A DNA stretch of 64,000 nt from Flavobacterium crocinum (GTDB lineage: Bacteria > Bacteroidota > Bacteroidia > Flavobacteriales > Flavobacteriaceae), in contig NZ_CP029255.1 in NCBI RefSeq assembly GCF_003122385.1, positions 4,464,001 through 4,528,000 of the forward strand, given 5' to 3'. A program made the translations under genes and the position numbers. The first letter of the stretch is position 1. Each line of letters opens with the position of its first letter. The notes under the pieces are model-generated. The model saw only the letters and a list, made by a program, of their open reading frames with translations. It was not told the origin of the DNA and did no database searches. Shown piece by piece: positions 1-64,000 of this stretch.

Positions 1-376
1 CAACTTCTGTAAAATATTCAACGGTTTCGTAATCGGTCGCTTTATAACGCATTGGAGGCAACATCATTAAACCTCTTGCTCCATTAGCTTCAGCCTTGTT
101 TGCTGCTTCAATAGCACCGCGCGTAGTTTGTTCTGCAATATTCATTATCACAGGAACCTTTCCACCAACTATACGAACTGTTTCAAGAATAAGGTCTTGT
201 TTTTCTTCTTCTAAAAGTGTACTGGCTTCTCCTAAAGTTCCTCCAAGAATAACACCTTCTATTCCAGCATCTAATTGATAATTAAGGTTTTTTTCAAACA
301 TTTTAAAATCTAAAGTGTCTTCAGCTGTAAAATTTGTGGTAACAGCTGGCATTACCCCTTTCCATTGAATATTCAT
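1..376 (-). CDS. Dihydrodipicolinate synthase / N-acetylneuraminate lyase family protein (partial)
   Basis: Reading leftward from the ATG at 376, the frame stays open to the window edge, giving about 125 residues of the N-terminal part of a class I aldolase-type TIM barrel. It shows the family opening (GVMPAVTT near residue 7), the GGTLGEAST segment matching the substrate-carboxylate loop GTTGE, and a PVIMNIAEQ strand. The Schiff-base lysine lies beyond the edge. The family includes DapA, NanA, KDG aldolases and 1-pyrroline-4-hydroxy-2-carboxylate deaminase of hydroxyproline breakdown. The divergent AraC gene and nearby proline-specific peptidases make the hydroxyproline role my preferred inference, but the fragment alone cannot separate these activities. 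No signal peptide is visible, so it should be cytoplasmic. Confidence 0.85.
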   Translation of the reverse strand, partial: MNIQWKGVMPAVTTNFTAEDTLDFKMFEKNLNYQLDAGIEGVILGGTLGEASTLLEEEKQDLILETVRIVGGKVPVIMNIAEQTTRGAIEAANKAEANGARGLMMLPPMRYKATDYETVEYFTEV

Positions 377-399
377 AATTTATTTGTTTTTATTTATTT

Positions 400-407
400 C
401 AAAGGTA
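400..407 (-). promoter_or_regulatory. Candidate -7 promoter box for the aldolase-family gene
   Basis: On the minus strand this reads TACCTTTG, a perfect match to the Bacteroidota -7 consensus TAnnTTTG, 24 nt before the start codon at 376. No clear TTG at -33 was found at the usual spacing, so an activator, perhaps the divergent AraC protein, may be needed. A run of seven G lies just upstream. Confidence 0.4.
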
Positions 408-559
408 TCAAGGGGGGGTAAAAATTTTATCTAGGAATATTATCAAAAACCTATACAATATTATCTCATTTGCAAGATTTTAACAAAAACTAGATTAATT
501 TCAATTCATCTTTTACTAATTTTCATATCTTTCCGTAAAATATAAAAAATAACCAAGTA

Positions 560-1414
560 ATGAAAGTTTTTCCTTTTAAAATCCCAAAGTCAAGCGAAGA
601 GGCATTTATCTATCAAGAAGACTGCGAAACTATTTTTTATGATAAATACCATCAGCACGAAGAAATTCAAATTAGTTATATAAAGAAAGGAGAAGGCAAA
701 ATTTTAGTCGGAGATATGATTACCGAATATCAAAAAGGCGACATTATTATATTAGGAAGCAATTTACCGCACGTTTTTAAAAGCGACATTTCTGAAAGCA
801 GAGGAATGTCGGTCATGCTTACGGTCTTTTTTACCGAAAATGGATTCGGAAAAGATTTTTTTAATTTACCGGAATTAAATGCTGTAGAACCTTTTTTTAC
901 AGCTATTAAAAACGGAATACAAATTAGAGATGCCAAACCATCTATTATAAGGAAGTTTAAAAAGTTTAAAGAAGCCGATAAATACGATCGTTTTATTCTT
1001 TTAATGTCTATGTTAAAAGCCTTTAGCCAGTCTGATAAAAAACATCTCTCTAATTATGTTTTCAACAAACCTTTTACAGATGCTGAAGGGAAACGGATGC
1101 AGATGGTTTTTGATTTTGTCATGACGCATTATCAAAAAAACATCACTTTAGACGAAATTGCCCAAATTGCCAACATGACCAAAAATGCTTTCTGCAAATA
1201 TTTCAAAACCCGAACTAAAAAGACTTTTTTCCAGTTTTTGATTGAAATAAGAATTGAACATGCCGCAAAACTGCTTATCAAAAACAAGGAATTATCGATT
1301 ATTGAAATTTCGGAACTAAGCGGTTTTAACAACATTTCTAATTTCAACAGAAAATTCAAAGAGATTAAAAAGAAAACCCCTTTTGAGTTTAAAAGTTCCC
1401 TTATTAAGTCTTAG
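560..1414 (+). CDS. AraC-family transcriptional regulator
   Basis: This 284-residue protein has an N-terminal cupin-like ligand domain (about residues 15-110, with the YHQHEEIQISYI strand and the GDIIILGSNLPH segment). A C-terminal AraC/XylS DNA-binding domain with two helix-turn-helices follows (about 183-280, ITLDEIAQIANMTKNAFCKYFK then LSIIEISELSGFNNISNFNRKFK). It is cytoplasmic with no membrane segment. It diverges from the aldolase-family gene and precedes three peptidase genes, so it probably controls one or both sides in response to a small metabolite. (Hydroxy)proline is my guess from context. It is the only transcription factor recognised in the window, but nothing links it to the distant PUL promoters. 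Confidence 0.93.
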   Translation: MKVFPFKIPKSSEEAFIYQEDCETIFYDKYHQHEEIQISYIKKGEGKILVGDMITEYQKGDIIILGSNLPHVFKSDISESRGMSVMLTVFFTENGFGKDFFNLPELNAVEPFFTAIKNGIQIRDAKPSIIRKFKKFKEADKYDRFILLMSMLKAFSQSDKKHLSNYVFNKPFTDAEGKRMQMVFDFVMTHYQKNITLDEIAQIANMTKNAFCKYFKTRTKKTFFQFLIEIRIEHAAKLLIKNKELSIIEISELSGFNNISNFNRKFKEIKKKTPFEFKSSLIKS

Positions 1415-1491
1415 CCTATTTTACTCCTTTTTAAGTAATATTCTATTATATAAGGATAATAAAAGTCTAGCTTCAATATCCTAAATCTGCA

Positions 1492-1499
1492 TACTTTTG
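1492..1499 (+). promoter_or_regulatory. Candidate -7 promoter box for the peptidase operon
   Basis: TACTTTTG matches TAnnTTTG perfectly and lies about 80 nt upstream of the M1 peptidase start. The 163-nt gap after the araC-type gene suggests that the three peptidase genes have their own promoter. No convincing -33 TTG was seen. Confidence 0.4.
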
Positions 1500-1577
1500 A
1501 AAATGTACACTCTTTTTCTTAATGAAATAAGATTTTGAGTTCAGCTACATTTTCAAACATTTCAAACTTAAAATGCC

Positions 1578-3248
1578 ATGATTAGGAACTATTTAACTCT
1601 TGTTTTTTTGTGTTTTAATTTCATTTCTTTTGCCCAAAAAACAAAACCATACACACTGGCAGACACCTTAAGAGGCAGTTTAACTCCTGAAAGACAGTGG
1701 TGGGACGTACAACGTTATGATATTACTGTGAAACCTGATTATGACACTAAAATAATAGTAGGAAGCAACACTATAACGTATAAAACACTTAAAGAAAAGA
1801 GCAATACCAAAATGCAGATTGATTTGCAGAATCCTCTGGTTATTGATAGTGTTATTCAATCTGGGAAGAAATTAAGTTTTGCAAAGGAAAACGGTGTATG
1901 GTATATTAAAACGCCTAAATCTAAAATAAAATCCACCAGCAAAGTGGTTATTTTCTTTAGCGGAAAAGTTCATGAAGCCATAAAAGCGCCTTGGGATGGA
2001 GGATGGATCTGGACAAAAGATTCCTTAGCACGTCCGTGGATGACGGTTGCCTGCCAAGGACTTGGTGCCTCTGTATGGTATCCGTGCAAAGATCATCAAA
2101 GTGACGAACCGAATAATGGTGCAAGTTTAACGATGACTGTTCCTGATTCTTTAACCGCAATTGCCAACGGAAGATTAGAGTTTAAGAGAAGTAATAATGA
2201 CGGAACAACTTCTTATAAATGGGCTGTTGTCAATCCGATTAGTAATTATTGCATCATTCCGTACATTGGAAAATATGTCAATTTTAAAGAAACTTATAAA
2301 GGAGAAAAAGGCAATTTAGACCTGAATTATTGGGTTTTGGATTATAATTTAGAAAAAGCTCAAAAATACATGCCAAAAGAAGTGCATAATATGTTGAATG
2401 CATTTGAATACTGGATGGGGCCTTATCCGTTTTATGAAGATGGTTATCAGTTGATTGAAACCTCACATACCGGAATGGAGCATCAAAGTGCTGTTTCTTA
2501 TGGTAATCATTATAAGCCCGGCTATCGCGGTAATGACGGCTCCGGAACGGGCTGGGGAATGAAATGGGATTTTATTATTATTCATGAAAGCGGACACGAA
2601 TGGTTTGGAAACAACATTACCACAAATGATCTGGCTGATATGTGGGTACACGAAGGATTTACCAATTACAGTGAAACCCTTTTTGTTGATTATATTTTTG
2701 GAAAACAAGCCGGAGATGAATACAACGCCGGAACTCGCAAAGGAATACGAAACGATCGTCCCATTATTCCCGATTATAATGTAAATGCACAAGGAAGCGG
2801 CGATATGTATTCAAAAGCAGGAAATATGCTTCACGCCATTCGTCATGGATTGGATAACGATGCCTTGTTTCGAGAAGTTATTCGAGGATTGGGAAAAGAA
2901 TTTTATCATCAGACTGTAGATTCGAAACAGATTGAAAATTATATTTCGAAAAAGCTTAATTTTGATTACAGTAAAGTTTACGAGCAATATCTTACCACAA
3001 CACAGATTCCAAACTTTGAATTTTATTTTAATGAAGATAAGACCAAAGTTTTGTATCGTTACAGCAATTGTGTAAGCGGTTTTAATTTGCCGCTGACCTT
3101 AAAAAATGAAACTGATAAAGTTAAAATAATACCATCAGATCAATGGCAGAGTATTTCTTTAGCAAATGATCAAAAGTCTTTATTTGACGCAGCTTCTATT
3201 ACTAAAATGTATTATATAAATCCTGTTTTGGAAACCAATATAAAGTAA
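1578..3248 (+). CDS. Secreted M1-family zinc metallopeptidase (aminopeptidase N-like)
   Basis: This 556-residue protein opens with a signal peptide (residues 1-19, ending SFAQ). The zinc site is complete: H336-E337-S-G-H340 followed by E359, the HExxH-x18-E spacing of family M1. The exopeptidase motif GAMEN is represented by GMEH at 299-302, so the amino-terminus-binding loop is variant. It is shorter than full aminopeptidase N and lacks the large C-terminal alpha domain, like other compact M1 enzymes of Bacteroidota. It should trim peptides outside the cytoplasm. The stop is 25 nt from the DPP IV gene, suggesting co-transcription with the two proline-specific peptidases. Substrate preference cannot be read from the sequence. 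Confidence 0.93.
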   Translation: MIRNYLTLVFLCFNFISFAQKTKPYTLADTLRGSLTPERQWWDVQRYDITVKPDYDTKIIVGSNTITYKTLKEKSNTKMQIDLQNPLVIDSVIQSGKKLSFAKENGVWYIKTPKSKIKSTSKVVIFFSGKVHEAIKAPWDGGWIWTKDSLARPWMTVACQGLGASVWYPCKDHQSDEPNNGASLTMTVPDSLTAIANGRLEFKRSNNDGTTSYKWAVVNPISNYCIIPYIGKYVNFKETYKGEKGNLDLNYWVLDYNLEKAQKYMPKEVHNMLNAFEYWMGPYPFYEDGYQLIETSHTGMEHQSAVSYGNHYKPGYRGNDGSGTGWGMKWDFIIIHESGHEWFGNNITTNDLADMWVHEGFTNYSETLFVDYIFGKQAGDEYNAGTRKGIRNDRPIIPDYNVNAQGSGDMYSKAGNMLHAIRHGLDNDALFREVIRGLGKEFYHQTVDSKQIENYISKKLNFDYSKVYEQYLTTTQIPNFEFYFNEDKTKVLYRYSNCVSGFNLPLTLKNETDKVKIIPSDQWQSISLANDQKSLFDAASITKMYYINPVLETNIK

Positions 3249-3273
3249 AAATTCAATCATTAATCAAAATACG

Positions 3274-5424
3274 ATGAAGAAAACAATCTCTCTTTTTTTC
3301 TGTTTTATCCTGTCACTTTTTTTCCTGACTGCAAATGCTCAAAGACCAAAATGGGCGAATAATAACAGTAGTTATTATACCGCAGAAAAAGGAGAAATAA
3401 TACAGTACGAATTACCAAACTTTACCAGAAACATAATTGTTGATGCCAAGCAGCTTACACCAAAAGGAAGCGCAAAAGCTTTAGAAGTTAAAGATTTTGA
3501 ATTCAGTAAAAATGAAAAATTAGTTTTGATTTACACCAATTCAAAAAAAGTGTGGAGACTGGAAACGCGTGGCGATTACTGGCTTTTTAATACCGAAACA
3601 AATGACTTGCGACAGATTGGAAAAAACAGGCCAGAATCGTCTTTGATGTTTGCCAAATTATCTCCGGACAATAATTCAATTGCTTACGTAAGCAAGCATA
3701 ATTTATATGTTGAAGACCTTAATTCCGGAAAAGAAACGGCTTTAACAACTGATGGAACAGATCGTTTAATTAATGGAACTTTTGACTGGGCTTACGAAGA
3801 AGAGTTCAATTGCAGAGACGGTTTCCGTTGGAGTCCAGACGGAAAAAGTATTGCATTTTGGCAGATTGATGCTACCAAAATCAAAAACTTCTTAATGATT
3901 AACAATACTGATTCGATATATTCTTATACGGTTCCGGTTGAATATCCAAAAGTTGGACAAGATCCTTCAGCATGCAAAATTGGAGTTGTCAATATCGCTT
4001 CACAACAAACAACATGGATGAAAGTTCCAGGGGATTCAAAACAACATTATATTCCGTTAATGCAATGGATTCCTGATGGTTCTTCGATATTGGTTGAACA
4101 ACTAAATCGCAAACAAAATGAAGCCAAACTCTTTTTATGTGACCCTAAAAGTGGCGACGCAAGTCCAATTTATTCTGAAAAGAATACTTCGTGGATTGAT
4201 ATATTACCAACTGAAAATGAAGGCTTAAAATGGATTAACAACGGAAAAGAATTTCTTTGGTTAACGGAAAAAGATGGCTGGAAGCATTTATATAAAATCC
4301 GCAAAAACGGAAAAACAGAAACGTTAATTACCAATGGAAAATATGATGTTATCGATATTAAAGCCGTTGACGAAAAAAATGGTTTAGTTTATTTTTTAGC
4401 TTCGCCAGATAATGCTACACAACAATATTTGTATAAAACAGCATTAAACGGAAAAGGCAAACTAATAAAAGTATCTCCTGCTAACGAAATCGGAACGCAT
4501 AATTATCGTTTATCTCCCGATGCAAAATATGCTGAACATCGTTTTTCGAATCATAAAAACCAAAAAATATCGGAATGGGTTAATCTTTCTACTCAAAAGA
4601 CCATTAAAGAAACCGATCGTAATATGACTGCAAGCGGTAATGTCGAAATGATTCAGATTACAACTGTTGACAATATTACCCTTGACGGCTGGATGATCAA
4701 ACCAACTCCGTTTGATCCTGCTAAAAAATATCCTCTTTTATTTTATGTTTATACAGAACCTGCTGGTGCAACTGTAAAAGATGCTGCGGGTTATGCCAGT
4801 ACTTTTTTATATGATGGAGATATTGCTGCCGACGGATATATTCAAATTAGCTTAGATGGAAGAGGAACTCCAGTTCCAAAAGGTGCTGAATGGCGCAAAT
4901 CAATCTATCAAAACATTGGAATTCTAAACACCCGAGATCAGGCAATGGCGGCTAAGGAAATCCTAAAATGGTCTTTTGTAGACAAAGACCGAATCGCAGT
5001 CTGGCGATGGAGCGGCGGCGGTTCTACTACGCTAAATCTTTTATTTCAATATCCTGAAATTTATAAAACAGGAATCGCTATTGCCGCTGTACCCAACCAA
5101 TTGTTGTATGATAATATTTATCAGGAACGTTACATGGGATTACCACAGGAAAATAAAGAACCTTTTATAAAAGGCTCTCCTATTACTTATGCCAATAAAC
5201 TTCAGGGAAATCTATTGCTGATTCATGGCACTGGCGATGATAATGTGCATTATCAGGGAGCAGAAATGCTGGTAAACGAATTAGTAAAAAACGGCAAACA
5301 ATTTCAAATGATGAGTTATCCAAATCGTACGCACAGCATCAATGAAGGCGAAGGAACTACCGAACATTTATCGAAATTATATACACAATACTTAAAAGAA
5401 CACTGCCCGGGTGGAGGCAGATAA
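3274..5424 (+). CDS. Dipeptidyl peptidase IV-like serine peptidase (S9)
   Basis: This 716-residue secreted protein has a signal peptide (1-22, ending ANAQ), a beta-propeller (about 60-460) and a C-terminal alpha/beta-hydrolase domain. The DPP IV substrate-amine loop DWAYEEEF is at 171-178. Catalytic residues are S580 in WSGGG, the aspartate pair 655-656 in GDDNVH and H687 in RTHS. DPP IV releases X-Pro dipeptides from peptide N termini, which suits proline- or hydroxyproline-rich substrates. One oddity is that the residue two before the serine, glycine in the usual GWSxGG elbow, is arginine (R578, codon CGA). This could reduce activity, alter folding, or be a base error. It lies between the M1 peptidase and the Xaa-Pro aminopeptidase in one operon. 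Confidence 0.93.
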   Translation: MKKTISLFFCFILSLFFLTANAQRPKWANNNSSYYTAEKGEIIQYELPNFTRNIIVDAKQLTPKGSAKALEVKDFEFSKNEKLVLIYTNSKKVWRLETRGDYWLFNTETNDLRQIGKNRPESSLMFAKLSPDNNSIAYVSKHNLYVEDLNSGKETALTTDGTDRLINGTFDWAYEEEFNCRDGFRWSPDGKSIAFWQIDATKIKNFLMINNTDSIYSYTVPVEYPKVGQDPSACKIGVVNIASQQTTWMKVPGDSKQHYIPLMQWIPDGSSILVEQLNRKQNEAKLFLCDPKSGDASPIYSEKNTSWIDILPTENEGLKWINNGKEFLWLTEKDGWKHLYKIRKNGKTETLITNGKYDVIDIKAVDEKNGLVYFLASPDNATQQYLYKTALNGKGKLIKVSPANEIGTHNYRLSPDAKYAEHRFSNHKNQKISEWVNLSTQKTIKETDRNMTASGNVEMIQITTVDNITLDGWMIKPTPFDPAKKYPLLFYVYTEPAGATVKDAAGYASTFLYDGDIAADGYIQISLDGRGTPVPKGAEWRKSIYQNIGILNTRDQAMAAKEILKWSFVDKDRIAVWRWSGGGSTTLNLLFQYPEIYKTGIAIAAVPNQLLYDNIYQERYMGLPQENKEPFIKGSPITYANKLQGNLLLIHGTGDDNVHYQGAEMLVNELVKNGKQFQMMSYPNRTHSINEGEGTTEHLSKLYTQYLKEHCPGGGR

Positions 5425-5454
5425 TATCATTTTTAATACCATTTTGAAAAAAAT

Positions 5455-6843
5455 ATGTTTAGCAGAGAAACTTATATAAACAGAAGGCAAGTCTTAAAAA
5501 AAGCAATGGGTTCAGGCCTTATTATCCTTCCCGGAAATGAAGAAGTCGGAATGAACTACCGCGATAATATTTATCATTTTAGACAAGACAGCAGTTTTTT
5601 ATATTATGCCGGAATAGATCGTCCTTCTTTATTTTTAATAATAGATATTGATGCTGATCTGGAAATTCTATTCGGCGATAACCTGACAATCGAACAAACG
5701 GTTTGGGTTGGCCCACAAGATTCATTAAATAGTGATGCAGAAAAAACAGGAATCACAACTGTACAGCCTTTCTCATTTGCAGAAGCTGTTCTTAAAAATG
5801 CTGTACAACAGAAACGTGCGATTCATTTTCTGCCTCCTTACCGTGCTGCTATTACTTTAAAATTAAGTTCATGGCTCGATATTCATCCTAATGAAATAGC
5901 GAAAAAATCATCCATTCCATTATCTAAAGCAATAATTGCACAGCGTTCTTATAAAACGAATGAAGAACTGATTGAGATTGAAAAAGCGGTAGATATAACG
6001 GCAGCAATGCACTTAAAAGCAATACAAAGCGCAAGACCCGGAATGACCGAATACGAAATTGCAGGACAAGTCGAAGGCACAGCAATCAGTCTTGGCGGTC
6101 ATCTTGCTTTTCCGACAATACTAACAGTCAACGGACAATACCTGCACAATCATGCCGGCAGTAATGTCTTAAAGGAAGGACAATTGGTTTTATGTGACTG
6201 TGGAGCCGAAAACAATATGCGTTATGCCGGAGATATGACCAGAACTTTCCCAGTTTCGAAAACCTTTACAACGCAGCAGAAAGAAATTTATAATATTGTT
6301 TTAAAAGCTGAAGAAGCCGCTATAGCCACTCTTAAACCCGGAACTTTCTTCAAAGATTCACATCTTACGGCCTGTAAGGAGATTTTAACGGGGTTGAAAT
6401 CTCTTGGTTTAGTAAAAGGCGATTTGGATGAAGCCGTAGCAGCAGGTGCGCATACCCTATTCTTTCAATGCGGTTTAGGTCACATGATGGGAATGGACGT
6501 TCATGACATGGAAAATATAGGCGAAGAATATGTTGGCTACACAGAAACTCTAAAGAAAAGCACCGAATTTGGATTAAAATCACTGCGTCTGGCCAAAGAA
6601 CTTGAAGAAGGTTTTGTTTTAACTGTTGAGCCCGGAATTTATTTTATTCCGGAATTAATTAATCAATGGCAGGCAGAAAAAAAATACAGTGAATTTATTA
6701 ATTATGATAAAGTTCAGGCGTACAGAAATTTTGGAGGTATCCGTATAGAAGAAGATTTTTTAATTACGAAAGAATCTTATAAATTGTTAGGAAAGCCTCT
6801 TGCCAAAACAGCTGAAGATATTGAAGCATTAAGAACTTTCTAG
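5455..6843 (+). CDS. Xaa-Pro aminopeptidase (M24B, aminopeptidase P-like)
   Basis: This 462-residue protein has no signal peptide and should be cytoplasmic. An N-terminal creatinase-type domain (about 1-165) precedes the pita-bread catalytic domain. All five dinuclear-metal ligands are visible: D248 and D260 (DCGAENNMRYAGD), H343 (GLGHMMG), E392 (VEPGIYF) and E432 (RIEEDF). The enzyme removes an N-terminal residue before proline and would finish peptides whose X-Pro bonds were partly cut outside. It starts 30 nt after the DPP IV stop, and a strong terminator follows, making it the last gene of the peptidase operon. Confidence 0.94.
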   Translation: MFSRETYINRRQVLKKAMGSGLIILPGNEEVGMNYRDNIYHFRQDSSFLYYAGIDRPSLFLIIDIDADLEILFGDNLTIEQTVWVGPQDSLNSDAEKTGITTVQPFSFAEAVLKNAVQQKRAIHFLPPYRAAITLKLSSWLDIHPNEIAKKSSIPLSKAIIAQRSYKTNEELIEIEKAVDITAAMHLKAIQSARPGMTEYEIAGQVEGTAISLGGHLAFPTILTVNGQYLHNHAGSNVLKEGQLVLCDCGAENNMRYAGDMTRTFPVSKTFTTQQKEIYNIVLKAEEAAIATLKPGTFFKDSHLTACKEILTGLKSLGLVKGDLDEAVAAGAHTLFFQCGLGHMMGMDVHDMENIGEEYVGYTETLKKSTEFGLKSLRLAKELEEGFVLTVEPGIYFIPELINQWQAEKKYSEFINYDKVQAYRNFGGIRIEEDFLITKESYKLLGKPLAKTAEDIEALRTF

Positions 6844-6906
6844 AGCTATAAAGTAATACTATATTGCTTCCAAATAATGTAGATTTTTTATACGAAGAAT
6901 TAATGA

Positions 6907-6942
6907 AACACTTGCAATACGTTTATTGCAGGTGTTTTTTCT
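6907..6942 (+). terminator. Rho-independent terminator of the peptidase operon
   Basis: A 13-bp stem (6907-6919 with 6924-6936, one G-T pair) closes a 4-nt loop and runs directly into a T-rich tail. It lies 63 nt after the Xaa-Pro aminopeptidase stop. Confidence 0.85.
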
Positions 6943-6959
6943 TTTATAATATTTAATAG

Positions 6960-7490
6960 AAAGTTCCATTGCAATGAAATAATGTTATAGTAATTCCAGA
7001 TAGTTATCGGGATGACGAAATGCAAGCAAATTTATTTTATCTTTTTAATCCTTTATCGTAAAGTTTTTTCCCTTTAGTTTGTCATCCTGACAAAGGAAGG
7101 ATCTCCATAAGCAACTCTACAAAGATGTTCAATTCAGATTCAGCAGATTTTTATTTAACCGCAAATTTCACGAATTTTCGCAAATTCTTTTTCTCTAATC
7201 TTTTTATTTTAGGTAGATTCAGTTGATTTTTAACATCCGTTACTTTAGAAATTCCGTAGGAATGAAACCATATTGTAGCAACGGATTTTAATCCGTTGAT
7301 TCTAAATTTTCATTGTGCCAGAAGTTCCATAGGAACGAAACATTTTTTCTCAAAATTAAACTTCCCAATATGATTCGAGCCGATGGCTCTATTAAATCGT
7401 CTCATATCATTTATACCGGATTAAAATCCGGCGCTACAATATGTTCCAAGCCGATGGCTTTTTTTCTTATTGAGATTGTTAAAAAACAAA
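6960..7490. repeat. Degenerate intergenic repeat region (REP-like elements)
   Basis: The 800-nt gap between the peptidase operon and the metalloprotein gene contains no convincing gene. It holds several short palindromic units: CGGATTTTAATCCG near 7278, CCGGATTAAAATCCGG near 7418, repeats of the type TTCCrTAGGAAyGAAAC near 7253 and 7323, GAGCCGATGGCTC near 7377, and a decayed copy (7079-7135) of the GTCATTCCGAGG-type element found intact at 37485. These are typical decayed interspersed repeats of Flavobacterium. A short open frame at 7313-7507 is built from them and is not believed. Confidence 0.65.
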
Positions 7491-7644
7491 TCGAAAGTAA
7501 ATACTGATTAACTTTTACTAATTATCAGATAATTAAGTACATATATTTTCATAAGCACTAGTTTAACTTAGTAGGTAAGGAATAAGATTACATTTTAGCC
7601 CGTCAAACTTATTTTAAAACAATTAACAACCAAAAACAAACCTT

Positions 7645-10257
7645 ATGAAAGAAAAAAAACTACCCCGATTTTTATCTTTTCTTCTTCTTACGCTTTTTGT
7701 GTTAGCAGCAGAAAATTTAAATGCTCAAACGAATTTAGCCAGACTGAGTTCCACAAAAGTCAGTACTTCTCATGTATCGCCCTGGGAAAGTCTGGCGGCT
7801 GTAAACGATGGTTTTACGCCTATTAGTTCTGATGACAAAACAAATCCTGTTTATGGAAACTGGGATGGCGATGCCAATTACAATACCTATAACTGGATAC
7901 AATATGACTGGGATTTTGCTCATCAAATCAATTCTGTTGCACTTTACTGGTTTACCGATTTTGGAGGTATTTCTCAACCTACAGATGCCTATATCAGTTA
8001 CTGGGATGGACTTGAATGGATTAATGGTGGTGCTGTAGGATTGGCTTTAAACCAATTTAATACTCTTGGAAATTTAAATTTTAAGACCAAAAAACTGAGG
8101 GTTTATTTTAAAAGTAATACCGCAACCGGCGTGGTCGAATTTCAGGCTTTTGGTACAGAAACCACTCAATGTGATGCGACCGCATTAACTGCTTCTCTTA
8201 AAGTAAATAACGGAACCGAAAAAAGCCTTAATTATGCCGTTGTTTCTCCAACAGATAATGTGCAGTTTTTAGCTTCTATTGCCAATAATCCAACTGGTGG
8301 TAAAATGAAATGGACTGGCCCAAATAATTTTACATCAACTAGTCAAAACATTACACTTTCAAATCTACAAGTGGAGAATTCCGGAACGTATCGTTTTTTA
8401 TACATTAATGAATGTGGGACGGAAAGTGCTTTATCTTTCTACTTAACAGTAAAAGAAAGCAACAGCGATTTCACGACATGGCCAGGTTATGGCACAACGC
8501 TTCATTATGATTTTAAAAGCGACTATCCTGATTTTCCAAAACCAACAAAAAACTTAGAAGAAGATTATCCCAATTACAACGGTTGCAATGGCGTTAAATC
8601 GACTAATGTGGGTTCATGGACTTTTATACAAGGGCCAAATGCTAACTCTTTAGTAACAGATGCCGCTGTCGACTTAATGTTAAAACGTTTAGACAGTGAT
8701 TTTACTTTTTTAAGAGATAATATGGGCTGGCCGCCAGATAAATTATACAGAGCAGGTTATCGCAGTTCAGTATATTTATTTGGGTCTGGATTGTGTACTG
8801 ATAATGCATCGAATACCGATTTAGGCGGATGGCAAAGCGGTGTTGGCACTCCCGATGGAGAAAGTTGGCCAATGGTACTTTTGTCTTATTATCCAGTTGC
8901 GAGTTTTGATCCTAATACCACTTTTCCAGATGCACAATATCAAACTGGAGCTTGTGTACACGAAGGTATTCATGCTATTTATGCTTCTTTGCCGGGTTGT
9001 AGAAAATCGGCTTGGTTTCATGAAGGTTCAAATGTCTGGTTGCAGACTGTCTTAGACATTAAAAAAACGGGAAGTACAGACTATAGCAATGTAGATCTAG
9101 GATGGCTAAGTGCTGGTTCTGTCATTGCGCCTTTTATTCCGATAGAATGTTATAGCGGCTGGCTTCAGGACGGGACATTTGGAGGGCCTTCTGCTGAAGG
9201 TGTAGATTCCGGAGTTCAAAATTCTGAAGGAGTTACGTTGAGATTAACCCGAGATATTATTGGAGGAGTTCAGTACAGCTCTGTATTTCCGACCTTTTTA
9301 GGAGAAATCGTCGGCGAAAAAAGTTTGCCTTGGGTATGGAATTATTGCGAAGGACGTGTATTAGAAGGTATTGCAAATGGTAATGGCACTGTAAATGGTT
9401 TAGGCGAAGATAAAACAAGAAAGATGGTTCAGGAATACAGAGCCAGATTAGCATTGTCTGATTTCGGAAAATTTGAACAGCCTATTTTAAATTTGTACCG
9501 CAATAATATGGGACGCGAATTAGGCCCTGAGCAACCTGCACTTATCAATGTTGAAAAATGGAAAGCAACTCCTTATGCTGTAACTACTGAAGATGAAAAC
9601 GGCTATTTAATTCCGCAGGAAAAAACACTTCCTGGCTGGTCTGGAGCTAATTTTATTCCGATTCATGTACAAGGAAATCAAGCTACCGTATTTTTTGAGC
9701 CTTTAGGAGAAAATATGTCGATTCAATTGTGTTATCGCACTAAAGAAGGAAAAACGGTTTATACACAACCCGTTTATGCAGGCGATTGTATTATTTCTTT
9801 TTCTCAGGGCGTTCCTGCCAATGGTGTGATATTCGCCGTAATTTGTAATTCAGATTATGTTTTTGAAAATAATGATACCCGTAAAAAGAAGTTTAACTAT
9901 AAAATTAAACTGGAGGACGGAGCCGTTAGAACTGCCAGCGCAGATAAAAATTGGTGGGACTGGAAAGCCACAATAAGCGATAATCTTTCTGTAGCCGATT
10001 TCTCTAATTCATCTTCTCACTTTTTGATTTATCCAAATCCTACCGATAATGCCTCTATGGTTAATATTAAAGTTTCAAATGAAAATACTGGAACTTATAA
10101 TTTAAAAATAACCAACAGTACCGGGCAATTAGTTTTTGAAAACAAAAACTACAATCTGGAAGAACAATATTATACTGGTAATTTGTCAAAAGGAATCTAT
10201 TTTGTAACGATTCAATCACAAAATTTCAAACAGACTAAAAAGATTATTATAAAATAA
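7645..10257 (+). CDS. T9SS-exported HExxH metalloprotein with discoidin-like and Ig-like domains
   Basis: This 870-residue protein has a signal peptide (1-28, ending NLNAQ), an F5/8 type C (discoidin-like) domain (about 30-175) and an Ig-like domain (about 178-270). The central region carries a possible gluzincin zinc site: H439-E-G-I-H443 with H459-E460 in WFHEGSNVW. A beta-rich segment and a T9SS type A sorting domain follow at the end (about 788-870, FLIYPNPT...GIYFVTIQS...KKIIIK). It is therefore probably displayed on or released from the cell surface. I do not recognise a named peptidase family with certainty, though DUF6055-type proteins are a possible relative. Gene and terminator stand alone. 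Proline-peptide genes upstream and pectin genes downstream suggest a plant cell wall target, by inference only. Confidence 0.8.
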   Translation: MKEKKLPRFLSFLLLTLFVLAAENLNAQTNLARLSSTKVSTSHVSPWESLAAVNDGFTPISSDDKTNPVYGNWDGDANYNTYNWIQYDWDFAHQINSVALYWFTDFGGISQPTDAYISYWDGLEWINGGAVGLALNQFNTLGNLNFKTKKLRVYFKSNTATGVVEFQAFGTETTQCDATALTASLKVNNGTEKSLNYAVVSPTDNVQFLASIANNPTGGKMKWTGPNNFTSTSQNITLSNLQVENSGTYRFLYINECGTESALSFYLTVKESNSDFTTWPGYGTTLHYDFKSDYPDFPKPTKNLEEDYPNYNGCNGVKSTNVGSWTFIQGPNANSLVTDAAVDLMLKRLDSDFTFLRDNMGWPPDKLYRAGYRSSVYLFGSGLCTDNASNTDLGGWQSGVGTPDGESWPMVLLSYYPVASFDPNTTFPDAQYQTGACVHEGIHAIYASLPGCRKSAWFHEGSNVWLQTVLDIKKTGSTDYSNVDLGWLSAGSVIAPFIPIECYSGWLQDGTFGGPSAEGVDSGVQNSEGVTLRLTRDIIGGVQYSSVFPTFLGEIVGEKSLPWVWNYCEGRVLEGIANGNGTVNGLGEDKTRKMVQEYRARLALSDFGKFEQPILNLYRNNMGRELGPEQPALINVEKWKATPYAVTTEDENGYLIPQEKTLPGWSGANFIPIHVQGNQATVFFEPLGENMSIQLCYRTKEGKTVYTQPVYAGDCIISFSQGVPANGVIFAVICNSDYVFENNDTRKKKFNYKIKLEDGAVRTASADKNWWDWKATISDNLSVADFSNSSSHFLIYPNPTDNASMVNIKVSNENTGTYNLKITNSTGQLVFENKNYNLEEQYYTGNLSKGIYFVTIQSQNFKQTKKIIIK

Positions 10258-10280
10258 TACCATTTCACTACTCATTACAG

Positions 10281-10315
10281 ACTACATCTTTCGTTTGGAA
10301 GATGTAGTTTTTTTT
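10281..10315 (+). terminator. Rho-independent terminator after the metalloprotein gene
   Basis: A perfect 10-bp stem (10281-10290 with 10299-10308) with an 8-nt loop is followed by a run of T, 24 nt after the stop codon. Confidence 0.88.
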
Positions 10316-10379
10316 GCCAGAAATTTAATTGGAGCTTTGATAAAGAGCCACTAACTTGAAAATGCTTAGAGGGAATCGT

Positions 10380-10700
10380 AAGAATAATTAAAAAAAGATT
10401 TGCTTAAAAATCTTTGCGTTTCTGCGACTTTGCGAGATTAAAACATAAAGTTTTTGTTTCAGCAACAAGAAATTTGCACGCAAAGGCGCTAAGAAGCTGA
10501 GATTTTGAACTTGAATCTTAAGATTAAAAAAAGAAATTAAAAAGGGTTAAATAGAATGGAAAGCATCAAGTTCCTATAGCTAAAAATTTTGCCACGAATT
10601 GCACGAATTTCCACGAATTGATTTTTTCAAACTCAATGATTTGTGTTTATTCGTGAATTGCTTCGCCAGTCGCTATCGCTCTAGTCGTGGCGGAAAAAAG
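10380..10700. repeat. Interspersed palindromic repeats in a gene-free gap
   Basis: This stretch holds TTTGCG/CGCAAAG-type elements (about 10409-10500). A second palindrome lies at 10590-10690, with a left arm of GCCACGAATTG repeats and a right arm CGTGAATTG...CGTGGC. The right arm is interrupted by a 27-nt module at 10659-10685 (core TCGCTATCGCTC) that recurs inside an unrelated palindrome at 59834-59861. No gene is seen. Confidence 0.65.
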
Positions 10701-10727
10701 CTTTTTATCTTACATAAAGTAAAGTCA

Positions 10728-12686
10728 TTACTTTTGTGTAATAATCGCAGACCAGCCTCCTCCGGAAGCCATTTTAGCCGTTACTTTAGTATTCTTATTA
10801 ACCGCTATAATTTCTTTTTTATAATCTTGAGCGAATGCTTCAGCGTTGATGCCATCTGAAAAAACTTCCATCGAAAAATTTCCTTCTCCCAGGAAAGAAA
10901 GATCTATTGGTAATGCTCTGGCATCTGCATCTGTCATTCCGCCGATAAACCATTTATCTCCTTTTTTTCTTGCCACGACAATATAATTCCCAACAGAACC
11001 ATGAAGTACAACTGTTTTATCCCAAACTGTTGGAATTTGAGTAATGAAATCAACTGTTTCTTGTTCTTTGTAATATGTTGAGGGCGATTCGCACATCATT
11101 TGCAAAGGCGCTTCATACACCACATACATCGCCACCTGATGCGCACGAGTTCCCATTGTCATTGGATTATTAAAACTTATGGCAAAATTTTTAGGTTGTT
11201 TATTAATCATTGAACCCGGAGTAAAATCCATTGGGCCTGCTGCCATTCTGATAAACGGAATCGTTACTGTATGTTCTGGTGTAATATCTTCGCTCCATTT
11301 ATTGTTTTCGTTCCCTCTTACTCCTTCATAATTCAATACATTTGGGTACATTCGGTGTAAACCTGCAGGTTTAAATGCACCATGAAAATCTACTAACAAT
11401 TCCAGTTTAGCACATTCTCTGGCAATCTGCTCATACGAATTGACCATATATTGGTCGTTGCGCTGCATATAATCAATCTTTATTCCTTTTGCTCCCCAAC
11501 TTTTATAAGTTTCCAGAATTTGCAATAAGTTTTGATCTAATGGTTTCCAAAGTACCCAAAGAATAATCCCGACTCCTTTTTCTTTTCCGTATCGAATCAA
11601 TTCTTTAACATCCATTGTGGGATTAAAATCAAGAATGTTGGTAGTCGATTTTGTCCAGCCTTCGTCAAGAATTACATATTCTACTTTATTCGCAGCAGCG
11701 AAATCTATAAAATATTTATACGTTTCGGTATTTAAACCCGCTTTGAAATCAACCCCATAAATATTATTATCGTTGTACCAATCCCAGGCTACTTTTCCTG
11801 GTTTGATCCAATCGGTATTTTTAAGTGCATTTGGTGCTGCTAGCTGGTAAGACAAATTACTCGATACCAAAGTACGATCGTCATCACTGATAATAAATAC
11901 ACGCCAGGGAAAAGCTCTGTTTCCGTTTGTTTTGGCAATATAATCAGCTTCTTTTGTAATGGTCTGCACACGATCGGATTTTCCATCCTTATCCACTGCT
12001 TCTAAAACATATTTTGGAAAAATAGCATTTAAAGTGGTGTTTCCATTTCCTTTTAAAAATAATCCCGGATAATCATGAAGTGCCGTTTCCGTAAATAAAA
12101 CCTTGGCTTTTGGAGTAGTAAACAAAACAGGAAGACTGCAAAAATCCTTGAACGCAATCTCATTTAAAGATTTATCCAAATACAAACGTTCGTTATGAGA
12201 ATACATCGATTCTTCCTGCGGAAATAAAGAACGTGAACCGTTAGGAAATGATAACGAAACTTTCTCTGAAACTACATTTCGTTTTTCTTTGGCCTCATCT
12301 ACAAACTGATAAGCCACTCCGTCATTATAAGCACGGAAATTAAGTTTATAATTTCCCTGATATGTAATCGAAAGTTCCGTGTATTCATCTTTAATTTCAG
12401 ACTCTTTAATTGGTACTATGGCATGTATATTTTGAGATATACTTTTAACCGTTTGTTTTTTAATCTTCGGATTTAATCCAAAATTGGTTTTAGACGAAAA
12501 ATCCATTCCGGCTTCAGCATTCTCAATAATTAAATTTCCATTTAATGATGCCGACCAGGAAATTTTATCGGAATGATTCACTTTTATCTGAATACGTCCA
12601 TCAGGAGATTTAACCTCATAAGTTTGAGAAGAAGCTTGATATGCACACAACAATAAGCCACATAAAATCAGTACTCTTTTTTTCAT
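10728..12686 (-). CDS. GH97 family glycosidase, probably retaining type
   Basis: This 652-residue secreted protein has a signal peptide (1-20, ending YQASSQ), the N-terminal GH97 beta-super-sandwich (about 22-275), a catalytic TIM barrel (about 280-560) and a C-terminal beta domain. D405 in GIKIDYMQ matches the nucleophile position of retaining GH97 enzymes, whereas the inverting SusB group uses glutamates. Known retaining members are alpha-galactosidases or beta-L-arabinopyranosidases, and either would suit pectic side chains. It is the last of five co-directional genes, 25 nt after the GH43 gene. No strong terminator follows; only a weak hairpin spans the stop codon at 10716-10734. Confidence 0.92.
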   Translation of the reverse strand: MKKRVLILCGLLLCAYQASSQTYEVKSPDGRIQIKVNHSDKISWSASLNGNLIIENAEAGMDFSSKTNFGLNPKIKKQTVKSISQNIHAIVPIKESEIKDEYTELSITYQGNYKLNFRAYNDGVAYQFVDEAKEKRNVVSEKVSLSFPNGSRSLFPQEESMYSHNERLYLDKSLNEIAFKDFCSLPVLFTTPKAKVLFTETALHDYPGLFLKGNGNTTLNAIFPKYVLEAVDKDGKSDRVQTITKEADYIAKTNGNRAFPWRVFIISDDDRTLVSSNLSYQLAAPNALKNTDWIKPGKVAWDWYNDNNIYGVDFKAGLNTETYKYFIDFAAANKVEYVILDEGWTKSTTNILDFNPTMDVKELIRYGKEKGVGIILWVLWKPLDQNLLQILETYKSWGAKGIKIDYMQRNDQYMVNSYEQIARECAKLELLVDFHGAFKPAGLHRMYPNVLNYEGVRGNENNKWSEDITPEHTVTIPFIRMAAGPMDFTPGSMINKQPKNFAISFNNPMTMGTRAHQVAMYVVYEAPLQMMCESPSTYYKEQETVDFITQIPTVWDKTVVLHGSVGNYIVVARKKGDKWFIGGMTDADARALPIDLSFLGEGNFSMEVFSDGINAEAFAQDYKKEIIAVNKNTKVTAKMASGGGWSAIITQK

Positions 12687-12711
12687 TTTTGAATGCTATT
12701 ATTTTTTTATA

Positions 12712-14880
12712 CTATTTTACAGAAGGTTCTTTAGTTGCTTTTGGCGCGGTTTGTTTCAGTAGATTTAGTACCTCATCTTTAGTCAAACCATAATCATACA
12801 TTTTTAAAGAGGCCATAAAACCGGAGTAATTCTCTCCAATATCTGAAGCTCCAATTATAATTTTTGCCTTTTTTATAGCCGATGACAGCATCATATTCTG
12901 AGAGTTATCAAGTACGCCATCGACATAAATTTTCTCTACCACTCCATCAAAAGTCAAAACAATATGATGCCATTTATTTGGTTCCGGAACTTTGTTGTAT
13001 TTCATATCAAAATGACCGTCCAAATGTGGCGCTGCACCATAATGTCCGCTATTGTAAGCCAATGCATTAAACGAATTGGCTAAATTATATTCAGAACGAT
13101 CACACCATGAGGCCAAAAACTCTCCTTCTTTGGCTACTTCCGGATTTTTTACCCAGACTGCCACAGAATACGAACCATTCCAAGCCAAAGTTTTAGGAAC
13201 GGGTTTATCTAATATTAAAGCGCCATTTACAAACTCAAATGCCTTAATTTTATCCTCTTTATCCCAGGAAATCTTTACGTCTCCTGTTTTTGTAAACATA
13301 CCTCCTAAAGAACCTTTATTAGGCAGACTTTTAAATGAATTTTCGTATTTTTCATTAGTTACATCAATATCGATCACCATTTTATGTGAACTTACAGCTG
13401 CTGGTTCTGTGTTTGATTTTTTATTTTCTAATGGTAAAGGAAGCTCAAATAATTCGCTATACACTTTTATGTTCCAAACTGCCGCATAAAGCCCCGTTTT
13501 TTCTGTGCCTAGAACTTTTAGTTTTAAGAAACGTGCTGTAACATTTTGATCATCAATCATCGGACTTCCAGAAATGCGGTTTTTTGATTTATCAGCATAC
13601 AACTGCCAATTTTTTCCATCTGTCGAATATTCTAAAGTGTATTGATAATAATAACTGGCAAATTCAAATTGGGTCATGACCCTTTTTATTGGTTTTACAC
13701 TTCCTAAATCTATAGTTAAATCCTGCGGAAGAGCGTTACTGCCCGCTTTCCACATAGTAGCATTATTATCATCAGTGGCAAAATCAGGCTTATATTCGTA
13801 ATCGTGTTCTAACGATTGTAAATGATAATAAGATGATGCGGTAGCACGAGCATTTAAAGCTATATTTTCGGGTACATTTGATTTGACAATTTCTCCTATT
13901 CCTTTTGAAGTAGGAATCACTTTTGCAATAGTGGAATCATTTTCGAAAATCATTTTATCGATGCAGACTTGTCTTGCCAGACCACCACGTGTCATTGGAT
14001 AATCATGTTTATGATACACAATGTAATAATCGTTTCCATCTTCTAACACAGAATGATGTCCCGGGCCATGAGTCGTTTTATCTTCGTTCGTACTCAAAAT
14101 CGGATTATTAAGTCCTTCTTTAAAAGGCCCGTAAGGAGAATCTGAGTAAGAATAACGTACATTATAAGTTTCATCATGACAAGAAGCTCCGGAATACATT
14201 AAAATATATTTATTTCCTTTTTTCATCATATAGGCTGCTTCAAAAGGTTCAGGAGTTTGACTTAAAGGAATATTTTTAGAATTCATCATATTCTTCATCG
14301 TAGCACTATTCAATTCTCCAACGGCATATCCGCCATTATAATGCACCCAGGTTCCCCAATAACTGTATATTTTACCGTCGGTATCTCTAAAAAATTGTGC
14401 ATCTAAAGATGGAAAACCTTCTCTTGGATATCCATTTGAAATAACGGGTTCGTCATTTTCATTGAGTTTTTTCCAAGGCCCGACTGGCGTGTCCGAAACA
14501 TAACCGTAAATATTACAGCCAATTTCGCAGTTTCCGAAATACAAATAATACTTACCATCATTTCCAACCACAATATCCGGCGCCCAAAAATTGGTAATGG
14601 GTTTTGCCGTAAAAGACGGAATTTCCATGGTATAATTGTACCAGTTTTTTAAATCTTTACTGTACCAAACCGTTGGAGCTCCAGAAGCCAGCATTTCATT
14701 ATCGGTCGTGGCATAGATATAATAAATGTCTCCAAATTTTTTAATAGTTGGATCTGCGTAATATCCAGGTAATATTGGATTTCCAGTTGATAAATTACTC
14801 ACTTCAACTTTTTTTTGAGCAATGACTTGTAAGGTAAAAACGAGTAGTATAAAGTTGTAAAATATGTTTTTGTTTGACAT
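12712..14880 (-). CDS. GH43 family glycosidase with discoidin-like and LamG-like domains
   Basis: This 722-residue secreted protein has a signal peptide (1-21). The five-bladed GH43 propeller (about 30-330) shows all three acidic residues: D43 (YYADPT), D160 (SLDAQFF) and E214 (PFEAAYM). An F5/8 type C carbohydrate-binding-like domain (about 338-480) and a concanavalin/LamG-like domain (about 505-715) follow. Activities in the family include alpha-L-arabinofuranosidase, beta-xylosidase and beta-galactosidase. With a GH146-like arabinofuranosidase in the same operon, an arabinan or arabinogalactan role is my inference. The two accessory domains suggest it works on a complex substrate. Confidence 0.92.
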   Translation of the reverse strand: MSNKNIFYNFILLVFTLQVIAQKKVEVSNLSTGNPILPGYYADPTIKKFGDIYYIYATTDNEMLASGAPTVWYSKDLKNWYNYTMEIPSFTAKPITNFWAPDIVVGNDGKYYLYFGNCEIGCNIYGYVSDTPVGPWKKLNENDEPVISNGYPREGFPSLDAQFFRDTDGKIYSYWGTWVHYNGGYAVGELNSATMKNMMNSKNIPLSQTPEPFEAAYMMKKGNKYILMYSGASCHDETYNVRYSYSDSPYGPFKEGLNNPILSTNEDKTTHGPGHHSVLEDGNDYYIVYHKHDYPMTRGGLARQVCIDKMIFENDSTIAKVIPTSKGIGEIVKSNVPENIALNARATASSYYHLQSLEHDYEYKPDFATDDNNATMWKAGSNALPQDLTIDLGSVKPIKRVMTQFEFASYYYQYTLEYSTDGKNWQLYADKSKNRISGSPMIDDQNVTARFLKLKVLGTEKTGLYAAVWNIKVYSELFELPLPLENKKSNTEPAAVSSHKMVIDIDVTNEKYENSFKSLPNKGSLGGMFTKTGDVKISWDKEDKIKAFEFVNGALILDKPVPKTLAWNGSYSVAVWVKNPEVAKEGEFLASWCDRSEYNLANSFNALAYNSGHYGAAPHLDGHFDMKYNKVPEPNKWHHIVLTFDGVVEKIYVDGVLDNSQNMMLSSAIKKAKIIIGASDIGENYSGFMASLKMYDYGLTKDEVLNLLKQTAPKATKEPSVK

Positions 14881-14917
14881 TGCTAATAAAATTAAGTTGA
14901 AGCATTTTTAAATGATA

Positions 14918-17020
14918 TTAATATTTCCAGACCAATACATCGGAAGTTTTTACAGCGTTGTTTCCGAAAATTGCCTTGGCACTTTTTGGTAAACTGATTT
15001 CGTAGATTTTATCCGAATAATTGACTGCGATTCCAAAACCATCACGATATTCGACCATTACACCTTCAGGATAATCTTCTATTGCTACATTTTGCTTTTG
15101 ATACAGTTTTCGCAATACTTGTTTTTCCAGTTCTCCATTTTTAGAATCTACGCCAATGTAGGTTACCGTTCCTTTACCCAAACTTCTGGAAATAACAGCT
15201 GGTTTTCCGGCATAAAACTCACTTCCATAAGTCGCCCAAACCTCCGTTTCTTTATTCGGTTTTAATAAATCGCCCCAGCTTGTCCATGCAAACTCCTGAT
15301 TATTGAACTTTATTACTCCCGGAGATTGTGGCATTAATAAATCATACGATTCTATTTCAGAACCTATTAAGCTCCACATCGGTTCGTAAAACTTTGCTTC
15401 CCAAAGATGTCCCAAACGATTTTGTATTCCAGATCGACAGCTCAATACCAAGTTTCCGCCATTTTTAGCGTACAAAGTCAATTTGTCAATCATTTTTTGG
15501 TCAATCATCTGATAAGCAGGAACAATCAAAAAAGGATATTTAGAAAAATCAGTCGAATCTCGAACAAAATCAACCGGCGCACCAGAAGATTTAGTGGCTT
15601 TATAATATTTCAGAAAATGTCCAATAGTGTTCCATTCCTTAGTTTGTTTGTTTAAGTCGATTCCCATCACATTATCCCCATTAAACAAAATTCCTGTTTT
15701 GCGTTTTAAATAGTAATCTGGCAATGCTGCTTTAGCATCATACATTTTGCGCAGCGTATTTATCTCTTTAATAAATTGATTGAACTCTAAACCACCGGGA
15801 GTTGGTGTTACTCCGTCTGTGCCAACAATCCCGTAATGATATTGCTCATAACCGTACAATGGCGCGCGAAAACGATACGTACAGGCAAATTTACTGCCAC
15901 CTGCAAAAACATGCCACAGCCACATACGCACAGTTCCCGGCATTGGCTGCGGATTTATACTTCCCCAGTTGACTTGTCCCGGCTGTAATTCCATACAACC
16001 GTACATTCCTTTTAAAGGACGAAAAAAATCATTTGACATTCCGATACTGGAATAATCTCCCAAACGATATCCTTGCGAACCGATTCCTAAACTTCCTCCG
16101 TAAACCAGATAACGCGTATAACAATCGAAATCCAGTTCTTTACTCATTCCAACAAAACTTTCATTGTAGTTGGATCTGTAGTTCGAAGTAATCCATTGGT
16201 CTTTACTTGCATATTTACGAATCGTAATAGCCTGTGAATCCAGAAAAGTGGCTGTTTCTTCATCTGCAAATCGATAATGATCCAACTGCGAATGTAAATT
16301 CATTCCCCATTCTTTATGAAGCGGAATGTTAATTTGTTCAAAATCAGTATAAGTGCCACTCCAAAAATTATTTCCCCAAGCCACATTTAAGGCGTCAATC
16401 GATTTGTATTTGTTTTTCAGCCAATTTCGATAACGCTGCTGTGCATCGGCTCCATAATCCAGAAAACGTGCAGGTTCATTATCGACCTGCCAGCCCATAA
16501 TATTTTTATTATTGCCATATCGTTTTGCCAATTCTTCAATCATTTTTAAAGAATAGCTTCTGTAATAATTACTTGAAAACGAAGCATGCTGTCTAGAACC
16601 ATGATCTGTTTTGGTGCCGTCTTCATAAGTTGCCAATATATCAGGATGTTTTCGAACCAGCCACACAGGCGGTGTAGCGGTCGAAGTACACATTACAATT
16701 TTCAGTTTATATTTAGCGGCAATTTCTACCGCTTTATCCAGCCATTTAAAATCATAAACGCCTTCCTGAGGTTCTAACTGCGCCCAGGCAAATTCTCCAA
16801 AATGAGTAAATTCAAAACCCATTTCTGAAATCTTTTTCAAATCCCGATCCCATTGGCTTTGATCCCAATGTTCAGGATAATAATAGACTCCAACAGTAGT
16901 TAGATCTTTCTTTGGAAAAAATTTATCGAATTTTTGAGCAGCAATATTTAAACTGATCCCTATTCCAAATAGTCCCAGTAAAAATCCTTTGAGAAAGTGT
17001 TTTTTTGATTTTAAATGCAT
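14918..17020 (-). CDS. GH42 beta-galactosidase
   Basis: This 700-residue protein has a signal peptide (about 1-29, ending IAAQ), unlike the cytoplasmic GH42 enzymes of many Firmicutes. GH42 signatures are clear: YYPEHW (47-52), FGEFAWAQLEP (74-84), the acid/base E182 in WQVDNEP and the nucleophile E344 in MELQPGQVNWG. A trimerisation-like Rossmann domain and a small C-terminal beta domain follow. The enzyme removes terminal beta-galactose, probably from galacto-oligosaccharides derived from RG-I side chains. It starts only 5 nt from the upstream DUF5695-like gene's stop, so translation may be coupled. Confidence 0.93.
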   Translation of the reverse strand: MHLKSKKHFLKGFLLGLFGIGISLNIAAQKFDKFFPKKDLTTVGVYYYPEHWDQSQWDRDLKKISEMGFEFTHFGEFAWAQLEPQEGVYDFKWLDKAVEIAAKYKLKIVMCTSTATPPVWLVRKHPDILATYEDGTKTDHGSRQHASFSSNYYRSYSLKMIEELAKRYGNNKNIMGWQVDNEPARFLDYGADAQQRYRNWLKNKYKSIDALNVAWGNNFWSGTYTDFEQINIPLHKEWGMNLHSQLDHYRFADEETATFLDSQAITIRKYASKDQWITSNYRSNYNESFVGMSKELDFDCYTRYLVYGGSLGIGSQGYRLGDYSSIGMSNDFFRPLKGMYGCMELQPGQVNWGSINPQPMPGTVRMWLWHVFAGGSKFACTYRFRAPLYGYEQYHYGIVGTDGVTPTPGGLEFNQFIKEINTLRKMYDAKAALPDYYLKRKTGILFNGDNVMGIDLNKQTKEWNTIGHFLKYYKATKSSGAPVDFVRDSTDFSKYPFLIVPAYQMIDQKMIDKLTLYAKNGGNLVLSCRSGIQNRLGHLWEAKFYEPMWSLIGSEIESYDLLMPQSPGVIKFNNQEFAWTSWGDLLKPNKETEVWATYGSEFYAGKPAVISRSLGKGTVTYIGVDSKNGELEKQVLRKLYQKQNVAIEDYPEGVMVEYRDGFGIAVNYSDKIYEISLPKSAKAIFGNNAVKTSDVLVWKY

Positions 17021-17025
17021 TTATA

Positions 17026-19713
17026 TTATAATTTAATTTTAGTCGCTTTATTGGTCAACGGTATTTCATACGCTCCTCTCACTTTTGGATAAGAAAGTTT
17101 TATGTCTTTATCAATTCTTAAATAAGCATTTGGAGTGAATTCGTTTTTACTGCTTAAAGTAATTTCCACTTCCTCTGTTTTTGTGTTATAAGTAATGGTG
17201 TCGAAAGTTCCTGCATCTAATGTTAACCACAATTGTTTTGGTGCAAAGAATACTTTAGATTTTGCTGCAGTAGTTAATTTTACGCTTACCAAATCGCCTT
17301 TTACAGTAACATTACCACCAAAAGCCAGCCAGCCTAAATCAGCATCTTTTGTAATGTAGGTGGCTGTATTTACCGCATAACCATAAAAACCAGAACCATA
17401 ATCTCCAGACAAATAATCAATTCTTAGCTCTGTTGGATAAGAGTGAAAAGCGGCAGAACCAAATCCGTCTTCGGTAATGTTTGAAATTCCGCCTAAAAGT
17501 CCGCCGTAACCTACTTTCAATAAATACAAATCATCCGATTTTTTTCTGTATTGTCTCAAAACCGGAATTGCATTCAAGGAAGATCCATAATGATGAATCT
17601 GGCGTTCTACTCTCGATAATTTTCCTCCATATAAGAAATCCCAATATCTACGTGCATTACCATTATACGCCCAATGCGGCATTGTTGGCATATAAGCTAA
17701 AATTGCGTTTAAAGTTACATCCGCTTTTTCATCATAACCAAAATAATCCGACCACATATATACTTCTTCCTGGCCCGTAGAATCCCAAGGCATTTCGCTT
17801 CCAAAAGGATAATCCAATGCTTTCCAATGATTGGCTCTTTCTTTCATTTTTGCTTCCAAATCAGCGGCCATTTCGGTCATATTTTCATTTTTCAAGTCTT
17901 CCAAAATCAACAGGAATACAGAACCTTCCATTTGACCAAACTGAGCATAATAAGGTGCCAGTTGTGTCATTGCAATTGAAGTATGGTAAGCTTGTTTTAA
18001 ATACCAATCCCAAGTTCTGGTTTCCACCAAATCTTTATTGTATCTCGCTAATCGATACAATGTCCAATAAGCTGCGGCAACGTGAGGATAGTTATACGAT
18101 CTTCCCGGATCGTTTGCTTCTTTATGTTTCCAGGCCGCCCAGGTTTTATAATCTACATCTGAGCTATAAGTACCTTTTGGTAGAGAGTCTGGTTCATAAT
18201 AAAAAACACTTTTTTTAACCCCATATTTATTTTTTCCTTCGCTATACTGAATATTGCCCCAAAGTGTTTTATCAACAAATTGCTCTAATTTTTTGATTTC
18301 TTCTTTATCAGGCTGAATATGCTGTTTCATAATTGCCGCAAGCCATCCTCCTGCTCCACCTTCGTCACTTAAACCAGCCACCCAAGCTCTGCTGTCTTGA
18401 GTCAATTGCTTTTTGGTTTCGTAATCGTAACTAATTACTGAAGGATTTCTTTTGAAAATAGGATCCGGCTGATCGAACCATTGCTCTGTGGTTAAGAAAT
18501 GACCGAAATCTTTAATCACTTCGTTTTCAGGTTTGATAATTTTATAATTGATGGTTTGTTTTATACCATTTTTATAATTGATTGTCAATACGGCGCGTCC
18601 CCATTTTACACCATGAACACTATATTTTTTTAATCCTTTTGGGGTTTTTCCCTCTTCTTTTATCTGCAATGCTCCTTTTGGCTCAATTTCAAATGAGCTT
18701 ACCTCACTTTTATAATTCAAAAATAATTGTGATTTAATATCCTGAGGTAATACATATCCCGGAATACTGGTTGCAACAGGAAGTTCTTCTTTTACAAGTG
18801 TATTTTGGATATCTTCAATTCCTTCAGAAAGCACTAATTTTAGAGAGAAATTTTTAGACTCTTTTGGTTTCAATACTAATGAAGTCGGTGTATTCCATTG
18901 CTGTGCATTTTTCCATTCGTTTTCTGCATAAGCTTTACTGTAGACCATCCATTCGTGAAAACCTTCAAAAACAATACTTCTCGGAGTCGGATCATCCAAT
19001 AAAGGACGATAAGCTTCAAAAGGCATATTTTCTTTTGGCAATACTACTAATGCAGGCCCTTCTCCGCTTAATCTTTTTACTTCCAGATAACCAGCATCCC
19101 TTCCTATATATGGATCAAAAAATACATTTTGAGCATGCGTTTCATTCAGTGATTTTCCTTCTAAAATATTATTGAAAACCATTGGAATACCTAATGCGCC
19201 AATCTCAATAGGATTATCCGATTTATTCGTAATTTCAAATCGCATTACCAATTGATTACCATCAAGTTCGTAAAAGCGTTTAACAGTAACTGGAATATTA
19301 CTTGGTAAAGTATTCGCTAAATCCGCTGCCGCTAAGATTTTTGATGAAGTTGCCAAAGGAGTAACCGCTGCTCGTTTTGCTGCTGTAGAATAACTCTGCC
19401 AATCGCTATTTCCTTCTTTAATTCTTAAATTGATATCTCCCAGATGATACAATCCGTCTTTGTCTCTAATTTCAAGTCGGTCACTAGGCGTAAAATCAAA
19501 GTTTAAGTTTTTAATGGGTCTTAAACCTGCGACTGTCTGCGATGCTTTTACCAGTTTTAATTGAAAAGCAGGCGTATTTATTTTTTGATAAACCTCTGCA
19601 ATACCCAAAGAAGGTGTTTTTTGTTCAATTCTACTCCAATAATCCTGAGCCTGAATACTTAGTGTACAGCCCAAAAATAATAATAAACCAAGTCTGTATT
19701 TTTTGTTTCCCAT
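17026..19713 (-). CDS. Secreted DUF5695-like protein, function unknown
   Basis: This 895-residue protein has a signal peptide (1-22, ending SIQAQ). The N-terminal half is beta-rich (about 25-400). The second half (about 410-800) has many aromatic helix-like segments, including DSRAWVAGLSDEGGAGGWLAA and WDWYLKQAYHTS, resembling an (alpha/alpha) six-hairpin catalytic fold. A short beta domain ends it. The closest family I recall is DUF5695, seen in Bacteroidota polysaccharide loci; the assignment is from memory and tentative. Its position between GH42 and a GH146-like enzyme with 5- and 61-nt gaps makes a glycoside hydrolase of the same substrate the best guess. No catalytic residue can be named. 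Confidence 0.75.
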   Translation of the reverse strand: MGNKKYRLGLLLFLGCTLSIQAQDYWSRIEQKTPSLGIAEVYQKINTPAFQLKLVKASQTVAGLRPIKNLNFDFTPSDRLEIRDKDGLYHLGDINLRIKEGNSDWQSYSTAAKRAAVTPLATSSKILAAADLANTLPSNIPVTVKRFYELDGNQLVMRFEITNKSDNPIEIGALGIPMVFNNILEGKSLNETHAQNVFFDPYIGRDAGYLEVKRLSGEGPALVVLPKENMPFEAYRPLLDDPTPRSIVFEGFHEWMVYSKAYAENEWKNAQQWNTPTSLVLKPKESKNFSLKLVLSEGIEDIQNTLVKEELPVATSIPGYVLPQDIKSQLFLNYKSEVSSFEIEPKGALQIKEEGKTPKGLKKYSVHGVKWGRAVLTINYKNGIKQTINYKIIKPENEVIKDFGHFLTTEQWFDQPDPIFKRNPSVISYDYETKKQLTQDSRAWVAGLSDEGGAGGWLAAIMKQHIQPDKEEIKKLEQFVDKTLWGNIQYSEGKNKYGVKKSVFYYEPDSLPKGTYSSDVDYKTWAAWKHKEANDPGRSYNYPHVAAAYWTLYRLARYNKDLVETRTWDWYLKQAYHTSIAMTQLAPYYAQFGQMEGSVFLLILEDLKNENMTEMAADLEAKMKERANHWKALDYPFGSEMPWDSTGQEEVYMWSDYFGYDEKADVTLNAILAYMPTMPHWAYNGNARRYWDFLYGGKLSRVERQIHHYGSSLNAIPVLRQYRKKSDDLYLLKVGYGGLLGGISNITEDGFGSAAFHSYPTELRIDYLSGDYGSGFYGYAVNTATYITKDADLGWLAFGGNVTVKGDLVSVKLTTAAKSKVFFAPKQLWLTLDAGTFDTITYNTKTEEVEITLSSKNEFTPNAYLRIDKDIKLSYPKVRGAYEIPLTNKATKIKL

Positions 19714-19774
19714 CTTTGTTTATGCTTGTTTAGTTTGTTTTTTGTTTGGTTTTGGTCTTGTTTTTTATTTCAAT

Positions 19775-22700
19775 CTATTTCAAAGTAACATCCAGATAAA
19801 CCGAATGGCGTCCGTATGTATTATAAAATGGTTTAAATTGAATTCCGTCAACAACAAATTCTAATTTCTCCGGATCCCCTTTTATTGATTTACTTAAATC
19901 TTTAGCATCTAAAGTTATTTTTCGCCATTCTTTAAGCGGTTCTGTTTCCTGAGCCGCCAATAAAACCGGCCCATAAAATAAGCTGGCAATATTCTGCTGA
20001 TCCATTACAGGATCTAAATGAAATTGAAACGGCATACGTAATTCAATTTTGTCTCCGTCTTTCCATTTACGATTTAAGGTAAGATAACTGCCTGGAACCA
20101 CTTTTACTTTGACCTCTTTTCCATTTACTTTTACAAAAAATCCTTTCGTTGCCCAATGTGGTACGCGTACATTTAAATCAAATTTTCCTTCTCCTTTGAT
20201 CGTTAATTGTGTATGATCTTCATTTGGAAAAGAAGTCGTCTGTTCTATCGTTACATTTTTTTCTTTCCATTTTACTGTTGATGGAACATATAAATTAACA
20301 TATAAAGCATGATTGTCAATGCTTTTAAAATAAATTGAATTCTGCAATTTGGTGCTGCTTTCCAGAGCTGTTCCATTACAGCAGGTAAAACCATCCATTT
20401 TTGGATTACCAAATTGTTTTATTGAACCTGGTCGCAAAGGAACATGGTAGGTATTGGCTGGTGTATTCTCTGCTACCGAAGCCAAAATATGATTGTATAA
20501 ACCTCTTTCATAATAATCCATATATTCCGCACGCTGATCGTAAAGGAATAAACCGCTGGTCAATTTCAGCATATTGTAAGTCGCACAAGTTTCGTTTTGC
20601 CCGCCTGCAGAAAATCCGTTCTCGTAAATTGTTGAGGGCTGACTGATAAAACATTCTGCATTGGCAGGATTACTTGCTCCGGCAACGCCTCCAATACTGT
20701 ACATATAATCGTTTGTAGTTTTATACCAGAAATTGTCAGCAATACGGTAATAATCAGGCGCTTTGGAATCGTGATACATTTCAAGAGCACCTACAATCTG
20801 CGGAATATGCTGATTGGCATGCAAACCTCGAAAAGTATCTACATTTTTTGCTAATCCGTTGGAATGTTTAGCATCACCATAAAATACTTTTATGTTATCA
20901 AATAGTTGAGCAACTTCAAGATATTGTTTCTCATTGGTTATTCGGTAAAGACGTGCCATCACTTCATTCATTCCACCAAATTCTCCGGCAATATATCTGT
21001 TCCACATGCTGATAAGCGTTTCATTAGGCAGTTTTTTCATTCTAGCATAAACCCAATCTCCCATTCCTTTGGATATTTCGAGCGCTTTCTCATTACCGCT
21101 TACTTCGTAAACATCTAATAAACCAGCCAAAATTTTATGTAAAGTGTAATAGGGTGCCCAAATCTGAGTTTTCTGCCCTCCGTAATTGGCTCCTTTTTCC
21201 AGCATTATAAATTGATCCGGTGGATAAGCACTGATAAAACCTTTTCCCCAATTCCAGTAATCGGTACGAATTCCTTCTGTACTTAAATCAGAATCATAAG
21301 CTGTTTTACCTGGGCCAAAAGGAACTGCCGTAGGATCTGATACTGAAACTCCTCCAGCTGTTTGGGGTTTTCCGGACATTTGAGCCAAATCATAAAGCGT
21401 ATCGACCAGATAATTCATTTTTTTTGCGAAATCTTCGTGTAACGCACTGTCATATCCTGTACTTGCATACGCCTGAGCAATTGCCGTTAAATAATGACCT
21501 GTTGCATGACCACGTAATTTAGTATCCTGTGTATCCCAAACCCCTAAAGCTTCTGCATTTTCTGGTTGTTTTTGTCCGAAAGCGTTGCGAAACATATATA
21601 AGAAAGAATCAGGATTTGTCGCTGCAAGTGTTTTAATGAACTTCTCTCTATTCTCAATAAATTTTGTGTCATGTCCATGAGAATCTGAGTTTAAAGCTAC
21701 TTCATCTAATTCGAAAGTTTTCAGTTTAAGTTCCGGTGGTGCAGCTTCTTTCGTCGCTTGTACTGTGACAACTGCTTTAGGTTTTAGATCTGTACCTGCC
21801 ACTATTCCTGTCACAGTATATTGTCCTGCTTTTAGCACAGAACTGTTATCTGTTGCTGCCGGCCAAATTACTTTAACTTCTGGGCCTTCAATTCCGTTAG
21901 CATATATTCCTTTTAAAGTTCCGGGTAATCTGGGAAGGTCTCCAACTACAGTCTGTACTTTGATATCTGAAACGCCCGTTAGATATTGATTATACAATTG
22001 AGGAGTTGTCGCAGGATATTTTGGCAGATCGCCTGTTGGCTGTTCCGGTTCCTCTTCTTCTGCTTCATTTTTGAAAGAATTATGATAAATTTTTCCGATC
22101 TGTTTTTCTGTCAAAGGAACTCGGTAGATTCTAAAATCATGCAATTTGGCTTTTAAATAAGAATCTTCGGGCGAAATTGATTTACCAATATTCAACACAT
22201 TATTTTTTGAAGTATTAGAATCAAATAATTGGTCTAGTTTTAATTTCGTAATTTTAGTCGTACCTGTTAAAACACCATTTACATAAGTATTTAAAGACTT
22301 TGATGGAATATCAATTACAACTACCAAATGAACCCATTTATTAATTTCTAAAACAGGTCCGTCTATTTTATACTTCTCTCCTGCTGTCGTAATTTCTGTT
22401 TGTAGATTGTTTTTTTCTTTATTCCCTGTCGGAGCAACAAAAAAATGGGTTTTATTATTTTTTCCAAAATCAAAAAAATGCTGATTTCGCTGATCAGAAA
22501 GCAAATAAATCCATCCCGAAATACTTAATGATTCTTCGTTTGCAAATACATTTCCCGGAATCGTAACATAAGCATTAGCGGACAGAGAAAGTACTTTTCC
22601 GAACTGAGAATCATTTTCAAATTTCATTTTTGACTCTACTATTGTACCATGTAAATTATTTCGGGACCAATCTTTTACATTACCATCAAAGACATAACGC

Positions 22701-22828
22701 GCAATCAATTCTGTTTCGCCAATACCATCCAAAATCTGATCTCCACCTTGTGCCCGTAAAGATGTTGTACTTATGGATCCAAAACTCAACAGGGTAAATA
22801 GTAATAGTCCAGGTATTTTCATATTCAA
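19775..22828 (-). CDS. GH146/GH127-like beta-L-arabinofuranosidase with LamG and Ig-like domains
   Basis: This 1017-residue secreted protein (signal peptide 1-26) begins with a LamG/concanavalin-like domain (about 38-255). An acidic linker (EAEEEEPEQP) and a bacterial Ig-like segment (about 285-365) follow. The rest is the DUF1680-type (alpha/alpha)6 barrel and C-terminal beta domains. The unusual zinc-thiolate active site is intact: E746 and C748 in NETCA, and C816-C817 in FTCCNGT, one of which is the cysteine nucleophile in characterised GH127 enzymes. The enzyme removes beta-L-arabinofuranose, as found on arabinan, RG-II or hydroxyproline-linked arabinosides. The last option is of interest given the proline-peptide genes nearby. 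It is the first gene of the five-gene minus-strand operon. Confidence 0.92.
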   Translation of the reverse strand: MNMKIPGLLLFTLLSFGSISTTSLRAQGGDQILDGIGETELIARYVFDGNVKDWSRNNLHGTIVESKMKFENDSQFGKVLSLSANAYVTIPGNVFANEESLSISGWIYLLSDQRNQHFFDFGKNNKTHFFVAPTGNKEKNNLQTEITTAGEKYKIDGPVLEINKWVHLVVVIDIPSKSLNTYVNGVLTGTTKITKLKLDQLFDSNTSKNNVLNIGKSISPEDSYLKAKLHDFRIYRVPLTEKQIGKIYHNSFKNEAEEEEPEQPTGDLPKYPATTPQLYNQYLTGVSDIKVQTVVGDLPRLPGTLKGIYANGIEGPEVKVIWPAATDNSSVLKAGQYTVTGIVAGTDLKPKAVVTVQATKEAAPPELKLKTFELDEVALNSDSHGHDTKFIENREKFIKTLAATNPDSFLYMFRNAFGQKQPENAEALGVWDTQDTKLRGHATGHYLTAIAQAYASTGYDSALHEDFAKKMNYLVDTLYDLAQMSGKPQTAGGVSVSDPTAVPFGPGKTAYDSDLSTEGIRTDYWNWGKGFISAYPPDQFIMLEKGANYGGQKTQIWAPYYTLHKILAGLLDVYEVSGNEKALEISKGMGDWVYARMKKLPNETLISMWNRYIAGEFGGMNEVMARLYRITNEKQYLEVAQLFDNIKVFYGDAKHSNGLAKNVDTFRGLHANQHIPQIVGALEMYHDSKAPDYYRIADNFWYKTTNDYMYSIGGVAGASNPANAECFISQPSTIYENGFSAGGQNETCATYNMLKLTSGLFLYDQRAEYMDYYERGLYNHILASVAENTPANTYHVPLRPGSIKQFGNPKMDGFTCCNGTALESSTKLQNSIYFKSIDNHALYVNLYVPSTVKWKEKNVTIEQTTSFPNEDHTQLTIKGEGKFDLNVRVPHWATKGFFVKVNGKEVKVKVVPGSYLTLNRKWKDGDKIELRMPFQFHLDPVMDQQNIASLFYGPVLLAAQETEPLKEWRKITLDAKDLSKSIKGDPEKLEFVVDGIQFKPFYNTYGRHSVYLDVTLK

Positions 22829-23307
22829 AAAAATTTAATTTTTAGTTTTAGCTTTAAGAAGAATTAAAATGCCTGAAAAACATTTTAATTGTGTAAAATA
22901 TACATTTATCAAAAATAGCCAATAATTCTTAGCTATCTGAATATTTTGACAATTGTAAAATTAGAAGCAATAAGCCTATTTATACAACTATATTTTATCC
23001 GAAGCCAATACTATATTATCTTAAACCAAACATTTTAATAGTTTTACAGAATAATTCCAATATCAAATCTCGCCTATATTAATTAAAGGATATCATTTTG
23101 GATAATTTATAATACTCCGAATAATATAGTATCAGTTTATAATAATATTTGTACTTACGGGCTATTCTATTTTAATATAATTTTGTAAGTGAACCCAAAA
23201 ACACAAGTATTAAAACATTAAAAATCAAAAGTATATAAATAGAGTTCCTAGATATTTTACCTGAAAAACACGGACACTTTTCATTATTATTTTAATTATT
23301 TAAAAAC
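22829..23307. promoter_or_regulatory. Divergent regulatory region between the GH146 operon and the TlpA-like gene
   Basis: This 479-nt AT-rich region has no gene. It contains a perfect 12-bp inverted repeat, ATACTATATTAT at 23008-23019 and its complement at 23121-23132. On the minus strand, TATTTTTG at 22910-22917 is a TAnnTTTG box about 80 nt upstream of the GH146-like gene. On the plus strand, TAATTTTG at 23178-23185 is a matching box for the TlpA-like gene. A 21-nt box at 22945-22965 recurs with one mismatch at 28650-28670. The minus-strand GATAC at 23133-23129 lies 19 nt before a weak -7-like TAAATTAT, resembling the PUL promoter layout seen at 43759. Confidence 0.5.
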
Positions 23308-24402
23308 ATGAATAGTAATAAAACCTTCATAGTCCTATTTTTTCTAATAGCTATTTTTTCCTGTTCTGAAAAGCAGCATGATTCTGGTTTAGTAACTGCT
23401 GATTTAAGTACCTTGACAAAAGATTTTGATAAAGTAGTTATTAGAATGTGGGGCTATCCATTTCTTGGAGATTCGATTACAACTTCTGATACCATTAAAG
23501 CAAAGGATGGAAAATTCAGTTATCCCTTCAAAGTAAAAGAAGCTAAAATTGCTTGTTTTATTTTATTTAAAGGCAATAAAAAAAAGGCAGAACTCGGCTT
23601 TAAAAATAGAGACGAAAATGGTAAAACTAATTTTGGTGATGTTTATTTAGGGAACGAAAACATAGTTATTTCCGGTGTTAAAGAAACTCCCGTGCAGTCT
23701 AATAAAAGCATTCCTTTCAAATATTATCTTGTTAAAATTGAAGGTTCTAATGAAGCAGACCTAAGAATGAGAATAATGAATGGTGAAAATTTTACTTCTG
23801 CTGAAAGTATAAAATCCAATCCGGGCACTTATGCCGTTTTGCATCAACTCTTTATTGTTAAAGATCAATATTCTTTAAATCATTTGAGAAAATTGTCCTC
23901 ATTATTTTCAGATGATCTCAAAAAATCTATTTCTTATTCGAAATTACAAGACTACATTACAAAAAGAGAAGAACTGGAAAAATATGGTTATACAAAAGAT
24001 TTCAATTTTGTAGATACAAACGGAAAGAACTACTCTTTTGAAGATATTAAAAATGGTAAATCGATGACGCTTCTTATTTTCTGGGCAAGTTGGTGCGGAC
24101 CATGTCGACAAGAAATTCCGGAACTTAAAAAGCTTTATCATAAGTACAAAGACGAAATCAGTATGGTAAGTTTAAGTATTGATCATGACTATAAAAGCTG
24201 GAAAATGGAAGTTGAAAAAGAAAATATGCCCTGGCCGAATCTCTCGCAACTACCCGTAAAACCTAATGGCATAAAAGAAAAATACAACATTAATGCAGTT
24301 CCAACTTTAATCTTACTGGATGAAAATGACAAAGTGTTGTTAAATTCAATTAATAATTTATCGGAAATAGAAAAAACAATCAATTCTAAATTGAAAAAAT
24401 AG
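23308..24402 (+). CDS. TlpA-like thioredoxin-fold lipoprotein with DUF4369-type N-terminal domain
   Basis: This 364-residue protein has a lipoprotein signal (lipobox IFSC, lipidated C19). An N-terminal DUF4369-like beta domain (about 25-130), a helical linker and a TlpA/ResA-like thioredoxin domain (about 225-364) follow. The redox motif is FWASWCGPC, with C263 and C266, and NAVPT supplies the usual cis-proline. It should act as a membrane-anchored thiol-disulfide reductase in the envelope. Such proteins are common and numerous in Bacteroidota and no specific partner is known. It stands alone; its link with the neighbouring polysaccharide genes is unclear. Confidence 0.92.
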   Translation: MNSNKTFIVLFFLIAIFSCSEKQHDSGLVTADLSTLTKDFDKVVIRMWGYPFLGDSITTSDTIKAKDGKFSYPFKVKEAKIACFILFKGNKKKAELGFKNRDENGKTNFGDVYLGNENIVISGVKETPVQSNKSIPFKYYLVKIEGSNEADLRMRIMNGENFTSAESIKSNPGTYAVLHQLFIVKDQYSLNHLRKLSSLFSDDLKKSISYSKLQDYITKREELEKYGYTKDFNFVDTNGKNYSFEDIKNGKSMTLLIFWASWCGPCRQEIPELKKLYHKYKDEISMVSLSIDHDYKSWKMEVEKENMPWPNLSQLPVKPNGIKEKYNINAVPTLILLDENDKVLLNSINNLSEIEKTINSKLKK

Positions 24403-24495
24403 TAGGCGCACCAAATAAAGTGCGTTAATTTCCTATCAAACTTTTAATAAGATGTATAAAAAGTCATTATGACATAAAACAATACTCTAAAAAAA

Positions 24496-24528
24496 ACTGC
24501 CCGGCTCATTGAAAATGAACCGGGCAGT
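24496..24528 (-). terminator. Rho-independent terminator of the GHL10-type gene
   Basis: A long GC-rich hairpin (arms ACTGCCCGG... and ...CCGGGCAGT with a short loop) lies 11 nt beyond the stop codon of the minus-strand gene. On that strand it is followed by a T run, which fixes its direction. It may also stop readthrough from the TlpA-like gene. Confidence 0.88.
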
Positions 24529-24538
24529 ACTATAAAAA

Positions 24539-27500
24539 CTATTTACGTAAGATGATTTTTTTAGAAGTTGTCTTGCCATCAGTTTTAACCTGAAGTAAAT
24601 AAATTCCCTGTGTAAAACTTCTAAGGTCAAGTTGTTTCTCTGTACCTTCAAAAATACTTTCAAGCAGCTGCTGTCCCAGGATATTAAACAAACGGATTTC
24701 AGACTGCATATTACTCTCCAGTTTTAAATTTAATATTCCTTCTGTCGGGTTAGGATATACAATTAATTGATCAGAGCTCTTAATTTGGTCAATATCTTTC
24801 ACATCGAGCATTCCTGAACAAGCAGATGTATGCTGAATATCATCAATCCATAACGTCATTGTATTGGCGGTATTATTTTGTTTGACCACAATGGCATCTA
24901 AGGTTACAGAGGCTCCTCCTATCTTTCCATTTCCTGTTGTAATGGTAGTTCCTACAGCAGTAGGTAAAAACCATTCATAATAATTCCAGTTTCCATTATT
25001 AATAATGGTTAACGGAGGCAGTTCCTCCAAACCATCGGTATCATCAATCCAGGCTGTAATAGTCGCTCCTGTGTTCGCAGTACTTGTTTTTAGCCAAAAC
25101 CCGAAATACCCCTGATTTCCTGTAAAGACCTGATTGTTAGCTGGAGTTCCTCCTCCGGAAAGTAGTCGAACGACCCAGTTTGCATTTGAAGTTGTATTAT
25201 CATTTAATACTGCTCTTAAACTCCCTGTTCCGTTTTTAAAATTATCCGTTACTCTTGCTAATGTTGATGTTGTTGCAATTCCGGTAGTGGAACCCGAAGC
25301 TGTTGGAGCACTCGTAAATCTTCCTGCAGAAGTTTCGAAAGTTTCCAGAATCGTCCTCACACTTGTTCCCACACAAATTGATGTTGTATACGTACTGCTT
25401 CCGCAAGCGTTTGTTGCTGTCAGTGTAATGATTTTAGAACCTGCAGTACTAAAATTTACTGTTGGGCTTGCATCTGTGCTGGAAGCCGGAATACCATCAG
25501 AAAAAGTCCAGGCATAAGTAGCCTCACCTGTAGTGGTATTTGTAAAAGTCATGCTTTCGCCAACAGCCAGCTGTGCAGAAGGCGTGGTAAAAGATGCTGT
25601 AATAGGCTGTGCAGCATTTACACTAACTGCATTTGGCAATGTTTTAGTGCTTGGCCCCACTGCGTTAGTTGCTGTTAACACCACATTATAAGTTCCGGCA
25701 GTCTGATAGGTTACAACCGGACTTTCAGCAGTACTTGTATCGGGAGTTCCTCCCGGAAATGACCAGCTGTATGATGTGGCATTTAAAGAAGCATTTGTAT
25801 AAGTTACCGTCTGACCCGCACATATTGCAGCAGATACAGGAGTAAAAGAAATTACAGGAGACGCATCTAGCGGCAGACAGTCTACAAAGTGAAAACGCAC
25901 AGCATCTGCCACCACAATACCTGAAGTACCGTCAGTTCTAATTACTACCTTATTGTCTGTCCCGGCACTAAAATTGTAAGTTCCCAGTGAAACCCATGTT
26001 CCGTTATTAATCTGCTGATTTACTGAAACAGTCGACGTTCCTCCTTCGTGAATAATATCTACAGGTACATTATTGGCGCGATTGCTTCCAGCAATATGAT
26101 TGATAAAAACTTCATATCTTGCTCTTCTGGTAATAGATGGAACAAATGACGCCGTTTTAGTTCCTTTTCCTTCGTTGTTATCTTGTAAATAATTTGTTCC
26201 CACAAAACCTGCTACTTCAGAGGTTGATGCCCAATTACCCTGAAGTAATGCATCCGAATTATCAATAGTAATAGTAGTTGAAGCCGGTACAGTACAATTT
26301 ACACTCTTTGGAGTAAAACTTACAGGAACTGAATAACTGGAAGTTCCCGTTGCAGCACTGTAACTTCTTATCGTGTAATAATAAGTTGTGCCTCCGGTAG
26401 CAGCCTCATAAACACCCCCATTGGCCTGATCCCAGATATAATTCTTAACAGTATGAACTATATCATTTACAACGACCGTTGCATTTGGCGTTAAATCGGT
26501 CGTAAATCCATTTGTTTGGGTCCATCCCTGCGGAGATTTCGCAACCTGAATAGTATAATCACCTTCTGCAAGATTACAGCTCCAGGAGAAATGTACCGGA
26601 GACTCCACATACAATTCTCCTTCTGTGGGACTTACAGCTACCGGAATTATAGGAATCCCACTAATCTTAATAGCTGTCGTATTTGCACTTTCATTATTAT
26701 TTTTATCTAATGCTGTAACCAAAAAATAATGATTTGATTCCGTTAAATGAGCTCCCGTTAGAGTAAGTTCAGTCGTATTGACAATATCCAGAACTTTTGT
26801 TCCATCTTGTTTCATATTAGGAATATCTTCTTGTGAAGGGAATGCGTATATAACGTATTTTATGGCAAGATCACCATCACCTGCAGCAGTTGGGGCGTTC
26901 CATTTTAAAAGATTTCCTTCAAGCCTGATATTGGTCGGTTCAAGCGGACAGATATTATCTTTCCACGGCATCGAAGGTGGAAAAGATTTATACTTATACT
27001 GATTATTCTGGAGGGCTGTCGTAATCCCTTTTTCGTTGCTTATTATATAACGTGCCGAATAAGAAGTCTGTCCGAAGGTATTGGTCATAGTTGCAATACG
27101 GTTCTGATCAATCTGATTCTGAATTTCTGAAGCCGGCCAGTTCTGAGAAGATGAACTCGGTAGACGGTCATATCCCTGACTAACATACAAGTGTCTACCA
27201 TAAGTTGCTGCCTGGTCATTCCACCATTGAGAAAGTTTAACATAATCCTGAGAGCCACCGATCTTCCAGTACAATTGTGGAGAAATAAAATCTACTTTGC
27301 CATTTTGTAGCCAGTTGATTGGATCACAATATAATGCACTATAAGAGGAGTTTCCCGTAATTCCGGCCGGAACACCACTTTTCCAGATACCAAAAGGAGC
27401 AACACCGAAAACAACATTTTTATTAGAAGCAGTATTGATAATCTGCAGAGCATCATAAACACCAGCAATCATCCTATTTACATTATCCCTGCGCCAGTCA

Positions 27501-28219
27501 TTAATATCGTTAATGCCATCAGGATTATTATTGGTAAACGTTTCGGCATCCTGATTATTGGCCATTCCCTGATCTGGGTAAAAATAGTCGTCAAAAACAA
27601 TTCCGTCAACATCGTATCTGGAAGCAATATCCTGGACAATGCTTATAATATAATTTCGTACTTCAGGCAAACCCGGATTCAAAATTTTAAGATTCGAATT
27701 ATTTGAAGCTGTAAAAACCCAGGAGGGATGCAGTTTTGAAACGTGATTGGCCGCTAAAGGATATGTTCCGACAGCTGCGCGATATGGATTTAGCCATGCA
27801 TGCAGATCTAGGCCTCTTTTCCTGCATTCAGTGATGGCAAAAGTAAGAGGATCCCAGGAAGGATTTGGAGCTGTTCCCTGAGCGCCAGTCAGCCAATACG
27901 ACCAGGGCTCTATTGCTGATTCGTAAAGAGCGTCACATTCAGGTCTAACCTGAAAATAAACCGTATTGATTCCGCTGAGCGCTAATTTGTCTAAAATTGT
28001 AATCAGCTCTGCCTGTTGCACTGCAGGAGCAGCAGCTCTGTTACTAGGCCAGTCTAAGTTATAGACGGAAGTCAAATAAGTACCTCTCAGATCAGCTTTT
28101 GGATTAGCATTTAATTCAGGGCCATTATTAGAACATCCCAACGGGATATTAGTCCCCTGGCTTAAAACAAAGCCGTTAAAAATGATGAAAAAGAACAAAT
28201 TGAGTAATTTCTGCTTCAT
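24539..28219 (-). CDS. Large T9SS-exported GHL10-type glycosidase-like protein
   Basis: This 1226-residue protein has a signal peptide (1-20). A glycosyl-hydrolase-like GHL10 (UPF0748/YngK) TIM barrel follows (about 42-400), with LRGTYLTSVYNLDWPS, VYFQVRPECDALY, LDLHAWLNPYR and VDGIVFDDYFYP. Next come a fibronectin-type segment (about 425-535), further beta domains, a golvesin/xly-like carbohydrate-binding domain (about 665-800), two PKD domains (about 805-885 and 890-965), a jelly-roll-like domain (about 970-1135) and a T9SS type A sorting domain (about 1150-1226). Characterised GHL10 relatives act on denuded peptidoglycan glycan strands. This protein is far larger and surface-directed, so its substrate may be external. 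It is flanked by its own terminator and a long leader region. Confidence 0.88.
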   Translation of the reverse strand: MKQKLLNLFFFIIFNGFVLSQGTNIPLGCSNNGPELNANPKADLRGTYLTSVYNLDWPSNRAAAPAVQQAELITILDKLALSGINTVYFQVRPECDALYESAIEPWSYWLTGAQGTAPNPSWDPLTFAITECRKRGLDLHAWLNPYRAAVGTYPLAANHVSKLHPSWVFTASNNSNLKILNPGLPEVRNYIISIVQDIASRYDVDGIVFDDYFYPDQGMANNQDAETFTNNNPDGINDINDWRRDNVNRMIAGVYDALQIINTASNKNVVFGVAPFGIWKSGVPAGITGNSSYSALYCDPINWLQNGKVDFISPQLYWKIGGSQDYVKLSQWWNDQAATYGRHLYVSQGYDRLPSSSSQNWPASEIQNQIDQNRIATMTNTFGQTSYSARYIISNEKGITTALQNNQYKYKSFPPSMPWKDNICPLEPTNIRLEGNLLKWNAPTAAGDGDLAIKYVIYAFPSQEDIPNMKQDGTKVLDIVNTTELTLTGAHLTESNHYFLVTALDKNNNESANTTAIKISGIPIIPVAVSPTEGELYVESPVHFSWSCNLAEGDYTIQVAKSPQGWTQTNGFTTDLTPNATVVVNDIVHTVKNYIWDQANGGVYEAATGGTTYYYTIRSYSAATGTSSYSVPVSFTPKSVNCTVPASTTITIDNSDALLQGNWASTSEVAGFVGTNYLQDNNEGKGTKTASFVPSITRRARYEVFINHIAGSNRANNVPVDIIHEGGTSTVSVNQQINNGTWVSLGTYNFSAGTDNKVVIRTDGTSGIVVADAVRFHFVDCLPLDASPVISFTPVSAAICAGQTVTYTNASLNATSYSWSFPGGTPDTSTAESPVVTYQTAGTYNVVLTATNAVGPSTKTLPNAVSVNAAQPITASFTTPSAQLAVGESMTFTNTTTGEATYAWTFSDGIPASSTDASPTVNFSTAGSKIITLTATNACGSSTYTTSICVGTSVRTILETFETSAGRFTSAPTASGSTTGIATTSTLARVTDNFKNGTGSLRAVLNDNTTSNANWVVRLLSGGGTPANNQVFTGNQGYFGFWLKTSTANTGATITAWIDDTDGLEELPPLTIINNGNWNYYEWFLPTAVGTTITTGNGKIGGASVTLDAIVVKQNNTANTMTLWIDDIQHTSACSGMLDVKDIDQIKSSDQLIVYPNPTEGILNLKLESNMQSEIRLFNILGQQLLESIFEGTEKQLDLRSFTQGIYLLQVKTDGKTTSKKIILRK

Positions 28220-28737
28220 AAATACAGTGGTTTTGGATTAGTTATCGTAAATATATTACAAATAAAAACGCAAAAACACGCAAAACAAAAATCAACTTAA
28301 ACAAAATAATGCTAACCAAACCTTACTTAATTGCAAAATACCGCAAAAATAGTAGATTCACAAGCATTATTAAATATAAAAAACCATCCCAATTTAATAT
28401 TTAAAAAATTTAAAAAAATATTTTTTTTTTTTAAAGAATAAAACTACAAATAAAAACAAAAACAATCCTTATTTTTAATACCCTTTATCAGTTGCTTTAT
28501 AAAAGCAAGAAAAAAATAGCTTCTAAATTTTATAAAATCGAGCACGTAAAACATGCAAAATAACGCAAAAAATTAAATCTTTATCAATAAACAACTCCTT
28601 CGTAACCATCAACTATAGTTGTAAGAAAAACTGTTTTTTATTTGGAAGATTTGACAAATGTAAAATTAGAGTTTAATTTAGCCTCAAACTACTTATAATA
28701 TAGCAACGTAGTTTAAATTGTAAAAACAAGACAACTC
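28220..28737. promoter_or_regulatory. Very AT-rich divergent intergenic region
   Basis: This 518-nt gap between the GHL10-type and ADP-ribosylglycohydrolase genes has no gene. It contains long A/T tracts (a T run near 28428-28440). On the minus strand, TACATTTG at 28655-28662 is a perfect TAnnTTTG box, with TTTG 22 nt further upstream (28685-28688). This could serve the leftward gene with a leader of about 430 nt. The 21-nt box at 28650-28670 repeats one found at 22945-22965. Confidence 0.4.
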
Positions 28738-29667
28738 ATGAATCACATTGACAATAAATATAGAATTGAAAATGCTAAGAAATCATTATTAGGTGTATCA
28801 ATTGGAGATGCGTTTGGTGATAGTTTTTTTGGCGATTTAGACAAAATTTCTGAAAGTATCTATTTAAGACAAATACCTGAAACCACATGGGAATTTACTG
28901 ACGATACAGTAATGTCTATTGCTGTTTTTGAGGAATTAGAAAGAAATGGAGATATAGATCAGGAAAGCTTGCTAAAAAGATTTTGTATCAATCACGATTT
29001 AGATACAAACAGAGGTTATGGTGCAACATTGAGAAGGCTATTAAGAGATATACAAAGCGGTGAGAACTGGCAGGAAGTATCAAAAAAAGCATTTGAAGGA
29101 CAAGGTTCAATGGGAAATGGAGCTGCAATGAGAGTTTGTCCAATTGGTGCTTACTATTTCGACAATCTACAAAAAGTGAAAGAATTATCAATAAAATCAG
29201 CTGAAATTACGCATTCAAATATTGAAGCAATTACAGGTGCTATTGCAATTGCAATTGGTACTGCATTAACAACTCAAATGAAGTTTGATAAGTTTATATT
29301 GACACCAAATGATTTTATAGATAAAATTTTAAAAGAATTACCGGATAGTGATACAAAATCGAAGATATCAAAATCCAAAAGTGTATCCTATGATTATCAT
29401 ATTGAAACTGTAAGATCTATTTTGGGTAATGGTATAAATATGACTGCTCAGGATACAGTACCTTTTGCAATCTGGTGTACAGCCCATCACTTACAAAATT
29501 TTGAAGAGGGGCTCTGGAAAGCAGTATCTATTTTAGGCGATAGAGATACTATCTGCGCAATTGTGGGCGGAATGTCCATAATGTCATCAGATGTGATAAA
29601 TATTCCTTCTTCCTGGACAAATTCTGTTGAAAATATTGACAAAAGTCTATTTAGAAGAAATGAATAA
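28738..29667 (+). CDS. ADP-ribosylglycohydrolase family protein (DraG-like)
   Basis: This 309-residue cytoplasmic protein shows the features of the dinuclear-magnesium ADP-ribosylglycohydrolases: GDAFGDSF (23-30), the metal-binding TDDT (54-57), GSMGNGAAMR (about 122-131) and the C-terminal GDRDT (267-271). Family members release ADP-ribose from proteins or act on small ADP-ribosyl compounds. No ADP-ribosyltransferase, macrodomain or toxin gene is adjacent, so no toxin-antitoxin pair is implied. It appears monocistronic, ending at a strong hairpin. Confidence 0.93.
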   Translation: MNHIDNKYRIENAKKSLLGVSIGDAFGDSFFGDLDKISESIYLRQIPETTWEFTDDTVMSIAVFEELERNGDIDQESLLKRFCINHDLDTNRGYGATLRRLLRDIQSGENWQEVSKKAFEGQGSMGNGAAMRVCPIGAYYFDNLQKVKELSIKSAEITHSNIEAITGAIAIAIGTALTTQMKFDKFILTPNDFIDKILKELPDSDTKSKISKSKSVSYDYHIETVRSILGNGINMTAQDTVPFAIWCTAHHLQNFEEGLWKAVSILGDRDTICAIVGGMSIMSSDVINIPSSWTNSVENIDKSLFRRNE

Positions 29668-29722
29668 TTTGATTAACAATCATTAAAATCATTGAACTGA
29701 AACAAAATTTATCAAACCACAA

Positions 29723-29758
29723 AAAAGAAGAGAAATTTAGATTTCTCTTCTTTTAATT
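29723..29758 (+). terminator. Terminator hairpin between convergent genes
   Basis: A perfect 14-bp stem (29723-29736 with 29741-29754) and TTAG loop is flanked by A on the left and T on the right. It can therefore terminate the ADP-ribosylglycohydrolase gene and, on the other strand, the GH2 operon ending at 29950. The rest of 29668-29949 shows nothing else. Confidence 0.8.
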
Positions 29759-29949
29759 TTTAGTTTTAATCAGAACAACATCCTATTAAATACTTTTCCT
29801 GTAATCTTTATCTTATTAGATCACTTAAAACTAACTAACAAAAGCATTTTAAGGCTTATTTAAAGAAAAAGAAAAAAAAAAGACGAACTGCTTTGTAACA
29901 CTACTTACAGCTGTTATAAAATAAATAACATTGTATCTAACTACTTTTA

Positions 29950-32388
29950 TCAGTTTACGGATCCGATTTCAATGCTTCCTTTTCTGAGCCCTTTACCGGT
30001 TACTTCCAATTGAATTGTACCGGCAGTTTTAATTGATTTAACCAAAACCACCAGTTTTCCACTGAAAAGCTTCATTTTATTGTGATGAAATATTTCCAAT
30101 GATGTAGCGTCTCCATTACAAGCTGCTCTGTAAGTTCCAGCTCCAGTAACTTTAAATTCCAGTTCATTGACTGCCGTCGGACATGGAATTCCATTTTTAT
30201 CTACCACCGAAACCGTAACAAAAGAAATATCATCTCCATCAGCTTTGATCGTTTTACGATCTGCTTCTAGCACAATTCGATAGGGATCTCCAGCCGTTCT
30301 AACCTCATTTTCCGCTGCTATTTTCCCATTTGAATCAAATGCCACGACTTTTATGGTTCCAGGTTCATATTTTATATCATTCCACATCAATCTGTAACGG
30401 TTCTGCGGCGTTGAATTGTTTTTTTTCCGAACTCCCATACTTTTTCCATTTACAAAAAGTTCAGCACTTTCGTAATTGGTGTAAACAAAAACAGGAGTTA
30501 CTTCGCCTTCTCTTTCTTTCCAATTCCAGTGTGGCAATATATGCAGCGTTTTATCTTTTGTATTCCATCTGCTTCTGTAAAGGTAAAAACGGTCTTTAGG
30601 AAGTCCCGCTAAATCTGAAATTCCAAAATAAGAACTTCTAGAAGGCCATTTTTCATCGTAAGGTGTTGGTTCTCCTAAATAGTCAAATCCAGTCCAGACA
30701 AATTCTCCAATAACCCAAGGTTTATCGTCCTGAAGCACAAAATCTTCATCAGGAACATTGGACCAGCTGCAGGCTTCCAAATCATAAGAAGAACTTTGAA
30801 AATCATCGTATTCTTTATTTTTTGCCTGAACGACAGGAAATTTATAAATTCCTCTTGAACTTACTGTCGAAGCCGTTTCAGAACCTAATATAAGTCCTTG
30901 TGGAAATGTTTTATACGCTTCTTCGTAAAGATGTACTCTATAATTTAATCCCGGAATATCGAGCAAAGCTCCAAATCCAGATTCCATAGTTGCTTTTACC
31001 TGATCCATACCAACAGTCACGGGTCTTGTAGGATCTTCACGGTGAAAAATGTCCTGCAACCATCTGGCACGTTTTACTCCTTCAGCTCCCCATTGATCTG
31101 GAACTTCATTTCCGGAACTCCACATTACAATACAAGGATGATTTCTTGTCGCTCTTACTAAATTCACAATGTCTTTTTCGGCATATTCTTGAAAAAAGCG
31201 ATGATAGCCATTTTTTACTTTTGGCTTTGCCCATTCATCAAAACTTTCTGCCAGAAACATAAAGCCCATTTCATCAGCCAGTTCCAATTGTTCAAAAGAA
31301 GGCATGTTATGAGAGCTTCTAATTGCGTTGCATCCCATATCTTTTAAAATGGTCAACTGTCTTTTAAGCGCCGCTTTATTTACAGCCGCACCAAGAGGCC
31401 CTAGATCATGATGAAGACAAACTCCTTTAAATTTCGTTACTTTACCATTAAGACTAAATCCTTTATGGGCTTCGTATTTAATAAACCGGATACCAAACTT
31501 TATATTTTGTTCGTCTTTTAAAGTTCCATCCGCAGCATATAATTTAGTTACCGCTGTATACAAATAAGGCGTTTCAGGACTCCACAAATGAGGTTTGGCA
31601 ACCTCAATTATTTGATGGAATTTTTGATCCTTCATTTCTCCACCTTTTTGTGTAGCTACAACATTGTTGTCTGCATCTTTTATTTGAGTAATCATCGACA
31701 TATTACTGCCTTGAAATTCGGCTTTAACATCGATAACAGCATTCTCTCCTTTCATTTCCGGCGTCGTAATAAAAGTTCCCCACTGAACAAAATTTTCCTC
31801 TTCTTTTATAACAATGCTAACATTTCTATAAAGTCCCGCTCCCGGATACCATCTTGAAGAAAATGGCATATTAGTCAATTTAACTGCCAATAGATTTTCT
31901 GAACCTGCTCTAAGATCATTCGTAATATCAATATAAAAATAGCTGTATCCATAACCCCATTCTCCAATTTTTTTTCCATTTAAGTAAACTTGCGGTTCAC
32001 TCATAGCGCCCTCAAAAATAAGAAGTGCTTTTTTTCCTTTTTTAAACTCAGGAATAGAGAAAGTATTACGGTACCAGCCCGTTCCAATATGCGGAAGTGC
32101 TCCAGTACGACCTGTTTTTTCTGTTGGAATTTTTTCTCCGTTTTGTTCAATTGCCGAAACCTGTTTATCCCATTCTTTGTCAAAAGGTCCGTAAATAGCC
32201 CAATCGTGAGGCACGCTGACTTTTTCCCATTTAGAAGTATCGAAATCTATAGAAAAAGCATCTTCTTTTACGGCTGCAGAAAAGCGCCAGTTATCTTCTA
32301 AAATAACTGTGCTGGATTGTGACATCATCTTTCCAGATGAAAAAATCAGTACAAATGAGAAAAATATTGATTTTAAAACTAATTTCAT
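29950..32388 (-). CDS. GH2 family beta-galactosidase-like enzyme
   Basis: This 812-residue protein has a signal peptide (1-23). It shows the GH2 sugar-binding jelly roll (about 28-195), an immunoglobulin-like domain (about 200-305), the TIM barrel (about 308-600) and C-terminal DUF4982-type beta domains. Acid/base E428 (SSGNEVPDQ) and nucleophile E504 (LGSETAST) are in place, with CLHHDLGPLG and RSSHNMPS upstream. Activity is most likely beta-galactosidase on RG-I galactan side chains, although GH2 also contains beta-glucuronidases and alpha-L-arabinopyranosidases. It is the last gene of the RG-I operon that starts at 43581. Confidence 0.92.
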   Translation of the reverse strand: MKLVLKSIFFSFVLIFSSGKMMSQSSTVILEDNWRFSAAVKEDAFSIDFDTSKWEKVSVPHDWAIYGPFDKEWDKQVSAIEQNGEKIPTEKTGRTGALPHIGTGWYRNTFSIPEFKKGKKALLIFEGAMSEPQVYLNGKKIGEWGYGYSYFYIDITNDLRAGSENLLAVKLTNMPFSSRWYPGAGLYRNVSIVIKEEENFVQWGTFITTPEMKGENAVIDVKAEFQGSNMSMITQIKDADNNVVATQKGGEMKDQKFHQIIEVAKPHLWSPETPYLYTAVTKLYAADGTLKDEQNIKFGIRFIKYEAHKGFSLNGKVTKFKGVCLHHDLGPLGAAVNKAALKRQLTILKDMGCNAIRSSHNMPSFEQLELADEMGFMFLAESFDEWAKPKVKNGYHRFFQEYAEKDIVNLVRATRNHPCIVMWSSGNEVPDQWGAEGVKRARWLQDIFHREDPTRPVTVGMDQVKATMESGFGALLDIPGLNYRVHLYEEAYKTFPQGLILGSETASTVSSRGIYKFPVVQAKNKEYDDFQSSSYDLEACSWSNVPDEDFVLQDDKPWVIGEFVWTGFDYLGEPTPYDEKWPSRSSYFGISDLAGLPKDRFYLYRSRWNTKDKTLHILPHWNWKEREGEVTPVFVYTNYESAELFVNGKSMGVRKKNNSTPQNRYRLMWNDIKYEPGTIKVVAFDSNGKIAAENEVRTAGDPYRIVLEADRKTIKADGDDISFVTVSVVDKNGIPCPTAVNELEFKVTGAGTYRAACNGDATSLEIFHHNKMKLFSGKLVVLVKSIKTAGTIQLEVTGKGLRKGSIEIGSVN

Positions 32389-32509
32389 TTTTATTAGTGT
32401 TCTTTAACCATTAAAACTTAGACTTATCAGGACTTTTATTTTCTTTATTTTTGAAAGTATGTAATACAAAATAGCGATTTCTTTAAGAAGCCAAATATCT
32501 ATAGTAAAA

Positions 32510-34099
32510 TTACATACTCATAAATGTCAAATCATCCACATAACAAAAAGCTCCAGCTTTTCCATCAGCCAAAAAACCAATCTCTACCTTTCCTCCTTTT
32601 ACAATGATGTTCGAAATGGTTATGGTTTTCCACACTGCGTTTTCTTCTTTAATGGAATAGAAAAATCTTTTGTTACCACTGACAGCATACATTTCTAAAT
32701 TCTTAAAATCGGTGCTGTTTTTTATTTTGGCAGAAAGCGTATAAACACCGTCTTTCAGTTTTACGAATGGCGAAGAAGCAATAGTTTGAAAAATCTTTCT
32801 TTTAAAATCTATTTTATCACTGATTTCGAGACTTTTCTCTCCAATTACCGTTTTTCGTTCTTCTTCGGTATTAAAATGATTTAAAACAGGCGAAATCGAA
32901 TCCAACGAAATCTTATTTCCCTTAATAACTTCAGAAAACCAGCCCGTCAGCTGAATCTGAACAGGTTTTACAGGACTCGGAATATGTCTGCGGTCAGCTT
33001 CAAAGCTTGCATTTTTAATGTAGTTATTATCTTTTGCTACTTCCCATTTTCCTGTTTTTTCTTCCAGATTCCATGAATTCAGCGAATTAAAATAAGGTGT
33101 TGTTCCTTCAAACGAAATTGGACACCATTGGTTATAGCCCAATCCGTTTCCTGCAAAATTGGCCCAGCGGTCACCGCAATAGACTATCGTTTCCTGTTTG
33201 CTTCCTTTTACAGAAAAGAAAAAACCAGTTTGTGAGATGTGTGCAAAATCGTCTTCTGTCCCTTTCATTACCTGCATCTCGTTTGTCGGAACATAAGGCC
33301 CGCGAATATTGTCTGACACCAAATAATAAGCAAAAGAGGCGTCCCAGCCATAAATATTGGACGCAAACATATAATATTTGTTTTTGTATTTAAACATACA
33401 GTTTCCCTCACGGCTTTCGCCTTTAAAAACTTCTGTACAGTCCAAAAGATTTATTTTTTCATCTTTGATACCAATTTCAGAAACATAGATTTTATTTCGC
33501 CCTCTTCCGTAAGAATAGATTAAATAAGATTTCCCCGTATCTTCATCTGTAAAAACAGTCTGATCACCCGTGTTGCTCGTTCCAATCATTTTTTCCATAT
33601 TGATTTTCTGATGCCATTCAAACTGAGCTGTCGGCGAGTCCGAAAGTGTAATCAGTACTTCTTTGTCGTGCTGTACAAATAAGGCATATTTTTTCCACTC
33701 TTTGATATAAGCAACTCCCAAACGTCCAACCCAGGTTTTTCCGTTTTCATTTACTTTTTCTTTGGTCAAAACATCCCCTTCAAAAGTCCAGTTGACTAAA
33801 TCTGTTGAGCTGTAGCAGGTTACCGCCTTAAAAGTTGATGTTGGCAGTGTAACAGCAGGATTATTGCGATAAACATCTGCTTCTTCATATTGCACGCCAT
33901 ACCAATAATATTTTTGGATACCGCTTATTGGATCTGTAAATTTAAAAATACCACCACCCTGACTGTAAATAGGTTTTCCATCTTTGGTTTTCCAAAAAGA
34001 GTCATTTTTAATATTCAATAATTGCGCTTCAACAACAGAACCGTTAAAGCAGCATATAAAAACTAAAAGTATTTTGAACAGAAGGGTATTGATATTCAT
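32510..34099 (-). CDS. GH43 family enzyme of the glutamine-base group (exo-beta-1,3-galactanase-like)
   Basis: I place the start at 34099 (529 residues) because the signal peptide MNINTLLFKI...VEAQ begins there. An upstream ATG at 34129 would overlap the GH28 gene. The GH43 propeller (about 35-350) carries E231 in SREGNCMF and Q290 in HISQTGFFF. This pairing matches the acid and glutamine base of exo-beta-1,3-galactanases of GH43 subfamily 24 and relatives. The third glutamate of those enzymes is not evident (VGRLG instead of GER). A C-terminal carbohydrate-binding-like domain (about 360-529) is present. The target may be galactan or arabinogalactan chains. A second such enzyme lies at 54029-55432. 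Confidence 0.82.
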   Translation of the reverse strand: MNINTLLFKILLVFICCFNGSVVEAQLLNIKNDSFWKTKDGKPIYSQGGGIFKFTDPISGIQKYYWYGVQYEEADVYRNNPAVTLPTSTFKAVTCYSSTDLVNWTFEGDVLTKEKVNENGKTWVGRLGVAYIKEWKKYALFVQHDKEVLITLSDSPTAQFEWHQKINMEKMIGTSNTGDQTVFTDEDTGKSYLIYSYGRGRNKIYVSEIGIKDEKINLLDCTEVFKGESREGNCMFKYKNKYYMFASNIYGWDASFAYYLVSDNIRGPYVPTNEMQVMKGTEDDFAHISQTGFFFSVKGSKQETIVYCGDRWANFAGNGLGYNQWCPISFEGTTPYFNSLNSWNLEEKTGKWEVAKDNNYIKNASFEADRRHIPSPVKPVQIQLTGWFSEVIKGNKISLDSISPVLNHFNTEEERKTVIGEKSLEISDKIDFKRKIFQTIASSPFVKLKDGVYTLSAKIKNSTDFKNLEMYAVSGNKRFFYSIKEENAVWKTITISNIIVKGGKVEIGFLADGKAGAFCYVDDLTFMSM

Positions 34100-34115
34100 C
34101 TTTCTAAAATTTAAA

Positions 34116-35486
34116 TCAGTTTTGAGCACTAAAGTTTTTCACATTTTCATGAATGGATTTTTCTCCCTGAACATTCTGAGCCGTTACATTTTTAAGAAAA
34201 ACATTTTCGACCGGAAGTTCTTTCTGCGCCAAAATTCTTGAAATAAATTTGACGTTTGTAGCTTTTACATTTTCAAGATAAACGTCTTGAATCGGTGTAA
34301 GTCTTCTTTCGATTGTTGGAACTAAATTTCGCCATTGGTATAAAACATCGGTTTCAATTCCGAGAATCCCTTCGTCAATTTTTCCTGAAGTTATATTGGT
34401 CATGTGAATATTCTTTACATAACCGCCTCTGCGTTCATTGGTTTTAATGAATAAAAGATGATTGAGTTTTGCTCCATCTACAACGGTGCAATTATCAATA
34501 AAAACATTTTCGATACCACCCGAAAGTTCACTTCCAATAGCAACTAGTTGATGACCGTTTTTGACAGTGCAGTTTCGCATTACAATATTTTTTGAAGGCG
34601 TGTTCAATCTCCAGGCATCTTGATTACTTCCAGATTTAATCGCAATCGCATCGTCTCCTTGGTCAAAAACACAATTTTCTATCAAAACATTCTGACTCAT
34701 TTCAGGATCTACACCATCGTTATTATGTCCGTGAGCGTAAACATTCAAATTTCGAAGTACCACATCTTTAGACAAAAAAGGATGAATCGTCCAAAACGGA
34801 CTGTTGGTAATCGTCACACCTTCCATCAAAATATTTTCGCATCTATTAAACTGAATAAACTGTGGACGAAAATTTGCAGTATCGTTTACCATCTGTCTTT
34901 CTTTCATGGGTTTATTGTAAGAAGCCAAATAATATAATCTCTTCAGGCTTTCCATATGCGCTTTGGGTCTTGCAAACCATTGTTTCCAAACATCCATTTT
35001 TGCTTTTAATTCACCTTCTCCCGTAATAGCTATATTTTTACATTGATACGCATAAATCAAAGGCGAATAATTATAACATTCATAACCTTCCCAAGTCGAA
35101 CGTACGGCTGGCAGGTAATCTTTTGGGTTTTCTGAAAAAAGCAAAACTGCCCCTTTTTTTAAATGCAGGTTTACATTGCTTTTAAAATGAATTTTCTTTG
35201 TTAACCATTCTCCTTCCGGAATAACCACTGTTCCGCCACCCGATTTGCTGGCCTTAGCAATAGCTTTACTGATTGCCTCAGAAGTTTTATTCAAATCTCC
35301 CGCAACAGCACCAAAATCTGTAATCAAAAATTCTTTACAGTTGCTGAAATCAGGAATTTTTATCACTGGCATTTCAAAAGGTGCTTTTACAGTCACTTCT
35401 TTTAAGGTTACGCCCGAATAGTTTTTCTTAAACGATAAAAAAACAAACGAAAACACTAAAGCCGTAAAAAGTATTATTTTTTTCAT
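34116..35486 (-). CDS. GH28 family glycosidase (polygalacturonase / rhamnogalacturonan-active)
   Basis: This 456-residue protein has an N-terminal hydrophobic signal (1-18) and a right-handed beta-helix. GH28 active-site motifs are present: NNDGVD (255-260), DQGDDAIAIKSG (276-287, with D278-D279), GHQLVAIGSE (311-320) and IKTNERRGG (347-355). These supply the aspartates, histidine and lysine of the family. GH28 enzymes hydrolyse galacturonic acid linkages in homogalacturonan or RG-I. The neighbouring PL11 lyase and CE12 esterases favour RG-I oligosaccharides. It is 56 nt downstream of the PL11 gene in the same operon. Confidence 0.93.
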   Translation of the reverse strand: MKKIILFTALVFSFVFLSFKKNYSGVTLKEVTVKAPFEMPVIKIPDFSNCKEFLITDFGAVAGDLNKTSEAISKAIAKASKSGGGTVVIPEGEWLTKKIHFKSNVNLHLKKGAVLLFSENPKDYLPAVRSTWEGYECYNYSPLIYAYQCKNIAITGEGELKAKMDVWKQWFARPKAHMESLKRLYYLASYNKPMKERQMVNDTANFRPQFIQFNRCENILMEGVTITNSPFWTIHPFLSKDVVLRNLNVYAHGHNNDGVDPEMSQNVLIENCVFDQGDDAIAIKSGSNQDAWRLNTPSKNIVMRNCTVKNGHQLVAIGSELSGGIENVFIDNCTVVDGAKLNHLLFIKTNERRGGYVKNIHMTNITSGKIDEGILGIETDVLYQWRNLVPTIERRLTPIQDVYLENVKATNVKFISRILAQKELPVENVFLKNVTAQNVQGEKSIHENVKNFSAQN

Positions 35487-35542
35487 GATTGAATTGATTT
35501 TAATCTTATGAATTTCTATTCTTTCTAAAATTAACTTTCAAA

Positions 35543-37393
35543 TTATTTTTTTGCTGATACCAGCACAATATTTGGTTTTGGAGCAGGTTTCATGTCTGCT
35601 CCCATATAAAAACTGGTATGCGGAGGCTGATTATAACCAACATTCTGCCATGCAATACTCAATCTGTACTGCGGATCGTGCATGAGCGTATATTGTCTGA
35701 TTTGGGTCGGAATAGTGGTAGAATAAATTCGCAGCTCTTTATTGTCTTCCGACCTCAAAATCAATTCCTCACGCCAATCGCCCAGAATATCTGCCGAAAG
35801 TGCCGGTGTCGATTTTGTACCATTATTAGAAACCGCACCATTTGCTGTAAACAAGCGACCTTTTTCATATTTATCGATATAATTCGAATTGAGAATTTCA
35901 CGCGATGTATCTCCATCCCAATAAATTAAGAAATTAACCGAACTTGGTGCTTTCCCAACAACGTTGCCTTTCATATCATACAAATTTGGAGAACCTGACC
36001 ACCAGAATTGAGCGCCTTTACGGGCTGGATCAATATTATCTGCAACTCCTCTTCCAACATCTTCATTTAGAGAATCTGTAAATAAAACTTTTCCATCAGC
36101 AGCGGCATAAATAGTAACCCCAGGCCCTTTTGTTCCATTTTCTATTTCATGAATTCCAAAAACTTCTAGACCTGGACGATCAGGATCTAAATCTGAAACA
36201 TGAATGGCATCTCCATGTCTAAAACCCGTTGTGTACAAACCTTTTCCGTTGTCATCAACACACATCGAACCATAAATAATTTCATCTTTTCCATCATTAT
36301 CCACATCAGTAACGGTAAGATTATGATTTCCCATACCTGAATATGGATTTTCAGAATCTTTACTATCAAAAACCCATCTTGAAGTTAGTTTTTGATCTTT
36401 AAAATCCCATGCTGCCAAAACTGTCCTTCCATAATAACCACGACACATTACAACGCTTGGATGAATTCCGTCAAGATAAGCAACACAAGCCAAAAAACGA
36501 TCCATACGATTTCCTTTAGTATCATTACCACCGCTTCCGCCATGTCCTCCCCAGCCAGCTAAATCGCCCCTTTCAGCAATATAATCGACTGTTGTAATTA
36601 GTTTCCCTGTTTTTCCGTTAAAGACAGAAAGATATTCAGGGCCTTTTAAAATTTTTCCAAAAGTTGCTGAATTTGGATCTCGATCAACCCAGTCTTTTGA
36701 TGCATCACCTACAACATTATTTTGACTGTCTCTGGTGCCGTCTGCTGTTTTACAAACAAACTCTGAAATTCCGTCGCCATCCAAATCGTACACCATAAAC
36801 TGAGTGTAATGTGCGCCTTCGCGAATGTTCTTTCCTAAATTGATTTCCCACAAAAATTTTCCTTCCAAAGTATAGGCTTGAAAAACAGGAGGATCTGTAA
36901 TTCCTGTATGTGAATTGTCATGACCTTTTCCTGTCATGTGCACCACAAGATCATACTTTCCGTCTCCGTCTAAATCGCCAACCGAAAGATCATTTGCTGT
37001 ATAACCTTCAATTGGTTTTAATACAATTGATAAATAATCTTTGTCAGGACTTGAAGCCGGAATAGTAAAACTTCCTTTTGCATCAGATTCTTTTCCTTTT
37101 AAAACCGTTTTTACAAACCAAGTATTTTCTTCTTTAGCATTCGCTTTGGTATCTACAAAGTTTGTTGCGCCAATAATGGGTTTTTCATTCAATTTTACTG
37201 CTTTTTTAGTACCACTTTTACGATATAAATTAAAAGCCAGATCATCTGGATCAGTTCCTAAAACACGCCATCCAATAAAAAACTGACCCTTGTTTTTTAC
37301 AGCAATAACGCCTCGATCGAGGTTTTCCATTTGCCTTTGTGCAGAAATAGAAACCGTTAAAAATGAAATTATTAATAGAATTATATTTTTCAT
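35543..37393 (-). CDS. PL11 rhamnogalacturonan lyase
   Basis: This 616-residue protein has a signal peptide (1-18, ending VSISAQ), and the N-terminal domain opens with RQMENLDRGVIAV. The eight-bladed propeller typical of PL11 follows, with calcium-binding DxDxDG loops (VGDLDGDGKYDL, YDLDGDGISEF, VDNDGKDE). WGGHGGSGGNDTKGNRMDRFLACVAYLDG and HGDAIHVSDLDPDRPGLEVFGIHE are strongly family-like. The enzyme cleaves the rhamnose-galacturonic acid bond of RG-I by beta-elimination, producing the unsaturated ends that the GH105 enzyme at 56932 removes. This gene is the best single indicator that RG-I is the locus substrate. Confidence 0.95.
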   Translation of the reverse strand: MKNIILLIISFLTVSISAQRQMENLDRGVIAVKNKGQFFIGWRVLGTDPDDLAFNLYRKSGTKKAVKLNEKPIIGATNFVDTKANAKEENTWFVKTVLKGKESDAKGSFTIPASSPDKDYLSIVLKPIEGYTANDLSVGDLDGDGKYDLVVHMTGKGHDNSHTGITDPPVFQAYTLEGKFLWEINLGKNIREGAHYTQFMVYDLDGDGISEFVCKTADGTRDSQNNVVGDASKDWVDRDPNSATFGKILKGPEYLSVFNGKTGKLITTVDYIAERGDLAGWGGHGGSGGNDTKGNRMDRFLACVAYLDGIHPSVVMCRGYYGRTVLAAWDFKDQKLTSRWVFDSKDSENPYSGMGNHNLTVTDVDNDGKDEIIYGSMCVDDNGKGLYTTGFRHGDAIHVSDLDPDRPGLEVFGIHEIENGTKGPGVTIYAAADGKVLFTDSLNEDVGRGVADNIDPARKGAQFWWSGSPNLYDMKGNVVGKAPSSVNFLIYWDGDTSREILNSNYIDKYEKGRLFTANGAVSNNGTKSTPALSADILGDWREELILRSEDNKELRIYSTTIPTQIRQYTLMHDPQYRLSIAWQNVGYNQPPHTSFYMGADMKPAPKPNIVLVSAKK

Positions 37394-37484
37394 GATTCAT
37401 TATTTATTATAAAAATTTCACGCTCTAGATAGCTATCGGGATTAAAATGATTTTGGCAGATTAGCAAAGATTTCTCAGGTATTC

Positions 37485-37588
37485 TTGTCATTCCGAGGAA
37501 CGAGGAATCCTCGTAAGTGGCTCGACAAAGATTGACGATTTACTTTATGGAGTTCCTTGCGGAGATTCCTCGTTCCTCGGAATGACAA
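37485..37588. repeat. Interspersed palindrome with 25-bp perfect arms
   Basis: Arms at 37485-37509 and 37564-37588 are perfect inverted repeats (core GTCATTCCGAGGAACGAGG) around a 54-nt centre containing CTCGACAAAGATTGACGA. It lies in the 243-nt gap between two genes of one operon. Related copies are at 59753-59882 and, decayed, at 7079-7135. No coding capacity. Confidence 0.85.
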
Positions 37589-37636
37589 ACTAAACTTAAA
37601 AGCTTAACATCTGAGAACCTTAGCAACTTAGAATCT

Positions 37637-39760
37637 TTAAAAAAACTTCTTAAATCCTTCGCTTTTTACTTTCCATGTTCCATCTTTCGGGAAACCCGGA
37701 TTTTCTTCATTTGTTCCGTCCCAACCCGCGCACATCATGGCTACTGCTGTCAGCAATCCTCCATTTCCTGGAAGATAAAGTGTTAATCGTTCTGCCTGAT
37801 AATTATGTCCATTTTTTAAATAGGTATTCGTAGTTACATTCATAAACAAGGCATCAATTGCCTTTTCCGGCATTTGCAGACGAGCGGCCGACATAGCCGT
37901 CATCGGGAAATCCCAGCCCCAGGTTTTATCCCATGACCAAGTATTCCAAACCAAATCGAAAGTATTTTTCATGATTTTCTTATCCAACAAAGAAGTTTCT
38001 GGAAGCATTCCGAAAGTTCCTAAAACCGAAGGATGATCGGTTTTAAATTCTGGATTGGTATAAGAATCCGTCGCACTTTCTGTCGCCAGATAAACCTGAT
38101 CTGAAATTGGCAGTGGAGACAATTTAGCTAAAACCGTTTCCCATTTCTCAGGTACTTTTTGGTTCAATTTTTTCTTCCATGCAATAGCTGTTTTCAAAGC
38201 CCAATTCCAATACGCCAACTCATAAGTCGGATTAAACGTTTCCATAGCTTTAAAACGTTCCTGCGCCGGAATAACGCCCGGCCCTAAAACATAACGGTCT
38301 TTTTTAGCATCATAATTAGCAAACGAAGCTATAAAATCTGCGGTTGCAAAAACTCTTTCGCTGTATAAATCTAAAGTTGCTTTTTCAGGTTTATTGCGAT
38401 ATATTAATTCAGCATAGGTAATAAAATGAGGTTGCTGCCAAATCAGAAACGAACCTACAGATGACGGACTTTCGTTACCATCAGGATCAGTCATTTTCTG
38501 CCATCTTGCTCCTTCAAAACCTTGTCTTTTGGCAATATTTTTTGCTTTATCAAAAACTTTCTGATACCACGGAAGGCTTTTTTCTAATAAATCTGCTCTG
38601 TTCCAAAGTGCAAAATGAACACCGTGCCACCAATGCATTTCTAAATGTGGCTTTCCATACCAACTGTTGTAAGTTAATCCTGTTTCCTGCGGAGGCACTT
38701 TTCCCGTACATTGTACTTTGGTTAGATACTGCGACAAAACTACCCTGCGTTCCAATTCTTTGGCGCGTGAATCTGTGCTTCCAGAAAAATCAACTGCTGC
38801 TCCGCTTTTCCAAAACTGCTCCCAGCCTTTGATACTGCTATTTTCGATAACCAAAAAAGAAGAATTTGAAACTGGTTTTTCCGCTAAAGCGAAAAGACAG
38901 CTTAATTCTAATACATCTATATTTGAGGGTTCTAAAACAAAATAATGTTCGCCTGTTTTCTTAATCTGCGCATTTCCTTTCCAATTTAAACTCACATTAT
39001 ACGAAATGCTGTCCATTACATGTTTTACAACAGCCTGTGTTTTAGATTTTTCTGTCAGAGTGCTTTTATAATCCTGTTTTCCTTCCCATTTTGTTCCCAT
39101 ATCAGCCCAATCTCCTGTCGGAAAAGGAATTCTTAAACTGATTTTCAGTCGTTTTTCTTTCAATAAAGCGGACTTAACTTTTACACCAATTTCATCTTTA
39201 TCCTGATGCGAAGCAGTATAAACGGTTACCGGAGTTCCTTCAACTTCAAAATAACTTTCAATTTCGCCCGTCCATAAATTCAATTTTTGGGAAATCGACT
39301 TAAGGTCGCTTGGCTGCACCATGCTTCCGTCTTTTTTAGTGATTTCAAAACCTAAATTCCCCAATTGCAATAAATGCGGATTCTGCCTGAACCAGTTTAC
39401 CGCCTCAACTCTTCTCGTTGGTTCCTTAATCTGAACAGTATATGAAATGTATCTTCCATACTGTTTGTAATCTCTTAAAGTCTCTGAAAATTTATAGCCG
39501 TTTACATTTTTATAACTGTCCCAGCCCCATTCTGACTGTGTTCCCAACGGAATTCCGTTTTGATACGTTTTTGGAAAAGTCTGAAGTCCCGTGGCATCCA
39601 CCGTAAAGGCAAAAGCGCCATTCCCGACTGTCAAAGAAGCCAGCGTATCGATTGCCGTGATTTGAACATTATGTCGTGTTACCAAGGCTTTGCGGTCTAT
39701 TTTTTGAGCAAAAAGTGATGCCGAAAATAGGATGGCAATAATTGAAAATTGTTTTTTCAT
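37637..39760 (-). CDS. Secreted six-hairpin glycosidase-like protein (GH65/GH95-like), unassigned
   Basis: The start is placed at 39760 (707 residues), where a good signal peptide (MKKQFSIIAILFSASLFAQ) begins. The longer reading from 39832 is translated from a repeat element and is not credible. The N-terminal beta-sandwich includes SLTVGNGAFAFTVDATGLQTFP. The rest looks like an (alpha/alpha)6 barrel, with YGKPHLEMHWWHGVHFALWNR, DPDGNESPSSVGSFLIWQQPHF, TFNPTYELAYW and the terminal LPGNGGLLTAVAMMCAGWDG. This layout recalls GH65 and GH95 enzymes, but I cannot assign a family. Its position just upstream of the PL11 gene makes an exo-acting RG-I enzyme likely. Confidence 0.78.
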   Translation of the reverse strand: MKKQFSIIAILFSASLFAQKIDRKALVTRHNVQITAIDTLASLTVGNGAFAFTVDATGLQTFPKTYQNGIPLGTQSEWGWDSYKNVNGYKFSETLRDYKQYGRYISYTVQIKEPTRRVEAVNWFRQNPHLLQLGNLGFEITKKDGSMVQPSDLKSISQKLNLWTGEIESYFEVEGTPVTVYTASHQDKDEIGVKVKSALLKEKRLKISLRIPFPTGDWADMGTKWEGKQDYKSTLTEKSKTQAVVKHVMDSISYNVSLNWKGNAQIKKTGEHYFVLEPSNIDVLELSCLFALAEKPVSNSSFLVIENSSIKGWEQFWKSGAAVDFSGSTDSRAKELERRVVLSQYLTKVQCTGKVPPQETGLTYNSWYGKPHLEMHWWHGVHFALWNRADLLEKSLPWYQKVFDKAKNIAKRQGFEGARWQKMTDPDGNESPSSVGSFLIWQQPHFITYAELIYRNKPEKATLDLYSERVFATADFIASFANYDAKKDRYVLGPGVIPAQERFKAMETFNPTYELAYWNWALKTAIAWKKKLNQKVPEKWETVLAKLSPLPISDQVYLATESATDSYTNPEFKTDHPSVLGTFGMLPETSLLDKKIMKNTFDLVWNTWSWDKTWGWDFPMTAMSAARLQMPEKAIDALFMNVTTNTYLKNGHNYQAERLTLYLPGNGGLLTAVAMMCAGWDGTNEENPGFPKDGTWKVKSEGFKKFF

Positions 39761-39799
39761 TGGGTTAGTTTTTTGGTTTCTGATTGAAATGAAATTTTT

Positions 39800-39939
39800 A
39801 CCGCAAAGCACGCAAGTTTTTTTACTAAGCATTACGTTTTAAAACGCAAAGTTCGCAAAGCTTTATCTACACAAAGCTTTGCGAACTTTGCGTTTTTTTT
39901 TAGAATTCCAAAAGCAAAAAAACTTGCGTGCTTTGCGGT
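39800..39939. repeat. Nested perfect palindromes between operon genes
   Basis: Outer arms (39800-39823 and 39917-39939; ACCGCAAAGCACGCAAG and complement) enclose inner arms within 39841-39896 built on ACGCAAAGTTCGCAAAGC. The whole could fold into a long hairpin. The same CGCAAAG-type unit recurs at 48203-48302 and, decayed, around 10409-10500. It occupies most of the gap upstream of the six-hairpin gene and creates a false N-terminal extension of that reading frame. Confidence 0.85.
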
Positions 39940-39963
39940 TAAATCTCAAGCTGTTCCATATTA

Positions 39964-42900
39964 TTATCTAATTAAAGTCAAACTCATCAAACCAATCACC
40001 ACATCATTAGCAATGGTTTTCAAAGTCAAACTTTTTAATGTTTTATTTTTATCCAATGGCAAATCCAAAATGGTTCCCGCACCGCCTTCGACTCCATAAT
40101 TGGTAAGTCCTTTTATAGGTTTAAAATCTTTAAAATCTCTCGAAATTTCTCCCGATTTCAGATAAATTCTTGGTGGTTTTGGAGCATCGGTGGTAAATGC
40201 TAGTCCGTCAGTAAAATAATCCTGCTCAATCGGCCACCAGTTTTCCGGATTTTTAAGTGCTAAAACTTCCGAAGTTCCGTCTGTATAATTTACTATGATT
40301 TCACCATTTGTCATTCGGCTCTGCATCGGATTTGTCGTTCCTGCAACCATAAAATAAACATGCGATGCTTTTCCGGATAACGGAATCATAACACTTTCCG
40401 GATAATTATCCCACATGGAAGTGAAAACAATATTTTTTTGGTCTGCTGCAGAAGGCGTTTTAAATACAATTCCTTCGGAAGAGATAATTTGTTCTTTGTT
40501 CTTGGCTTTTTCACGAAGGCCGCTATCATCAATTTTCACCTCTAAATTGGGATAACACCAATTCCCGATTCCCTGTTTCGGAAGCTGTAATGTCGTAGTT
40601 TTCGGTCTTGGCGAAAGATATTCATTGGTAAAAACATCGGTAACTTTAGCATTAAAATAAGACGAAAGAGCAATCGATTCCTGTTTATGGGAAGCCGAAA
40701 ACGGAATATCCCAATTGATTATTTCCACATTTTGAATGGATGAATTGCCATTTTTAATTTCCAATCTGTTGGTTCCCGGCATTAAATCCTGAACCGGAAT
40801 TTGAACTGTTTTCTTTTCTAAAACATTAAAATTAATTGGCTGGCTCGCTTTTTCATTTGTATTTAAAACCAAAGAACCTTCAATCTTTTTTACAGTATTG
40901 TTTTTAATGGAAATTTCCAAAGTATTCCCTTCTGTAAGTTTTGCTGCAGCTTCTAATTTTGGTTTAAAGTTAACTTCAACAGGATCCCACCAAGACATTT
41001 CGCCTTGTTTCAGTTTTATAAAAAACACGCTGTTTCCTTCTCCATTAAGCTTTGCATGAAGCTCATTTTGAGTTTTCGAAATAGCACTTAAAACTGACTG
41101 CGGATCGTAAACCGAAAGAATTTCAGCTTTAAAAGTCATCAGATGTAAATCTTGACCGCTGGTATAAAATGGGGTCTGTTTTTTTTCTTCTAAAGGAAAG
41201 CCTTTCCAGTTTACAATCACATCATAAATAGCACTATAAGGCACTTCAATACAAATTTTCGGTTTTCCGATGTTTTCCGAAATTGCTTTGTATGAAGCAA
41301 TTTTGCCGTTTATCATGATGTTTTGAATTTTATCAAAAGGTGCATCCAATAACAGTTTTAAACTCATTTTGGACTGAAAACGATTTTCGATTTTATAGCT
41401 GTCTTTTTTATTTTCCCTTTTAAAAGAAAAGGAAATATCAGGAATTTCAATTGAGGCTTGATCCCATTGAGAAGGAAAACCCGGAGAAATAGTCAAAGTT
41501 CCCGCTAATGCATCGGGCTGAATTCCGTAAAGTCCTTCAACTAAAGTCCTTGAAGCCATTCCGATTGGGTCGGCAAAATCACGATACAACTCGCCACGCA
41601 TTGCATCTTGGTACAAAAGCTGTTCAAAAGCACCCGGCGATGCTCCCAGATACATACTTTCTATCAAAGCGCTTTCCCATAAATGATACGCTTTTTCGCT
41701 TTGTCCGCCCTGCCAAAAAGCCAAAGCTGTATGCAATTGTTCCGCCAATGCCACATTATTGACTGACCAGGTGTAAGGCTGCCAATTGGTTGTACTAATG
41801 GTAAACAAGTCAGTTCTATCTAATCCTTCTGCTTGAATCGGGATTCTAGGAATCTGTTTATCCACATAATGCAGCATCTGAAAACTTTCAAAAGGAGTAG
41901 CCATTTCTGAATCAATCGTATGATAAATGCTCCAGACTCCGGGAGTTTCGTGCAATAATCTATTTCCTAAAGCGTCTTTATACTCTGCAAAAATTCCTTT
42001 ATTAGGAAGCCATAAAATCTGATTGGAAGCTTTTAAAATTTTATCAGCCTCTTTTGAAAATGGAAGTCCATCTTCTTGTATTTTTTGGGCTGCGGATGCA
42101 ATGGTTTTATTGGCATAATAATTATAAGCCGAAGAATGAATTACGCTGCCGCCACTATACTGAAGGGCATCGCTCGCCCAGATAGAAGCGTATGCATCAT
42201 AAAGACCATCGCCGTCTGCATCGAAATTTCGTTTTTCCCAGTTAATATGCCTTTGAAGTACAGGCCACATTTCCTTCATAAAATCAGTATCTCCAGTCCA
42301 TTTAAAATGACGCAGCATCTGATCTATAAAAACCAGATTCATATCATAATGATGTGCCACAGTATTTTTATTCGGATTTCTGCTGATGTAACCACTGCTG
42401 AACATGGATGTTCCTATTTCTTCTTTCTGTCTTGCAAGATTTTTTTCAGGATCAAACACCACAGGGCCATTTTCAGGACTTGTAACCTGTGAGTTGCTGT
42501 AACTCTTAAAATGAGATTTTGCACGATCATGCCATCCTAAAGGATCAGCTGTGTAAGCACCGCGCCAGGCATTAAGATACATTCTCCATGCTACTGCCCC
42601 ATGCAGATAAGCTGGACTTTCCCAAATTCCGTCAGAAGCAATTGCAAGTGCTCCACCCAATGTATTGATATAAGGATCTGGTGTAACAACTTTTACCCTA
42701 TTCGCTAAAACTGTTGTCTGCTGCACAGCTTCTTCATAAAGTAATGCAATATTTTTTTGTGTAAGATTTTGTGCTTTTTCAGGAGTCAGAAGCCAATAAT
42801 TTTCGTTTTGAAAGTTCTTGACTTTTCCCGCAACCACCATTAGTGATTCTGAATTGGAATTGTATAATTCTAAAGGGGAGTTTTGTTTTTCGGCATTTGC

Positions 42901-43581
42901 CAAATGAACAGCTGAATCAGGAAAATAACCTGTTAAACTCTTATTGTTTCCGTCTTTTTGTTTGTTGCTTTCTGAACCATATTCCAACAGAAAAGACTGT
43001 TTTTCTAAAGTATACTTATTATTGATACAATATTCAGGTTTTAAATAAAACACCGATTCGGGGTCGGCTCCGATATCTCCGTCACGACTGAACTTTTTAC
43101 CTGTCGCTCCACCGTAAACCCACATGAGACTGCACTCTTTTGGCACATTGACACCTGATACTTTCAAAATAAAACCTTCTTTATCTCTTAAAGCGACTAC
43201 ATCAACAATCAGTCTTCCACTTCCCAAAATAGCATCTTGAATTTCGTAATGCATGGTTCCTTGAACATAACTAGTATGAATTTTTGATGCTTCAGTAATC
43301 CATCTGCTGTTTTTACCACTTATTAAACCCAATTTAAAATTGCCTCCCATTCCTGGCATGTAGAGTGCAAATTCTGGTAAATCGCCCGCCTCTGCCCTAA
43401 ATCCAGTATTGGAACCATAAAGTGCTCTATTAAATTTTCGGGTGCCATTTTTTAATACAAAACTATTTCCCTCAGGTGCGTAATGAATTTTACGCGTCAT
43501 TTTTTCCTGTCCGTTTATTACAAACGAATTCAAGAAAAGAATACCGGTAAATACTGCAACAAGGGATGTTTTAGATTTCAT
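39964..43581 (-). CDS. DUF4450-type large secreted protein, glycosidase-like
   Basis: This 1205-residue protein has a signal peptide (1-24, ending VINGQ). The N-terminal part matches my recollection of DUF4450 (FVLKNGTRKFNRALYGSNTGFRAEAGDLPEFALYMPGMGGN, split here by description at 41-81). The middle (about 320-720) looks like an (alpha/alpha)6 barrel, with DGIWESPAYLHGAVAWRM, WRGAYTADPLGWHDRAK, YDMNLVFIDQMLRHFKW and DADGDGLYDAYASIW. Beta-sandwich domains follow to the end. DUF4450 proteins occur in RG-I loci, but I know of no confirmed activity. It is the first gene of the RG-I operon, facing a divergent CE12 esterase across a 244-nt promoter region. Confidence 0.82.
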   Translation of the reverse strand: MKSKTSLVAVFTGILFLNSFVINGQEKMTRKIHYAPEGNSFVLKNGTRKFNRALYGSNTGFRAEAGDLPEFALYMPGMGGNFKLGLISGKNSRWITEASKIHTSYVQGTMHYEIQDAILGSGRLIVDVVALRDKEGFILKVSGVNVPKECSLMWVYGGATGKKFSRDGDIGADPESVFYLKPEYCINNKYTLEKQSFLLEYGSESNKQKDGNNKSLTGYFPDSAVHLANAEKQNSPLELYNSNSESLMVVAGKVKNFQNENYWLLTPEKAQNLTQKNIALLYEEAVQQTTVLANRVKVVTPDPYINTLGGALAIASDGIWESPAYLHGAVAWRMYLNAWRGAYTADPLGWHDRAKSHFKSYSNSQVTSPENGPVVFDPEKNLARQKEEIGTSMFSSGYISRNPNKNTVAHHYDMNLVFIDQMLRHFKWTGDTDFMKEMWPVLQRHINWEKRNFDADGDGLYDAYASIWASDALQYSGGSVIHSSAYNYYANKTIASAAQKIQEDGLPFSKEADKILKASNQILWLPNKGIFAEYKDALGNRLLHETPGVWSIYHTIDSEMATPFESFQMLHYVDKQIPRIPIQAEGLDRTDLFTISTTNWQPYTWSVNNVALAEQLHTALAFWQGGQSEKAYHLWESALIESMYLGASPGAFEQLLYQDAMRGELYRDFADPIGMASRTLVEGLYGIQPDALAGTLTISPGFPSQWDQASIEIPDISFSFKRENKKDSYKIENRFQSKMSLKLLLDAPFDKIQNIMINGKIASYKAISENIGKPKICIEVPYSAIYDVIVNWKGFPLEEKKQTPFYTSGQDLHLMTFKAEILSVYDPQSVLSAISKTQNELHAKLNGEGNSVFFIKLKQGEMSWWDPVEVNFKPKLEAAAKLTEGNTLEISIKNNTVKKIEGSLVLNTNEKASQPINFNVLEKKTVQIPVQDLMPGTNRLEIKNGNSSIQNVEIINWDIPFSASHKQESIALSSYFNAKVTDVFTNEYLSPRPKTTTLQLPKQGIGNWCYPNLEVKIDDSGLREKAKNKEQIISSEGIVFKTPSAADQKNIVFTSMWDNYPESVMIPLSGKASHVYFMVAGTTNPMQSRMTNGEIIVNYTDGTSEVLALKNPENWWPIEQDYFTDGLAFTTDAPKPPRIYLKSGEISRDFKDFKPIKGLTNYGVEGGAGTILDLPLDKNKTLKSLTLKTIANDVVIGLMSLTLIR

Positions 43582-43693
43582 AAAATGGCGAAAAAATTAT
43601 GTTTTTAAAATAAATACATAACGAAATTATTTATTGATTTTTTTATTAATTCAATATTATTTTCATGCAATTTCCTTGTTTTTTCATTACATC

Positions 43694-43769
43694 GTATCCT
43701 GTACATACCTGACTTATGCAATAAAACTTTACTTTTTTGATCGTTTTTTAACATCATAGTACAGGATAC
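43694..43769. promoter_or_regulatory. 11-bp inverted operator-like repeat in the divergent PUL promoter
   Basis: GTATCCTGTAC at 43694-43704 and its exact complement GTACAGGATAC at 43759-43769 are separated by 54 nt in the 244-nt gap between the DUF4450-type operon (minus) and the CE12 gene (plus). A one-half copy recurs at the SGNH esterase promoter (61495-61504). The right half lies just upstream of a -7 box, where a -33 element would be, which suits an activator site. Confidence 0.65.
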
Positions 43770-43788
43770 TATATAAAATCATAACAAT

Positions 43789-43796
43789 TAGATTTG
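43789..43796 (+). promoter_or_regulatory. -7 promoter box for the CE12-GH2-CE12 operon
   Basis: TAGATTTG matches TAnnTTTG perfectly, begins 19 nt after the GTACAGGATAC half-site and lies about 30 nt before the TTG start codon. No -33 TTG is present, consistent with activator dependence. Confidence 0.6.
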
Positions 43797-43825
43797 AAAA
43801 TAAAATAAATTAAAATCTTAAAAAA

Positions 43826-45184
43826 TTGACTAAATTTTTCACATATTCCTATTTATTCTTGTTCTCTGTTTTGATCTCGTTTCCTTTGTTTGCGAGCAAT
43901 TCCACCAAAACTATCTTTCCGGCCAAAGCCGTTTTGGAAGACAGTCTAAAAAAGACAATACTTTTTCAGTTTGGCAACGATTTAAAAATCAAAAAAGGAA
44001 TTGCGGTAACAAAATCTTTGAAATACAAATCTGATCTAGGATATGGATTTGACTTTAATACCGAATCCAACCTAAAATTAAACTCCAATTCTTTTTCTAT
44101 TGAAAAGCCTGTCTACTTTTCTGTAAAACTTCCTGAAGGAAATTATCAAGTTGAAGTAGTTTTAGGAAGTCCTCAAAAAGACCTTAAAACAACCATAAAA
44201 GCAGAATCCCGCCGATTAATGGTTAATGAGTTTATTGTAACAAAAGGAAAATCGGCAGTACAAGTTTTTAATATAAATGTTAGAAATCCTAAAATTGATG
44301 ATAATTTGAATGTTACTCTTAAAGACCGCGAAAAAGACATCTTAGATTGGGATGATAAATTAACCCTTGAATTTCTAGGCGAAACAGCCGTTCAGAGTAT
44401 CAAAATCACAAAAAAAGACAATTTAACGGTTCTCTATCTAGCCGGAGATTCTACTGTTACCGACCAAGATGTAGAGCCTTGGGCATCGTGGGGACAATTT
44501 ATCACTGCTTATTTTAATGAAAATGTTGTTGTAGCAAATTATGCTTATTCGGGTTCTTCATTAAGTTCTTTTAAAGCCGGCAACCGCTTGAAAAAAATAC
44601 TTTCCCAAATCAAAAAAGGAGATTATCTTTTTGTGGAATTTGGTCATAATGACGAAAAAATTAAAGGCGCCGGCAATGGACCATGGGAATCGTATTCCAA
44701 TTTACTAACCGAATTTACTCAGGCAGCTAAAGATAAAGGCGCAACTCCAATTTTAGTTACCCCAACACAGCGCCGTTTTTTTAATGAAAATGGCACTCTA
44801 AAAGATACACATGGCGATTTTCCTCCAGCTATGCGTGCTGTAGCTCAAAAAAACAATACCGCTCTTATTGATATTACAAAAATGACAACTGAACTGTATG
44901 AAACATGGGGAGACGAAGTGTCTCAAAAAGCTTTTGTACAATATCCCGCCAACACATTTCCTGGTCAGGAAAAAGCACTAGACGACAACACACATTTTAA
45001 TAGTTTTGGAGCCAACGAAATTGCGCTTTGTGTAATTAAAGGAATCCGACAGCTTGATGTTCCGTTAAAAAAACAAATCAAAAAAGATATTCCAGATTAC
45101 GATCCGAAAAAACCTAACTATATTTCAAGCTGGACACTGCCAATAAGTGCTCGTTTTGAAATTTCTAAACCAGATGGAAACTAA
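43826..45184 (+). CDS. CE12 rhamnogalacturonan acetylesterase-like SGNH hydrolase (TTG start)
   Basis: This 452-residue secreted protein has a signal peptide (about 1-23, ending PLFAS). A galactose-binding-like domain (about 40-195) precedes the CE12 SGNH domain (about 203-425): nucleophile S209 in AGDSTV, the oxyanion glycine/asparagine motifs YSGSS and FGHND, and D387-H390 in DDNTHFNSFG. The only initiation codon that preserves the signal peptide is TTG. An in-frame stop lies five codons upstream and the first in-frame ATG is far inside. The enzyme should remove acetyl groups from galacturonic acid in RG-I so that lyases and GH28 can act. It opens a plus-strand operon with GH2 and a double CE12. 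Confidence 0.92.
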   Translation: MTKFFTYSYLFLFSVLISFPLFASNSTKTIFPAKAVLEDSLKKTILFQFGNDLKIKKGIAVTKSLKYKSDLGYGFDFNTESNLKLNSNSFSIEKPVYFSVKLPEGNYQVEVVLGSPQKDLKTTIKAESRRLMVNEFIVTKGKSAVQVFNINVRNPKIDDNLNVTLKDREKDILDWDDKLTLEFLGETAVQSIKITKKDNLTVLYLAGDSTVTDQDVEPWASWGQFITAYFNENVVVANYAYSGSSLSSFKAGNRLKKILSQIKKGDYLFVEFGHNDEKIKGAGNGPWESYSNLLTEFTQAAKDKGATPILVTPTQRRFFNENGTLKDTHGDFPPAMRAVAQKNNTALIDITKMTTELYETWGDEVSQKAFVQYPANTFPGQEKALDDNTHFNSFGANEIALCVIKGIRQLDVPLKKQIKKDIPDYDPKKPNYISSWTLPISARFEISKPDGN

Positions 45185-45186
45185 TA

Positions 45187-45241
45187 CCGATTATACAAAA
45201 TATATAGTCCAATAAATTGTACTATTATTTTGTTATATCGG
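45187..45241. promoter_or_regulatory. Imperfect inverted repeat between the CE12 and GH2 genes
   Basis: Arms at 45187-45202 and 45226-45241 (TATTTTGT...TCGG and complement, three mismatches) could form a hairpin just after the CE12 stop. There is no T tail, so it is not an obvious terminator and may be a processing or regulatory structure. CATTATTGGTAT at 45255-45266 also occurs at 61487-61498 in the esterase promoter. Confidence 0.4.
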
Positions 45242-45307
45242 CATTATACTAGAACATTATTGGTATAAATAATAAATGCAATTAGTATAACCAAAGAACC
45301 AACTTTT

Positions 45308-48175
45308 ATGCAACTAAAAAAACTTAAAATTCAGTGGATCACAGCACTGACCATTTTTATTTCGTTACACCTTACAGCGCAGCAGACTGACAAAATCTAT
45401 CTTTCGGGAAAAGATTTTGAACATCCTGTACAATGGGATTTTTACTGCACCGACGGTAATAACAGTAAAAAATGGTCAAAAATAAATGTCCCTTCTCAAT
45501 GGGAATTGGAAGGTTTTGGGGAATATACCTACGGTCGCTGGTATAAAGAACTAAACCAAAAAGAACCAAGCAAAGAAGAAGGTTTATACAAATATGAATT
45601 TGAAGTTCCAGCGTCTTACAAGGACAAGGAAGTGAAGATTGTTTTTGGCGGTGCAATGACTGATACTGAGGTAAAAGTAAACGGAAAGCTAGCAGGCGCT
45701 ATTCATCAAGGCGGTTTTTATGAGTTTAAATATGATATTTCATCGTTAGTAACTTATGGTGCTAAAAATATTCTGGAAGTCCATGTCTGGAAACACTCTG
45801 CCAACAAATCGGTTAATGCAGCCGAAAGAAGAGCCGACTGGTGGTTGTTTGGAGGTATTTATCGTCCGGTTTGGCTGGAAGTTTCTCCGAAAACAAATAT
45901 TCAGCATATAGCCGTAAATCCAAAAATGGATGGCAGCATCACAGTTGATTTGGATTTAAAAAATATTGCAAAAAATACCACTTTAGAAGCTTCGCTAAAA
46001 GGTTTAAACGGAGAAAGTCTGGAAGCTTTTTCTTTTCCGCTTAAAGCGAAAACTACTAAAGAAAGGATTTCGGCACAATGGAAAAACATCAAACCTTGGA
46101 ATCCGGAAAGTCCTAATTTGTACGAGTTGCAATTGGTTTTAAAACAAAACGGAAATAGTATTCATGAATACAATAAAAAAATAGGTTTCAGGACTCTGGA
46201 GTTTAAAAAACAGGACGGAATTTACGTAAACGGAACTAAAATTGTGATGAAAGGAATTAACCGCCATTCGTTTTGGCCGGAAGGAGGACGAAGCACCAGC
46301 AAAAGAATCAGCGAACTGGACGGAAAACTAATCAAAGACATGAACATGAATGCTGTCCGAGGGCATTATCCTCCAGACGAACACTTTCTGGAAGTTTGTG
46401 ATTCTCTTGGAATTTTTGTTTTAAATGAACTGGCAGGCTGGCAAAACTCATACGATACTGAAACGGGAACGAAATTGGTCGGCGAAATGGTAACACGTGA
46501 CGTCAATCATCCATCTGTAATTATTTGGGATAATGGTAACGAAGGCGGCTGGAATTATGAAGTCGATAAAGTTTTTGCTGAAAAAGATCCACAGAAACGA
46601 ATAGTGATTCATCCGTGGGCTGATTTTAACGGCTGGGATACGCATCATTATCCAACTTACTTAACCGGAATGCATCGTTTTAATGCGGGCGAAAATGTGT
46701 TTTTCCCAACCGAATTTATGCACGGAACTTATGATAACGGACACGGAGCAGCACTCGAAGATTTCTGGAACCGTTACAAAGAAAGTCCGCTTTTTGCTGG
46801 AGGTTTTATGTGGGCAATGCTCGACGAAGCTGTAAAACGTTCTGACTGGACTGGAGATGTAAAATTTGATTCGAAAGGTTCTTTGGCTGCCGATGGAATT
46901 TTAGGGCCTCATCGCGAAAAAGAAGGAAGTTATTATACTGTAAAAGAGGTTTGGGCACCAATCCAGTTTCTTCCGAAACAAGTGACTCCAAACTTTGACG
47001 GTTCTTTTCTGATTACAAATGATTATTTGTTCAGCAATCTAAATTCGTGCAGAATGGAATTTAAAGTGCTAAAATCTGATGCAGACGTTTTATACAGCAA
47101 TAAAAATGCACAAGCAATAAGTTCTGGTAAAATTCAAATTTCAGATATAAATCCGGGAGAAACACGTAAAATTCAGTTTGCGGTTCCAAACAATTTTGCT
47201 GAGGGAGATGTACTTTCCATTACCGCTTATGACCAGTTTGACAAAGAAATTTATACCTGGACATGGCCAATTCATAAAGCACTTTTTTATGCAAATAAGT
47301 TTTTAGCCGTTCAAAATACAAAAGCAAAAGCATCGGCAATTAAAACTGCAACCGAAGTTACTTTAAAAGGAAATAATGTTACCGTTGTTCTCAATGCTGC
47401 TAATGGAGAAATTACTTCTGTTAAAAACGGAATTTCAACTATTCCATTAACAAATGGCCCGCGTCCTATCGGAATGAAAGCGAAACTAAAAGACATTCAG
47501 GTTTCACAAGAGGGAGATAAAGCAGTTTGTTTGGTTTCGTATGTTGGTGGAATTTCAACTATAAAATGGACAATGGAAGCTGACGGAAGATTTAAAATGG
47601 AAATGATTGTACTGAAAAACGAAAAAGCACCAAGCGGTTTTGATGGTTTTGACGGAGCATTTTTTGAAGATAAAATCAATTCTTTCGGAATCACTTTCAG
47701 TTTTCCGGAAAAGGATGTCACGGGTATGAAATGGTTTGGAAGGGGGCCATACCGTGTTTGGAAAAACAGAATAAAAGGCACTACCTACGGAATTTGGGAG
47801 AAAGATTATAATACTACGATAACAGGAGAAAGTTTTGAAAATCTGGTATATCCTGAATTTAAGGGCTATCACGCCAATGTTATTGGAGCAAATTTAAAAG
47901 CAGGAACTTCTTCTTTTAAAGTTTTCAGCGAATCTGATAATCTATTTTTGAGATTATTTACTCCAGATTTGCCTAAAAATGGTTTCCCTGGCAGTTATCC
48001 GCAGCCGGCTTTTCCGGAAGGAGATATTTCGTTTATGTATGAAATTCCAGCCATGAGAGATTTTAAACCTCTTGAACAGCAAGGGCCTCAAAGTCAGCCT
48101 ACCAATATCCGCATCAAAAGCGGAGACGAAGGAATCAAAATGAACCTATGGTTTGATTTTAGAGATAAAATATAG
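45308..48175 (+). CDS. GH2 family glycosidase, probable beta-galactosidase
   Basis: This 955-residue protein has a signal peptide (1-25, ending LHLTAQ). The sugar-binding domain (about 35-195), immunoglobulin-like domain (about 197-300) and TIM barrel (about 303-560) are followed by C-terminal beta domains with an LacZ-like small domain (GMKWFGRGPYRVWKNR, about 800). Acid/base is E412 in WDNGNEGG and the likely nucleophile is E469 in FPTEFMHG. The sequence is clearly different from the GH2 at 29950, so the two probably cut different linkages. Beta-galactosidase is the default reading. It lies 123 nt after the CE12 gene. Confidence 0.91.
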   Translation: MQLKKLKIQWITALTIFISLHLTAQQTDKIYLSGKDFEHPVQWDFYCTDGNNSKKWSKINVPSQWELEGFGEYTYGRWYKELNQKEPSKEEGLYKYEFEVPASYKDKEVKIVFGGAMTDTEVKVNGKLAGAIHQGGFYEFKYDISSLVTYGAKNILEVHVWKHSANKSVNAAERRADWWLFGGIYRPVWLEVSPKTNIQHIAVNPKMDGSITVDLDLKNIAKNTTLEASLKGLNGESLEAFSFPLKAKTTKERISAQWKNIKPWNPESPNLYELQLVLKQNGNSIHEYNKKIGFRTLEFKKQDGIYVNGTKIVMKGINRHSFWPEGGRSTSKRISELDGKLIKDMNMNAVRGHYPPDEHFLEVCDSLGIFVLNELAGWQNSYDTETGTKLVGEMVTRDVNHPSVIIWDNGNEGGWNYEVDKVFAEKDPQKRIVIHPWADFNGWDTHHYPTYLTGMHRFNAGENVFFPTEFMHGTYDNGHGAALEDFWNRYKESPLFAGGFMWAMLDEAVKRSDWTGDVKFDSKGSLAADGILGPHREKEGSYYTVKEVWAPIQFLPKQVTPNFDGSFLITNDYLFSNLNSCRMEFKVLKSDADVLYSNKNAQAISSGKIQISDINPGETRKIQFAVPNNFAEGDVLSITAYDQFDKEIYTWTWPIHKALFYANKFLAVQNTKAKASAIKTATEVTLKGNNVTVVLNAANGEITSVKNGISTIPLTNGPRPIGMKAKLKDIQVSQEGDKAVCLVSYVGGISTIKWTMEADGRFKMEMIVLKNEKAPSGFDGFDGAFFEDKINSFGITFSFPEKDVTGMKWFGRGPYRVWKNRIKGTTYGIWEKDYNTTITGESFENLVYPEFKGYHANVIGANLKAGTSSFKVFSESDNLFLRLFTPDLPKNGFPGSYPQPAFPEGDISFMYEIPAMRDFKPLEQQGPQSQPTNIRIKSGDEGIKMNLWFDFRDKI

Positions 48176-48202
48176 TTTTAAGTTTAAATACTAAAATCTT
48201 TT

Positions 48203-48302
48203 AACCGCAAAGAACGCTAAGATTTTTATCTGTTGATATTGAAAGAAAATAAGTTCGCAAAGCTTTGCGCTCATCGCGTAAACCCTTGCGAACTTTGCGG
48301 TT
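48203..48302. repeat. CGCAAAG-type palindromic repeat
   Basis: AACCGCAAAG at the left end pairs with CTTTGCGGTT at the right end, with GTTCGCAAAGCTTTGCG in the middle. It belongs to the same family as the element at 39800-39939 and sits inside the CE12-GH2-CE12 operon. Confidence 0.75.
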
Positions 48303-48345
48303 AAATAAATATGCATAACATTATTCAAAATTTATAATTCAAAAC

Positions 48346-49854
48346 ATGAAATTATTTACAATACTTACTGCATTACTTTTGGCTGTATTATTTTTCAATT
48401 TTACATCAAAACAAGACAACAGACCTACTCTTTTTATGGTTGGAGATTCGACTGTAAAAAATGGAAAAGGAGATGGAGCCGGAGGTCTTTGGGGTTGGGG
48501 AGATTTCATTGGGCAATATCTCGATACGACAAAAATCAAGATTGAAAACCATGCTTTGGGAGGCACCAGCAGCCGTACATTTCAGGATAAAGGATTGTGG
48601 ACAGCAGTTTTAAATAAACTAAAAAAAGGAGATTATGTTCTGATTCAGTTTGGACACAACGACAATGGCCCTGTAAATGACAGTTTACGTGCAAGAGGTA
48701 CTATTAAAGGAATTGGTTCTGAAACCCAGGAAATCGACAATATCTTGACCAAAAAACACGAAATTGTACATACTTACGGCTGGTATATTCAAAAGGTAGT
48801 TCGTGAAGCGAAATCAAAAGGTGCAATTCCGATTATTTGCTCTCCAATTCCGCGCAATGACTGGCAGAATGGAAAAGTACCTCGAAATGACACATCATAC
48901 GGATTATGGGCCAAACAGATTGCGGAAAAGGAAAACGTAACTTTTATCAACCTAAACGAAAAAATGGCTCTTGAAATGGAAAAATTTGGCGAAACAAAAG
49001 TTACCGGAACTTATTTCTATAAAAAAGACCATACGCATACATCAGCAAAAGGAGCTGTACTTTCGGCTTCTGTTATTATTGATGAATTGAAAAACAGTAA
49101 AAATTCATTAAAAAAATACATTTTACACAATCCAAAAATTGTACTTCCTGCCAAGAAAAAAGTCTTTTTGATTGGCGATTCGACTATGGCAAACAATAAC
49201 AATAATCCTGATGCCGTTGGTTGGGGAGTTCCGTTTCCGAAATATTGCGATACGACCAGAATTGAAGTTATCAACAAAGCACGCGGTGGCAGAAGCACCA
49301 GAACTTTCGATTATGAAGGTTTATGGAATGAAGTAAAAAACCAGCTGGAACCCGGAAATTTCATTCTCATTCAGTTTGGACATAATGATGCTGGCGATAT
49401 TGACAAAGAAAAATTCAGAGGTTCCCTGAAAGGAAACGGCGAAGAAACGCAGGAAGTTACCCGTCCAGACGGAACTAAAGAGATTGTTCATACTTTTGGC
49501 TGGTATATGGAGAAATTCATTCGCGAAGCCAAAGAAAAAGGCGCAATTCCAATTGTCTTGAGCCAAACTCCACGTAATGAATGGCCAAATGATAAAGTAG
49601 AACGAAGAACTGATACTTATGGCAATTGGTCTAAAATTGCGGCAGAAAAACAAGATGTTCTTTACATCGATTTAAATGAAATTGTGGCGCAAAAATATGA
49701 GTTACTTGGAAAAGAAAAAGTAAAAGCTTTTTTCCCAAAAGACCACACCCATACTGGTTTGGAAGGTGCACAGTTAAATGCACTTACTGTGGCTGAAAGC
49801 ATTCAAAAATTAAAAAACTGCAATTTGAGGGATTATATTGAAATTCCTAAATAA
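48346..49854 (+). CDS. Tandem two-domain CE12 SGNH esterase
   Basis: This 502-residue protein has an N-terminal signal sequence (about 1-20). Two similar CE12 domains follow (about 26-250 and 269-495). Both keep the full catalytic set: S35 (GDSTVKNG) with D228 and H231 (KDHTHTS), and S279 (GDSTMANN) with D466 and H469 (KDHTHTG). GGTSSRTF/GGRSTRTF and FGHND are present in each. The family deacetylates RG-I galacturonic acid, and two intact sites may cover different acetyl positions or increase processivity. It closes the plus-strand operon, with a strong terminator after it. Confidence 0.93.
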   Translation: MKLFTILTALLLAVLFFNFTSKQDNRPTLFMVGDSTVKNGKGDGAGGLWGWGDFIGQYLDTTKIKIENHALGGTSSRTFQDKGLWTAVLNKLKKGDYVLIQFGHNDNGPVNDSLRARGTIKGIGSETQEIDNILTKKHEIVHTYGWYIQKVVREAKSKGAIPIICSPIPRNDWQNGKVPRNDTSYGLWAKQIAEKENVTFINLNEKMALEMEKFGETKVTGTYFYKKDHTHTSAKGAVLSASVIIDELKNSKNSLKKYILHNPKIVLPAKKKVFLIGDSTMANNNNNPDAVGWGVPFPKYCDTTRIEVINKARGGRSTRTFDYEGLWNEVKNQLEPGNFILIQFGHNDAGDIDKEKFRGSLKGNGEETQEVTRPDGTKEIVHTFGWYMEKFIREAKEKGAIPIVLSQTPRNEWPNDKVERRTDTYGNWSKIAAEKQDVLYIDLNEIVAQKYELLGKEKVKAFFPKDHTHTGLEGAQLNALTVAESIQKLKNCNLRDYIEIPK

Positions 49855-49898
49855 AGCAGTTAGGGATTTGAAGTCCTTAAGGTTGAAAACTTATTTTT

Positions 49899-49947
49899 AG
49901 CCACAAATTTCCACAAATTAATTTGTGGAATTTGTGGCTATTTTTTT
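49899..49947 (+). terminator. Long-stem terminator after the double CE12 gene
   Basis: A 20-bp stem (49899-49939, one bulged T) made from CCACAAATT repeats is followed by seven T on the plus strand. It separates this gene from the convergent GH115 gene. The stem is itself of the interspersed-repeat type. Confidence 0.8.
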
Positions 49948-50003
49948 AACTAAATGTAAAGACTAAACTTTTAGTTTGAACTAGTTTTGAAGCCCCTAAA
50001 TTT

Positions 50004-52445
50004 TTATTTCAGCGGAATTTCATAAGTTCCTCCTTCGGCAGCTAAGTAAACTGCTAATTGGTCGAGTACAATTCCGGTTTGATTGACTTCAATCTTAACA
50101 ATATGTTTTCCTTTTGAAAGATTTGATGCTGGGATTTTTACTACTGCACTGTTTCTAAGCACATTTTCTTTCCAGGTTTTATCACGGTCTTTGGTGTTTA
50201 TCTTAAAGTATTCTGTATTATTTCCGTCTATCTTGATTCCGATTTCATGGTCAAAATTATTGGAATGTGTTGGAAGCAGTCGCACTTCAATCTCATATTC
50301 TCCTGATTTTCGAATTTCAAATTCATAAGAAACAGACGGTTTTTCCTTTTTAAAATAACGCTGCGTAAACGGAAACAAAGTCACGGCATTATCATTATAT
50401 CCTAAACCTTCAATTGTTTTCCATTGATAATTTTCTGTGTCATTTTTAGAAGTAAATTGATTTGCCTGAATGTGAATTCTATCTGTTGTTTTTACTGACT
50501 TTTCTTTAGAATTTTCACTCTTTTTAACTGTTTCAAAAACGGGCAGTTTTCGTGGTTGCATTGACATCATATGATTCCATTTGCCATTGCTTACTTTTTC
50601 ATTATAAAAACTGGTCAATTCCTGAATTTTCTCAAAAGCCTGAGCTGCTAAAGCATTATACTTTTCTTTTTGAGTTACATCTGAAACTGTAGCTGCTAAA
50701 TTCCAGTACAAAAATTTGTAATTCATATAAGCAGCACCTTTAACAGGATAAACCATCAATTGAAACCACGCGTCTTTTCTTTCCTCAGGAATAAGCTTTT
50801 CCAGTTCGTCTATTTTTTGGACTAGATTTTCATAAGCTTTTATTCGGTTTAAGGATTCTTCTTCAGAAAAATCAGAAAATTTAACAGGAGTTGTTGGCTC
50901 CGTCTGGCTCCATCCCATATATTCAGGCTTTCTGAGCATTGCCAAACGGTAATATTCTTTGATAATTAATGCCGACTCTTGACTTACTGCAGCAGAAAAT
51001 TCTCTTGCCATCCAGTTTTTCAGATATTCATCAATTCCATCAGACTTGATGCTATTGATATTCCATGCCAAATCCAGAAAAAATTCGGTATCGTATTCTG
51101 CTGGTTTGATATCACCTACATTGACAATCCACATTTTTTTTGCACCATTTTGATAGGCTTTTGTCATTTCATACCAAATCAAACCCGGCTGTGTAGTGCT
51201 CAGCCAAAGATAATCATGAGGACGTCCCCAATAACTAATGTGGTAATACACACCGCTTCCTCCTGTTCGCTTTTGCTCTTCGAGACTGCTCAAACGACGA
51301 ATGTAACCGTAATTATCATCAGGCCAAACAAGCGTTATATCGTCTGGAACTTTGAGTCCGTTATCATATAATTCCAGTACTTCCTTATACGGAACAAAAG
51401 CCTGTGGAATGGCTGAAAGCGGTTTTTTAAAAGTGTTTGAAAGCATCTCACGCTGGTTTAGAATAATCTTTTCTACCATTGCAATCGATTCCTTTAAATC
51501 TTTTGCGCCTTCCATTTTACTGTCGTGAACACCGCGCATTCCTAAGGTCATAATTGTTTCATTGTTAGCCGATTTTAATTCATCCAATCGCTCCTGCCAA
51601 TATTTATCGACCTGAGATTTATTCGTAAAATAGTTGTAATCGCCGTAAATCTTCGGTTTCCATTCGTCAACATTGTTTCTCAGCATCGGCTCGGCATGAG
51701 AAGAACCAATCACAATTCGATATTGCTGTGCCATTTCCTTATTCCCCGAAAGGGTAAAAAAACCTCTTGTAGAGGGATGCATGGCGGGCCAAATTGTATT
51801 CGCTTTTAGACGCAGGAGTAACTGAAAAATTTTCTCATAGGTTTTAGGGCCGATATCTCCTGTTTCCGGCTCAAAAGTTTTGGCTGCCCAAGGCTGTAAT
51901 CCCCAGTCTTCGTCATTTAGAAAAATACCTCGATACTGCACAGATGGAGCTTCAACAATTCCTTTTGATGGAAGATACAACGAAAGATTTTCTTTTTTTA
52001 ACGGATGAACATCTGCCCACCATTTCCACGGAGAAATTCCGATACGTTCGGCAATTTCAAAAACTGCATAAACAGTTCCTCTAACATCTGAACCAACAAT
52101 AAGAAGATTATCTTTTTCTTTTTTAATTGAAAATTTTTCCCATTGATTCGCTAATTCTTTCTGATAGTTTTTGGATTGAAATAATTTTGAAGAAATCTGA
52201 CCAACATAAATTCCCTTTTTTGAAACCTTATTTGTAGTAACAATTTCAGGACGTTTTCCTGTTATTTTCTTAATATCGTCTGCTAGTTCGTTTACAGCCC
52301 AAACAATTAGTGAATCCGTGTTTTTGTCAATGAAAATGTTTACTGCATGATTGGAATCTGCAATTAAAAACTGCACTGATTCTTTATTCTGACCAAAGCA
52401 ATTTAAAGCAGTTATTGCGAAAATTAATGTTAGTATTTTCTTCAT
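50004..52445 (-). CDS. GH115 family alpha-glucuronidase-like enzyme
   Basis: The start is placed at 52445 (813 residues), where the signal peptide MKKILTLIFAITALNCFGQ begins. The longer frame from 52472 runs into a repeat. The N-terminal domain (about 20-170) precedes the GH115 TIM barrel, with RGIFLNDEDWGLQPWAA, LKANTIWPAMHPSTRGF, HAEPMLRNN, MTLGMRGVHDSKM and VWPDDNYGYIRRL. A helical region and a C-terminal beta-sandwich (about 650-813) follow. Characterised members remove (4-O-methyl-)glucuronic acid from xylan. In this setting, glucuronic acid on arabinogalactan or RG-I side chains is more likely. It is the last gene of the right-hand PUL operon. Confidence 0.92.
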   Translation of the reverse strand: MKKILTLIFAITALNCFGQNKESVQFLIADSNHAVNIFIDKNTDSLIVWAVNELADDIKKITGKRPEIVTTNKVSKKGIYVGQISSKLFQSKNYQKELANQWEKFSIKKEKDNLLIVGSDVRGTVYAVFEIAERIGISPWKWWADVHPLKKENLSLYLPSKGIVEAPSVQYRGIFLNDEDWGLQPWAAKTFEPETGDIGPKTYEKIFQLLLRLKANTIWPAMHPSTRGFFTLSGNKEMAQQYRIVIGSSHAEPMLRNNVDEWKPKIYGDYNYFTNKSQVDKYWQERLDELKSANNETIMTLGMRGVHDSKMEGAKDLKESIAMVEKIILNQREMLSNTFKKPLSAIPQAFVPYKEVLELYDNGLKVPDDITLVWPDDNYGYIRRLSSLEEQKRTGGSGVYYHISYWGRPHDYLWLSTTQPGLIWYEMTKAYQNGAKKMWIVNVGDIKPAEYDTEFFLDLAWNINSIKSDGIDEYLKNWMAREFSAAVSQESALIIKEYYRLAMLRKPEYMGWSQTEPTTPVKFSDFSEEESLNRIKAYENLVQKIDELEKLIPEERKDAWFQLMVYPVKGAAYMNYKFLYWNLAATVSDVTQKEKYNALAAQAFEKIQELTSFYNEKVSNGKWNHMMSMQPRKLPVFETVKKSENSKEKSVKTTDRIHIQANQFTSKNDTENYQWKTIEGLGYNDNAVTLFPFTQRYFKKEKPSVSYEFEIRKSGEYEIEVRLLPTHSNNFDHEIGIKIDGNNTEYFKINTKDRDKTWKENVLRNSAVVKIPASNLSKGKHIVKIEVNQTGIVLDQLAVYLAAEGGTYEIPLK

Positions 52446-52455
52446 TTTTATTTTC

Positions 52456-52560
52456 TTTTGCCACAAAGGCACAATGGCACAAAGTTATTTTTTGGAAAAC
52501 TCATTATTTGGCTAAAGCCATTCTAGCATATTCAGTACCTCCAGCTAAAGCTGGAGGCAA
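52456..52560. repeat. REP-like hairpins between GH115 and GH28 genes
   Basis: Two perfect small hairpins, TGGCTAAAGCCA (52509-52520) and CCTCCAGCTAAAGCTGGAGG (52538-52557), are accompanied by a GGCACAA-type repeat near 52456-52485. A run of CTTAGnATCTTAG units lies near 52647-52675. They fill the gap inside the operon; no gene is seen. Confidence 0.75.
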
Positions 52561-52679
52561 TTCAATTTAATTTTAAAGGTTTAGGTTTAAATTTTGTAAA
52601 ATCAAACGTTATCTCTTTCACACTTTGGATTTCTTCAATTCAAAACCTTAGTATCTTAGAGGCTTAGCATCTTAGAACT

Positions 52680-54008
52680 TTAATTCACATGTTGCTTGTT
52701 CACATAAACATTCTTAAACGTCACACCATTTATCAAACTCTTGTCAATATTTGTTTTTACTGATTCTATATTTAGGTTTTCGAAAATGAAATTAGACAAG
52801 CGAACATTCGGGTCGTTTTCTACTCCATAAAAAGTATCGCATTTCAATTCGATGTTTTTCATAGTCACATTATCGCCGTAGGAAAGCGGAATATCTGGGC
52901 GTCCTTTCAAATCAAAGAATTGTTTCCAGGCAAAAACAGCTAATCCTGTTTTGGCTTCTCCTTTAACATCTTCAACTCTGATATATTCGTAACGTTGCGG
53001 TGTGTCAGGTCTCATTTTCAGCCACAATAATCTTGAAGCGCCGTCAATTTTACAATTGCGCATAATTATATTTCTATTGTGTATTGCCTCGCTTCCGTTG
53101 GTCAAAGCGGAATGGCAGAAACCGAAATTACAGTCTTCAATAATAATATTCTTGTTTGCTCCATTGTTTGGATCCTGGTCTGCATAAGGCCCTTTTCCAC
53201 CTTTAAGCGCAACAGCATCATCATTAACCGACATATAACAGCCTTTAACCAAAACATTGGTGCAGATATCGACATCAATAGCATCGGTACTTGGCGCTTT
53301 ATCTTTAACGTGAGGAGAAAAAATATACAAATCGAGCAGTTTAACATTATTGCATTTGTAAAAATGATTCGTCCAAAAACCGGAATTAATCAATTTTACA
53401 TCCTGAAACTGCACATTATTTGAATTCCACACAAATACTAATCTAGGTCTCGAAACTTCCAGATTGGTGCATTTTGGATTTTCTTTACGACGCGCCCAAA
53501 AAGCATCCCAGTATTTTTTCCCATTTCCGTTAATCGTTCCTTTTCCTGAAATTGAAAAATTATCTACTCCGTAAGCATTGACTACAGCCGGGAAATAATC
53601 TAAATTCTGTCCTTCCATTCTGGAAGCCATAATAGGAAAATCAGCTATATTATCAGAACCTTTCAAGACACCGCCTTCGCTAACATACAACTTAGTTTTA
53701 GGTTTAAAAAACAAAGCCCCGCTCAGGAAAACACCTTTTGGAATTACAATTACGCCACCACCGTTTGTGGCTGCTTTGTCAATTACCTTCTGAATGGCAG
53801 CTGTTTGTATTTTAGTGCTATCAGTTCCCACTCCATGGTCTGTAATTTTATATTGTTTACCTAGACTTTTAAGCTCCAGTTTGGTATAATCTTTAAACCA
53901 TGGCGTGATTTCACTTCCATCGGGAAATTTATCATTGCTGTATTTTTGTGAAGATGCATTTTGAACCATTCCTAAAATGCAAAAAACTAAAGTGAAAAAC
54001 TTTTTCAT
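52680..54008 (-). CDS. GH28 family glycosidase with variant active-site motifs
   Basis: This 442-residue protein has a signal peptide (1-20) and a beta-helix. Family motifs are recognisable but altered: APSTDAIDVD (238-247, in place of NTDG), VNDDAVALKGG (261-271, D263-D264 kept) and GFCHSALTNGSE (296-307, H299, in place of GHG). The final basic motif appears as LWLKMRPD. Such variants are common among rhamnogalacturonan hydrolases and exo-acting GH28 enzymes of Bacteroidota. It differs from the GH28 at 34116, so the two likely act on different RG-I fragments. It is 20 nt from the upstream GH43 gene's stop. Confidence 0.9.
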   Translation of the reverse strand: MKKFFTLVFCILGMVQNASSQKYSNDKFPDGSEITPWFKDYTKLELKSLGKQYKITDHGVGTDSTKIQTAAIQKVIDKAATNGGGVIVIPKGVFLSGALFFKPKTKLYVSEGGVLKGSDNIADFPIMASRMEGQNLDYFPAVVNAYGVDNFSISGKGTINGNGKKYWDAFWARRKENPKCTNLEVSRPRLVFVWNSNNVQFQDVKLINSGFWTNHFYKCNNVKLLDLYIFSPHVKDKAPSTDAIDVDICTNVLVKGCYMSVNDDAVALKGGKGPYADQDPNNGANKNIIIEDCNFGFCHSALTNGSEAIHNRNIIMRNCKIDGASRLLWLKMRPDTPQRYEYIRVEDVKGEAKTGLAVFAWKQFFDLKGRPDIPLSYGDNVTMKNIELKCDTFYGVENDPNVRLSNFIFENLNIESVKTNIDKSLINGVTFKNVYVNKQHVN

Positions 54009-54028
54009 TGTACCTTATTTTTGTTTTA

Positions 54029-55432
54029 TTATCTAATGGCAATCTGGGTTATAGAAATATAATTTCCTGTACTGCCGTAATTTGATTTTCTTTTGTCTGA
54101 CCAATTTGGCCTTTCTCCAGTTCCATAAACTGTCAACATATAAGTATCTTTTTTTAAGACTGGAGATTTATAAACTGTTGTTTCCATTGCACTTTTACTG
54201 TACATATCGACAATTGCGCTATTAACGTTTTTTCCTTTTTCATCTGTAATAACAACTTTAGCATAACCGTTTTCACTGCCAACCAAACTCGAAAAACCAA
54301 TCTGTTGTCCTTTAAATTGTACAGAAAATGAAGCATTTTTATCATCTGATTTGCTTTCTGACATCCTATTCTCTTTTACAACATGATTCCAATTGCCAGA
54401 ATATTTAATTTTTGAATCTGTGTTTTTTAAGATTTTGTCTGCATTTTTTGGTACAGACACAATTCCAGTCTGTAAATCAATCTGCCAGCTTTCCTGATAC
54501 TCTGGAATTTTTAAAGAAGTTCCGGAAATAGTAAGCGGCTGCCAGACATAAGTTGCCGAAGAGGCTTGTTTTGGAAAAGACCAACGATCTCCCATAAATA
54601 TATAACTTGTTGTTTTTGTTCCCTTAACAGGCAAAACAAATGTCGACTGGGAATTCCATGTCAATGTTCCTTCGGGAGCAATTAAACCACGCGATTCCCA
54701 TGGACCTTTAATTGAATTTGAAGTGTAATAATAATTGTCATTTCGTTCCCAGCTGGTTAGATGCGAGCCAATAAAATAATACAACTTATCTTTTTTAAGC
54801 ATGGTTGGCGATTCAAAACCTGTTGTCATACTTTCGTTTACTTTTTCTGTAACCGACTTATAATCATCACTCAATTTGTAGATTTCGCCTCCATGAATTA
54901 GGATATATCCTAAACCGTCATCGTCTTGAAAAGTTCCCATATCCCATTTTTTGATCGGTTTTCCTTCAAACAAAAGTGGTCCTTTAAATGTATACGGTCC
55001 TTCGATATTTTTTGAAACTGCGTAACCTACAAACTGATCTTTATAGGTTAAAGAATCGGCATGCATATACATTACATACTCAGCTGTTTTCGGGCATTTC
55101 ATCACTTTTACTCTTTCTCCGACACGATTGGGACCTAATTTTCCTTCTTTTTGCACCGGCAAAGCCACGCTTTCAAACTTCCAATTATAAAGATATCTGG
55201 ACGAATAACAATTAAATCCTGCAAATGCATTACTGTCATCAGAATGAGCTTCTCCAAAAAGATAAAACGTCTCTTTTTCTTTTACAATACAAGCTCCGTG
55301 TGCACTAACAATATTCCCATTTTGATCAAACCATGGTATTCCAGAATAAACAGCATCCATTCCACCCGATTTCTGAGCAGAAGAGATCATGATATTAGTA
55401 AAGAAAACAATCCAGAATACTGCTTTTTTCAT
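54029..55432 (-). CDS. GH43 subfamily-24-like exo-beta-1,3-galactanase
   Basis: This 467-residue protein has a signal peptide (1-19). The propeller (about 25-330) contains E106 (VGERVKV), E207 (GFESPTM) and Q262 (NSQSTFV). These match in spacing the E102, E208 and Q263 reported for a fungal exo-beta-1,3-galactanase in which glutamine serves as the base. The usual GH43 aspartate base is absent. A C-terminal carbohydrate-binding-like domain (about 340-467) follows. Predicted action is release of galactose from beta-1,3-galactan of arabinogalactan. With the GH115 enzyme two genes away, an arabinogalactan side activity of this operon is a reasonable inference. Confidence 0.86.
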   Translation of the reverse strand: MKKAVFWIVFFTNIMISSAQKSGGMDAVYSGIPWFDQNGNIVSAHGACIVKEKETFYLFGEAHSDDSNAFAGFNCYSSRYLYNWKFESVALPVQKEGKLGPNRVGERVKVMKCPKTAEYVMYMHADSLTYKDQFVGYAVSKNIEGPYTFKGPLLFEGKPIKKWDMGTFQDDDGLGYILIHGGEIYKLSDDYKSVTEKVNESMTTGFESPTMLKKDKLYYFIGSHLTSWERNDNYYYTSNSIKGPWESRGLIAPEGTLTWNSQSTFVLPVKGTKTTSYIFMGDRWSFPKQASSATYVWQPLTISGTSLKIPEYQESWQIDLQTGIVSVPKNADKILKNTDSKIKYSGNWNHVVKENRMSESKSDDKNASFSVQFKGQQIGFSSLVGSENGYAKVVITDEKGKNVNSAIVDMYSKSAMETTVYKSPVLKKDTYMLTVYGTGERPNWSDKRKSNYGSTGNYISITQIAIR

Positions 55433-55475
55433 TGTTTATATTTTTGTTTTAATTGGATTTGGGATTTTAATAAAG

Positions 55476-56816
55476 CTATTTTCTTTTCAACCAGTCTTTT
55501 GGCACATTTACAATGCAGATATTCAAAGTTCTGTTATCCTCAGAAAGCATTGCCGACTGAATTTGAATTTTAGTTCCATCCCTGTTAAAAGTCGGGTGAA
55601 CATGATCTGCTGCGGTTTGTTTATGTCCTGTCGTCAGCATTATCATTTCATTGGTTTTACGATCAATCAGATATAAACTTCTGGAGAAATCATCTCCAAC
55701 AGCCCATCTTCCGTCAGCAGAACCGTGTACGTGCCATAATCCGCTGCCGCTTTTGGTCTGTCCGGCAATAATCATTTCGCGGGTTCTTAAATTTACAATC
55801 GCTAGACCCGTTGGTTTTTCTCGAGTTCCCGAATTTCCCCAATTGCTTTCTTGCCCTGGATTCTCGGGATTTCTGATTTCCGAACTTTCAGTAACTTCAA
55901 CTGGAGTTTCTTTTTGAATATCAATTTTTCGGTGTCCCATAATGGCCATTGCCACCTCATCTTTAGAAATTACCGCTTCATGTGTTACCCATTCATAATC
56001 TGATTCAGGATACAATGGTCTTAGGCCCGTTCCATCTGCCATAACCGTCCAAGTGCGCTGAGGCGATTTACCGCCCGTTTCCCAGCAGAAAACAAGTTCT
56101 CCCGGATTCCAGATATTCGATTGAATATGCCCTACCTGAAACGGCACCGAAACTACATGTTTCAACTCTCCAGTTTTTATATTCATACTGCCAATACCTC
56201 CAGGGCCTGCTCCCATATTTCTAGGGCCATAGTTTTTTTCAATTTTAACATTCGGATCTAAATGTTTTGCAGCTTCTTCTCTCCCAATTCTAAAATACAC
56301 ACGATCTTCGTTGGCATCCAAAGCCATATCTCCTGATGCTCCCATTTCTGAAGGTGTTATCGCGCAAATACGTTCATATGCTTCAACAGCTTTCATTTTT
56401 CCAACTTGGCTATCCTTAAAAACGTTTTCCAGATTTACTTCTATAATCTGCATCGTATTTTCTTCGCCTTTGCGCATATAATACAATTTCATCGATTTTT
56501 GCGCCATACACAAAGTACCGCTGTAACCGCCTTCTGTAACCTGGACCATCACGCCTGATTTTTCATTTACCGCAACTGCATCGCCATTGGCTCTTTTGGT
56601 TCTAAAAATAAGCCACTCGCCGTCTGCTGTCCATTGTGGATGAGTCGGATAGGTTTTGGAATCACCTGCCGATTTCGTAGTTAAAAAAATCAAATCAACA
56701 CCCGTAACAGGATCTTTAATTATCTTTTTCTCAGATGGAAAACGTCTTCCTATCTGACCAAAAAATGTCGCCGAAAAAAAAAGTAACAATATAATTGAGA
56801 TTGATTTGAATTTCAT
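55476..56816 (-). CDS. PL22-like oligogalacturonate lyase, secreted
   Basis: This 446-residue protein is a seven-bladed propeller of the oligogalacturonate lyase type. Typical segments are HPQWTADGEWLIFRT (59-73), FQVGHIQSN (226-234, H230), CWETGGKSPQRTW (244-256), WVTHEAV (276-282, H279), HVHGSADGRWAVGDD and DHVHPTFNRDG. These supply the histidines that bind manganese and act in catalysis in PL22. Unlike the cytoplasmic enzymes of Enterobacteria it has a signal peptide (1-20, ending FFGQ), so it acts in the envelope. An acidic insertion (about 298-340) is also present. Substrate could be short galacturonides or RG-I oligosaccharides. Confidence 0.9.
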   Translation of the reverse strand: MKFKSISIILLLFFSATFFGQIGRRFPSEKKIIKDPVTGVDLIFLTTKSAGDSKTYPTHPQWTADGEWLIFRTKRANGDAVAVNEKSGVMVQVTEGGYSGTLCMAQKSMKLYYMRKGEENTMQIIEVNLENVFKDSQVGKMKAVEAYERICAITPSEMGASGDMALDANEDRVYFRIGREEAAKHLDPNVKIEKNYGPRNMGAGPGGIGSMNIKTGELKHVVSVPFQVGHIQSNIWNPGELVFCWETGGKSPQRTWTVMADGTGLRPLYPESDYEWVTHEAVISKDEVAMAIMGHRKIDIQKETPVEVTESSEIRNPENPGQESNWGNSGTREKPTGLAIVNLRTREMIIAGQTKSGSGLWHVHGSADGRWAVGDDFSRSLYLIDRKTNEMIMLTTGHKQTAADHVHPTFNRDGTKIQIQSAMLSEDNRTLNICIVNVPKDWLKRK

Positions 56817-56931
56817 CCGTTTGCTTTTGATTAACTTTCTACTAATTGAAACTATAGTTATGTCTTAAAAATCAGAACGATAAACTGTGAAACACATATC
56901 GCATAACCCTTAACCCATAACTCGAAACCTA

Positions 56932-58266
56932 TTATCCTTTAATTTTCAACTGAATAGAACTGTCATTCATTTCAAATTGATTATTTTTTAAAAGTGTGAT
57001 TATTTCAGCTCCAGCCAATAAAACCGGTCCGTAACCGTGGGCTGCAAATAAGTTTATAGGACGGTAATAGTAAAAAGCAGGGTCAAATGCCATTCCGGTT
57101 CCTACGCAGGTTCCTTCTACCTGACCCTTTTCATTTACTTTGGAAGCTACTGCATTCCAAGCCAATAAAACTGCAGGTGCATAAGCCAATTTATCCACAT
57201 ATCCTCGGTTGATTGCTCTTGCAATAGAATAGGTATAAATGGCAGTTGCCGAAGTTTCAAGATAAGAATCGTTTCGATCCAGCAATTGATGCCAAAAACC
57301 TGTTCCGTCTTGATATTGCATAAGCCCAGCGATATGTTTTTGAAGCTGCGCCAGAACCTGAGGATATCCCGGATGATTTTTTGGGAGCACTTCCAATAAT
57401 TCTACCATAGTCATCACTGCCCAACCATTTGCTCTTGCCCAATGAAACTCGGGGTGTGTCTGCATTGACTCTACCCAGCCGTGCATATAAATTCCTTTTT
57501 GACTGTTGAACATTCTTTCTGAAAACTGGTTGACTTGTTTTACAGCATCATCAAAATATTTTTTATCTCCAGTGTAATTCCCCATTTGTGCTAAAGCCGG
57601 AACACTCATGAACATATCATCCAGCCAAAGTGTATTATTTTGCGGTCTGTTTCTCGCTAGTGTTCCATCTTTTAAACGATATTCTTTTTCGCTTATATAT
57701 TTAATAAAGTTATTGATAACAGGATCAACATTGGCATTTAATCCTCCTTTTTTAGCTTTGATGAAAGCAGCACAAAGTGCTCCGGCATCGTCTAAAGCAT
57801 GTGGTTTTAAAACAGTACGAATTGGTGAATCTTGTATATTTTCGCTTTTAAAATTTTCAGCAAGATCCGCTATTAATTTAATTCTCTTATTGGCATAATC
57901 TGCATATTCTTTTTTTCCTGTTGCTTCAGTCGCCAAAAGCATTCCGGCATAAGTAACACCCCATTCGTAACTTGTAAGCCTGAAAGAGCCTGGAGAAAAA
58001 ACAAGTTTTCCTTTTGCTTTTTTGAAATCTTTTACTTCTGAATTATCACTTGCATTGAGAACTTTTGAAGCGGTATTTTCTTCAAGGAAATTATATACCC
58101 GATTTAAAACGGCCTCAATATTATTTTTTTCCGGAACAACATAAGGCGTTACATAATCCGGCTGCATGGCATGCAAAGGTGTGGTTACATCATTTGTCTG
58201 TGCATTCGCGGAAGCAAAAATTCCAAATGTGGCCAAAGCTATAATTTTTACTGGTGAATAGTTCAT
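56932..58266 (-). CDS. GH105 unsaturated rhamnogalacturonyl hydrolase
   Basis: This 444-residue protein has a signal peptide (1-22, ending ANAQ) and an (alpha/alpha)6 barrel. Family features include HALDDAGALC (156-165), the catalytic region NTLWLDDMFMSVP (211-223, D216-D217) and FHWARANGWAV (274-284). GH105 enzymes hydrate and release the unsaturated galacturonic acid left at the non-reducing end by PL11 or PL22 cleavage. It therefore works directly downstream of both lyases in this window. The gaps to its neighbours are 107 and 115 nt, all in the same direction. Confidence 0.94.
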   Translation of the reverse strand: MNYSPVKIIALATFGIFASANAQTNDVTTPLHAMQPDYVTPYVVPEKNNIEAVLNRVYNFLEENTASKVLNASDNSEVKDFKKAKGKLVFSPGSFRLTSYEWGVTYAGMLLATEATGKKEYADYANKRIKLIADLAENFKSENIQDSPIRTVLKPHALDDAGALCAAFIKAKKGGLNANVDPVINNFIKYISEKEYRLKDGTLARNRPQNNTLWLDDMFMSVPALAQMGNYTGDKKYFDDAVKQVNQFSERMFNSQKGIYMHGWVESMQTHPEFHWARANGWAVMTMVELLEVLPKNHPGYPQVLAQLQKHIAGLMQYQDGTGFWHQLLDRNDSYLETSATAIYTYSIARAINRGYVDKLAYAPAVLLAWNAVASKVNEKGQVEGTCVGTGMAFDPAFYYYRPINLFAAHGYGPVLLAGAEIITLLKNNQFEMNDSSIQLKIKG

Positions 58267-58373
58267 AGTTAGTATTTTTGGTTAATAAGATTCTATTTAG
58301 CACTGCAATAACAATTTTGGTTTCCCAAAGTGGTCTATTGTCATTGAAAGCGAAGAAGTTATAAAATTATTTT

Positions 58374-58703
58374 TTAATCTAAATGAAAAACTTCTTTTAA
58401 CGAAATGGCAATCGGAGAATTATCGGGATTGGTATCCATTATATCCGCCATAAAAGCCCACCATTTTTTTACTAATGGATGGTTCGGCAGATGCTTTTCA
58501 TCAAAATTGGGACTAATTTTTTGAACTGCAAATAAAATCAGTGTTTCTTCATCTAAAAAAATACTGTAATCCTGTATGCCGGTTTCAGACAATAAAGCCT
58601 GTAACTCTGGCCAGATTTCGTCATGTCTTTTTTTATATTCTGCTTCAAAACCCGGTTTTAATTTCATTTTGAAAGCATTCCGAATGGTACTTTTATTTTC
58701 CAT
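58374..58703 (-). CDS. rhaM: L-rhamnose mutarotase
   Basis: This 109-residue cytoplasmic protein matches the small dimeric RhaM fold: FKMKLKPGFEAEYKKRHDEIWPEL (11-34, catalytic H27) and the conserved end WWAFMADIMDTNPDNSP (81-97). It interconverts rhamnose anomers before isomerisation. Its presence shows that rhamnose freed from the RG-I backbone is a carbon source. It is the only clearly intracellular enzyme of this operon. It is 3 nt from the upstream GH43 gene, so the two are likely co-translated. Confidence 0.94.
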   Translation of the reverse strand: MENKSTIRNAFKMKLKPGFEAEYKKRHDEIWPELQALLSETGIQDYSIFLDEETLILFAVQKISPNFDEKHLPNHPLVKKWWAFMADIMDTNPDNSPIAISLKEVFHLD

Positions 58704-58706
58704 TTT

Positions 58707-59726
58707 CTAATGTTTTAAATTGATTTGAACTGATTTGTCACGATTACAGCTGATTTCTCCGTTATGATATTCAAGTTCTGCAACCTGTATAGAGCTTCTT
58801 TTGGTTTCATAGTTGTCAACTCCTTTGTTTTCTGGAGTCCTCCCTGGATGAGTGAAATAAAAAACATACGCTTTTCCATCATTTACCACAACATCTGCAT
58901 GTCCTCCAATTACTTTATCATCCTGACCAGTTCCGGGAAGCTGCAGTATATTTTTTTCCTGCCGATTCCAGTTTAGAAAATCTTCTGAGGAATACACATT
59001 CAGTCCTCTCCATGAATCAGAAATCATCCAGTTTTTCCCTTTCCAAACAAAAACTTTTGGGCCTTCGCCACGGTCTTTTATAATTTTTGTAACGCTGTCT
59101 TTCCAATTATACAAATCATTACTGTCTGCATAATAAATTGATTTTCCATCATTTTCATTATTGTAAAACATTCTCCAAGTTCCATTTGGCAATCTAAAAA
59201 CTGAAGCATCAATACATCGGTCAGAAGCCAATTTTAGTTCCGATTCAAACTTCCAATCCATCAAATTGCTGCTGGTAAGATGAATTATCGAACGCGGATG
59301 ATACCAGTCATTAAATATTCCTGGAACAATCGTTAAATACATATGGTATTTATTTTTGTATTCAATTACATCTGGAGCCCAGTACGTTATATCTTTAAGT
59401 TTATAATTGATGTTACAAGTGTCTTTATAGGTCCACTTTGCACCGTCTTTTGAAACTGCAATTCCTATTTTAGTTCCATGCACCCATGTTATTCCTTTGG
59501 CTGTAGCATCATTTGCTCTTCTGTTGGTATAAAACATAAACCACAGCTTTTCTTTTTTATTCCAGATAATCGTAGGATCGGCAGCACCGTCATAAACAGG
59601 ATCACGATACAATGGCTTTGGAGCTGTATGTTTTTGATCTTCTTTATTTTCTTTTTGAGCTATCATTGTCAAAGTGAACAACACAGTTGCAAGATTTAGA
59701 AAAAGATTTTTTAGTTTATTTTTCAT
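58707..59726 (-). CDS. GH43-like glycosidase
   Basis: This 339-residue protein has a signal peptide (about 1-24). It is a single propeller domain with a GH43-type acid triad: D50 (DGAADPTI), D173 (RCIDASVF) and E221 (GEGPKVF). WAPDVIEYKNKYHMYLT also fits clan GH-F. It has no accessory domain and does not contain the glutamine-base pattern of the other two small GH43 enzymes here. GH117-like proteins share this triad, so family GH43 is likely but not certain. Substrate is unknown; proximity to rhaM and GH105 suggests an RG-I oligosaccharide. Confidence 0.82.
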   Translation of the reverse strand: MKNKLKNLFLNLATVLFTLTMIAQKENKEDQKHTAPKPLYRDPVYDGAADPTIIWNKKEKLWFMFYTNRRANDATAKGITWVHGTKIGIAVSKDGAKWTYKDTCNINYKLKDITYWAPDVIEYKNKYHMYLTIVPGIFNDWYHPRSIIHLTSSNLMDWKFESELKLASDRCIDASVFRLPNGTWRMFYNNENDGKSIYYADSNDLYNWKDSVTKIIKDRGEGPKVFVWKGKNWMISDSWRGLNVYSSEDFLNWNRQEKNILQLPGTGQDDKVIGGHADVVVNDGKAYVFYFTHPGRTPENKGVDNYETKRSSIQVAELEYHNGEISCNRDKSVQINLKH

Positions 59727-59752
59727 TTGGTTTTGTTATTTTTTGCTCAATT

Positions 59753-59882
59753 TTGTCATTCCGAGGAACGAGGAATCACACTCGGGATTCGATAAAGATT
59801 GGCGACATACTGTGTCGAGTTTCTAGTGTGATTTGCTCCGCCTATTCGCTATCGCTCGAGTCTCGTTCCTCGAAATGACAAA
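59753..59882. repeat. Interspersed palindrome carrying an inserted module
   Basis: The left arm (59753-59781) is the GTCATTCCGAGGAACGAGG unit seen at 37485. The right arm is split into GTGTGATT and CTCGTTCCTCG..ATGACAA by a 28-nt module at 59834-59861 (core TTCGCTATCGCTCGAG). A close relative of that module interrupts another palindrome at 10659-10685. It lies in the 189-nt gap between the esterase and GH43 genes. Confidence 0.8.
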
Positions 59883-59915
59883 CTAGACTTACTTTTAAAC
59901 AAACTCTACAAACAT

Positions 59916-61439
59916 TTAATTTTTAATATTTACCCAATCATCGGTCCTAAAAGGCGATGCTGGAAGATTTTCTGTATTAAATAAATTTGGATTCGGAACG
60001 GCTTTCCACGCAAAACGCACCGCTTCCGGATTTTTTACTTGTGTTGAAGAAACGATAATTGTTTTACCCTCAATTTTTGCATCGGCAGGATAAAAAACCT
60101 GGTCACTTCCTGCAATTTCAAATTCTTTTAAATCAGCTGTCTTTTTAAATCCGTTTTGTACTTCATCAAAAAACAATTGAATCTTCTTCTTTTTGATTTT
60201 CATATGATTATAAGCTGGTCCAGAATACACTAGATTCTTTTCGTTATACGTTTTAGATCTTGCCAGTAAAGCCAAACGATAACCAACGGTTTGTTTGTCT
60301 ATAGGATGAATATTGTTTTCATCTCCGACATCTGTAGTCACAACCATTCCTGTATTTGGAACCGATTTTGAAACCAATAATTGTGCTTCTCTTATATCAG
60401 GATTCTGACCTTTGTGTGGCGTGATCTGAACAAAATAAAATGGAAAATCTCCCTGATTCCAATCGCTTCTCCAGTTTTTTATCATAGCTGGAAAAAGACT
60501 TCTGTACAAAAATGCTTTTTCGGCATTACTTTCTCCCTGATACCAGATTACCCCTTTTATAGTATAATTGATTAAAGGATGCAACATCGCATTGTACAAG
60601 ACATAAGAAGTTTTATTCTCTTCCTTTTTCGGTTTTTTAAGCTCCGTTTTGGTTAAATCGTTATTGTTTGAAATTCTTTCGGCTTTTAAATCTGCGTAAT
60701 ATTTTTCCAGTTTCTCCTGAAATAATTTTTCGTTTTTGGCATCATTTTCTAATATTCCCAAAAAATCTGGATTTTCTTCCAAAACCTTTTGCGAAGTCCA
60801 TGCTTCTGCTTTTGTTCCTCCCCATGAAGAAGAAATTAATCCTATTGGCACTTTCAAATTTTGGTACAAATCGCGTCCAAAAAAATAAGCCACGGCAGAA
60901 AATGTCTTGATTGACAGAGGCGAACATTCTTTCCAGTTTGCGCTGACATCATCTAAAGGCTTTTGAGAGGCTTTGGTCGGAATGGTAAATAATCTGATTG
61001 ATGGAAAGTCGGCGCTTTGAATTTCTTCTTCATAATTTTTGACGCCGGTTTTCCAAGTGCCGTCTTCCTTTCCAACAGGAAAATACATATTTGATTGTCC
61101 GGAACAAACCCAGACTTCTCCAATCAGTATGTTTTTAAGAATGATTTTATTTGAAGCTTCAATTGTTATTTCATATGAATTTTCGCTTCCTTGAGGCGTT
61201 TCAACAACAGTTTTCCATGTTCCGTCAGTATTAGTTGTAATTTCTAATGCATTCTGCTGCCATCCTAACTTAAGATTTATTTTTTCATTTGGAGAAGCCC
61301 ATCCCCATAAATTCACTTTTGAATTTTGCTGCAAAACCATATTATCCCCTACCAAAGCTGGTAGTTTTACTTGGGCTGTCAAAGTTAATCCCAGTCCAAA
61401 AAAAATAAATAATACAAAAATTTTTACCGAATAAATCAT
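59916..61439 (-). CDS. Sialate O-acetylesterase-like SGNH esterase
   Basis: This 507-residue protein has a signal peptide (1-22, ending LTAQ) and a beta-sandwich (about 24-105) before the SASA-type SGNH domain. The nucleophile is S116 in CSGQSNM. SSWGGTKAEAWTS and GVIWYQGESNA form the oxyanion hole, and DVGDENNIHP supplies the Asp-His pair. The family name reflects sialic acid esterases, but relatives in plant polysaccharide loci deacetylate pectin or xylan. With no sialic acid genes here, a pectin or side-chain acetylesterase is the better reading. It has its own promoter, separated from susD by a terminator. Confidence 0.9.
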   Translation of the reverse strand: MIYSVKIFVLFIFFGLGLTLTAQVKLPALVGDNMVLQQNSKVNLWGWASPNEKINLKLGWQQNALEITTNTDGTWKTVVETPQGSENSYEITIEASNKIILKNILIGEVWVCSGQSNMYFPVGKEDGTWKTGVKNYEEEIQSADFPSIRLFTIPTKASQKPLDDVSANWKECSPLSIKTFSAVAYFFGRDLYQNLKVPIGLISSSWGGTKAEAWTSQKVLEENPDFLGILENDAKNEKLFQEKLEKYYADLKAERISNNNDLTKTELKKPKKEENKTSYVLYNAMLHPLINYTIKGVIWYQGESNAEKAFLYRSLFPAMIKNWRSDWNQGDFPFYFVQITPHKGQNPDIREAQLLVSKSVPNTGMVVTTDVGDENNIHPIDKQTVGYRLALLARSKTYNEKNLVYSGPAYNHMKIKKKKIQLFFDEVQNGFKKTADLKEFEIAGSDQVFYPADAKIEGKTIIVSSTQVKNPEAVRFAWKAVPNPNLFNTENLPASPFRTDDWVNIKN

Positions 61440-61467
61440 TAGTTATACAATTTTAATCCTAAAATTT

Positions 61468-61504
61468 TAAAGATATGACACTAAATCATTATTGGTATCC
61501 TGTA
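61468..61504 (-). promoter_or_regulatory. Operator-promoter module of the esterase-GH43-rhaM operon
   Basis: On the minus strand TACAGGATAC (61504-61495) is followed after exactly 19 nt by TATCTTTA (61475-61468), a one-mismatch TAnnTTTG box, 29 nt before the esterase start. The same half-site and spacing occur at 43759-43796 in front of the CE12 operon. Confidence 0.6.
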
Positions 61505-61560
61505 GTGCCCTGTTTATTGAATGCATCAAATAAATATTTCTGATTATCTTTAAAACATAA

Positions 61561-61586
61561 AGAACCGCCAGTTTTGAGGCGGTTCT
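61561..61586 (-). terminator. Terminator downstream of susD
   Basis: A perfect 9-bp GC-rich stem (AGAACCGCC with GGCGGTTCT) and 8-nt loop lies 24 nt past the susD stop and is followed by a T-rich stretch on the minus strand. It should limit readthrough from the highly expressed susCD transcript into the enzyme genes. Confidence 0.8.
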
Positions 61587-61610
61587 ATTATATTTAAAAA
61601 CTTAAAAAAA

Positions 61611-63554
61611 TTAATACCCCGGATTCTGCATTGCTTCTTTTTCTGCAGCACTTAAAGGCCTGCCACCTGCATAAACACCATCCAAAAAGGTCTGTGGAAT
61701 CGGACGCAGATTATGATACTCCTGAATATTTGGAGATGCTTCGATATTATAAGCTTTAGCTCTAGCTATCAAAGTTTTAGTCCTACTAAGATCCTGCCAG
61801 CGGTGAAACTCGCCGCAAAGTTCTCTGGTTCTTTCATTTAACACTAAACACAGCATTCTGTCGTAATCTGATCCGTAACCTAATTTTGTAATCACCGCCA
61901 TATCTTCAGCTGGCAGTGCAGCAATACTTGAAATCGTCAAACTGGTTGCATTTGTTGTAACGGCGATATTATTAGATTCATAATATGAATTTTCAGGAAT
62001 ATAAGAAATTGGAATTCCTGCCTGTCCTGTCGTCGTCCACGCTGCAGATCCATCTACATACGCAGCACGATTCTCGCCCGTTTTATAAGCCGCGCGGGTA
62101 CGAACAGCGTTAATATAAGGCAAAGCATCTGCAAATGAAGCTCCTCCTGCTTTTGCTAAACGAATTTTTGCTTCGGCAGCCATAAGATACGTTTCTGCAG
62201 AACGTGCCAATATTATATCACGTGATCCCTTTATATTACTTAAATCGATTCTGTTTCCATCCATATATTTACTTAAAGAAGGAAATCTCACATCGGCCAT
62301 TAAGCCGATCTTATCTGCTGCATAAGCTACATAAACGCTCGGAATTGTTTTTCCTGTTTTAGGATATATGATAGCATCAGTATTTTTAGTTTTAGCAAAG
62401 CGGGTATCAGAAGCATTGTTTACCACATACATAATTCCTAAATCTCCATTTTTATAAATAGCTCCAGAGGCATTATTTACAATACTTTTAGTTTGGAAGC
62501 TTTTCCAAAAACGGGAATCGTTTACATGATCAAAAACATCATATACAAAATAAGTAGGTGCCAGACGGCTAAACGGCCTTCCTCCTGCTAAATTACGTCT
62601 CATCTGCGGCAACTGATCGTAAGTAGAAAGAAAATACAAATGCTGCTGATTACCGCCTGTAGTCAGAGTGCTGTTATTAAACTGTGCCGATAGTATTAAT
62701 TCTCCAAGCTTCTCATTTGCTCCATCTGCAATGGTATAATTCCATAAATTATCAAAATTTGGTGCCAGCGGATGATGAGAAATAACCTCATCTGACAAAG
62801 TAACTACTTGTTGTAAATCGGCTGTTTTAGTGGCAGAGTTCCAAGCATCATTAATTTCACTTGCACGAAACAAATAAGCTTTTGCTAAATAATGCGCCGC
62901 AGCATCTTTCGTAATTTTTGCAGGAGCTCCGGCATTTGAAAGTAAATTATAGGCTTGTGTAAAATCGGCAATTACCTGAGTTAAAACTTCCTGCGGTGTT
63001 GCTCTTGTAAATTCTAACTGAACCGTAGTACTTGTTTTAAGAACTAAAGGAACTGCTCCATACTGGTTTACTAATTTTAAATAATTAAAAGCTCTTAAAA
63101 AGTAGCCTTCTCCCAAGGCTGTTTTCTTGATAGCATCATTACTTGACACAATATCAGTAGCGGCTTCGATTAACTGATTAGCATTTCCAATTCCAATATA
63201 CAAATTATCCCAATTAGTATTTGCTGCAACTGTATTGGCATTATTAACTGTCACAAAAGCTTTAAAACCTGATGAGTATGAATTCCAAATCCAGTTTGAA
63301 GGATCTCCTCCGGCATGAAACTCATCTGTTCCCGATTGTGAAACGGCAAGAGGCACTTCGCCCACAAATTCGGCAGCCAAAACCTGATAATTTGTTCCTA
63401 TCGCTAAAGCCTGGATTCCCGCTTCGGTTTTATAATAATCTTTACTATATGCAGTAGTCAGTTCTTCGTCAAGAAAATCTTTGTTACATGAAGTGCTTAA
63501 AGCAGCAAGAGCAAGCAGCATCACAGTAATATATCTATTTTTATAATTTTTCAT
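61611..63554 (-). CDS. SusD/RagB-like outer-membrane glycan-binding lipoprotein
   Basis: The start is placed at 63554 (647 residues), where a lipoprotein signal (MKNYKNRYITVMLLALAALSTSC, lipidated C23) begins. The longer frame from 63590 would overlap the susC end. SusD features are CNKDFLDEELTTAY after the lipid site, the TPR-like helices (YFLRAFNYLKLVNQYGAVPLVL), the RSAETYLMAAEAKIRLAKAGG helix and the C-terminal LVLNERTRELCGEFHRWQDLSRT. The protein forms the lid of the SusC pore and captures oligosaccharides at the surface, here presumably RG-I fragments. It follows susC by 22 nt. Confidence 0.95.
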   Translation of the reverse strand: MKNYKNRYITVMLLALAALSTSCNKDFLDEELTTAYSKDYYKTEAGIQALAIGTNYQVLAAEFVGEVPLAVSQSGTDEFHAGGDPSNWIWNSYSSGFKAFVTVNNANTVAANTNWDNLYIGIGNANQLIEAATDIVSSNDAIKKTALGEGYFLRAFNYLKLVNQYGAVPLVLKTSTTVQLEFTRATPQEVLTQVIADFTQAYNLLSNAGAPAKITKDAAAHYLAKAYLFRASEINDAWNSATKTADLQQVVTLSDEVISHHPLAPNFDNLWNYTIADGANEKLGELILSAQFNNSTLTTGGNQQHLYFLSTYDQLPQMRRNLAGGRPFSRLAPTYFVYDVFDHVNDSRFWKSFQTKSIVNNASGAIYKNGDLGIMYVVNNASDTRFAKTKNTDAIIYPKTGKTIPSVYVAYAADKIGLMADVRFPSLSKYMDGNRIDLSNIKGSRDIILARSAETYLMAAEAKIRLAKAGGASFADALPYINAVRTRAAYKTGENRAAYVDGSAAWTTTGQAGIPISYIPENSYYESNNIAVTTNATSLTISSIAALPAEDMAVITKLGYGSDYDRMLCLVLNERTRELCGEFHRWQDLSRTKTLIARAKAYNIEASPNIQEYHNLRPIPQTFLDGVYAGGRPLSAAEKEAMQNPGY

Positions 63555-63576
63555 AATGTTGTCTTTTTGAATTATT

Positions 63577-64000
63577 TTAAAATTCGACATTCAGTCCTAA
63601 AGTCATCCCACGGTTTGAAGCTGTTGTCTGCGTATCCAAATCAGTCCACTTCACTTTAGTAAAAATCATCCCTAAATTATTAGCCTGGCAGTATAATCTT
63701 AGCTTTGCAAGACCTAATTTTTCTACAAATTCTTTATCAAAACGATACCCAAGAGAAATGTTTCTTATTTTCAAAAATGATCCATTTCTATATCCCAGAA
63801 CAGGATAATAAGGATCTCCGGTTCCTGCAGAATAAATTGGTTTCTGATATTCTGCATCTGTATTATTATCTGTATAATAATCAATTTTTCTCTGGCTTCC
63901 TTTTGCACCTTCATTTTCTCCCAAAGTGTCATATAAATATCCCATACGACCATAAACAAAAATTGAAAAGTCTAAATTTTTATAAGTAAAAGTATTTGTC
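63577..64000 (-). CDS. SusC/RagA-like TonB-dependent receptor (C-terminal part only)
   Basis: About 140 C-terminal residues are visible, reading in from the window edge. They include the beta-barrel strands TFTYKNLDFSIFVYGRMGY, the loop ending YPVLGYRNGSFLKIRNISLGY, LYCQANNLGMIFTKV and the final GMTLGLNVEF, which are typical of SusC-family receptors. The protein imports glycans across the outer membrane using TonB energy, paired with the SusD next to it. The plug domain, signal peptide and promoter lie outside the window. Confidence 0.93.
   Translation of the reverse strand, partial: TNTFTYKNLDFSIFVYGRMGYLYDTLGENEGAKGSQRKIDYYTDNNTDAEYQKPIYSAGTGDPYYPVLGYRNGSFLKIRNISLGYRFDKEFVEKLGLAKLRLYCQANNLGMIFTKVKWTDLDTQTTASNRGMTLGLNVEF

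What the first reader, a model, noticed from the sequence alone, without database searches (positions are those of the whole stretch)
43759..61504. Shared operator-promoter module at two separate PUL promoters
GTACAGGATAC at 43759-43769 is followed after exactly 19 nt by the -7 box TAGATTTG (plus strand, CE12 operon). On the minus strand, TACAGGATAC at 61504-61495 is followed after exactly 19 nt by TATCTTTA (esterase-GH43-rhaM operon). A third, inverted copy at 43694-43704 faces the DUF4450-PL11 operon but has only a poor -7 match. The half-site replaces the -33 element at a fixed distance, as expected for a class II activator site. A weaker GATAC-N19-TAAATTAT occurs at 23133 near the GH146 operon. 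This predicts one regulator joining several operons, possibly encoded outside the window.
Basis: partly seen in the sequence, partly recalled or inferred. Interest (0 to 1): 0.72.

Follow-up and report, generated by a model that had tools for sequence, protein, structure and literature searches.

The report
Tandem-repeat switch for rhamnose-pectin genes
The two matching promoter sites are part of a paired DNA landing site, repeated at about a dozen promoters of this Flavobacterium, that appears to let one sugar-sensing protein switch on rhamnose use and pectin breakdown together.

Summary
The full site is a tandem direct repeat, CAGGATRS-N2-CAGGATRS (10-bp period), ending 19 nt before a TAnnTTTG -7 box. 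In the own genome the repeat alone (at most 2 mismatches) matches 15 times: 11 intergenic, each with a -7-like box at N19 and beside pectin or L-rhamnose genes (one by a weak match only), and 4 inside ORFs. Genus-wide, 351 repeat+box matches face 6 for the reversed pattern. Best candidate regulator: a GntR winged helix on a LacI/PBP1-like sugar domain, one copy 22.7 kb beyond the window, another divergent from rhaT. It co-occurs with the sites (37 both, 2 and 3 discordant, 157 neither), and paralogues beside galactose and xylose genes carry 10-bp repeats with other half-sites. Most likely it binds as a side-by-side dimer in place of the -33 element and activates when rhamnose arrives. Binding, activation and inducer are inferred, not shown. 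The 23133 site is rejected.

The parts
43752..43769 (+). Operator of the CE12/GDSL operon: CATCATAG-TA-CAGGATAC (degenerate first half, perfect second half)
   Evidence: 16 of 21 other CE12 loci keep TACAGGATAC upstream with at most 1 mismatch (misses L051, L055, L056, L057, L059)
43789..43796 (+). -7 box TAGATTTG exactly 19 nt after the operator
43694..43711 (-). Operator facing DUF4450: CAGGTATG-TA-CAGGATAC
   Evidence: the half-site copy is kept within 1 mismatch in 10 of the 13 other loci with a DUF4450 neighbour
43667..43674 (-). Poor -7 candidate GAAATTGC at N19. G005 and G050 have better boxes at the same distance, but the gene there is not a DUF4450 relative
61495..61512 (-). Operator of the SASA esterase-GH43-rhaM genes: CAGGGCAC-TA-CAGGATAC
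61468..61475 (-). -7 box TATCTTTA at N19
43826..45184 (+). GDSL/CE12-type esterase, first gene of the right-hand operon
45308..48175 (+). Glycoside hydrolase family 2 protein, next gene
39964..43581 (-). DUF4450/DUF608 protein, first gene of the left-hand operon
35543..37393 (-). Rhamnogalacturonan lyase family 11 (PL11), downstream of DUF4450
59916..61439 (-). SASA-type esterase, first gene after the 61495 operator
58707..59726 (-). GH43-type protein
58374..58703 (-). L-rhamnose mutarotase rhaM
61611..63590 (-). SusD-like protein; the SusC-like ORF before it runs across the window end and has its own operator at genome 4530771-4530788 (window frame 66771-66788)

Best explanation
The module is the operator-promoter of a genome-wide L-rhamnose/rhamnogalacturonan regulon. 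Operator: two 8-bp direct repeats CAGGATRS one helical turn (10 bp) apart, ending 19 nt before a TAnnTTTG -7 box. The likely binder is a one-component GntR-type regulator with a LacI/PBP1-like sugar domain (own copies: genome 4550738-4551790, after the GH106 gene cluster, 22.7 kb beyond the window; and 4896591-4897661, divergent from rhaT-RhaD/ADH-rhamnose isomerase-kinase). Rhamnose or an early catabolite would load the regulator, which binds as a side-by-side dimer where the -33 element would be and recruits RNA polymerase (class II activation). Shown by sequence: operator, fixed spacing, regulon content, conservation, co-occurrence, paralogue half-site change, domain make-up. Inferred: binding, activation, inducer.
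For: Repeat-only matrix hits: 102 in 1.24 Mb of fetched loci, 101 intergenic, 96 of 101 with TAnnTTTG (at most 1 mismatch) at N=19, at most 4 at any other N; Markov control 1 hit. Loci chosen only by the regulator protein: 25 hits of 18 bits or more in 16 of 20 loci outside the genus, 25 of 25 with the box at N19; 79 of 80 named loci have a repeat, 85 of 85 hits with a box of at most 2 mismatches at N19 but only 9 with at most 1. Own genome, repeat only: 11 of 15 matches with at most 2 mismatches intergenic, all 11 with a -7-like box (0-2 mismatches) at N19, the other 4 in ORFs. Co-occurrence in 199 genus genomes: 37 both, 2 regulator only, 3 sites only, 157 neither. In the rhaT-regulator intergenic alignment the repeat is one of two conserved islands. 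Own targets: three susCD pairs, GH106, CE12, SASA esterase, rhaT operon, a gene with a weak PelZ match, BNR beside GH78, a further SusCD beside a pectinesterase, GH141+rhaM. Paralogue beside galactose genes: CTGGTAGG-TA-CTGGTAKG, mostly at N19; paralogue heading likely xylose genes: CAGAACGG-AA-CAGAACGG just downstream of a -7-like box. The presumed recognition helices differ with the half-site: SRDTxEKxY, SRDTVLx(A)(Y/F), SRDTVFKAY. Model (mean pLDDT 91): LacI-like fold behind an N-terminal GntR domain.
Against: GntR dimers usually bind inverted repeats (PMC5320631, passages); a one-turn direct repeat is unexpected for them. The PUL copy is absent from the fetched PUL regions of G138 and G111; their best copies lie elsewhere. 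G180 (68% complete) and G056 have the protein but 0 and 1 sites; G033, G061 and G179 have 2-3 sites with only distant paralogues. Four loci of family f5 (about 57% identical regulators) show no operator with box; one has a weak repeat-only hit. Of 20 class-level homologue loci, 16 have no hit of 18 bits. The regulator's promoter beside rhaT carries a second conserved island with a palindrome, which could be its operator instead. One out-of-PUL site in G149 stands divergent from an HTCS-like gene (L157). TTG at the -33 place is only weakly enriched in ordinary promoters of these loci (18 at N20 against about 10), so 'replaces -33' rests mainly on geometry.
Confidence: 0.76

Rival explanations
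1. Same operator and same GntR/PBP1 protein, but acting as a repressor: it covers the promoter until rhamnose releases it.
For: Sugar-responsive GntR and LacI-type regulators are often repressors (general knowledge); the xylose-type paralogue's repeat lies just downstream of its -7-like box, a repressor-like place.
Against: A repressor does not need one spacing, yet 96 of 101 intergenic repeats have the box at exactly N=19, and the repeat letters occupy the place of the -33 element.
Confidence: 0.18
2. Another, unidentified regulator binds the repeats and merely travels with rhamnose/pectin genes; the GntR protein uses the palindrome near its own promoter.
For: OmpR/PhoB-type proteins are known to bind 10-11-bp direct repeats (recalled, not tested); a second conserved island lies near the GntR promoter. 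Only three candidate regulators were compared across the PUL regions, and the other ORFs of the relatives' regions were not all annotated.
Against: The sites recur beside this protein's gene outside the genus, and the galactose and xylose-type paralogues of this same protein carry their own 10-bp repeats with other half-sites.
Confidence: 0.12
3. A hybrid two-component system (HTCS), the usual PUL regulator, binds the site.
For: HTCS genes lie at genome 4434777-4438973, beside the CE12 gene in G138, and divergent from an out-of-PUL site in G149 (L157: 27% identical to the own HTCS).
Against: Published HTCS motifs are direct repeats averaging 21 bp apart, not 10 (PMC3878776, passages); the own HTCS is about 70 kb from the CE12 promoter and its best match in the other PUL regions fetched is 29% (G138; these regions may stop short of an orthologue); G149 has the sites without a Y_Y_Y-type sensor in its PUL.
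Confidence: 0.04
4. Chance resemblance of AT-rich promoters.
For: Short motif; five window matches with one mismatch besides the three exact copies.
Against: Controls and the protein-chosen loci.
Confidence: 0.01

Closest known systems
AraR-type GntR regulators (Bacillus subtilis AraR; PDB 4egy)
   Same: GntR winged helix on a LacI/PBP1-like sugar domain; regulates sugar genes (AraR's own C-terminal domain recalled)
   Different: AraR is a repressor on palindromes (palindrome recalled); here one-turn direct repeats at a fixed activator-like place, in a regulon spanning PULs
MocR subfamily of GntR regulators (GabR, PdxR)
   Same: GntR DNA-binding domain; many operators contain direct repeats (PMC5320631, passages)
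   Different: No aminotransferase domain here; their characterised direct repeats lie two or three turns apart
Bacteroides HTCS_Rgu-1/-2 and RhaR (PMC3878776, passages)
   Same: Control rhamnogalacturonan PULs and the rhamnose operon
   Different: There the PULs have membrane HTCS with about 21-bp repeats and rhamnose has a separate AraC-type RhaR on one operon; here one cytoplasmic regulator appears to join both
Bacteroides FucR and ManR (GntR family; PMC3878776, passages)
   Same: GntR-family monosaccharide regulators in the phylum; ManR and the NrtR-type AraR also reach SusCD genes
   Different: Their motif structure was not readable here (figures and supplements not held), so it could be similar

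Membership tests
GntR family | N-terminal GntR winged-helix domain | tested here: met
   PF00392 in both own copies; PDB sequence matches to GntR proteins
GntR family, AraR type | C-terminal LacI/PBP1-like effector domain | tested here: met
   PF13377 in the PUL copy; fold match of the model of the second copy, which has no Pfam C-terminal hit
GntR family | Inverted-repeat operator | tested here: not met
   Conserved operator is a direct repeat of period 10; binding itself untested
MocR subfamily | Aminotransferase-like domain | tested here: not met
   About 350 aa; NCBIfam MocR matches cover the DNA-binding part only; LacI-like fold
HTCS regulons | Direct repeats about 21 bp apart | tested here: not met
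   Period 10; no column of strong information further upstream
HTCS regulons | HTCS gene with the PUL | tested here: inconclusive
   Own HTCS about 70 kb from the CE12 promoter, a non-orthologous one beside CE12 in G138, none in the G149 PUL
SusR-like regulons | Repeats 67 or 77 bp apart | tested here: not met
   Period 10
Class II activation | Site overlaps the -33/-35 place at fixed phase to the core promoter | tested here: met
   N=19 in 96 of 101
Class II activation | Regulator raises transcription | not testable with these tools
   Needs a mutant or in vitro transcription
Bacteroidota primary-sigma promoter | TAnnTTTG -7 box with start about 7 nt on | tested here: inconclusive
   Boxes present; starts not mapped

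The most novel reading that the evidence does not exclude
Flavobacteriales carry a family of cytoplasmic GntR/PBP1 sugar regulators that bind one-turn tandem direct repeats as side-by-side dimers. Each member reads its own half-site (rhamnose CAGGATRS, galactose CTGGTAKG, xylose CAGAACGG), and the place of the repeat relative to the -7 box sets activation or repression. Through the rhamnose members, whole rhamnogalacturonan loci are gated by a monosaccharide rather than by membrane sensors of oligosaccharides.
Probability: 0.5. Interest if true: 0.75.

Novelty: new variant of a known kind. Interest (0 to 1): 0.63.

Why it matters
It gives the pectin loci of this Flavobacterium a candidate regulator, a readable operator, a list of targets and a simple rule (repeat, 19 nt, box) that finds regulon members in related genera. 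It suggests that polysaccharide and monosaccharide control are fused here, unlike the split HTCS/RhaR scheme of Bacteroides, and that GntR proteins can dock on one-turn direct repeats. The paralogues offer a natural specificity swap to test.

Tried and rejected
The 23133 site: no tandem repeat. An early idea that the CE12 site is a palindrome (ATAGTA-CAGGA-TACTAT): true for that promoter in some close relatives, but not shared by the others, so the direct repeat is the common unit. HTCS as regulator: spacing does not fit and gene conservation gives little support. The AraC gene at 560-1414: no match in the other PUL regions fetched. TTG at -33 in ordinary promoters: only weakly enriched. An argument that the DUF4450 site gains a good -7 box in G005 and G050 was dropped: the neighbour there is not a DUF4450 relative.

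Counting caveats: the matrix was trained on 37 sites that had to have a -7 box, and part of the loci were fetched because of the N19 pattern; searches are the tests whose loci or matches were chosen without the box. In one search, 15 of the 55 matches with 3 mismatches were read, all in ORFs; of the 40 not read there, two are intergenic sites seen elsewhere (DUF4450, and 4770738). One search uses handles and counts typed by hand. Of 30 regulator loci, 22 had a site of 20 bits or more; the 8 misses are of the PUL-copy type. In one search one of 20 loci (L380) returned no regulator ORF in my ORF list. The match lists are capped; the genome counts used here come from their full tables or, from its best-first list.
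Full report
OBSERVATION. The two modules and the inverted copy are at the stated coordinates with the stated 19-nt spacing. TACAGGATAC occurs 7 times in the 5.88 Mb genome; the three window copies are intergenic and the other four read as coding from their flanks. Reading 100 kb around the window showed that each copy is the second unit of a tandem direct repeat of period 10: CAGGATAC-CA-CAGGATAC at genome 4541629-4541612, CAGGATAC-AA-CAGGATAC at 4536512-4536495, CAGGACAC-CA-CAGGACAC at 4530788-4530771, CAGGACGC-TA-CAGGATAG at 4541869-4541886. In the window the first halves are CATCATAG, CAGGTATG and CAGGGCAC.

ANATOMY. A matrix from 37 intergenic sites of six genomes (G000, G015, G091, G111, G138, G149) gives A-CAGGATRS-N-A-CAGGATAS-N19-TAnnTTT(G/A), with no strong column where an HTCS partner box would be (both halves and the box were selection criteria, so their strength is partly built in). 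Searching with the repeat columns alone gave 102 hits in 1.24 Mb, 101 intergenic, 96 of 101 with the box at N=19. In loci fetched only because they encode the regulator, outside the genus, 25 of 25 hits of 18 bits or more had the box at N=19, in 16 of 20 loci. In the 80 named loci 79 have a repeat; there the rhaT box is the weaker TTATTTTA at N19, so 85 of 85 hits have a box with at most 2 mismatches at N19 but only 9 with at most 1.

REGULON. Own genome, repeat alone with at most 2 mismatches: 15 matches; 11 intergenic with a -7-like box (0-2 mismatches) at N19; 4 inside ORFs with 3-4 mismatches. The reversed pattern gives 14 matches against 70 at up to 3 mismatches. Targets: three SusCD systems, the GH106 gene cluster, the CE12 operon, SASA esterase-GH43-rhaM, rhaT-RhaD/ADH-rhamnose isomerase-kinase, a T9SS-sorted protein with a weak PelZ match (below its cut-off), a BNR protein beside GH78, a fourth SusCD beside a pectinesterase, a GH141+rhaM protein. 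The DUF4450-PL11 site is the twelfth (3 mismatches, poor box); 13 of 21 other CE12 loci have a DUF4450 neighbour, and 10 of those 13 keep the half-site copy within 1 mismatch. Across 199 genus genomes the full pattern (at most 3 mismatches) matched in 55, 351 matches against 6 of the reversed pattern.

REGULATOR. The only regulator among the genes I annotated between the window's AraC gene (560-1414) and genome 4551790 is a GntR/Peripla_BP_3 protein following the GH106 gene cluster (short ORFs and one open-ended ORF were not scanned whole). A 44% paralogue stands divergent from the L-rhamnose operon with one repeat facing rhaT. In the loci L184-L203, 20 of 20 have a repeat; 19 are the rhaT-type site by sequence and one (L201) is a CE12-type site. 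In G008 and G184 the PUL-type copy has its own repeat upstream. Presence of a close copy and of two or more sites agree in 194 of 199 genomes. Other genera of the family, and one homologue 62% identical in another family, show the repeat before a gene of RhaD/ADH size, about 700 aa (domains checked in L276 and L277 only). Misses: four family-f5 loci, and 16 of 20 class-level homologue loci. One site in G149 outside the PUL stands divergent from an HTCS-like gene.

FAMILY TEST. If this protein class reads one-turn repeats, its paralogues should carry other repeats. Beside Leloir galactose genes (epimerase, galactokinase, GalT, transporter; domains checked in L239 only) the paralogue has CTGGTAGG-TA-CTGGTAKG or a close variant in 9 of the 21 mixed loci examined; by eye the box lies at N19 in 6 of the 9, else 17, 18 or 20. 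Several loci of related paralogues (L258, L260, L261, L263, L274) showed no such repeat. Heading likely xylose genes (FGGY kinase and, below its cut-off, a xylose-isomerase-like barrel; L266 only), 4 of 4 loci have CAGAACGG-type repeats just after a -7-like box and before ATG, a repressor-like place. The presumed recognition helices change with the half-site. This is the strongest reason to assign the repeats to this protein class.

MECHANISM. Likely: L-rhamnose (or rhamnulose, or its phosphate) binds the LacI-like domain; two winged helices sit side by side on one face of DNA over the -33 place and contact RNA polymerase at the -7 box. Fixed N19 favours activation over repression. GntR proteins are said to bind inverted repeats as a rule, MocR members often direct repeats two or three turns apart (PMC5320631, passages). 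The arrangement here, one turn, would need a head-to-tail or flexibly linked dimer. Not shown: binding, activation, inducer.

KNOWN OR NEW. In Bacteroides, HTCS control rhamnogalacturonan loci through repeats averaging 21 bp and an AraC-type RhaR controls one rhamnose operon (PMC3878776, passages). No paper on this regulator or such an operator was seen in the open-licence library by the searches (listings; passages of five papers: PMC3878776, PMC12125979, PMC5698469, PMC8056085, PMC5320631). The motif letters themselves were not search terms; subscription papers, RegPrecise logos and supplements were not seen, so the FucR/ManR motifs remain an open comparison. The organism is a Flavobacterium near F. 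quisquiliarum, F. phragmitis and F. chilense by this one protein; the own record may be left out of that list.

Noticed in passing
L239:8861-9913, genome about 1227861-1228913: Paralogous GntR-type regulator divergent from a galactose (Leloir) operon with a CTGGTAGG-TA-CTGGTATG tandem repeat 19 nt before TATTTTTG.
   Followed up: partly
L266:4735-5742 (genome 2374735-2375742) and L267-L269: Paralogue heading likely xylose genes; a tandem CAGAACGG-type repeat lies between a -7-like box and the start codon, a repressor-like position.
   Followed up: partly
L234:10251-10591 and aligned loci: A second conserved island beside the regulator's own promoter, ACGAAATCGATTGCTAAAATAG, with the imperfect palindrome GAAATCGATTGC; in L196 it reads GCAAACGTTTGC.
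   Followed up: no
L147-L149 (G025): A region of a genome without a close CE12 orthologue carries about a dozen divergent sites, many CAGGACAG-like, suggesting a drifted specificity; its genes were not annotated.
   Followed up: no
43756-43773: The CE12 site alone forms a palindrome ATAGTA-CAGGA-TACTAT, also seen in close relatives; G005, G050 and G073 show CAGT-GCAGGAT-ACTG instead.
   Followed up: partly
L068:10777-14973 (genome 4434777-4438973): An HTCS beside a susC-like gene about 25 kb before the window; best match in the other PUL regions fetched is 29%.
   Followed up: partly
G138:C1:819115-823467: A different HTCS stands upstream of the CE12 gene, where DUF4450 lies in the own genome.
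   Followed up: no
L157:8611-9035 (G149): One operator outside the PUL lies between a fasciclin-like/1109-aa gene pair and a divergent HTCS-like gene.
   Followed up: no
L154, L155, L156, L157, L159, L160: The same operator precedes a fasciclin-domain lipoprotein followed by a TonB-dependent receptor (domains checked in L154 only), an unusual pairing whose substrate is unknown.
   Followed up: partly
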